In this document: positions 1-35,803 of the stretch, piece after piece | Position numbering within the stretch: position 1 is the stretch's first letter | Layout of the letters: every line of letters starts with the position of its first letter | Assembly: GCA_028289015.1 (NCBI GenBank) | Contig: JAQGHC010000023.1 | Span: forward strand, 1 to 35,803 | Source of the DNA: Candidatus Saccharimonadota bacterium | GTDB lineage: Bacteria > Patescibacteriota > Saccharimonadia > Saccharimonadales > Saccharimonadaceae | Reading direction: 5' to 3' | DNA length: 35,803 bases | Notes under the pieces: model-generated | What the model was told of the DNA's origin: nothing | The model's database searches: none | Seen by the model: the letters and a program-made list of their open reading frames with translations, nothing else | Position numbers and translations under genes: made by a program

Positions 1-15
1 TGCTATTATAAGTTC

Positions 16-339
16 ATGAATAACAAAAAATACAAAACATGGTCAGCGCTTAGGTCTATCTCGCTTACATTTCTGATCTTCGCACTGCTAATAATGCTGC
101 CTATCTCATTTGCCGATATAGTGACACGAACAATATACTATATAATCTTAGCTCTTCTTGTGGGATTCGCGATGGCTAGCTTCATGGAGGCGAGTAGATA
201 CAAAACCAATCCAGTCGGCAAAAGCCCGTCAGCCCTTTCCCCAAAAGCTAATAAATATATAGCTTTATGCCTTGGGCTTGTAATTATACTGATCGTCTTC
301 CTTTGGCTTATACCAGAGATTATTAAAGCAAATAGCTAA
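16..339 (+). CDS. small hypothetical membrane protein
   Basis: 107 aa ORF with several hydrophobic segments; TATTAT at 4-9, 6 nt before ATG. Confidence 0.65.
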   Translation: MNNKKYKTWSALRSISLTFLIFALLIMLPISFADIVTRTIYYIILALLVGFAMASFMEASRYKTNPVGKSPSALSPKANKYIALCLGLVIILIVFLWLIPEIIKANS

Positions 340-497
340 GAACCTCTATCTAGATTAGTTCTGACTTCGTTCATAATACCCCACCATATTGATATTATTT
401 GAACCATCGGCATCGTGGATGTCACCGTGTGGCCGGAGCTGGATCAAAGACCAATCTCAGCCGCTACTTATCTTGACTGGATACCGCTTATGCTCAA

Positions 498-833
498 TTA
501 CAATCCAGCTCTCAAAAAGCCAGCCGCCCTTGCCTGGGGCTCGGTACAATAATAGCCGCCAAAGAAATCGCCTTGGCCTGGCGCGGAATAGCGCCGATGG
601 TCGGGCATGTAGTAGGCTCGGCCAGTTGTGGCCGTACTGGCAATTAACAACTGCTTGACGCCGCATTTGACGTAGGCGTACGCGTATCCACCCCACCCGC
701 TGGTGAATAAATACAAAACCACGACACCCAACCCTAATGCCCAAAAGACATATATTGCCCAGATCGGCAGAAACGGCTTTTTGTCGTCAATCAGTTCGAC
801 TTCTTCGGGCGTTTCGGGGATTAACTCTTCCAT
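498..833 (-). CDS. single-TM hypothetical protein with C-terminal YYMPDHxxY...YYCTEPQARAAGFLRA motif
   Basis: TM segment after acidic N-terminus; C-terminus resembles the short 'YHxPxCxYY...FCSEAEAxAAGFRxA' motif found at the end of many extracytoplasmic proteins; TATAAT 7 nt upstream of ATG. Confidence 0.65.
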   Translation of the reverse strand: MEELIPETPEEVELIDDKKPFLPIWAIYVFWALGLGVVVLYLFTSGWGGYAYAYVKCGVKQLLIASTATTGRAYYMPDHRRYSAPGQGDFFGGYYCTEPQARAAGFLRAGL

Positions 834-860
834 TCCCCTTATTATAGCGGGACGGTCGAA

Positions 861-1535
861 TTATTTTGTAGGCGGCTTGCTGCCGACAGTCACTTTGCCG
901 TCACGTTCAATTGACACCGTCAGGTTGCGGGTCTGCTTTTTCAGGTTGGTCATCGTCGAGGGTAGGCTTTTTGCTTTTAACACCCCATACGCCCGTTCAA
1001 TATCAGCAACGACATCTCTTGTCATAAGTTCATGCTGTAGCAACTTTAAGTCTTCAGCATACTCATCTGCTTCATACTGAGACGCGAATCCATAATGCAA
1101 GAAAGCTGGGTGTTCAAAATTACCATCAACCTTTAGTAGATCCGCACGTCGCTCGGTTAATTTAATTACATCATGTCCAGCGACGGCGACGCGCATCTGA
1201 TCCTTTAAAGACATATCGTGGTGAAACTGCGTAGAGGTCAAAACATCAAGCGATAGCTCATAGGCGCGAACAATCTCGAAATATCGAGGGTCTACTGATT
1301 CACGCTGATGTTTACCCGCAAAAAGTATCGTTTCATCAATCCCGGTAGGATAGTTTGGTATGTCCTGAATTGGGCGATGTGACGGTAATCCGCCACCAAG
1401 GTCACTATAGGCAGTCGTACCGGCCTCGTAAGACGGATACAGTGTTGCCCGACCTACCCACCTGCGTCGTGCATGTTCCCACACGGAGCGGGGTTCATGT
1501 TCGGAATTCTCAGGGAGAGACGGGACTAATTCCAT
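861..1535 (-). CDS. hypothetical protein
   Basis: 224 aa uninterrupted ORF, the longest in the interval; no family recognised. Confidence 0.6.
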   Translation of the reverse strand: MELVPSLPENSEHEPRSVWEHARRRWVGRATLYPSYEAGTTAYSDLGGGLPSHRPIQDIPNYPTGIDETILFAGKHQRESVDPRYFEIVRAYELSLDVLTSTQFHHDMSLKDQMRVAVAGHDVIKLTERRADLLKVDGNFEHPAFLHYGFASQYEADEYAEDLKLLQHELMTRDVVADIERAYGVLKAKSLPSTMTNLKKQTRNLTVSIERDGKVTVGSKPPTK

Positions 1536-1681
1536 ATGATTTATTTATAACATAAGCACAAATATAAGTCAATCCAAGCCATCAAAAAAGCCCCTTTGGA
1601 TGATTTGCGCATCCTCTGGGACTTAGTTGGCACCTGTTTGTTTGATACTACTGTACCATCAAACGTGCTAATGTTTCAAGA

Positions 1682-1888
1682 TTATTTTTTCTTAGAAATT
1701 GTAAGGAAACCATTGCGTGGGTTTTCTTTGACTTCGCGGTCTTCTGGAAGATCAGTCGGTTGACCCTTTGCATTCTTTTCTACCTTAGCGAAAAAGTAAA
1801 TTGTCTGTGGTTTGCCACCACGTAGTGTTACTTCTGTGCTGTGTAAGTAGTAAGTGATACCCTTTGAGTTCGTGTGCTTGTATGCCAT
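1682..1888 (-). CDS. small conserved hypothetical protein (68 aa)
   Basis: ORF preceded by strong SD (AGGAGG) at good spacing on the minus strand. Confidence 0.7.
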   Translation of the reverse strand: MAYKHTNSKGITYYLHSTEVTLRGGKPQTIYFFAKVEKNAKGQPTDLPEDREVKENPRNGFLTISKKK

Positions 1889-1958
1889 AAAGTTTTTATA
1901 CCTCCTATTAGCGATTTACATTTGCTAGCGTACCCCCTCTAATCAGCGGTGTCAATAT

Positions 1959-2600
1959 TTAAATACCCCTATAATGCCGTTTTAGAAGCATCCGTAGAAT
2001 GGCGAGACTTAACAGACGGGCAATAATCATAACGATTATCATGATACAGATGACAACAGACCAGCCGGCAAAATCAGGCGACCAAAGCGGTGCTGAAAAG
2101 CTATAACGATACAGCTCGGTGCTTGGCAAATTAATATTTTGCACTGGGTCAGGAGAAGGCGGATATTTGGCCAGCTCATCTGCAAAACACTGAACATACG
2201 CTGGCGACCAGACGGTAAATCGAGGCTTACATGTTGCTTCTGCCTCAGCGTTGATATTGATGCCTGAACTGTTATTTTGTTTAGCCTCATCGACGATTTT
2301 TTGAGCATCTCGGCGGTATTGCCCTTCTAAATAAAAGGGTCCTGTCTCGGTGTTCATGTGCGCAGCAACATACCGTTGTAAATCATACAATCTATTTTGC
2401 GTTATAGAGCTGTCAAAAGGTTCAGCGGTTGATATGTCGGCGGCCAAAACGGCCTGACGCCTTTCGGCCATCCCTATGTTATTTAAACGCAAAAAAGTAG
2501 CGGCCACAAACATCATTAGCAATAACAACACTAATAATTGCCACGTTTTAATCTGTTGCAATTGCCTAATGCTTTTTCTAACTTGTCGCTTGTCTGCCAC
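1959..2600 (-). CDS. hypothetical membrane protein with N- and C-terminal TM segments
   Basis: 213 aa ORF, hydrophobic segments near both ends, GTG start with upstream GAGGTGG. Confidence 0.65.
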   Translation of the reverse strand: MADKRQVRKSIRQLQQIKTWQLLVLLLLMMFVAATFLRLNNIGMAERRQAVLAADISTAEPFDSSITQNRLYDLQRYVAAHMNTETGPFYLEGQYRRDAQKIVDEAKQNNSSGININAEAEATCKPRFTVWSPAYVQCFADELAKYPPSPDPVQNINLPSTELYRYSFSAPLWSPDFAGWSVVICIMIIVMIIARLLSLAILRMLLKRHYRGI

Positions 2601-2646
2601 TAAAAATTATCCCACCTCGTATACTGTCTTTATTGTAGCATGAGCG

Positions 2647-3861
2647 CTATTTTCGGTAGAGATAAAACTTTGGCGCCGCAATAATAAGCACCACGCCGGC
2701 TGCTATATAAAAGAACATTTGCATCGCAGTCTGGTCGCTCGACACCATCAATAGCAATGCAAACAGCCCGCCAGCGATAGCAGCACCAAAACTTGCTGTC
2801 ACTTCCATACAGGCCAAATACGTAATACGGTGACCGGATAAGTCTGCCGTATCGAACATACCCCTTGTAAATGCCATTGAATAACCCGTTGTTGCCGCCT
2901 CGTTAGCAACGTTTACCGCGGCAACTATGCCCACGTTATTTGCAAATGGTCGTACGAGATGAATCAGAGCATCGGCAAAGACAGAGAAACGCAACAGATC
3001 ACCACCCCGTCGACTATCGATCAATTTTCCATACACGTATGATGCGGCAAGCGCAGCAATAATCACAACCGACAATAACGCACCCATTTTGACATATACT
3101 TCGTTCGTGCCCGTTCCAATGATGATCACTGCGACAAATAGCGTCCATACGGTGCCCGAGCTGACAAAATCAAACCCAACCCCAGTATGGGCAACCAAGC
3201 TGCGCCAAGTCGGCCGCCATGGGAATCCCTTGAAAACGAGTTTCTGTCGAGATTTTGGAGGCTCGCCCGTTTGGAATAACGGGATAGCAGCAACGGCGAA
3301 CAGTACAGCGGCCACCCACATAGTCGACTCTGGACCCAATGCGAACGCCAACAAACCACCGACGAACGGACTAAGCCCTGTCGCGATCTTTTCGATCATA
3401 TTCATGTAAGCAATTTCTTTTCCTGCATGCTCGATACTTTTAACTTTTGAAAAATCGATAGCATAGCAAAGGCTATACAATGTCGCCGACATACATTGCA
3501 AAAGCCCTGTCGCAATAATCGCGGGCAGACCCCACTCTGGCACGAACGTAAAGATGCCCATCGCAGGAATATACAAAAGATTTGAAAGTAAAATACCGTG
3601 TTTGGGGCCGAATTTTGACGCATACTGTGCGGCCGGAAAGACCGTAAATATCTTTACGAAATAATACAGTGTCCAAAAAGTAGCAATAAATAGGATGCTA
3701 TAGCCATTTTGATAAAGAAAAATTGACATAAACGCCGAGGCGATATGAATTGCTAGTTTGCGCAGTAACGTCGAAGCATACAACTCTGCAACCTCAGAAA
3801 AGGTCGCATATCGCCAAAAATGGCGTCGCTGTAATAGTCGGTGAATAAATTGTTTGATCAT
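2647..3861 (-). CDS. MFS-type transporter
   Basis: 404 aa, about 10-12 hydrophobic segments, MFS-like organisation. Confidence 0.75.
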   Translation of the reverse strand: MIKQFIHRLLQRRHFWRYATFSEVAELYASTLLRKLAIHIASAFMSIFLYQNGYSILFIATFWTLYYFVKIFTVFPAAQYASKFGPKHGILLSNLLYIPAMGIFTFVPEWGLPAIIATGLLQCMSATLYSLCYAIDFSKVKSIEHAGKEIAYMNMIEKIATGLSPFVGGLLAFALGPESTMWVAAVLFAVAAIPLFQTGEPPKSRQKLVFKGFPWRPTWRSLVAHTGVGFDFVSSGTVWTLFVAVIIIGTGTNEVYVKMGALLSVVIIAALAASYVYGKLIDSRRGGDLLRFSVFADALIHLVRPFANNVGIVAAVNVANEAATTGYSMAFTRGMFDTADLSGHRITYLACMEVTASFGAAIAGGLFALLLMVSSDQTAMQMFFYIAAGVVLIIAAPKFYLYRK

Positions 3862-3933
3862 ATTTGTTTTTTATTGAGGTTATTTTTCATTATACACTAC
3901 TGTTATCTTAAGCGTAAGTGATATACTAGCGGT

Positions 3934-5193
3934 ATGAATATTTATTTCTCTGGCATCGGAGGCGTAGGAATCGGGCCATTGGCCGAAATCGCGTACGACG
4001 CCGGTTACACCGTCCAAGGGTCTGACGCGACTGAAACGCTTTTAACGCGCGAACTTCGCGGCCGCGGCATAAATATCACGATTGGCCAAGATGGTGAGTT
4101 TTTGTTCGCTTGCCATAATACGTCACGGATTGATTGGTTCGTACATACTGCAGCCCTGCCTGACGACCACCCCGAACTAGCACTCGCCCGCCGGCTTGGT
4201 ATCAAAACGGCAAAACGTGACGAATTACTAGCCCAAATCATCAAAGAAAAAAATTTGGAATTGATCGCGGTCGCTGGCACGCACGGCAAAACCACGACGA
4301 CCGGCATGATGGTCTGGACGATGCAACAGCTCGGTATTCCTGTCAGCTATTCAATCGGCACAACCATTAGTTTTGGTTCGAGCGGTAAATACATCCCTGA
4401 CAGCAAATATTTTATTTACGAGTGCGATGAGTTTGACCGTAATTTCCTCCATTTCAGCCCATACCTCTCTCTTATCACCTCAATTGATTATGACCACCCC
4501 GATACCTATCCAACTGAAACCAGCTATTTAGCGGCATTCCATGAATTTATTACCAAATCAGAAATGACAATCATGTGGAAGAGCGATGGCAACCAGGTAC
4601 ATTCCACCGAAACAACCGGATGGATATTGGGCGATGACGAAGTGATGGATATTCGCATTTCAGGCGCGCATAATCGTCGAAACGCCACACTGATAGCTAA
4701 GGCCGTCGAGTATTTGCAAGCTGGCGACCAAGACAAAGCAATCACCTCCCTGCAGTCATTTCCCGGTACAGACCGACGCTTCGAAAGGCTCGACGATAAT
4801 CTTTACAGCGATTACGGACATCACCCTGTTGAAATCGCCGCAACCCTACAAATGGCCCGTGAAGTATCCGACAACGTCGTACTGGTTTATCAGCCACACC
4901 AGAACGTCCGACAGCACGAGGTTAAAGATCAATACACCAATCAGTTCGAGTTAGCAGAGACGGTTTATTGGCTGCCGACATATCTGTCACGCGAAGATCC
5001 CGATCTGCCTATTTTGACGCCGTACGAACTGACCAAATCAATCACTAACCGTGGTGCTATCTATTCTGCCAACCTCGACAACGAGCTGTGGAATGCAATA
5101 CAAACCGCCCGCCAACAAGGCAAACTGGTGCTATGCATGGGCGCCGGCTCTATCGACAGCTGGGTACGACAAAGATTGACAAATCAAAGTTAA
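3934..5193 (+). CDS. UDP-N-acetylmuramate--L-alanine ligase (MurC/Mpl-like Mur ligase)
   Basis: N-terminal FSGIGGVGIGPLAEIAYDAGYTVQGSD and ATP-binding VAGTHGKTTTTGM, ECDEFDRNF, HNRRNATLIAKA, DYGHHPVEIAATL motifs. Confidence 0.88.
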   Translation: MNIYFSGIGGVGIGPLAEIAYDAGYTVQGSDATETLLTRELRGRGINITIGQDGEFLFACHNTSRIDWFVHTAALPDDHPELALARRLGIKTAKRDELLAQIIKEKNLELIAVAGTHGKTTTTGMMVWTMQQLGIPVSYSIGTTISFGSSGKYIPDSKYFIYECDEFDRNFLHFSPYLSLITSIDYDHPDTYPTETSYLAAFHEFITKSEMTIMWKSDGNQVHSTETTGWILGDDEVMDIRISGAHNRRNATLIAKAVEYLQAGDQDKAITSLQSFPGTDRRFERLDDNLYSDYGHHPVEIAATLQMAREVSDNVVLVYQPHQNVRQHEVKDQYTNQFELAETVYWLPTYLSREDPDLPILTPYELTKSITNRGAIYSANLDNELWNAIQTARQQGKLVLCMGAGSIDSWVRQRLTNQS

Positions 5194-5279
5194 TTTACTT
5201 GAATATATCACCCCATTGAGTTGATGACACACCCACGCTCTTCATTTAAAGCCTTGTCCATCGTGTTATACTATCAGAT

Positions 5280-6107
5280 ATGGATACCCAAACAAGTTCG
5301 CAAAAACTTACTAGTTTCTCAGCTCAAGATTCAATAGATGCCGCAGTTATCGTCCTTGTTATGCTCGCCTTCTACGTCCTTGGTTCTGCCGCGCTGCGCT
5401 ATGTCGTCAAAAATGCAGTCGAACGAAGCCGTCAAAAGACCTGGCATCGTAAAGACATCGAAAAACGCCAAAAAACACTTGTCGGTGTTGTCGTTAATAT
5501 TTGGCGGATACTGGTCATTTTCGTGGGCGGATTCCAACTACTCCAAATAGTTTTTCCAAGTATCAATACTGCACCGTTGTTCGCCAGTGCCGGTATTGTC
5601 GGTGTCGCAATCGGATTTGGATCGCAAGCACTCGTTAAAGACTTTCTATCTGGTATCTTTATTATTTCCGAGAACCAATACCGTGTTGGCGACATTATCG
5701 ACATTAACGGCAGCACAGGCACGGTTGAACGTATCGGAACGCGATCAACGGTGATTCGCGATAACGACGGTAATGTCCACTACTTCCCCAACGGCAGCGT
5801 CCAGCATGTCATCAATAAAACAATGGGCTACAGCATGGCGAGATTTTCAATTGGCGTCCATCCATCAAACGACCTTGATAAAATTATTTCTATCATCAAC
5901 GAGACTGGCAAAAAACTGGCTGGCGAAGAAAAGTGGAAGAACAAAATTATTGATGCGCCCACGTTCGAATCAATTGGTGAATTTACCCCGTCAACTGTTC
6001 AGCTGTTCATTTCAGGCAAAACACAACCTTCCGACCAGTGGTCAGTAACAGCAGAAATGCGTCGTCGGCTTTTATTCGCGTTTGAAAAAAGTAAAATAGA
6101 ATTATAG
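5280..6107 (+). CDS. MscS-family mechanosensitive ion channel
   Basis: TM helices followed by GVVGVAIGFGSQALVKDFLSGIFI-type pore helix and YRVGDIIDINGSTGTVERIGTRSTVIRDNDGNVHYFPNG beta domain. Confidence 0.92.
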   Translation: MDTQTSSQKLTSFSAQDSIDAAVIVLVMLAFYVLGSAALRYVVKNAVERSRQKTWHRKDIEKRQKTLVGVVVNIWRILVIFVGGFQLLQIVFPSINTAPLFASAGIVGVAIGFGSQALVKDFLSGIFIISENQYRVGDIIDINGSTGTVERIGTRSTVIRDNDGNVHYFPNGSVQHVINKTMGYSMARFSIGVHPSNDLDKIISIINETGKKLAGEEKWKNKIIDAPTFESIGEFTPSTVQLFISGKTQPSDQWSVTAEMRRRLLFAFEKSKIEL

Positions 6108-6113
6108 TCTGAT

Positions 6114-6500
6114 TTATTCAGTAGGCTCAACAGGAGCAGCTGGCGCGTCAATTGCCAGTGCGGCGTCGCTCATGACGTCACCGCTAAAACTATCGACATT
6201 CGTTGCTTGTGCGGCACGCTTGTGATACATCGTACGAAACTCTTCTATAACTTTTTTATCTATCTCGCCTACCGCTGGAAATCCCTTGAACACTTCGGAC
6301 GTGGCCACTTTTTCTGTCACATGCTCATACCCAGGGCGACTTAGGTCAAGCTGCGCAGCACCACTGCTTTCATATAGTTTCATCGAGACTGCAACCAACA
6401 TCAGCGCAATAATTATAGACATACCGACCATTACCAAAAATCGGTGCTTTTCCCAGCCCACTAGATGGTGCGCGTCTGCTGTTAATTCTTCTTCGGTCAT
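6114..6500 (-). CDS. hypothetical single-TM protein
   Basis: 128 aa; ATGA overlap with upstream CDS 6497..7036 (probable translational coupling). Confidence 0.65.
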   Translation of the reverse strand: MTEEELTADAHHLVGWEKHRFLVMVGMSIIIALMLVAVSMKLYESSGAAQLDLSRPGYEHVTEKVATSEVFKGFPAVGEIDKKVIEEFRTMYHKRAAQATNVDSFSGDVMSDAALAIDAPAAPVEPTE

Positions 6501-7036
6501 GATTTATCCGCCTGAAAGTTTTTTGCGTACATATCAACTTTAACCCCATAATCTTGAATTGTCTTATGTAGATCTGCGGCGGCCTCATGAGTCAATCGAC
6601 GCTTTTCACGTGTGTCCACGACACTATCGTAAAAGGCGACTGGCTGGTTGACACAATTAATTCGCAGACTGGCAGACATCGCTTCTTCGTATAGTTGATA
6701 TTGCTGGCGGAACGCTTCTAATTGCTTGTCATACTGCGCAGCCGTGGATAGCAAGGTCTCATCACTGATACGGTTTAAGACAATCCGACTATTAAACGGT
6801 GCTATTAACTTTGTGGAAATCGATTCGTAAATCTGACCACGATTGACGCGCAACCCAGCGTCGGTGGCGTGCAATTGAAATAATGTCGACTGTGCATCGA
6901 CACAGTTGGTGCGAATGCGGGCGATATGCGAGTCGGTCATGGGCGCTGTTTCCTCAGCGGACGCAGCAAAACCAAAGATCGCTCCACTAAATAGTGTGGC
7001 AAGAATAAATATTGTCATTATGCGGGAGCGACTCAT
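6497..7036 (-). CDS. secreted hypothetical protein with signal peptide
   Basis: N-terminal signal peptide-like MSRSRIMTIFILATLFSGAIFGFAASAEE; GATAAT 7 nt upstream of ATG. Confidence 0.7.
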   Translation of the reverse strand: MSRSRIMTIFILATLFSGAIFGFAASAEETAPMTDSHIARIRTNCVDAQSTLFQLHATDAGLRVNRGQIYESISTKLIAPFNSRIVLNRISDETLLSTAAQYDKQLEAFRQQYQLYEEAMSASLRINCVNQPVAFYDSVVDTREKRRLTHEAAADLHKTIQDYGVKVDMYAKNFQADKS

Positions 7037-7061
7037 TCCTTTTATTATCCCTCAAAATGAC

Positions 7062-7862
7062 CTATTTGGTCAAATGTAAGATATTATCAGTTTCAGTCAC
7101 CAATCCGTCCGCCAACAACCCACTTAAAGCGGCCGTCAACCGTTCATCATCAGCGTATTGCTGATGCAGCACGACCTGTGGAATATCATCGGCTGCAAGC
7201 TGTTTGATAATAATTCCGCGAAGTTCTCGCACACTGCCTCTTAACGTCGATTGCTTTTTATAATGCTTGCTTTGCGTAATTCGTCCGACGCCGTTCTTTT
7301 TTAGCCACGTACCATAATCCATGAGCGCCCAGTAAAACTCACGCGGATGATCATTGTCGAGAGTTTGTTGGATCACTGGCAGTAGCTGCGCGTCACTAAT
7401 TTTATCTTGCTCATCAAAGAAATGATGGAAATAAACCGTTCGAACGTTCGTTTCGATAAATGGTATTGGCTGGTTAAAAGCATACGTCATGATCGCACCA
7501 GCCGTTCCCGGGCCAACACCTGGCAGGCTAAGAATATCCGACGCACTTTTCGGAAACGAGCCATTAAACTCTATCATGATTTTCTTTGCGCTTTCATGCA
7601 AAAACTTGGCACGACGGTTATACCCTAACCCACTCCATAGCGTTAATGCATCAGCTAGAGATGCGGCCGCTAAACTTCTTTCATCAGGGAATCGCTCGAT
7701 AAATGCCTTGAACTTTGGTATCACTCGGTCTACTTGCGTTTGTTGCAACATTAGTTCGCTCACTAATACGTAGTACGGCCGCGTATCGTCGCGCCATGGC
7801 ATACCGCGATACAGCTCGCGACCTTTTTCCCATATCAATTCCTTAAACTCGCCATCAGTCAT
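7062..7862 (-). CDS. MutY-like A/G-specific adenine glycosylase / HhH-GPD protein, lacking Fe-S cluster and C-terminal NUDIX-like domain
   Basis: PWRDDTRPYYVLVSELMLQQTQVDRVIPKF and LPGVGPGTAGAI HhH motif; no cysteines. Confidence 0.85.
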   Translation of the reverse strand: MTDGEFKELIWEKGRELYRGMPWRDDTRPYYVLVSELMLQQTQVDRVIPKFKAFIERFPDERSLAAASLADALTLWSGLGYNRRAKFLHESAKKIMIEFNGSFPKSASDILSLPGVGPGTAGAIMTYAFNQPIPFIETNVRTVYFHHFFDEQDKISDAQLLPVIQQTLDNDHPREFYWALMDYGTWLKKNGVGRITQSKHYKKQSTLRGSVRELRGIIIKQLAADDIPQVVLHQQYADDERLTAALSGLLADGLVTETDNILHLTK

Positions 7863-7983
7863 TCATCTAGTATAACGATCACATTAGCCTTTCGCCTAGT
7901 TATTGGCAATTGATCTTACCTGCTCATCCGTAATTCCTCCTTTATAAATAAACTATACTGGCTCACGGGGGTATAATAGAAGT

Positions 7984-8514
7984 ATGGCAAAATATGTTTT
8001 AGGTGGCGGGTGTTTCTGGTGTTTGGACGCGGTATATTCGCAGCTCCGTGGCGTGACGAAACTAGAAAGCGGGTACGCTGGAGGTAATGGTATTCCAAAT
8101 TATTGGCGCGTCGTCAACGGGGACACTGGCCATGCCGAAGTTGTACATATATGTTTTGACGAAGCTATTATTCCAAACGAAGTTATTCTTGATATTTTCT
8201 TTTTAATTCACGATCCGACCAGCCTTAATAAACAAGGCGCCGACGAGGGAGTACAGTATCGATCGACCATGATGTATGCCGACAGCGAACAAAAATTGGT
8301 ATTTGAATCCGCTTTACGACGCGCCGAAGAAATATGGGAAAAAGCTATTGTTACCGAAATCGTCCCGTTAGAAACATTTTACATTGCCGAACCCGAGCAT
8401 CAGGATTACTACAATATGAACTCTGAGACTGGTTATTGTCAAATCGTTATCGATCCAAAAATTAGCCATATCCGCAACAAATATAAGTCATGGTTCAAGG
8501 AGGAGTCGCTATGA
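7984..8514 (+). CDS. msrA: peptide-methionine (S)-S-oxide reductase MsrA
   Basis: GGGCFWCLDAVY active-site motif, GYAGG, YWRVVNGDTGHAEVV. Confidence 0.93.
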   Translation: MAKYVLGGGCFWCLDAVYSQLRGVTKLESGYAGGNGIPNYWRVVNGDTGHAEVVHICFDEAIIPNEVILDIFFLIHDPTSLNKQGADEGVQYRSTMMYADSEQKLVFESALRRAEEIWEKAIVTEIVPLETFYIAEPEHQDYYNMNSETGYCQIVIDPKISHIRNKYKSWFKEESL

Positions 8515-9140
8515 AATTAACAAAGTATGAGCACGCTTGTTTTACCGTTGAAAAAGACAACCACCTTATCGTTGTTGATCCGGGCGGATTTAGCGGAGAT
8601 TTTATCGCACCCGAAAATGTCGTTGCAGTGGTTGTCACTCACCAACATGGTGATCACTTTGATTCGGATATTTTGGCATCGATCCATGCGAAAAACCCTG
8701 ATGCAATATTACTTGCCGACCAAGGGGTCATCGATATGACACCAGAGTTTCGCAGTCGCGCCATACGAGCCGGGCAAAAGGAGCACGTAGCAGGATTTGA
8801 GCTCGCCTTCTTTGGCGGCAAGCATACCCAAATTCACCGCTCAATTCCGTCTATTCCAAACGTCGGTGTCCTAATCAACGATTTATTATATTATCCAGGC
8901 GATTCATTTGCACTGCCTGATGTGCCCATTGATACGCTCGCCATCCCTGCCGCCGCACCATGGTTGAAGATCGGTGAAGCGATGGATTTTTTACTTGCTA
9001 TTAAACCGAGGTTTGCCTTTCCGACACATGATGCTATCTTGTCTGAAATCGGCAAAGAACTAAGCGATGCAATGCTAGGTCAGGCAGCAAAGTCCGCCGG
9101 TATCGAGTACCGTCGCCTAGAATCGACACTCGATATATAG
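8511..9140 (+). CDS. metallo-beta-lactamase-fold hydrolase (UlaG-like)
   Basis: VVTHQHGDHFD motif; start at 8511 after AAGGAGG and overlapping msrA stop as ATGA. Confidence 0.88.
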   Translation: MKLTKYEHACFTVEKDNHLIVVDPGGFSGDFIAPENVVAVVVTHQHGDHFDSDILASIHAKNPDAILLADQGVIDMTPEFRSRAIRAGQKEHVAGFELAFFGGKHTQIHRSIPSIPNVGVLINDLLYYPGDSFALPDVPIDTLAIPAAAPWLKIGEAMDFLLAIKPRFAFPTHDAILSEIGKELSDAMLGQAAKSAGIEYRRLESTLDI

Positions 9141-9168
9141 AAATAGCCACCGCAATAGGTGGCTATTT
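9141..9168. terminator. bidirectional intrinsic terminator-like hairpin
   Basis: perfect 11-bp stem AAATAGCCACC / GGTGGCTATTT between convergent genes. Confidence 0.8.
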
Positions 9169-9187
9169 AAGTATTTATTGCAGCCGA

Positions 9188-9568
9188 TTACTTAAGATGA
9201 GTCTTGGTATCTTTTTTAACTTGCTTGACGGTGCGTTTCGCATCGGCAGTCACACGCTTAGCTCGAGTCATTGCTTCGACACCAAGCTTTGACGCTTCTT
9301 TAGCGACAACCTTCGCTGACACCTTGGTGCTTTTAGCAAATTCACTCGCTTCTTCTCCGGCATGTTTTGCGCTGGATTTTACTGTTGCAAAACCTTCGGC
9401 GCCAATATCTTTAGCTAAATCTGCTTTATCTTCAGCATATTTTTTAGCTTCAAAGGCTTTGTTCCTGAAATCTTGACGTGTTTCTTTGCCACTTTTTGGT
9501 GCTAGTAATATACCTGCAGCAAATCCAGCCGCAGCGAGGGTGACGATTTTTAATAATGTTTTACTCAT
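9188..9568 (-). CDS. YtxH domain protein
   Basis: AAGFAAGILLAPKSGKETRQD motif then Lys/Ala-rich amphipathic helix. Confidence 0.85.
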   Translation of the reverse strand: MSKTLLKIVTLAAAGFAAGILLAPKSGKETRQDFRNKAFEAKKYAEDKADLAKDIGAEGFATVKSSAKHAGEEASEFAKSTKVSAKVVAKEASKLGVEAMTRAKRVTADAKRTVKQVKKDTKTHLK

Positions 9569-9594
9569 AATTTTTATTCTCCTTGTTCTCTTTG

Positions 9595-9810
9595 TTATTT
9601 TTGAAATAAATTAGCGATTCGACCAAGCACTTTTGCTGGCGTCAGCCACTCGCTAGCTTCAGCAAGATTTTGCATAACAGCATCAAAATTTTGAGTAATT
9701 TTGCGTATTTTTAGTAATATTGCAATAACGATTCCTAAAATGACAACCACTACGGTTGACAGCAGAAGAACTGCGATTGTTAGCAGCGTAATGGTTGTCT
9801 GTGTATCCAT
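9595..9810 (-). CDS. small DUF948-like single-TM protein partnered with YtxH
   Basis: 71 aa: N-terminal TM then amphipathic segment; paralogue at 11411..11626. Confidence 0.75.
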   Translation of the reverse strand: MDTQTTITLLTIAVLLLSTVVVVILGIVIAILLKIRKITQNFDAVMQNLAEASEWLTPAKVLGRIANLFQK

Positions 9811-9945
9811 ATGTCTGTTTTTCCTTTTTTGTTTTATATCATTCGGCCGAATTGTTTGTTTAGTTGGTAGTGTTTGTGTTTGATGATCTAACTATTATAT
9901 ATTAGCATAAGTTTGATTATAATGCAAGTATAAGTAGCCGTTATA

Positions 9946-10407
9946 TTACAAGGTTGGCAATGATTCGGTTTGCTGCATGTCTATAGGAGTAATGCCTGAA
10001 GGAATCAAATTCTGCAGATCCCCGCCATTATGTTGCAATAAGTCCGTCACGACTTGATATAACGTAAAGATAATCACGCCACCACTGATCAACATAGCCG
10101 CACCGCTAATAATTGCAAACAATGCCACCGTTTTCACGGCGAAGGACTTATACCGTGCGAACTCTACCATTCCTTGGCCTTGTTTGTCCGTCATAGCGCC
10201 GGACATAATTAACACTAGGTCGACGACGACCCATACGCCGAGCCCGCCAAAAGTAATGAGCTTTAAGACGCCCGTTCCTGTCTTTCCTAGATAAAATCGA
10301 TCGACACCAAAAGTTCCCCACAAGAAACTGAGGAAGAAGACGGCCAAGAAATGTCGCGGTAACCGCTGCGTCTTTAAACTAGCAGCTGAGTTGGAAGTAT
10401 CAGGCAT
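9946..10407 (-). CDS. TM2 domain-containing membrane protein
   Basis: [44 protein letters not shown]; start chosen at MPDTSNS because TATAAT lies 6 nt upstream of that ATG. Confidence 0.85.
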
Positions 10408-10565
10408 ATGCTTATTATACGCTAGTTGGCTTTTTCGCGAGATGGTCAATATAATTACTTAACAGCGTCGAGCACAGCATAATTTTCAGTAAATGGCAGA
10501 TTGATAAAATCCGCCTGTTGTTAGCGCCCGGTATTATTAAGCAACGCGACATTATACAACGTTGT

Positions 10566-10583
10566 CGCTAAGCGCGCTTAGCG
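10566..10583. repeat. 18-bp perfect palindrome CGCTAAGCGCGCTTAGCG
   Basis: direct reading; identical to its reverse complement. Confidence 0.85.
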
Positions 10584-10890
10584 TATGACATTCCGGCATC
10601 GCTTATCGCTGATCTTAGAAAGATAGTCATTCAAGTATTGTCGCGATATGGCAGGTGTCGGGGCTCGGCGAAGTGTACGTGCAGCCATTGGGTTCGATGA
10701 CTTATTCACGCCAGCAAATCCTGATCAGGTGCGCAACCTTTAGGTGGGTCGTAAATAAATTAATTGCCACGCTAGCCGGTACTTTTATGTTGAAACTTTA
10801 ACTCGTACGCCTTACCAATCCATTGGCATTAATTTCGTGGTGACACCCAATGATGAACCTTCTCGTAATGCTTTCATACTGAAATCGTCA
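10584..10890 (+). pseudogene. possible decayed coding remnant
   Basis: protein-like segments in two frames: YDIPASLIADLRKIVIQVLSRYG (frame from 10584) then VGARRSVRAAIGFDDLFTPANPDQVRNL*VGRK*INCHASRYFYVETLTRTPYQSIGINFVVTPNDEPSRNAFILKSS* (frame from 10657) with two in-frame stops. Confidence 0.35.
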
Positions 10891-10943
10891 TAACTGTCAT
10901 CTAGTCAGGCATAAAATAAAATATAACGATACATAGTTAATTT

Positions 10944-10988
10944 AATAAATAGACCAGCCTCTATACTGTAGTGGCTGGTCTATTTATT
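10944..10988 (-). terminator. intrinsic terminator-like hairpin downstream of second YtxH gene
   Basis: perfect 16-bp stem AATAAATAGACCAGCC / GGCTGGTCTATTTATT. Confidence 0.8.
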
Positions 10989-11009
10989 TAGTTATCGCAA
11001 ATTACGTAA

Positions 11010-11393
11010 TTACTTAAGTCGTCTGTTCGTATTAATTTCGACATCGACGTCAGTGGAGCGCGTGTTGCCAGCAACGCGGCCCGTACGCTGCTTTGCTTCG
11101 CCACCTAGATCTTTCGTCTCTGACGCAACGCGATTTGCATGCTGCTTAGCGCTTTCAGCTAATCCAGTGAGCTCATCATTTGCGTTGTTGGCATCTTTAT
11201 GAAACGTGTTCATGCCATCTTTCATCGCGTCCTTCATATGGTGCGCCTTTTCGCCGGCAACCTTTTTAGCATCCTGTGCTTTGTGCTTTAAATCTTCACG
11301 AGTCTCTTTGCCACTTTTCGGCGCTAGTAACATACCGGCAATGAATCCTGCAGCGGCAACAGCTATAATGTTTGCTCCTTTATTCATATCCAT
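11010..11393 (-). CDS. YtxH domain protein (second copy)
   Basis: AAAGFIAGMLLAPKSGKETREDLKHKAQDAKK; paralogous to 9188..9568. Confidence 0.85.
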   Translation of the reverse strand: MDMNKGANIIAVAAAGFIAGMLLAPKSGKETREDLKHKAQDAKKVAGEKAHHMKDAMKDGMNTFHKDANNANDELTGLAESAKQHANRVASETKDLGGEAKQRTGRVAGNTRSTDVDVEINTNRRLK

Positions 11394-11410
11394 ACCTCCT
11401 CTTATTTAAT

Positions 11411-11626
11411 TTATTTATGAAACGCTCGACGTGCTTCGGCAAACAACTTGACGGGGGATAGCCAGTCGGTCGCCTTGCCGACATTCTCGAGTACGAAATT
11501 TAATTTTTTGGTCATCTGACGCACTTTTATCAGGACAATGATGACTACGACCAATAACCCTATAATAACGAGCGACAGCAATGACACGGTGATTGTCAGT
11601 AATGTGATGATAACATCTGATTCCAT
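11411..11626 (-). CDS. small DUF948-like single-TM protein partnered with YtxH (second copy)
   Basis: MESDVIITLLTITVSLLSLVIIG...; start at 11626 preferred, GGGAGAAG SD upstream; paralogous to 9595..9810. Confidence 0.78.
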   Translation of the reverse strand: MESDVIITLLTITVSLLSLVIIGLLVVVIIVLIKVRQMTKKLNFVLENVGKATDWLSPVKLFAEARRAFHK

Positions 11627-11696
11627 GTAGGCAACTTCTCCCTTCGGTACATTAGTTACTACATACATCAATAATACTGAAAATACAGATACACGC

Positions 11697-11712
11697 TGTG
11701 AGATATCTTACT
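11697..11712 (-). promoter_or_regulatory. candidate Crp/Fnr-family site (TGTGAGATATCTTACT)
   Basis: palindromic 16-mer ending 20 bp upstream of TATTAT (11676-11671) on the minus strand. Confidence 0.5.
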
Positions 11713-11795
11713 ATTCTTCGCTGGCGAAGTTGAAATAATCTCGTCGTGGTTTTGAAAAATAAATATTGCTACTTGAAAAAAGACATACTCTAGCG

Positions 11796-12329
11796 TTAGC
11801 CTATATTTACCAAAAGCGACTTCCAATAAATACGCCAAGATTCAGCTGCTGCGGCAGACGACAGTTTATCGTGCCGCAGGCTAAAGCCTGCTTTAGCCGG
11901 GGTCTTAGCGTAAATACCAACGACAACACGCGATCCATCGCGTAGTGCTACCCGGTAATGTCGCCATTTTTCAGTCTGCGTCGTACTACTCGTTATGATT
12001 GGCATATCATTAAATTCGGTGCGTGATTGCACTATTTTTAGCCACTGATACAACGCGTCATCTACTGTACCCGATAAAGTTTTACTAACGCTGACTGAAA
12101 AATCGCCACCATTACTTTGGCCTGACTTTCGCCGGCCCGTCACTTGTTCATAGCGAACCGTTAAAGATTGCGCCCACCACCTGGCCACTTGATACTCAGA
12201 TACTAACTTAGAGGCAATTTCTTTGTGCGATAAGTCTTGTGCGCCCATTTGCTGCAATCGCTCTAACCAGGTACTCCACGAGTCGCCAGTTGAATTTTCG
12301 ATTGCTTTATCTGAAATAAGCTCACTCAT
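11796..12329 (-). CDS. DUF4287-like protein with C-terminal SRPBCC/AHSA1-like region
   Basis: WSTWLERLQQMGAQDLSHKEIASKL...ARWWAQSLTVRYEQVTGRR pattern; TACAAT 6 nt before ATG. Confidence 0.7.
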   Translation of the reverse strand: MSELISDKAIENSTGDSWSTWLERLQQMGAQDLSHKEIASKLVSEYQVARWWAQSLTVRYEQVTGRRKSGQSNGGDFSVSVSKTLSGTVDDALYQWLKIVQSRTEFNDMPIITSSTTQTEKWRHYRVALRDGSRVVVGIYAKTPAKAGFSLRHDKLSSAAAAESWRIYWKSLLVNIG

Positions 12330-12377
12330 ATGGCTATTGTAACATCGTCTGCGCTAAATGTAGCGGATATAGCTATT

Positions 12378-14138
12378 TTATTCCTCTATTTTTACGGAAA
12401 GCTCTTTCAGCTGCGCCGCATCAACCGTACTCGGCGAGCTCATCATTACATCAACGCCGGAGCCGTTTTTTGGAAAGGCCACGACTTCGCGGATGTTCGT
12501 TTCATTTGTCAGTACCATAAAGATACGATCGACACCAAAGGCACAGCCCGCATGTGGTGGTGCACCAAACTTGAACGCATTAATTAACGCGCCAAATTTT
12601 GCATCAACATAGGTTGTATCGTAGCCGAGCACATCAAATGCCTCATACATGACGTCAGGGTTGTGGTTACGTACAGCACCGGAACAAATCTCATAGCCGT
12701 TCATAACCATGTCGTATTGGTCGGCAACGATTGCTAATTTATCTTCAGATCGTAGCGCTTCTGCTCCGCCTTTTGGCATCGAGAACGGATTGTGACCAAA
12801 GTCGATCTTTTTTGCCGCATTATCCCATTCATAGAAAGGAAAATCGACGATCCATGCTAGGGCGACCTTATTTGGATCTTTTAAATTAAAGTGGTCGGCA
12901 AATTCTGAACGTAACCGGCCTAACACTTTATTAACAACAAGTCGCTGATCAGCACCGAAGAAAATCGTATCACCATTTTCTGCGCCTGCTTTTTGCTTGA
13001 TTGCCGCGACTTCATCTACTGACAAGAACTTCGCAATCGGAGATTTAACTTCGTCATTTTCAAAAATAATATACGCAAGACCGCCGGCACCCTCGGATTT
13101 TGCGATCTCGGTGAATTGGTCAATCTGCGAGCGACTGAGAGTACTGGCGCCTTTGACGCAGATAGCTTTAACGACGCCGCCGCCTGCAATCGTGTTTGCG
13201 AAAACACCAAAGCCAGTGTCGGCAAGGGTGTCAGATAAATCAATAAGTTCCATGCCAAAACGAAGATCAGGCTTATCGGAGCCGTAACGATCCATCGCTT
13301 CATTATAAGGAATTCGCGGCACATCATCGGTAATGAGCGTCTTGCCAGCAAACCCAGTAACGAGCTGCTTAATGAGCGGCTCCATGGTTGTACGGACCGT
13401 TTCGCCATCTTCGACGAATGACATTTCAAGATCTAATTGGTAAAAATCGCCATACAATCGATCGGCGCGAGGATCTTCGTCGCGAAAGCACGTCGCGATT
13501 TGATAGTAGCGCGACACACCACCAACCATCAGCAATTGCTTGAACTGCTGCGGCGCCTGAGGCAAGGCGTAGAAGCTGCCTGGATGAACGCGGGACGGAA
13601 CAAGGAAGTCTCGTGCGCCTTCTGGGCTGGAGTTTGCAAGAATCGGAGTAGCCACTTCGATGAATTCATTTTCTTCCATATAATCACGAAGAACTTTATA
13701 GTATGCCGCCCGTTTTTTAAGCGTCTGTTGCATTTTCGTACGACGCAAATCAAGGTAGCGGTATTTCAGGCGAAGCTCTTCACTCGCCTGCATCGTATCG
13801 CTATGGACTTGGATCGGCAACGGCTCTGAACGGTTAAGAATACGTAGCTCGTCTACTACCACCTCGATGCTGCCAGTCTCGATGTTGGGATTTTTAAGCG
13901 CATCGTCACGTTCTTTGATCATTCCTGTAACAGAGATGACAAACTCATCGCGTAGCTGTCCAGCGAAATTAAACGCCTCGGCGTGTTCAGGCTGGATGAC
14001 TAATTGGATAATACCTGTATGGTCGCGCAGATCAATAAAAATCAAGCCGCCATGATCACGACGTGAATGCACCCAACCGCTAATGTTGGCGTATTGTCCG
14101 GTTGAGTCGGCTAGTTCTCGTACTAGTGTTCTTGTCAT
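12378..14138 (-). CDS. aspS: aspartyl-tRNA synthetase (bacterial type)
   Basis: 586 aa; SGWVHSRRDHGGLIFIDLRDHTGIIQLV anticodon-binding domain, class II motifs FLVPSRVHPGSFYALPQAPQQFKQLLMVGG and CFRDEDPRADR, GAPPHAGCAFGVDRIFMVL. Confidence 0.97.
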   Translation of the reverse strand: MTRTLVRELADSTGQYANISGWVHSRRDHGGLIFIDLRDHTGIIQLVIQPEHAEAFNFAGQLRDEFVISVTGMIKERDDALKNPNIETGSIEVVVDELRILNRSEPLPIQVHSDTMQASEELRLKYRYLDLRRTKMQQTLKKRAAYYKVLRDYMEENEFIEVATPILANSSPEGARDFLVPSRVHPGSFYALPQAPQQFKQLLMVGGVSRYYQIATCFRDEDPRADRLYGDFYQLDLEMSFVEDGETVRTTMEPLIKQLVTGFAGKTLITDDVPRIPYNEAMDRYGSDKPDLRFGMELIDLSDTLADTGFGVFANTIAGGGVVKAICVKGASTLSRSQIDQFTEIAKSEGAGGLAYIIFENDEVKSPIAKFLSVDEVAAIKQKAGAENGDTIFFGADQRLVVNKVLGRLRSEFADHFNLKDPNKVALAWIVDFPFYEWDNAAKKIDFGHNPFSMPKGGAEALRSEDKLAIVADQYDMVMNGYEICSGAVRNHNPDVMYEAFDVLGYDTTYVDAKFGALINAFKFGAPPHAGCAFGVDRIFMVLTNETNIREVVAFPKNGSGVDVMMSSPSTVDAAQLKELSVKIEE

Positions 14139-14173
14139 ATTCTCCTTATTTTACCACTCTCACCTCTATAAGA

Positions 14174-15190
14174 CTAGACGTCTTCGCGATTCGTTGGCCG
14201 GTTGGTGTTGCGTAAGTTTCTGCGAGCGACGCGGCGAAGATCACTATGGGCGTCGAACTCATCAATAATCTTACGGCCGATAAGTGTTTCGATCGTATCC
14301 TCCAGGCTAAGAATCCCGACTGTTTCTTGATCATCATTCACGACAATAAACAAGTGATGATACGTGCGAAGAAATGCCATTAACGCATGATGTAAGGTCT
14401 GGTCTTGGTGAATATAAAAAACACGTGGCTCCATTGCCTTTTCAGCCGTAAGGGAGCGCTTCGTGTCTAGGCTTAATAGATCGCGAACATGCAACACACC
14501 AATAACATGATCAATATCTTTGTCGACTACTGGGAAGCGCGTATGCCCTGTTTTATGCAACGCATCTAAAACTAAAGGGCCTAACAGCTCTTTGGCACCA
14601 ATGCTATCAATTTTGCTACGCGGGTGCATGATTTCTTTCACCTTTCGGCTTGAAAACTGCAGCCCGTGTATCATTAATGATTTTTCGTCGGTAGTAAGAA
14701 TACGCTGTGACTGAGTAATCAAATGTAGCAACTCTTCGCGAGATCCTAAATGAACATTTTTATTCAACGCCACTAATGGATGGCGCACCGCACGAAACAA
14801 CTTCGGGTATTTTTCAATCAAATCCAATAATAACTGCTCTGAGTGATGATAGATCCTTAGCGACTGTCGGTGAATTAGACTTATACGAGCGACCGCTCCA
14901 TAACCAAGCGCAATAAGGAGGGAAATTAAAATGCCTATCAGCATTCCAAGCCAAGCAATTGATGACACTGTCAGCGTAACGAGAAGTAATGCTATCAATA
15001 TATGTTTAATTGAAATAATATCAACCAGCATCTTTTCGCGGCGATCGATGCTAGTGGCAGCCAGTTCGCCACTTTTTTTGCGACGCTCTAATTCGAAGGG
15101 ACTAAGTCCGCTTCGCTTTGGCTCAAACCCACTGACAATTACCAAGAAGATAAAGATGACGACGAACATAAATACCATGAGAACTATCAT
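14174..15190 (-). CDS. CBS-domain membrane protein (HlyC/CorC/CNNM-like)
   Basis: N-terminal TMs; VKEIMHPRSKIDSI...FPVVDKDIDHVIGVLHVRDLL and HHLFIVVNDDQETVGILSLEDTIETLIGRKIIDE. Confidence 0.85.
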   Translation of the reverse strand: MIVLMVFMFVVIFIFLVIVSGFEPKRSGLSPFELERRKKSGELAATSIDRREKMLVDIISIKHILIALLLVTLTVSSIAWLGMLIGILISLLIALGYGAVARISLIHRQSLRIYHHSEQLLLDLIEKYPKLFRAVRHPLVALNKNVHLGSREELLHLITQSQRILTTDEKSLMIHGLQFSSRKVKEIMHPRSKIDSIGAKELLGPLVLDALHKTGHTRFPVVDKDIDHVIGVLHVRDLLSLDTKRSLTAEKAMEPRVFYIHQDQTLHHALMAFLRTYHHLFIVVNDDQETVGILSLEDTIETLIGRKIIDEFDAHSDLRRVARRNLRNTNRPTNREDV

Positions 15191-15333
15191 ACGTACCTAT
15201 ATTGTACAGTATATTCCCGCGGGACGTCATCGCTTTCGCGCTGCACGTCATTCAATAATTAAAAGTGGTCATGAGCGACCGACAATTCATAGAACCATGC
15301 CCTCTTTCAGGTGTGTTTATTCTGTGAGTCTGA

Positions 15334-17031
15334 CTATATTTCGCCAGGAGTTTCCGTGGGCGAAGCGGCGTGAAGTGGACGCTCTTTTAGTAACGTCACC
15401 AGGATCAACGCACCAAGCATCATGATTGACGTGACGATAAAAATGGCATGTAAACTCTGCGAAAATGCATTCACGATTTTATTACCATAGGCCTTTTGAT
15501 TAGCAGTAAACTCATTTTGCAGCTTATCTTTCACTGTTATTGGAATAGAGATACTAGCCATATTTTTCGTAAACCCATCGTCAATTTTTTCCTTAGTCGT
15601 TGGCATATTTAGTGTAAGTAACGTATTGACGTCGTTCGGGTCTGAGAGAATTTGACTAGCGACTGGTGATTGCTTAAGTGACTGAACATATGCATCCTTA
15701 TTCATATCACCAAGATTACTAGTAATTCCGAGTGTCAGCATGCTACCAAAGACCGCCACGCCTATCGTTGAGCCGAGCCCTCGGAATAACTGACTCGAAC
15801 TGGTCGCCATGCCAATATCTTTCTGCTCGAACTCATTTTGAATCGCAATATTCAACAGTGGCATAGCTGCGCCGATACCAGCGCCGACAAAGAAAATTAT
15901 AATTGCCTGTTGAAGGAATTGACTGGTTGGCGTTAACGTAGCCAATAACCCGATCGCTACTGTCGCAACGATAAAGCCACCAACCATGAAACGTTTGTAC
16001 TTACCGTATTTAGAAACCAACTGACCGGTCGTAATACTAACTATCATCAGTCCGGCAATCATCGGAAGCAACATCAATCCCGAAGTAGTCGGACCCGCGC
16101 CATAGACTTGTTGATTAAACTGCGTCAGATACATAATCGATCCAAGCATTGCCGCGCCGACGAACACCGCTATACCGGAAAGTAGTAAAAAATTACGATT
16201 TTTGAAAAACTTTAAGTTAAGAATCGGCTCTTTGGAGCGACGCTCGACATAGATAAACGCAGCGGTTGAAAGCGCAACGATAGCCGCCATGATAATGCGC
16301 AGGGTCGTCAAACTCATTCCAGTGCTGCTTAATAAATCAGCGAAAATCTTATCTGTGTTATCAACTGCCAAAACAAGTGTCGCAAGTGCCACGGCCAACA
16401 GGCTGGCGCCGATATAATCGACACGTGGCTTTTTCTCATGCTTTAGTGACGGGCAATAAATAGCAATAACTACAAACGCGGCAATACCAATAGGGACATT
16501 GATAAAGAAGGTCCATCGCCAATCAGTTACCATTCCGAGGAACTGATGAGATTCTGTTAAAAATCCACCCAACAACGGACCAACAACTGACGAGACGCCA
16601 AACACGGCACCAATCATTCCCTGCCACCTGCCACGTTCTCGCGCCGCAAATAAGTCACCGATAATCGTGAAGGCATTTGCCGTAATAATACCACCGCCGA
16701 TACCCTGAACGGCGCGCCAGATAATAAGTTGGTTAATATCAGCAGCCATCCCACTAAATAAAGAAGCGACTGCAAAGATCGTGACACCGATAAGCAATAA
16801 TAGTCGACGCCCGAACATGTCCGACAACTTACCTGCAATCGGCGTCGTAATCGTCGTCGTAATCAAATATGCCGTGACTACCCAGCTAAGTGCAGAATAA
16901 GCATCGAACTCCTCGACAATCTTACCGAGGGCCGTTGAAATAATCGTCTGGTCAAGCGCTACCAAAAATAGACTCGCCATGACGGAAATCATAATAATAA
17001 TTTTTTTGCGCAAACTTAAATGGTGGTTCAT
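15334..17031 (-). CDS. DHA2-type MFS drug exporter (EmrB/QacA-like)
   Basis: LFLVALDQTIISTALGKIVEEF, LSDMFGRRLLLLIG, GIGGGIITANAFTIIGDLF; about 14 hydrophobic segments. Confidence 0.93.
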   Translation of the reverse strand: MNHHLSLRKKIIIMISVMASLFLVALDQTIISTALGKIVEEFDAYSALSWVVTAYLITTTITTPIAGKLSDMFGRRLLLLIGVTIFAVASLFSGMAADINQLIIWRAVQGIGGGIITANAFTIIGDLFAARERGRWQGMIGAVFGVSSVVGPLLGGFLTESHQFLGMVTDWRWTFFINVPIGIAAFVVIAIYCPSLKHEKKPRVDYIGASLLAVALATLVLAVDNTDKIFADLLSSTGMSLTTLRIIMAAIVALSTAAFIYVERRSKEPILNLKFFKNRNFLLLSGIAVFVGAAMLGSIMYLTQFNQQVYGAGPTTSGLMLLPMIAGLMIVSITTGQLVSKYGKYKRFMVGGFIVATVAIGLLATLTPTSQFLQQAIIIFFVGAGIGAAMPLLNIAIQNEFEQKDIGMATSSSQLFRGLGSTIGVAVFGSMLTLGITSNLGDMNKDAYVQSLKQSPVASQILSDPNDVNTLLTLNMPTTKEKIDDGFTKNMASISIPITVKDKLQNEFTANQKAYGNKIVNAFSQSLHAIFIVTSIMMLGALILVTLLKERPLHAASPTETPGEI

Positions 17032-17055
17032 GCGTTTATGTCCGCTTTCCTACTA

Positions 17056-17289
17056 TTACTTTTGTGTATGAAGAACGTCTTTGTAGACTTCTATATTGTC
17101 GCTCAGCTGTTCGATGATCGAACGGAGCTGTTCTTCTTGGATCAAACCGACCCACTTGCCTTGTTTTGATCCGACAACATATAAACGGTCACCTGGTTCG
17201 ATGCCAATAATTTCACGCGCTTCAGCTGGTATGACTACTTGGCCCTTTGTTCCTACTGTTGCTGTTCCATATAATTTCTTGTCGTGCAT
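17056..17289 (-). CDS. AbrB/MazE-type SpoVT domain transcriptional regulator
   Basis: GTATVGTKGQVVIPAEAREIIGIEPGDRLYVVG; SD CTGGAG upstream; just upstream of the MFS gene. Confidence 0.9.
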   Translation of the reverse strand: MHDKKLYGTATVGTKGQVVIPAEAREIIGIEPGDRLYVVGSKQGKWVGLIQEEQLRSIIEQLSDNIEVYKDVLHTQK

Positions 17290-17325
17290 CTTTTACTCCA
17301 GAATGGTTAGTGCTTTTCTATCACC

Positions 17326-17364
17326 AGTCTACTATTTGTATGAAAAGTATGTCAAGTATGACAG
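17326..17364 (-). promoter_or_regulatory. AbrB-MFS operon promoter with three 9-bp iterons
   Basis: TTGACA (17355-17350), 18 bp, TAGACT (17331-17326); GTATGAAAA GTATGTCAA GTATGACAG at 17338, 17347, 17356. Confidence 0.6.
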
Positions 17365-17377
17365 TTGCCTAATATAA

Positions 17378-17405
17378 AAAACACCCCGGTGCCTTGAGGT
17401 GTTTT
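17378..17405 (-). terminator. terminator-like hairpin
   Basis: AAAACACC...GGTGTTTT 8-bp stem flanked by A and T tracts. Confidence 0.6.
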
Positions 17406-17451
17406 ACTTTTTGATGAAATCAGTTTAATGATTTCGGGGTGAACACACGTT

Positions 17452-17544
17452 CTAATGTGCGATATACAGTTGCCATTCGGCAGGCACCACATCCACTGCA
17501 ATCTTTTTGCTTCGTGATGAAACAAAAGTGATAGCTATAGGCAT
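17452..17544 (-). CDS. candidate 30-aa small protein MPIAITFVSSRSKKIAVDVVPAEWQLYIAH
   Basis: ATG..TAG read on minus strand; AAGGAG upstream (12-nt spacing); followed by terminator-like hairpin; below ORF-track size cutoff. Confidence 0.4.
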   Translation of the reverse strand: MPIAITFVSSRSKKIAVDVVPAEWQLYIAH

Positions 17545-17574
17545 GGGTTTTTTGTACTCCTTGTACTACGTACA

Positions 17575-17627
17575 GCCTTGCGTGCTTCGACCTTTAAATT
17601 AAAATTTTCGTGTTTTTGACGCAAGGC
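17575..17627 (-). ncRNA. possible structured leader hairpin
   Basis: 9-bp perfect inverted repeat GCCTTGCGT / ACGCAAGGC enclosing AT-rich 35-nt segment, upstream of the 30-aa ORF. Confidence 0.3.
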
Positions 17628-17701
17628 ACATCATCTATAGTACCAGTCGAATGCTGGGTCGTCAAGATATGCATGATATTTATCACGCTCTTGTTTATAT
17701 A

Positions 17702-18625
17702 TTAAAGGACTTTAAACCGCTTGGCAAGTAGATAAACGGCGATAGTAATGATAACTGTAAATATTACAATATTCGTATACATCCAGGCTTCATCCTGAAA
17801 AGGCAGCGGCACATTCATGCCATACATGCCGTAAAATACATTCGGCAACGTAATCATAACCGTTAATACGGTTAACGTCTTCATGCGCTGGTTGAGTACG
17901 TTATTTGCAATCGTCCCATACGCATTACGGATGCTTGTGACTGTCTGATTGTGCCGTTCAATCGAGACAAGCAGCTGGCGGATATATAACATAATATCGT
18001 CAATCGCCTCTTTATCGCCTTTATCCTGCACCGTTTCACGTAATCGTTCAGCCACTACCAGCATACCGCTAAGATTCATACGATATTCATTAAGGTTGTC
18101 TTCTACGGTAACGAAAGCAATAAAATCTTGATTCGTCACCTCATGCGTACGCAAGCGACGACCCGTATTGAAGATATACCTGGCCGTGCGCTGCAATAAA
18201 TCTTCATACTCACTGACGACGGTCGCAAATAAACCTAATAATAGACTGGTGGTCGTCGCACCCTGCTGCGCTGTCAAAACTGGGGTAGCCAGTTTGTAGT
18301 CTGTCAAAGATGCGATAGATACGTTTGCAAATACCGTTCCTTTTACTGCTAGTAAGACAGGCGTAGTGACGACTTGGCCATGCTTGCCGCGCTGCGCTGT
18401 GCGCACAAAGACATACAGGTCATCATCGTGCGCTTCGACGCGCGGAAGCTCATTAATGTCGAGCACGTCACGTAGTACATTAAAATTCATACCATAAGTG
18501 TTTGATAATAGACGCAAATCCGTCTCATCAACACCTTCACCATGGATCCAAACATTCTCGCCAGGAGGTGTCGTTACCTGCTGGTACGCTTCACCGTCGC
18601 TGCGTTTGACATAATACTTTAACAT
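17702..18625 (-). CDS. CorA-like Mg2+/Co2+ transporter
   Basis: C-terminal MITLPNVFYGMYGMNVPLPF (GMN motif) with two TM helices. Confidence 0.93.
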   Translation of the reverse strand: MLKYYVKRSDGEAYQQVTTPPGENVWIHGEGVDETDLRLLSNTYGMNFNVLRDVLDINELPRVEAHDDDLYVFVRTAQRGKHGQVVTTPVLLAVKGTVFANVSIASLTDYKLATPVLTAQQGATTTSLLLGLFATVVSEYEDLLQRTARYIFNTGRRLRTHEVTNQDFIAFVTVEDNLNEYRMNLSGMLVVAERLRETVQDKGDKEAIDDIMLYIRQLLVSIERHNQTVTSIRNAYGTIANNVLNQRMKTLTVLTVMITLPNVFYGMYGMNVPLPFQDEAWMYTNIVIFTVIITIAVYLLAKRFKVL

Positions 18626-18684
18626 ACATAAGCAGTATAGCGCGTTTTCAAACCTTTGACTACGCTAATGCAAGGGTCGAAAAA

Positions 18685-18708
18685 AGCGGTAAAGTCATCT
18701 TTACCGCT
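18685..18708 (-). terminator. intrinsic terminator
   Basis: 10-bp perfect stem AGCGGTAAAG/CTTTACCGCT with T6 on the minus strand, downstream of small ORF 18763..18933. Confidence 0.8.
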
Positions 18709-18762
18709 ACGCTAAAATTACTCTCAATCCTCGCAGTATCGATAGTATTATATTAAGGCGCC

Positions 18763-18933
18763 CTAGTGTGCTTTCATAATCCTTGTCGTACCGAACATGC
18801 GAAGCGATAACGTCGGCATACTAATAGTTTTGCTATCGCGATGCTTGACATTCAACTCAGGATATTTCTGCATCTTCTTTGTTAAAAACGTGTGAATACG
18901 CTGATCTAGCTCTTGATCATTATAATTTGTCAT
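18763..18933 (-). CDS. 56-aa small protein, paralogue of 30159..30341
   Basis: MTNYNDQELDQRIHTFLTKKMQKYPELNVKHRDSKTISMPTLSLRMFGTTRIMKAH; SD GGAGGGG upstream, terminator downstream; absent from ORF track (under 60 aa). Confidence 0.75.
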   Translation of the reverse strand: MTNYNDQELDQRIHTFLTKKMQKYPELNVKHRDSKTISMPTLSLRMFGTTRIMKAH

Positions 18934-19001
18934 CTTGCACCCCTCCAGCTTAATAATTTCATTTTACCCCCCACAAATTCTCTGTTCAGTGGTTAATAAC
19001 T

Positions 19002-19067
19002 ACTATACTAGTCATGGTTCGCAAGCAATGTAATCAAACTTACATGTAACCTGTTATAATTTTCACA
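19002..19067 (-). promoter_or_regulatory. promoter of small ORF 18763 with two candidate Crp/Fnr sites
   Basis: TGTAATCAAACTTACA (19029-19044, perfect TGTAA/TTACA arms) exactly 21 bp from TATAGT (19007-19002); second site TGTTATAATTTTCACA at 19052-19067. Confidence 0.65.
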
Positions 19068-19115
19068 TTTTACTTTTCGTAGTATGATAGAAAGAGGTAA
19101 GAGAGTATAAAAATT

Positions 19116-19781
19116 ATGGATAACCTGTTACACAGCATACAATCCCACACGTTGACGCGCTTTGTAAAAAAAGGCTCTATTTTACTTTATCAAGGTGAAA
19201 TCCCTCGAACGGCCTTTATTATTCGACGAGGGCTAGTGCGTGTGTACACTATTACTACTTCTGGCGAAGAACGCACCATAGCATTGCACGGCAAAGGAGA
19301 CATCTTCCCTCTGCCGTGGATATTCGGTGAAGTCACTAACACTTTATTCTACTATGAAGCAATGGTAGATTCGGAGCTTGTCACTGCACCAAAAGCTCAT
19401 ATTCTTGAAGCGGTCGCAAACGACCCTGCACTTACTGCGGCCATTTTGAAATTTAGCATTAATGAGTATACCGCCCTGTTGCTGCGCATCACCGCGCTTG
19501 AACAATCCCGTGCAGCCGAAAAGATCGGCCTCACGCTATACTATCTGATTTTTCGCCATAGTATCGAAAAAACACCCGGCCTATTTACAATTGACATTAA
19601 AATGACTCAATCAATGATCGCTAGCCTTGTCGGCCTGACACGCGAAAGCACGGCGGTTAATCTCAAACTACTTAAGAAAAAAGGTATTATTCAATACAGT
19701 AAATTTACGTATGTTATCGATAAGGCAAAACTTGAACGTTTTGTCGGTGAAGACACCTTCAAAGACCTGACGCTTAAATAA
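19116..19781 (+). CDS. Crp/Fnr-family transcriptional regulator
   Basis: cyclic-nucleotide-binding-like beta-barrel, GDIFPLPWIF, HTH MTQSMIASLVGLTRESTAVNLKLLKKKGII. Confidence 0.9.
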   Translation: MDNLLHSIQSHTLTRFVKKGSILLYQGEIPRTAFIIRRGLVRVYTITTSGEERTIALHGKGDIFPLPWIFGEVTNTLFYYEAMVDSELVTAPKAHILEAVANDPALTAAILKFSINEYTALLLRITALEQSRAAEKIGLTLYYLIFRHSIEKTPGLFTIDIKMTQSMIASLVGLTRESTAVNLKLLKKKGIIQYSKFTYVIDKAKLERFVGEDTFKDLTLK

Positions 19782-19785
19782 TATC

Positions 19786-20169
19786 TTATTTCTTAATAGC
19801 TATCGAGTCTTCAACGATTCGAATTAATTCTTTTGGCGATGCCCGCGCCTTTAAGACGTACCTCTGCGCGCCAAACTCGTATGCTTCGTCAATCTCTTGC
19901 TGTAAATCGTAGTTGCTGAATACAATGATCTCTACGTTCTTATGTTGTGTTTTTGGTTTGTATGCCTTTAAAAACCCGACACCGTCAAGCGTTGGCATAC
20001 GTAAATCCAGAAAGATGATATCGGGCTCTTCCTGCGTGGTCAGAATTAACGCCTCTTTGCCGTTAAATGCCGTGCGCACCCTGTAGCCAGCCGTACTCAG
20101 AATAGTGACATATGCCTGATTGAGCGCGGCGTCGTCTTCAATGATAAGAATACTCGGTTGTTTTTTCAT
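19786..20169 (-). CDS. single-domain response regulator (REC only)
   Basis: ILIIEDDAALNQAY, DIIFLDLRMPTLDGVGFL, VFSNYD, YVLKARASP; no output domain. Confidence 0.92.
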   Translation of the reverse strand: MKKQPSILIIEDDAALNQAYVTILSTAGYRVRTAFNGKEALILTTQEEPDIIFLDLRMPTLDGVGFLKAYKPKTQHKNVEIIVFSNYDLQQEIDEAYEFGAQRYVLKARASPKELIRIVEDSIAIKK

Positions 20170-20334
20170 TTTACTACCCCTATCACTTATTGGACGATGA
20201 TGAATCCTAGTCGACTCGCAGGATTAGCAACGAATAAATATAATTGTGAGTTACTAAGTACTTCAGGCTTAATTTTATTTTACATACATCATTGCAGTTC
20301 GGCATCCAGTATAATCTGATTTGATTTGATGAAA

Positions 20335-20378
20335 ATACCATGAAAAAGAGGCCATAATTGACCTCTTTTTCATGGTAT
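20335..20378 (-). terminator. long hairpin terminator downstream of glsB-like gene
   Basis: perfect 17-bp stem ATACCATGAAAAAGAGG / CCTCTTTTTCATGGTAT. Confidence 0.8.
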
Positions 20379-20388
20379 GTCATATAAA

Positions 20389-20658
20389 TTACGCTTTGAT
20401 ACCACGACCGCTAGTAGCAGCCTTAACGATAGCAAGTAAGATAACTGCACCGAGAATAGCGACCAGTAAACTGCCTATATTAAAGCCTTCAACTTCGTTG
20501 CCGGTTAACATACGAACTACAAAACCACCGATAAATGCACCGATAATACCAACGATGATATTTGCCATTGCGCCCATTTGAGCATCGGTTTTCATTATTT
20601 TTGATGCGATCCATCCAGCTAATGCGCCAAACAAAATCCATAGTACTATATCTAACAT
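20389..20658 (-). CDS. GlsB/YeaQ/YmgE-family (transglycosylase-associated) membrane protein
   Basis: [45 protein letters not shown]. Confidence 0.92.
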   Translation of the reverse strand: MLDIVLWILFGALAGWIASKIMKTDAQMGAMANIIVGIIGAFIGGFVVRMLTGNEVEGFNIGSLLVAILGAVILLAIVKAATSGRGIKA

Positions 20659-20696
20659 TGTTTCCTCCTTATTTAACGTACCTTAGGTACATAGAT

Positions 20697-20739
20697 ATCA
20701 TATACGCTCCATTGTTCGTCAGCTGTGAAATAAATTACA
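20697..20739 (-). promoter_or_regulatory. candidate Crp/Fnr-dependent promoter of glsB-like gene 1
   Basis: TGTGAAATAAATTACA (20724-20739), 21 bp, TATGAT (20702-20697). Confidence 0.6.
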
Positions 20740-20746
20740 AAAAAAC

Positions 20747-21136
20747 TTATTTCTTTTTCGCAAGTGTATAACTAAAGCTGATTTTCTTGACGTCGTCTGC
20801 GCTAGCCTCAAGGGATTCAATCATAAAGATGATGGCGACTTCTATAAATATTACTGCATCCAGTAGGCTGATCGCATACCAATATGATAAGTGGATTGCA
20901 CTGATAGCAAGCGCTGATGCAAAAGCTGCTAAAAACAGACGAAAATACCCCGACCGGGGCGGACTCGTCACCAATAGCGTTACGAGGACTACAATAAGTG
21001 CGGCGCGCATATACGCATAATAAATCGAGGTTGAGGCCAGCCACATCAATGGCGTATCAGGTTGATATAGACCACTAAAAAGCATGGCACATACAAGAAG
21101 AGTCGTAATGACAATAAGTAGCCTTTTAACACCCAT
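20747..21136 (-). CDS. hypothetical membrane protein
   Basis: 129 aa, four hydrophobic segments, SD GGAGAA upstream. Confidence 0.7.
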   Translation of the reverse strand: MGVKRLLIVITTLLVCAMLFSGLYQPDTPLMWLASTSIYYAYMRAALIVVLVTLLVTSPPRSGYFRLFLAAFASALAISAIHLSYWYAISLLDAVIFIEVAIIFMIESLEASADDVKKISFSYTLAKKK

Positions 21137-21392
21137 ACTTCATTCTCCGTTAGTTAGTATTATCCCCACCTTAGCAACTTTTCAGCTAATCCTCTGTAAT
21201 TTATTTTACTTTTTTGTGCATTATGCAAACTTCTTCCCCTATGTTGTAAACAGGCATGTCATCATCTGTTAAAAAATAACATTTAATTCTACTGTTGCTA
21301 TTCTATTTGTTTCTTATAAAATATAAGCATATACCGAATTAATCTTCTGCAGTCTCCTATTTGCAATAAAATTCCTAAACAGGAAAATTGTC

Positions 21393-22553
21393 ATGAATCC
21401 ACGTGACGCCCAAGAAATCACAGACACTAAAAATAAATATCAACTATTAGTTGATAGTGTGCAAGATTATGCCATTTTTTTATTAGATTCTTCTGGGTAC
21501 GTAGAAACCTGGAACATCGGTGCAGAGAATATGAATGGATACACCCCTGGCGAAGTAATTGGTCAACATATTTCAATGTTCTACACACCTAACGATATCA
21601 GTGAGGGCAAACCGGAAAAAGAATTATTGCAAACTGCCCAAGAGCTACATATTGAGACTGAAGATTGGAGAGTGAAGAAGGATGACAGCCGATTTTGGGC
21701 AGTTACCACGACGACCGCCCTTTATAGCGAAAGCGGTTCTTTAATCGGTTTTGCTAAGATAACAAAAGATATTACCGATAAAAAACGCAGTAAAAATGCT
21801 TTAATTGCAGCGAACAGACTTTTAAAGCACCAACATGTCGAACTCGAAGCACTAAACAACGTTAAGGACGAGTTTGTGTCACTCGCGTCGCATCAATTGC
21901 GCACACCCGCGACAGGGATAAAACAATTCTTAGGGTTGCTACTGGAGGGCTATGCCGGTCCGCTGACCGAGCAGCAAATGGCATACATCCAGAAAGCATA
22001 CGACAGCAACGAACGTCAGATTGATCTAGTAAACAGCTTGTTGCGTACAGCCCAAATTGACGCCGGTAAAGTTATACTAGACAAATCATTCGTAACCTTA
22101 CGGACAATCATTGATGAAGTCGTAGAAAATATGCGTGAAGTTTTTACTGCAAGGCGCCAGAACGTTGAAGTCCATGAAGCGCAGCCGCTATCAAATATTT
22201 ATATAGACTCAAGCAGAGTGAGAATGATGCTAGAGAACCTTATCGATAACGCCAGTAAATACACTGACAACGACGGCCGTATAGTGATCACTCTTTCAGA
22301 AACGAAAGCATACGTCGATATTAGCATACAGGATACGGGGGTTGGCATGGCAGAGAAGGATTTAAAGCGTATCTTCGATAAATTTAATCGCATACCGAAC
22401 AGACTGTCTGATAATGTTGGCGGAACGGGATTGGGGTTGTACTGGGCGAAGAAAATCGTCGAGCTACACAAGGGAATAATCAAGGTCCGCTCCCAAGAAG
22501 GAGAAGGGACTGAATTTTTAATAAGGTTGCCGAAAGGAGTTATACGTGTTTAA
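21393..22553 (+). CDS. PAS-domain sensor histidine kinase
   Basis: PAS/PAC, VSLASHQLRTPATGIKQFL H-box, LIDNASKYTDN N-box, IQDTGVGMAEKDLKRIFDKFNR, GGTGLGLYWAKKI. Confidence 0.93.
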   Translation: MNPRDAQEITDTKNKYQLLVDSVQDYAIFLLDSSGYVETWNIGAENMNGYTPGEVIGQHISMFYTPNDISEGKPEKELLQTAQELHIETEDWRVKKDDSRFWAVTTTTALYSESGSLIGFAKITKDITDKKRSKNALIAANRLLKHQHVELEALNNVKDEFVSLASHQLRTPATGIKQFLGLLLEGYAGPLTEQQMAYIQKAYDSNERQIDLVNSLLRTAQIDAGKVILDKSFVTLRTIIDEVVENMREVFTARRQNVEVHEAQPLSNIYIDSSRVRMMLENLIDNASKYTDNDGRIVITLSETKAYVDISIQDTGVGMAEKDLKRIFDKFNRIPNRLSDNVGGTGLGLYWAKKIVELHKGIIKVRSQEGEGTEFLIRLPKGVIRV

Positions 22554-23004
22554 GTTATTAATTGTTGAAGATGATGCATCAATACGCGAAGCATTTTCTA
22601 TCATATTAAAGCTTAATGATACGTATGACGTGACAACTGCCGACAATGGTCAGGTTGCTTTAGATTTATGCAACGAAAATACCTACAATATCATCCTTCT
22701 CGATATCATGATGCCTATCATGGATGGCCCGACCTTTTTAAAGGAATATTTAAAACTCTATCCGAATGACGTTACTAAAATTATTATTATGAGCAATCTT
22801 TCGTCTGGCAGTGAATTGTCGATATTGCGTGATTATGGCGTCGACAGATTTGTCCTGAAGAGTTCCCTAACCCCGCAAAAACTTATGGACACTGTCGCCG
22901 AGGTTCTTCAACAAAGAAATAAAACTAAGCAGCAAATCAGTCACACGAATGATGACAAGAGCAGCACCGATGAAAACAATGAGCAGTCTGTCGGTAAAGA
23001 TTAA
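22546..23004 (+). CDS. single-domain response regulator
   Basis: LLIVEDDASIREAF, IILLDIMMPIMDGPTFL; GTG start with AAAGGAG; overlaps kinase by 8 bp. Confidence 0.9.
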   Translation: MFKLLIVEDDASIREAFSIILKLNDTYDVTTADNGQVALDLCNENTYNIILLDIMMPIMDGPTFLKEYLKLYPNDVTKIIIMSNLSSGSELSILRDYGVDRFVLKSSLTPQKLMDTVAEVLQQRNKTKQQISHTNDDKSSTDENNEQSVGKD

Positions 23005-23021
23005 TAAAGTCATTTGCGACG

Positions 23022-24878
23022 TTAACGTAGGGTAGAGATAACGGTTTTTGTTACAAGAACGCCTAATCCGACAATAAATGCGGCGGCCATGACTGGCAAG
23101 AAGTCAAATTGCGGTTCCGATTGCCGAGGCTGACTAATAGGTGTGGCATCGGCAGGTGTCGTCTTAGCGGTTGTTGCGCCTTTTATATCTTTAGTATCGT
23201 CAACCTGAGGCTCTTGAACAGGCAGGACGGACACTTCTTGGTCGTAGCTATAAGCATAATCAGATGTACTTGGAGCGCCAACATATGGCGTGGTTTTTGC
23301 GGCAGGCCTAGACGTATTAGCAACGAACTGAAATGGCTGAGCTGATGGTGGCAGAGTCAATCCACCGGATGCTGGTGTTTCATTGTTGCTAACCTGAGAG
23401 GGCTGATTTCCCCGCTCGGTATCTACCCCGAAACTACCAAGCCAACTACCGAATACGTTGATGAACAATACGCCAAACCAACCTGACAAGCCAAACTGGC
23501 TGCCGACGATATTTGCAACGTTAGCAGACGCAGTCGCGTGACCTGTCCTTGCGTCTCCCGCGGTGGTGTTATCTGCGACTGTCGCATCTCCGGACTGTGA
23601 ATTAAGATTTAGATTATTGACGATTTGACTATTATTATTCACGTCAACCGTTAAATCTGGCGCGACGTCACTGGTTGTCACCCCAGTCCCTAACGCTGCC
23701 GCACTTGCCCCTGTTGGCGCATCAACAATCAGTCCAACCCACTTGCCAAGAACATTTACGAAGACAAGTAGGCTGTCCTTGGCGATAATCTGATGGCCGG
23801 ATAGATTAAGGAGTACAAGGTTAGTTGCTGCATTTCCGGTAGTGGCGTTACCTGCGTTCGTATTATTAGCGACCATCGCATTACCACTCGCCGCATTAAG
23901 ATTAATATTATTAATGATTGATTGTGTTTCTTGCGTAGAAACTGTTAACGAGTTCGCAGGTGCCGACGAACCCCCATTGTTACTTGCAAGTAATTGCGGA
24001 ATGAAATCGGGAGCAACCAATATATCACCGTCCAGGTTACCGTAAATATTTACCGTACCGACAAATGACTGGTTCGCTGCGATAATTGAATTGATAATAT
24101 TCATGACGTTTGCGACTGTATTTGCCGTACCTGTGGTTGCGCTTCCGCCAGTCGTATTACTCTCAACATCTGCATTTCCGCTAGTCGCATTTAGGTTAAT
24201 GTCGTTATTTATCTGCGCATCATTATTCACTGCGATCGTCGACTCGGCAGGTGTGTTTGCCGCTTGTAGCATCGCAGAAAGCAGCATTGGATAAAGCATG
24301 ATATCACCATGTACGTTACCGACAACGTCAGTCACGAATGTCGAGAATTCTGCGCCGTTACCACTAACGGATGAATTAATCATATTCATGGCATTTGCGA
24401 CTGCCGTGGCATTTCCACTTGTTGCGTCACCCCCCGTCGTATTATGTTTTACGACTGCATTTCCTGTTGTCGCATCTGAATTAAGCGTGTTATTAATAAC
24501 AGCTTCAGTATCGACCTTCACCGTCGATGCGGCTTCGGGCTGACCAGAGCCTGGTTGCACGTCACCAGCTGTGGTGTCGTTAACGATAGGTGGCTGCTGC
24601 CGCTCTTCAACGACAAGCGGCATCACTACATGGTCATATGCGCCTGTTTTCGGATTAAAGGCCCACTTGTTGCTATCCCAATGCTGCGTCTCTGGGTTGT
24701 ACGTATACCGCTCTGGTTCGGGCGCCGATGATGTAGAAGCAACGGGCTCTGTTGAGGCTGTTGCCGGAGGAGTGCTATTCGCCGTCTCTGCCATAGCGGC
24801 AACTGGATACCCGCCTGTAAGCAGTACCACAGCCACATATATCAGGCACGTTTGAATAGAGTTTCTCAGCTTATGCAT
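23022..24878 (-). CDS. large secreted repeat protein with signal peptide and C-terminal TM anchor
   Basis: start at MHKLRNS after GGAGGGG; four NNxINNxNLNAxSGNAxVxxNTxxGxAxTGxA modules; C-terminal FLPVMAAAFIVGLGVLVTKTV. Confidence 0.8.
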   Translation of the reverse strand: MHKLRNSIQTCLIYVAVVLLTGGYPVAAMAETANSTPPATASTEPVASTSSAPEPERYTYNPETQHWDSNKWAFNPKTGAYDHVVMPLVVEERQQPPIVNDTTAGDVQPGSGQPEAASTVKVDTEAVINNTLNSDATTGNAVVKHNTTGGDATSGNATAVANAMNMINSSVSGNGAEFSTFVTDVVGNVHGDIMLYPMLLSAMLQAANTPAESTIAVNNDAQINNDINLNATSGNADVESNTTGGSATTGTANTVANVMNIINSIIAANQSFVGTVNIYGNLDGDILVAPDFIPQLLASNNGGSSAPANSLTVSTQETQSIINNINLNAASGNAMVANNTNAGNATTGNAATNLVLLNLSGHQIIAKDSLLVFVNVLGKWVGLIVDAPTGASAAALGTGVTTSDVAPDLTVDVNNNSQIVNNLNLNSQSGDATVADNTTAGDARTGHATASANVANIVGSQFGLSGWFGVLFINVFGSWLGSFGVDTERGNQPSQVSNNETPASGGLTLPPSAQPFQFVANTSRPAAKTTPYVGAPSTSDYAYSYDQEVSVLPVQEPQVDDTKDIKGATTAKTTPADATPISQPRQSEPQFDFLPVMAAAFIVGLGVLVTKTVISTLR

Positions 24879-24997
24879 AACACCCCTCCTCTTTTTATCA
24901 TTTATTAATAAGATCATGACCAGGGAGAACATTGGGCGTTGCTCCCCCTGGAGCGATTCGTCTAAGAGTGACGAAAGGCGACTAACAAGTCAGCAGA

Positions 24998-25591
24998 CTA
25001 GTTAGTAACGTCAAACCTAATTGTTGTTGAATTAGTGTTTGTCGCATCACCTGTTGTAGCCGAGCCGCCTTCACGGTTGTTGCGAACTTCAGCGTCACCA
25101 GACGTAGCAGTCTGAGTGTTATTGTTTACTATCGAAAGATCGTTGTCGTTGTCGATACCGACAGTACTGCGACTTTCAGAGGTAACGTGATTATCTGAAC
25201 GTGGGCCAGTGTTTTCGATAGTGGCTTCGTGGTTGCTACTACCATTTCCACCCCAGTTAGCTAATACGCCGGTAGATGCAGAGTTGTCTACACTAACTGC
25301 AGCATCAAGCCTGTTTTCGTTCAAAGCACTGCCGGTTTTAGCGTCGCCACCTTCAGTGTTGCCGCGAACTTCAGCTTCACCCGTCTCAGCACTTTGATCG
25401 TTATTGTTCTCAACGTCAACGTTATTATCGTTTTCAACGTCAACGCGCTGAGAAGTCTCGCTATGAATTGTATTATCTGATCGAGGCCCGGTATCATCGA
25501 TTGTACCAGTGGCCGCACCAGCAAATCCGGATAATCCAACCACAAGACCAAGTGACAATACAGCTGCGCCTAATTTCTTTTGCATTTTCAT
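24998..25591 (-). CDS. secreted protein with two NTEGGDAxTGxA-type repeats
   Basis: signal peptide KKLGAAVLSLGLVVGLSGFAGAA; repeat motif shared with 23022..24878. Confidence 0.8.
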   Translation of the reverse strand: MKMQKKLGAAVLSLGLVVGLSGFAGAATGTIDDTGPRSDNTIHSETSQRVDVENDNNVDVENNNDQSAETGEAEVRGNTEGGDAKTGSALNENRLDAAVSVDNSASTGVLANWGGNGSSNHEATIENTGPRSDNHVTSESRSTVGIDNDNDLSIVNNNTQTATSGDAEVRNNREGGSATTGDATNTNSTTIRFDVTN

Positions 25592-25604
25592 ATATATACT
25601 CCTT

Positions 25605-25695
25605 CGCTTATTTTGATAATTCTTTTTTCGGGTGTTCGCCCGACCAAGATAGATCGATATGGTGACCCTATCCGGGTCGCAACGACCACCATGTT
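25605..25695 (-). ncRNA. possible structured 5' UTR of 24998..25591
   Basis: three consecutive short hairpins on minus strand: GGTCG-TTG-CGACC, GATAG...CTATC, TCGGG-CGAACA-CCCGA. Confidence 0.25.
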
Positions 25696-25711
25696 ATATA
25701 TTTTTTACATA

Positions 25712-26284
25712 TTACTGACCTTCCTTATTTTTGACGTCAACATCCGTACTGGATGAGGATCTCAAATTTATATTTGTTGACGAGCGGACATTCGACGTAC
25801 CGGATCTATCAGAATCGACATTAATATCAACTGTCGTTTTGCCATTTTCATTTTCAATAACCCGATGGGTTGAGCCGTCGGCGGGAACGGGAATTGATTG
25901 ACCGTTTACTTCAACAGCTCCTTTCAATGAAGAGCTGCTATCAACTTTTAGGTCGATTCTATCAGTCGAGACGGATGAAGAACTGGACGCTGATGAGGAT
26001 TCAGAAACAGACCCGTCTGCTGCAGTAGCAGGCGCGGTTTTTGCTTCTGGCGCAAACGTACCTTCCGACACGTCACCAACGGAGCCGGAGCGTAGCGGAG
26101 TTACTACCCCAACGGACATCGCAAGAGCGTAGTACCACCCACCTAGCACGATACTTGGAATAACTAAAATTGCCAGAAGCCTTATTGTCTTTATAGGATT
26201 CGCCTTAAGATTGTGAAGATATGACGAGAATAAGATCGTATTATCTCGATCGGTAATACTACCATCGGACAAATTCCTCAACAT
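25712..26284 (-). CDS. Ser/Asn-rich surface protein with one TM
   Basis: start at MLRNLSDG after AAAGGGGG; TM then SSSASSSSSVSTD and VDINVDSDRSGTSNVRSSTNINLRSSSSTDVDV. Confidence 0.75.
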   Translation of the reverse strand: MLRNLSDGSITDRDNTILFSSYLHNLKANPIKTIRLLAILVIPSIVLGGWYYALAMSVGVVTPLRSGSVGDVSEGTFAPEAKTAPATAADGSVSESSSASSSSSVSTDRIDLKVDSSSSLKGAVEVNGQSIPVPADGSTHRVIENENGKTTVDINVDSDRSGTSNVRSSTNINLRSSSSTDVDVKNKEGQ

Positions 26285-26336
26285 ATACAACCCCCTTTTC
26301 TCATCAGTCACTAAGCTATTTGGATGAACTACCCCA

Positions 26337-26380
26337 ACAATACAAGGTTTCGCTCATGCTTGTATGTGAAAAATTTTACA
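26337..26380 (-). promoter_or_regulatory. candidate Crp/Fnr-dependent promoter of surface-protein cluster
   Basis: TGTGAAAAATTTTACA (26365-26380), 22 bp, TATTGT (26342-26337). Confidence 0.6.
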
Positions 26381-26514
26381 ATACCACTTCTTTTATACAT
26401 CTAGTCAATAAACTTATGTAATTTCATCTAAAATACTCGTAAAGATATTGTTGTATTTAAATTGTATATGTCCTATAAAGCACCTATTACTAGCATGCTG
26501 CTATACTAGAAATA

Positions 26515-27387
26515 ATGACAACGATTAAAAAAATTATCATTATCTATAACCCCAATAGCACTGGTGATGGTAAATCTAACGCAGAAAATTTGCAAAAACA
26601 ACTCGCCCACATATCTACTATTTCCGTTACGTTACGACCGACCGAATTTGCTGGTCATGCAGAAGAAATTGTCAAAAAACTACCAAACTATGATACAACG
26701 ATGGTCATCTCTTCAAGTGGCGATGGCGGGTATCACGAAGTAATTAACGGTGTGTTGTCGCATGGCGAAAATACGACCAAAATCATCACAGGGCTGTTGC
26801 CATCAGGTAATGCTAATGATCACTACAACGCAGTTCACTCCGGAGATATCGTCGAAAGGATTAAAAATAACAATGTACAACGCGTAGACGTTCTTAAGGT
26901 CACCGTTGGGAGTTGGACACGCTACGCCCATTCATATGCAGGTATTGGGCTAACGCCTCATATCGGTGAAAAATTAACCCAAGCAACTCTTAATCCTTTC
27001 AATGAGATATGGCTCACTATTCGATATTTTTTGAATTTTCGGCCTGTTAAGATTCGGACTGGCATTAGCACTCATCGATATGACAGTCTCATCTTTAGTA
27101 ATATCAAGCGCATGTCAAAGTACCTTACCCTTTCTAGCGAGGCAAAGATTGATGATGGAAAATTTGAAGTGACCGGATCGAAAGCAGGCACGTTCACTAA
27201 GCTTCTAAAGCATCTCTTTAAGGCTTCCACTATCGGACTGACCGAAGATGCAAATCATGTCGATAGCTACTCATTCAGCTCGACGCATCCCATTTCTATG
27301 CAACTGGACGGAGAAGTGTTTCGATTTGCTGCCGGATCAGAAGTGACAGTATCGATTGTTCCAAAGGCTTTAAATTGTATTATTTAA
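26515..27387 (+). CDS. diacylglycerol/sphingosine kinase-family lipid kinase (YegS/LCB5-like)
   Basis: IIYNPNSTGDGKS, SSSGDGGYHEVINGVL, TGLLPSGNANDHY. Confidence 0.85.
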   Translation: MTTIKKIIIIYNPNSTGDGKSNAENLQKQLAHISTISVTLRPTEFAGHAEEIVKKLPNYDTTMVISSSGDGGYHEVINGVLSHGENTTKIITGLLPSGNANDHYNAVHSGDIVERIKNNNVQRVDVLKVTVGSWTRYAHSYAGIGLTPHIGEKLTQATLNPFNEIWLTIRYFLNFRPVKIRTGISTHRYDSLIFSNIKRMSKYLTLSSEAKIDDGKFEVTGSKAGTFTKLLKHLFKASTIGLTEDANHVDSYSFSSTHPISMQLDGEVFRFAAGSEVTVSIVPKALNCII

Positions 27388-27418
27388 TACAGCGCCACTT
27401 ATGATCAAATTGTATTAT
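27376..27418 (+). promoter_or_regulatory. candidate Crp/Fnr-dependent promoter of metallopeptidase gene
   Basis: TGTATTATTTAATACA (27376-27391, palindromic except central 2 bp), exactly 21 bp, TATTAT (27413-27418). Confidence 0.5.
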
Positions 27419-27465
27419 TAAGCTTGAACAAAATTTAAGATGAAAAATCATCAAGGAAGTGCTGA

Positions 27466-28296
27466 ATGGCATATTGGGATAAACTAACTGGCCGTGGCAA
27501 CGTCGAGGATCGTCGAGGACAAGCCGCAGCAATCGGCGGAGGCCTTGGTGCCATCGGTATCGTTGTAACTTTAATATATAGTTTTCTAAGCGGAGCGCCT
27601 ATTGACGTTGCGCAAATACTTTCTCAATTACAAGCAACGCAATCAACGCAGCAGAATCTAACGAACAAAGACTTTGAAGGCGCGGATAATTACGAAGTGT
27701 TTGCTTCAACCGTACTTGGGTCGACGACCGACCTATGGAAAAATATATTTTTACAGAATAGCATGACCTATCCCGAGCCTCGCCTCGTGTTATTTAGAGT
27801 AGCAACCACTTCCGGATGCGGAATGGCAACATCCGATGTCGGACCGCATTACTGCCCTTCCGATCAAACGATCTATATTGATGAGACGTTCTTTGTCGAA
27901 TTGCAACAACGATTCAAGGCTAAGGGTGGCGACGTCGCGGAAGCATATGTTATTGCACACGAAGTTGGCCACCACGTCCAGAATGAATTAGGGATTATGG
28001 ATCAAATTCAACAGCAAGGCAATTCAAATGAATTATCAGTTAAACTAGAACTACAGGCAGACTGTTTTGCTGGCATCTGGGCAAATTCCGTCAATGAGCT
28101 GGGTGTTTTTCAGTCAGGTGAAATTAACGAAGCCATCGACGCCGCTTCAGCGGTAGGAGATGATCGCATTCAGCAGAGCACCCAAGGGCAATTAAGTCCC
28201 GAAACATGGACACACGGATCGTCACAACAGCGCGTCGAGTGGTTTACGAAAGGTTTTGATAGTGGCGACCCGCAAACTTGCAATACTTTTAGCTAG
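27466..28296 (+). CDS. YpfJ/KPN_02809-family neutral zinc metallopeptidase
   Basis: N-terminal RGNVEDRRG, TM, HEVGHHVQ zinc motif, LELQADCFAGIWA. Confidence 0.93.
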   Translation: MAYWDKLTGRGNVEDRRGQAAAIGGGLGAIGIVVTLIYSFLSGAPIDVAQILSQLQATQSTQQNLTNKDFEGADNYEVFASTVLGSTTDLWKNIFLQNSMTYPEPRLVLFRVATTSGCGMATSDVGPHYCPSDQTIYIDETFFVELQQRFKAKGGDVAEAYVIAHEVGHHVQNELGIMDQIQQQGNSNELSVKLELQADCFAGIWANSVNELGVFQSGEINEAIDAASAVGDDRIQQSTQGQLSPETWTHGSSQQRVEWFTKGFDSGDPQTCNTFS

Positions 28297-28598
28297 CGTA
28301 TTTCATGGCCACGGGCTTGATCGTCATCACTCCATAAGCGCGTACACAAACTACCTATGACGAGTACCCCTCCTGCAGCCGCCAGTGAGGCGGGGAAAAT
28401 ACTATATTCATACCCAGACGCCCAAGTGAACAGCCAAAATGCGATATAGAAACTAAGGACACCCCAAATCACATTCACTTGTGCGCTAGAAGGTTTTCCG
28501 AATGGCGTCATATGTTTTTCACCCGTTATGCCTTTGACGAAATGAGGAACTCCGTTTGCCGCAAATAATCCGAACAGAAAAAACAATATATAACTCAT
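28293..28598 (-). CDS. small hypothetical membrane protein
   Basis: 101 aa, TM segments, SD GGAGG; 15 bp downstream of ADH gene. Confidence 0.75.
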   Translation of the reverse strand: MSYILFFLFGLFAANGVPHFVKGITGEKHMTPFGKPSSAQVNVIWGVLSFYIAFWLFTWASGYEYSIFPASLAAAGGVLVIGSLCTRLWSDDDQARGHEIR

Positions 28599-28613
28599 AC
28601 AATACCTCCTTCG

Positions 28614-29798
28614 CTATGGTTTCAGAACTATTTTTATCGCGCCATCCTCTTTCTTTTGAAAGATGTCATAGGCGTGCGCAGCCTCGTTAAGTGACAGATG
28701 ATGAGTGGCAAAGTCGTCAGTCCCTAGCGGATCTTTAGTTGTCAGTAGAGGCAGTAATGTCGGTGCCCAACGCTTCACATTCGCCTGACCCATGCGGATT
28801 TGAATTTGTTTATCGAACATTGTATCAAGTGGCATTGGATCCACTTTACCTGCATACACACCAATAATTGAGATTGTTCCACCTCGGCGCACGATGTCGA
28901 TAGATTTATGCAACGCATCCATCCGATCTATTCCCGCTTTTTTTATCAAGGCGGACGCAGGACCGTCTGGCAGTATCCTCGCCGATGTCTGTATAGCCTT
29001 TTCAAATCCGGATCCGTGCGCTTCCATTCCGACCGCGTCAATTACAGCGTCGGGTCCTCGCCCATCAGTCATATCTTGAATTATAGACAACAAATCTTTT
29101 TCGTTTTTAGACAGATCAATAACATCAATGCCGCGTGCCTTAGAGCGTACTAGGCGTTCGGGCACTAAATCAACGCCAATGACTCTGCCCGCACCTCTAT
29201 ACTTGGAAATTCTTGCCGACATATCTCCAATCGGACCTAGCCCCATAATGACAACGCTACCACCTTCAGGGATATTGGCGTATTCTACCGCTTGCCATGC
29301 GGTTGGCAACACGTCAGATAAAAAAAGAAAGCGATCATCTCCAAAATCGCTGGGGACAAGAATAGAGTTATATTGTCCATGCGGCACTCGCAGGTATTCC
29401 GCTTGACCACCTGGCACATGACCATACAGTTTACTATACCCAAAGAATGCAGCACCTCGACCCTGACTTCGCACTTGCGTCGTTTCACATTGCGATTGCA
29501 ATCCCCTATCGCACATATAGCATTTGCCACATGCAATATTGAATGGAATAACAACGCGATCACCTACTTTTACCGAGGTCACCAAATTGCCGATTTCCTG
29601 CACAACACCCATCGGTTCGTGACCTAACACGTCCCCTTTATCCATAAACGGTGTCATTACTTCATATAGATGCAGATCCGAGCCACAAATTGCGGTAGAA
29701 CTTATTTTAATGATGATATCCGTCGGTTCTTTGATTGTCGGATCAGGGACTTCTTCGACTGAAATTTTTCGTCTCCCTTGCCACGTTACTGCCTTCAT
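28614..29798 (-). CDS. zinc-dependent alcohol dehydrogenase family (formaldehyde dehydrogenase-like MDR)
   Basis: CGSDLHLYE, GHEPMGVVQEIG, CGKCYMCDRGLQSQCE structural zinc site, GLGPIGDM; start at MKAVTW after AGGGAGG. Confidence 0.92.
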   Translation of the reverse strand: MKAVTWQGRRKISVEEVPDPTIKEPTDIIIKISSTAICGSDLHLYEVMTPFMDKGDVLGHEPMGVVQEIGNLVTSVKVGDRVVIPFNIACGKCYMCDRGLQSQCETTQVRSQGRGAAFFGYSKLYGHVPGGQAEYLRVPHGQYNSILVPSDFGDDRFLFLSDVLPTAWQAVEYANIPEGGSVVIMGLGPIGDMSARISKYRGAGRVIGVDLVPERLVRSKARGIDVIDLSKNEKDLLSIIQDMTDGRGPDAVIDAVGMEAHGSGFEKAIQTSARILPDGPASALIKKAGIDRMDALHKSIDIVRRGGTISIIGVYAGKVDPMPLDTMFDKQIQIRMGQANVKRWAPTLLPLLTTKDPLGTDDFATHHLSLNEAAHAYDIFQKKEDGAIKIVLKP

Positions 29799-30023
29799 AA
29801 CAACCTCCCTTACATTTAACAACAAGCCGATTTCTTGCTATAGATGTAGCGGCGCTACATTATCACTATGGCGCTAAATGACACAAAAAAGTATGAGTAT
29901 TTTTACTTTTTTAAAAAACTCTCCGCACCATTATGCTTGCATCTAACATCAGATAACAGAGATATTTATAAACACCCCCTTGTTTGCGCAAGAGGGCAGG
30001 TAACTAATAGAAATAAACAATAT

Positions 30024-30137
30024 TTAAGCTAATCCGAATTCCTTTTGCATCATATGCTTTTTTAAACGCTTGTATGATTTGTCTGGTCGTAATTCATCAT
30101 TTAATGGAGAGCGACTTTGGTATCTTGTACGTGACAT
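30024..30137 (-). CDS. candidate 37-aa small protein MSRTRYQSRSPLNDELRPDKSYKRLKKHMMQKEFGLA
   Basis: SD CAGGAG 6 nt before ATG on minus strand; lies directly downstream of 30159..30341. Confidence 0.5.
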   Translation of the reverse strand: MSRTRYQSRSPLNDELRPDKSYKRLKKHMMQKEFGLA

Positions 30138-30158
30138 ATGTTACTCCTGTTCTTCAGA

Positions 30159-30341
30159 TTAACCTAATAGTTGAGGCTTTAGAGCTTGCATAGACGAAAC
30201 AGCAGGCATCGAAGCAAAGTGTGCTTGAAGGGTGCTGTGCTTCACTTTCTTAACTTTTATCAATTCTGGGTATTTTTCGGTTTTTCTAGCTATGAATGCA
30301 TTGATTTTTGAATCTAATTCTTTCCGGCTAAATTGTTCCAT
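30159..30341 (-). CDS. 60-aa small protein, paralogue of 18763..18933
   Basis: MEQFSRKELDSKINAFIARKTEKYPELIKVKKVKHSTLQAHFASMPAV...; shared ELDxxIxxFxxxKxxKYPEL. Confidence 0.7.
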   Translation of the reverse strand: MEQFSRKELDSKINAFIARKTEKYPELIKVKKVKHSTLQAHFASMPAVSSMQALKPQLLG

Positions 30342-30444
30342 ATCCTTTTCCCCTTATCAGTTATGCTTGTTTGCTCTGTAGCGTTTTCAGCTTCCTTTGA
30401 ACTACCTCGCTGAATATACTAACTATATCGTTTATGTTTACGAC

Positions 30445-30487
30445 TCTATAGGAACATCTTCACATAAAACAGGTAATAATTTTCACA
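30445..30487 (-). promoter_or_regulatory. candidate Crp/Fnr-dependent promoter of small ORF 30159
   Basis: GGTAATAATTTTCACA (30472-30487), 21 bp, TATAGA (30450-30445). Confidence 0.5.
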
Positions 30488-30501
30488 AATTTGAATAAAA
30501 A

Positions 30502-30528
30502 AACGGAGTGTCTATTTGACACTCCGTT
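30502..30528 (-). terminator. terminator of signalling operon
   Basis: 11-bp stem AACGGAGTGTC / GACACTCCGTT, T-run on minus strand. Confidence 0.8.
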
Positions 30529-30549
30529 ATGCACTTTGTTACCGATATA

Positions 30550-30939
30550 TTAATGATGAACGTCAATGTCTTCAACGAGCTTCAATAGCTCTTTTGGTGA
30601 CGCCCAGGCCTTCAAAACATACCGTTCGGCACCAAGCTCATATGCTTCGTCAACCTCTTGTTGCATATCATAATTACTGAAAATGATTACTTTGACATGC
30701 TTGTGGTGTTTCTTTGGCTGGTATTCTTTTAGGAATTCGATACCATCCATGACCGGCATTCGAAGGTCTAAGAAGATAATATCAGGATCTTGCTCGGCAA
30801 CTAATCGTAATGCCTCTTTGCCATCATAAGCAGTCCGCGTCGCATGACCATTGCTCTCAAGGATCATCTTGTACGCATCGTTTAACATCAGGTCATCTTC
30901 GACCACTAATATGCTTTTTGAAGTTTTCTTTGTCATCAT
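30550..30939 (-). CDS. single-domain response regulator, paralogue of 19786..20169
   Basis: ILVVEDDLMLNDAY, DIIFLDLRMPVMDGIEFLKEYQPKKHHKHVKVIIFSNYDMQQEVDEAYELGAERYVLKAWASPKEL. Confidence 0.92.
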   Translation of the reverse strand: MMTKKTSKSILVVEDDLMLNDAYKMILESNGHATRTAYDGKEALRLVAEQDPDIIFLDLRMPVMDGIEFLKEYQPKKHHKHVKVIIFSNYDMQQEVDEAYELGAERYVLKAWASPKELLKLVEDIDVHH

Positions 30940-30973
30940 TTCCTTGCCTTTCAGTCTATTATACCATCTGTCG

Positions 30974-32131
30974 TTATATCACTGTCGTTTCTAGCATAGT
31001 GGCCGGATAAGTCTTAGGTAAGTGGATCGTAAATTTAGTTCCCTGACCTATCGCAGATTCGAACGTCACGCGACCTTGATGCAGGTCAATGATTTTTTTC
31101 GCCCAATACAATCCAAGACCCGTTCCACCCACTTGAGTCGAAAGCGGGTTCTCGATTCTGGAGAATTTTTCAAATAATTTATCTTGATCTTCTAGTCTTA
31201 TGCCGACACCCCTATCGATGATCGTAATTTGAGCCTCGCCGTTATCTTCATCTAATTTGACTGTCACAGTCTTATCTTCGCCCGAATATTTGCTGGCGTT
31301 ATCGATAAGGTTTTCTATGACCATTCGTATCGTATCGCGATCAAAATGCAAGCGCATATTCGTCTTCTTGGGCTCGAACACTACAGTTTGACGTCGCTTA
31401 TCAAACGTTTCATGTTGCTCTTTTATGACATCGTAAATTAATGACACGACATCAACTTCAGCCTTACGCAGACGAACCTTACCTGCATCTACCTGAGCTA
31501 CTCGTAACAGGTCGGTGACAATTCGAAGCTGGCGTTCATTGCTTTCATTGGCTTTTTGTAAGATTGATTTTTGACTGTCACTCAGCTCGCCAACAAAACC
31601 CTCGAGCACCATCCCAAGGTACTGCTTTACGCCTGTAGCAGGCGTACGCAACTGGTGGGCGGCTAATGAAATAAATTCATCTTTTGCTTTATTCAGCTCA
31701 ATTAACGAGCGTAGTCGCTGCTCTTCGAATTGCTTGCGTTCTAGCGAATAATAAAGCGTACGAGCAAGCAGTTCGGCATTAATCGTCCCCTTTACTAAAT
31801 AATCAGCCGCAGCAAGCTTCATCGAACGAATTTCAATCTCGCGGTCACCTACGCCAGTCAGTAAAATGAACGGCTCAGAACGTCTATACGGCTGTGCATA
31901 ATCAAGCAGCTCAAGTCCCGTCTGTCCATTCAACCGATAATCTATTAAATAAATGTCGTGATTACGCAGGTCTATCAGACTTTTGGCTTCGTCAAAACTT
32001 GAGCACCACTCTATTTGGAAAGGTGAATCAGGAATTTGCGCAAACACCCGACTAATAATCAGATAATCGTCCTCATCATCGTCGACGAGGAGCACTTTGA
32101 TAATTTTATTTTTGGGCGTATTCAGTTGCAT
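30974..32131 (-). CDS. hybrid REC-HisKA-HATPase histidine kinase
   Basis: N-terminal REC VLLVDDDEDDYLI...DIYLIDYRLNGQTG; H-box SLAAHQLRTPATGVKQYLG; GGTGLGLYWAKKIIDLHQG. Confidence 0.93.
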   Translation of the reverse strand: MQLNTPKNKIIKVLLVDDDEDDYLIISRVFAQIPDSPFQIEWCSSFDEAKSLIDLRNHDIYLIDYRLNGQTGLELLDYAQPYRRSEPFILLTGVGDREIEIRSMKLAAADYLVKGTINAELLARTLYYSLERKQFEEQRLRSLIELNKAKDEFISLAAHQLRTPATGVKQYLGMVLEGFVGELSDSQKSILQKANESNERQLRIVTDLLRVAQVDAGKVRLRKAEVDVVSLIYDVIKEQHETFDKRRQTVVFEPKKTNMRLHFDRDTIRMVIENLIDNASKYSGEDKTVTVKLDEDNGEAQITIIDRGVGIRLEDQDKLFEKFSRIENPLSTQVGGTGLGLYWAKKIIDLHQGRVTFESAIGQGTKFTIHLPKTYPATMLETTVI

Positions 32132-32570
32132 GAGGTAGCTCTACAATCTCGAACCAATACAGTCCAAGTGTTTTCATGACCGTGATTAAATTTTCAAAGG
32201 TGACTGGCTTGGTAATAAATGAATTACCACCCAATTGATACGAGCGATACACGTCCTCTTCAGCCTTTGAAGTCGTAAAGACGACAACCGGGATATTAGA
32301 AAGCGTAGGTTCTGACTTAATAACCTTCAAAGCTTCGCGGCCGTCCATTCGCGGCATATTAAGATCAAGTAATATCACTCCGGGGCGTGCGACGTCTTGA
32401 CCTTCATACACGCCACGTGCAAGCAAGTAGTCAATAAGCTCTTCACCGTCTTTTACGCGGATGAGCGTGTTTAATAGTTTACTTTCCTTCAGCGCCTTCT
32501 TCGTTAATACGTAGTCATCATCGTCGTCATCGGCCATTAAAATTGTAATCGGATCTTTACATGTGGTCAT
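32106..32570 (-). CDS. Rcp1-like single-domain response regulator
   Basis: ILMADDDDDDYVLTKKALKESKLLNTLIRVKDGEELIDYLLARG; ILLDLNMPRMDGREAL. Confidence 0.92.
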   Translation of the reverse strand: MTTCKDPITILMADDDDDDYVLTKKALKESKLLNTLIRVKDGEELIDYLLARGVYEGQDVARPGVILLDLNMPRMDGREALKVIKSEPTLSNIPVVVFTTSKAEEDVYRSYQLGGNSFITKPVTFENLITVMKTLGLYWFEIVELPHATEYAQK

Positions 32571-34797
32571 GTGGACGCTCCTTGTGATTGATAGGTAACT
32601 TTATTATAAACGTTGAGCCACTATTTTGCTTGCTTTTAGCCTCAATTTTTCCTCCATACCGCTCAACAATTTTACGACAAACTGCCAATCCAATTCCTGT
32701 CCCTTCGTACGCATCTCGTCCGTGCAAGCGCTGGAACACTGAAAATATACGATCAAGATATTTTTCATCAAATCCTATACCGTTATCTTTGACGTGTATC
32801 TCGTAGTATTTATCGTCTTTTGCGCGAGACTTAAGAGAAATTGCCACTTTTGGTGGAGTGCCCTCTTTATGGAATTTCAACGCGTTGCCAATAAGATTTT
32901 GGAACAGTTGACGCATATGAGTAGCGTCGGCCCATACAGCAGGCAGTTTAGCCATCGACACCTTGCCGTCTTTTTCGGAAATACTCGTCTCTAGGTCGCC
33001 GATAACTTCCTTGACAATCACATTCAAGTCTACTTGATCAATTTGTTGCGGCTTCGTCGTTACCCGCGAAAATGCTAGCAAATCCTGGATCAAAATACTC
33101 ATACGCGAGGCCGCGCTACGCATGCGGTTCAAATATTCCTTGCCGTCTCCAATCTGGTCTTTGTATTCACTTTCTAGTAAATCACCAAATGCTTGAATTT
33201 TTCGAAGAGGCTCTTGCAGATCATGCGATGCAACATAGGCAAAGTCCTGCAACTCTTGATTGCTGCGTGCCAGATTCTTTCCGTATTCCTGCAGCTCTCT
33301 TTCGGTTTTTTGTCTGCGGCGAATCTCTTTTTCTAACCCATCATTCGTATCCACCAGTTGTCTGGTTCGTTCAACGACTCGACTTTCAAGGACGTTATTA
33401 GCAGCTTCAAGTTGGCGCTGCAATAATTTACGTTCTTTAAGCTCGTGCTGTGCAGCTTGATATAAGTTCGCATTATATACCGCCAGTGCCGCGCGGTTTG
33501 CTAACCCCTTCGCGACTTCAATATCTGAAGGCTTGTAGTGAATTTTTGATTCCGTAGATATGAGACTGATTGCACCAATCGTTTTATTATCAAGCTTCAT
33601 CGGAACAATAATGACGGAACTAAATCCGACCTCACGCATCAATTTAAGCTCATCCTCATCTTTCGCGACAGCAACGAGCATTTCATCAGGAATATCAGGA
33701 TAATACTCTACCTCACCGGTTCGCAAAACATTCGGCAGCCCACTAGGCTCGTTCAAGTTAGGTGGGCCTTGCTTTTCGTATAATTCTTTAGCCCATTTGA
33801 CCTTTGCAGGATCTTTGTGAGCTGTAGCGACACGTTCGATTGTTTTACCATCAAACAGGTCGATCGAACACCAGTCTGCAATATCGGGAACAACCATGCC
33901 GGCAATCGTACTCAGTGTCACTTTTGGGTCCAGGGATGCGGAGAACTGCGTACTGGCTGCCGTTAAAAATTTAATATTATTCTCTGCAGTTTTCCGATCA
34001 GTAATGTCCACAATAACCCCAGGGAAGTTATCCATATTTCCGGCTTCATCAGCCTCAATTTTTCCACGCACAAGCACCCAGCGCACATCGCCGTCAGTAT
34101 TAAATGTACGATATTCACTTTCAAAAGACCCGGTTGTTTTTATTGCACCTTGTATTTCATTTGCAACTCGATCGCGATCCGCCGGATGGATCGACCCTAT
34201 AAACATGCTCGCAGCCATACCTTTTTTCACTTGATCAGCAGGTAAACCAAACAACATCGCAAGGTTGCTATCGCCATATACCTTATCCAGCTTTATATCC
34301 CAAAACCATGTTCCGATCGAACCGTTTGACAACGTTTGTTCTAGTTGTGCCTGGGCGATGTTTAACTTTTTCTCTGTTTGAACTTTATCAGTAACATCCT
34401 CGGTAGATTGACATACTGCAATGACATTATTTTCTTTGTCAAAAACTGGATAATGGACAAGGCTCCATACTTTTTGCGTGACATTACCTTTCTTATCTAC
34501 CAAGTCATATTTGAGATTAGGCATCATATCTGGCCGCTTTGTTCGAATTACCTTGCGAACGGACTCTTTGAATAAACTTACGCCCGTTTTTAAGTATTGC
34601 TCTGAGACATCGGGGAACACGTCAAAAACAGATTTACCAATAATGTCATCGCGTTTCACCATCGATATCTCGGCGTGCGCCTGGTTCTCTTCAAGAATAG
34701 TGAAGTCAGGATCATCTACCCCATACACAATATAAGCGTTTGAGAGGGATTGAAATAATTTCTTGTGGTCAATGGTAAGTGTGTTTTGTACTGTCAT
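32557..34797 (-). CDS. PAS-PAS-GAF sensor histidine kinase (phytochrome-type HisKA)
   Basis: two PAS regions, GAF-like region, FAYVASHDLQEPLRKIQAFGDLLE, NLIGNALKFHKEG, GTGIGLAVCRKIVERYGGKI. Confidence 0.93.
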   Translation of the reverse strand: MTVQNTLTIDHKKLFQSLSNAYIVYGVDDPDFTILEENQAHAEISMVKRDDIIGKSVFDVFPDVSEQYLKTGVSLFKESVRKVIRTKRPDMMPNLKYDLVDKKGNVTQKVWSLVHYPVFDKENNVIAVCQSTEDVTDKVQTEKKLNIAQAQLEQTLSNGSIGTWFWDIKLDKVYGDSNLAMLFGLPADQVKKGMAASMFIGSIHPADRDRVANEIQGAIKTTGSFESEYRTFNTDGDVRWVLVRGKIEADEAGNMDNFPGVIVDITDRKTAENNIKFLTAASTQFSASLDPKVTLSTIAGMVVPDIADWCSIDLFDGKTIERVATAHKDPAKVKWAKELYEKQGPPNLNEPSGLPNVLRTGEVEYYPDIPDEMLVAVAKDEDELKLMREVGFSSVIIVPMKLDNKTIGAISLISTESKIHYKPSDIEVAKGLANRAALAVYNANLYQAAQHELKERKLLQRQLEAANNVLESRVVERTRQLVDTNDGLEKEIRRRQKTERELQEYGKNLARSNQELQDFAYVASHDLQEPLRKIQAFGDLLESEYKDQIGDGKEYLNRMRSAASRMSILIQDLLAFSRVTTKPQQIDQVDLNVIVKEVIGDLETSISEKDGKVSMAKLPAVWADATHMRQLFQNLIGNALKFHKEGTPPKVAISLKSRAKDDKYYEIHVKDNGIGFDEKYLDRIFSVFQRLHGRDAYEGTGIGLAVCRKIVERYGGKIEAKSKQNSGSTFIIKLPINHKERPHDHM

Positions 34798-34870
34798 GAA
34801 ATATTTATTGCAATTAGGTAATTTGGCAATCCTTTTATAGGGTAATTATACGTACGATTCAGCAAGAAGC

Positions 34871-34908
34871 AACATACAAATAGAGCGCCGTCGCTCTATT
34901 TGTATGTT
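34871..34908 (-). terminator. long hairpin terminator downstream of second glsB-like gene
   Basis: perfect 17-bp stem AACATACAAATAGAGCG / CGCTCTATTTGTATGTT. Confidence 0.8.
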
Positions 34909-34924
34909 GAAGGCTAAGGCTACA

Positions 34925-35197
34925 TTAGGCTCGGTGAGCGGTCCGGCCGGTTGCTGCTTTCACAATAGCAAGCAGTACCACTGCGCCGATAATCGCAACG
35001 ATGACGCCCATAATACTGAATGTTTCAGGAGTTGTGCCTGTAAGCATTCGCACTAGGAATCCACCGATAAACGCACCGATGATACCAACGACAATATTTG
35101 CCATTGCACCCATTTCTGCGTCAGTATGCATAATTTTTGATGCAATCCACCCCGCTAACGCACCTACGATGATCCAAGTGATAATTTCCATAATCAT
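34925..35197 (-). CDS. GlsB/YeaQ/YmgE-family membrane protein (second copy)
   Basis: [47 protein letters not shown]; paralogue of 20389..20658. Confidence 0.92.
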
Positions 35198-35231
35198 TTT
35201 TTTTCTCCCCTTTTACGTTGTTACTGCCCCT

Positions 35232-35274
35232 ATCATAAAGAAATTAAAGTAAATGAACTGTAAAAAATATCACT
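35232..35274 (-). promoter_or_regulatory. candidate Crp/Fnr-dependent promoter of glsB-like gene 2
   Basis: TGTAAAAAATATCACT (35259-35274), 21 bp, TATGAT (35237-35232). Confidence 0.5.
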
Positions 35275-35458
35275 AAAGTCGTATTTTTATTGCTCGTCTT
35301 TTACATTTACATGACGAACAGTACTATTTTAAGGAAAGGATAAGTACCGTGCGTTATAAACATTAGACTGAAGCAGAGTGCTGGGCGGCTTCGGTAAAGG
35401 CTTTAATTTTTCAATTATGACGTAGTGATTCGATTGATCAACAATTTTTTTAATGACA

Positions 35459-35491
35459 GCAAATAAGAGACCGCTACGGTCTCTTATTTGC
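35459..35491 (-). terminator. terminator-like hairpin
   Basis: 15-bp perfect stem GCAAATAAGAGACCG / CGGTCTCTTATTTGC, downstream of 35516..35803. Confidence 0.75.
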
Positions 35492-35515
35492 TATAAAATT
35501 TATCGTGAGATAAAT

Positions 35516-35803
35516 TTATGAATTAGACGCAACTGCTTCATTACGAGGCGTACCAAACCCAAAGTAAAGGGCGGCTGCTGTAATGATTAAGTGCAAGAAA
35601 ATGTCAGCGACGTTATGTGCTACAATTCCCAATATTGCATTATCTCCAGAGAATATACCAAGAAGGGTCACAAGGCCGTACACGATGCCAAACACCTGGA
35701 AGTATAGCTTTGAATACCTATACGTTTTTGAAGCAAGCAGGGCGGCAATACCCGATACTAGGTGGATAACGTTGTGAACACCGTTGACTTCAAAAATACC
35801 CAG
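35516..35803 (-). CDS. DUF4383-like membrane protein, 5' end beyond window
   Basis: minus-strand open frame: ...VNGVHNVIHLVSGIAALLASKTYRYSKLYFQVFGIVYGLVTLLGIF...LGIVAHNVADIFLHLIITAAALYFGFG; missing from ORF track because no start in window. Confidence 0.8.
   Translation of the reverse strand: MGIFEVNGVHNVIHLVSGIAALLASKTYRYSKLYFQVFGIVYGLVTLLGIFSGDNAILGIVAHNVADIFLHLIITAAALYFGFGTPRNEAVASNS

Follow-up and report, generated by a model that had tools for sequence, protein, structure and literature searches.

A predicted class II Crp/Fnr-type regulon of small envelope and stress genes in Saccharibacteria

Results

The window, meaning the whole stretch of 35,803 nt that was analysed, carries promoters of what is very probably a class II activator regulon of small envelope and stress genes, driven, as far as can be judged from the DNA, by the Crp/Fnr-family protein encoded at 19116. 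Its palindromes occupy a fixed class II position, which is a trait of this family. At the level of sequence statistics, the motif, its spacing, the missing -35 element, the co-occurrence with the regulator, the recurrence of the targets and the conservation of the sites are established.

Counts were made in the window, in the whole genome (G000, 846 kb) and in a family comparison of 75 genomes, across which the pattern TGTRA-N6-TYACA-N21-TANNNT was counted; the genome-wide figures come from pattern searches and from short stretches around the matches. The controls were 300 dinucleotide shuffles for the window, the reversed pattern for the genome and an N24 spacer for the 30 genomes possessing an orthologue of the regulator (regulator-positive genomes).

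In the window, six near-consensus sites were followed by TANNNT at 20-22 bp (300 shuffles: mean 0.68, maximum 4), and four at exactly 21 bp (shuffle mean 0.26, maximum 2). When at most one mismatch was allowed, the 21-bp arrangement gave 21 matches in the genome versus 2 for the reversed pattern. The excess over shuffled DNA anticipated by the initial annotation was thus observed, and it extended to the reversed control. The exact palindrome without a -10 hexamer exceeded its control about twofold (8 versus 4 matches in G000), and the palindrome alone was dropped as a search criterion because it discriminates weakly.

Spacing 21 was represented by 81 pairs versus 8.3 ± 3.7 at other offsets, with a peak one base pair wide, since spacings of 20 bp (9) and 22 bp (11) stayed at the background level; the N24 control gave 19 matches in the same 30 regulator-positive genomes. 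The initial annotation had accepted 20 to 22 bp: the 21-bp component of this rule was sharply enriched, whereas the 20- and 22-bp components were not, and the broader range was rejected as a general rule. As only 21 bp is enriched, the case for the sites at 11697 (20 bp) and 26365 (22 bp) is made by conservation or by homologous targets elsewhere, not by spacing statistics. Furthermore, site-bearing promoters have no -35 element, which implies class II activation, and the free positions of their -10 hexamers drift toward TATAAT. The 19116 activator, acting as a dimer, would occupy TGTRA-N6-TYACA with the centre of the site some 41.5 bp before the transcription start. There it would stand in for the missing -35 element and recruit RNA polymerase carrying the housekeeping sigma factor.

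All seven 16-mers listed by the initial annotation were found in place, at 21, 21, 22, 21, 21, 21 and 20 bp from their -10 hexamers (sites 19029, 20724, 26365, 27376, 30472, 35259 and 11697, respectively); six of these promoters are read on the minus strand and the 27376 promoter on the plus strand. One further target site had been overlooked: AGTAAAATAAATTACA (21195..21210, minus strand), 21 bp from the -10 TAAGGT (21168-21173), upstream of a gene for a 129-aa membrane protein (20747..21136, minus strand) whose orthologues in relatives also carry the site.

The anchor target glsB1, encoding a GlsB-like protein (PF04226; 20389..20658, minus strand), lies behind TGTAATTTATTTCACA (20724..20739, minus strand), 21 bp from TATGAT (20697-20702). 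Similarly, the promoter of glsB2, which encodes a second GlsB-like protein recognized by a profile match (PF04226; 34925..35197, minus strand), contains AGTGATATTTTTTACA (35259..35274, minus strand), 21 bp from TATGAT (35232-35237), and the G002 orthologue has the same site (L110). The site TGTAAAATTTTTCACA (26365..26380, minus strand) stands 22 bp from TATTGT (26337-26342), and both palindrome and spacing are conserved in RYN_419; the first gene behind it codes for a predicted surface protein (25712..26311, minus strand), homologues of which are found elsewhere behind exact 21-bp sites (L057, L064, L068). On the plus strand, TGTATTATTTAATACA (27376..27391) deviates from TGTRA/TYACA and lies 21 bp from TATTAT (27413-27418), in front of a YpfJ-type zinc metallopeptidase gene identified by a profile match (PF04228; 27466..28296, plus strand). 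This site is supported by the promoter of a homologous peptidase in G136 (53% identity, L180), which reads TGTGAATATCTTCACA-N21-TATAAT. 

The site TGTGAAAATTATTACC (30472..30487, minus strand) is 21 bp from TATAGA (30445-30450), a weaker -10 without the final T, and precedes a gene for a 60-aa protein (30159..30341, minus strand) homologous to the small protein encoded at 18763-18933. A tentative site, AGTAAGATATCTCACA (11697..11712, minus strand), lies 20 bp from TATTAT (11671-11676), upstream of a small membrane protein gene (11411..11626, minus strand) that is an equally tentative target; its homologues in G061 and G111 stand behind sites at exactly 21 bp. The TTG start listed for this gene (11671) overlaps the -10, so that the ATG at 11626 is the likelier start. 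No Pfam family scored above its cut-off for a good number of the small targets, L065, L152 and L177 among them; their likeness to CsbD-like or KGG-repeat proteins was judged by eye.

The sites at 19029, 20724 and 26365 and their spacings are conserved in syntenic relatives (about 70-75% DNA identity), so the conservation upstream of glsB and of the small ORF that the initial annotation had looked to was indeed found. Over the 75 genomes, the pattern occurred on average 4.1 times per genome with an orthologue of the 19116 protein and 0.3 times without a close homologue (p ~1e-10, a value that overstates the evidence because the genomes are related). In total, 123 sites were counted in the 30 regulator-positive genomes versus 10 in 31 negative ones. 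The glsB site was found exactly 21 bp from the -10 at 28/30 loci of regulator-positive genomes versus 1/12 loci elsewhere. Genes behind sites recurred across genera (26/55 versus 14/144), and the kinds of target seen in the window also turned up downstream of these sites in other genera. The same wiring is repeated in many related genera. One genome, G051, contains four sites and a glsB site, yet a Crp-type HTH was not detected in it.

The candidate regulator (19116..19781, plus strand; 221 aa) is assigned to the Crp/Fnr family by its profile scores, 53 bits for PF00027 and 38.7 bits for PF13545, both above the cut-off, which correspond to a cyclic-nucleotide-binding-like domain followed by a Crp-type HTH. 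The initial annotation had singled out this protein as the regulator, and the co-occurrence of the sites with its orthologues agrees with that choice; we predict that the 19116 protein binds them directly. More specific identities were rejected. The protein scored 24 bits against the CRP equivalog (cut-off 266), and an alignment of residues with the cAMP-binding positions of CRP gave no sign of a cAMP pocket. The FNR score was 45 bits (cut-off 228), and no cysteine occurs anywhere in the protein, which therefore has no FNR-type Fe-S cluster. The NtcA score was 41 bits (cut-off 245), and the column of the ligand-pocket arginine is never Arg in the orthologues. Neither cAMP nor an Fe-S cluster is likely to be its signal. 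With a K-type recognition helix, position 4 of the site is G in 44 cases and A in 25; with a V/M-type helix, the counts are 35 and 49. This association of G with K and of A with V/M, uncontrolled for relatedness, is suggestive only.

The gene divergent from the regulator encodes a 56-aa protein (18763..18933, minus strand) and is itself a target: its promoter contains TGTAAGTTTGATTACA (19029..19044, minus strand), 21 bp from TATAGT (19002-19007). Site, spacing and -10 are kept in two relatives, and homologues of the small protein lie behind 21-bp sites beside crp orthologues. A second site, TGTTATAATTTTCACA (19052..19067, plus strand), lies 15 bp from the -10 of the regulator gene, TATGAT (19083-19088); it is identical in both relatives, and the arrangement was found in other genera too. 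This is a predicted autoregulatory repressing site: by binding it over the crp -35 region, the regulator would exert negative feedback in this clade. In another clade, which includes for instance G130 and G042, one palindrome common to both divergent -10 hexamers lies 21 bp from each, an arrangement that would give positive feedback.

Discussion

The regulon would comprise about 15-20 promoters in G000, among them those of the GlsB paralogues, small membrane and surface proteins, the YpfJ-type peptidase and a YGGT-like protein. The pattern also blindly recovered PfpI/DJ-1, L25/Ctc, SPW, YGGT and FMN reductase as recurrent targets, which in gene content resemble a sigma-B-type general stress set. 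Ctc, PfpI, GlsB and other target families match such sets in kind; many targets have no assigned function. These targets fit the sigma-B-like envelope/stress regulon proposed by the initial annotation. G000 has one detectable sigma factor (a single PF04542 protein) and the PF04542 search detected no dedicated alternative one; several relatives carry two to four. From this gene content and the single detected sigma factor, we infer a stress/envelope role as a sigma-B counterpart, the regulon probably taking the part that falls to an alternative stress sigma factor in other bacteria.

The regulon might instead be real and serve metabolism or lifestyle (oxygen, redox, host contact), which we consider rather unlikely. 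Oxidoreductases and the ribonucleotide reductase small chain do occur among the targets, in single genomes, and many targets have no known function, but the recurrent core of GlsB, PfpI, L25/Ctc, SPW, YGGT and small membrane proteins is nearer to stress/envelope sets than to a catabolic pathway.

It is improbable that another Crp/Fnr paralogue binds the sites wholly or mainly, or shares them with the 19116 protein. A second, distant Crp/Fnr protein does exist in G000 (contig 9), and site counts are intermediate (mean 1.8) in genomes having only distant homologues; however, the glsB site is retained where the 19116 orthologue is the sole Crp-like candidate (G030, G042, G110, G130, G171), and sites are located beside the 19116 gene as well as beside its orthologues. 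We regard repression as very improbable: a protein centred near -41.5 could block RNA polymerase from over the -35 region, and the second crp-promoter site of this clade looks repressive, but the regulon promoters lack any -35 that could be blocked, and their spacing does not vary by even one base pair, which is what activation by direct contact demands. Chance juxtaposition of AT-rich palindromes and TANNNT hexamers, to which the modest excess of the palindrome alone would be congenial, can practically be dismissed given the one-bp peak at 21, the glsB comparison, conservation, regulator co-occurrence and target recurrence. The class II Crp/Fnr regulon proposed initially is supported by the 21-bp peak, the enrichment, the conservation and the co-occurrence with the regulator.

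In the open literature searched, mostly without subscription journals, we found no paper on a Crp/Fnr regulon in Saccharibacteria. For this group, in which little is known of gene regulation, the present analysis provides a motif with its spacing rule, a candidate regulator and a list of targets. It connects many small proteins that are still uncharacterised with a single switch, and it opens to direct testing the question of how stress responses arise in a bacterium that has just one sigma factor. Tentatively, and with nearly even expectations, we propose that the general stress/envelope response of reduced Saccharibacteria, which have few sigma factors, has a Crp/Fnr activator as its master switch, and that the sign of its autoregulation changed between clades through promoter rearrangement.

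Comparison with known systems

NtcA of cyanobacteria belongs to the same family and, among solved structures, matches the profile of the 19116 regulator best. Its class II promoters (GTAN8TAC near -41.5, TAN3T) have a compatible palindrome, no -35 and a TAN3T -10, as here. The 22-nt gap between GTAN8TAC and the -10 in NtcA promoters (PMC3898017) equals 21 bp when counted from TGT..ACA. Unlike in NtcA, position 4 takes G or A, the pocket-arginine column lacks Arg and the score falls far short of the NtcA cut-off (41 of 245 bits); the targets are stress and envelope genes, not nitrogen genes.

With the class II promoters of Escherichia coli CRP/FNR, the system has in common the fold family, TGTGA-like half-sites, the position near -41.5 and an Arg-Glu pair in the recognition helix. 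In contrast to CRP and FNR, the 19116 protein has no cysteine and no sign of a cAMP pocket, and it scores far below the cut-off of either model.

The Sigma-B regulon of Bacillus subtilis has overlapping kinds of targets, namely L25/Ctc and small general-stress proteins; here we take ydaS to match GlsB and yfkM to match PfpI. Among the genes listed for the SigB core are ctc, csbD, ydaS, yfkM and ytxH (PMC7824861). Unlike in that system, control would be exerted by a Crp/Fnr activator at housekeeping-type promoters and not by an alternative sigma factor.

Spacing between the palindrome and the -10 element

The seven palindromes of the initial annotation, starting at 11697, 19029, 20724, 26365, 27376, 30472 and 35259, and the spacings assigned to them were all correct upon re-examination. 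In the window, six near-consensus sites (TGTRA-N6-TYACA) were followed by a TANNNT hexamer at 20-22 bp, which exceeds the maximum of 4 (mean 0.68) reached in 300 dinucleotide shuffles; four had it at exactly 21 bp (shuffle mean 0.26, maximum 2). When 268 near-consensus sites were taken from loci picked by homology to the regulator or GlsB, the -10 element not being used in the choice, TANNNT was present at exactly 21 bp from 81 of them, compared with 8.3±3.7 at other offsets. As 20 and 22 bp were at background in this set, the observation is confirmed with a correction: of the 20-22 bp range first proposed, 21 bp alone holds generally.

Across the whole source genome (G000; 846 kb in 37 contigs, the window being contig 27), TGTRA-N6-TYACA-N21-TANNNT with at most one mismatch was found 21 times, versus 2 for the reversed pattern. 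Two of these matches (contig 27, 19029 and 26365, plus strand) were known palindromes read on the opposite strand. A few more had no gene start downstream or lay inside long open frames; a realistic estimate is about 15 promoters, plus the weaker window sites. In 30 regulator-bearing genomes, the exact pattern occurred 123 times at N21 versus 19 at N24, the spacing control; several N24 hits were in fact N21 sites whose TA..T hexamers overlap.

Association of the sites with the 19116 regulator

Homologues (E<=1e-25) of the 19116 protein, the Crp/Fnr-family regulator encoded at 19116-19781, were detected in 63 of the 245 genomes of the family. The N21 pattern co-occurred with them, averaging 4.1 per genome with close orthologues (n=30), 1.8 with distant homologues (n=14) and 0.32 in 31 genomes without a homologue at this threshold, where the reversed control totalled 6 (Mann-Whitney p=1.5e-10 for site count against regulator presence, the kinship of genomes being ignored). 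N21-type sites were scarce in other orders of the class. Six of the 31 genomes without a homologue at the threshold had sites; another Crp-type HTH protein scored above the Pfam cut-off in four of them, and none was found above it in G018 and G051. The latter (L062, L117; 98% completeness) carries four exact sites and a glsB site, for which the candidate explanations are a contig absent from the assembly, loss of the regulator or binding by some other protein.

GlsB homologues were present in 29/30 regulator-positive versus 12/31 negative genomes. Upstream of glsB, the site lay exactly 21 bp from TANNNT in 28 of 30 loci of positive genomes, so that the expected conservation in orthologous promoters was observed, versus 1 of 12 in negative genomes (p=2e-7), the exception being G051. 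The glsB site was also retained in G030, G042, G110, G130 and G171, which have no Crp-like candidate other than the 19116 orthologue. The source genome encodes a second, distant Crp/Fnr protein (L018; contig 9, 6903-7469), 24% identical to the 19116 protein. Taken together, these comparisons make the regulon and its tie to the 19116 regulator well supported.

Most crp orthologues have upstream sites, usually 21 bp from the -10 element of a divergent small gene. In the clade of the source genome, a second site 23 bp nearer crp lies 15-18 bp from the crp -10 element; it would cover the -35 region, predicting negative feedback. A different clade (L035, L036, L038, L039, L047) has a single palindrome 21 bp from both divergent -10 elements, and positive feedback would be expected.

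Predicted class II activation and the regulator protein

A -35 element was sought in the N21 promoters, and none better than in random spacers was found; where the pattern leaves bases of the -10 element unspecified, they drift towards TATAAT. The missing -35 element, this drift and the single-base-pair precision of the spacing are as expected under class II activation, the most likely mechanism, supporting the Crp/Fnr class II reading of the initial annotation: the 19116 protein would bind directly at the site and activate the promoter in a class II manner.

The 19116 protein contains no cysteine and is therefore not an FNR-type Fe-S sensor. As for its identity, FNR, NtcA and CRP were rejected, its scores being far below the cut-offs of all three models. 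In the recognition helix, Arg176 and Glu177 never vary; the residue that would match CRP Arg185 is variable, which fits a half-site relaxed to TGTRA. The copies in the nearest named relatives of the window, Candidatus Saccharibacteria MAGs RYN_419 and JJ.18, are 95-96% identical, and the DNA around the gene merely ~70-75%.

Regulon content and window neighbourhood

A suitably placed gene start preceded by a ribosome-binding site followed 55 of 89 sites (62%), versus 16% of random anchors. Although the pattern search ignored gene identity, 26 of these 55 genes had a homologue that follows a site in a different genus, versus 14 of 144 control genes drawn from the same stretches. In other genomes, 21-bp sites also precede homologues of target classes named initially: GlsB, the YpfJ-type peptidase, the small-ORF family, the surface protein encoded at 25712 and the 86-residue membrane protein encoded at 11411. 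Single-domain response regulators recur as targets too, as do YGGT-like, SPW, DJ-1/PfpI, FMN-reductase and L25/Ctc proteins; a photolyase, a trehalose-phosphate-synthase-family enzyme, an aldo/keto reductase and DUF7144 were each found in one genome or genus. Targets in the source genome include a YGGT-like protein, as well as a KGG-repeat protein and an FMN-reductase-like protein, both assigned by eye. Two paralogous 68-residue membrane proteins (..HAELRKDVHEAHSESKLAKLLSTLAMIA.. type) are each preceded by a 21-bp site at L222-L223 (contig 21) and L226 (contig 26).

The window holds two copies of a module made up of a small ORF, a single-domain response regulator and GlsB (18763-20658 and 30159-35197). 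The response regulators of the two copies are paralogues, as are their GlsBs; only the first copy contains the Crp/Fnr gene. No 21-bp site was found in the window upstream of the response regulator gene next to the Crp/Fnr gene (19786-20169), and its counterparts have one in at least 12 other loci. A strong terminator-like hairpin at 30490-30530 (ACGGAGTGTC...GACACTCCGT plus an A/T run) separates the transcription units of the second response regulator and the 30472 site.

Comparison with known systems

By profile comparison, NtcA is the closest solved relative of the 19116 protein. NtcA promoters carry GTAN8TAC near -41.5 and TAN3T, with 22 nt from site to -10 element at ilvG (PMC3898017); a 21-bp gap counted from TGT..ACA equals a 22-nt gap counted from GTAN8TAC. 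However, the column aligned with an NtcA pocket arginine is never Arg in 19116 orthologues. One sigma factor was detected in the source genome (93.6% completeness), and since several relatives have two to four, sigma-factor replacement is not a family-wide rule. The predicted target set suggests a general-stress role, and our search of the open literature found no Crp/Fnr class II regulon of this type described in the group. In kind, the targets resemble the SigB core list, a general stress set (PMC7824861).
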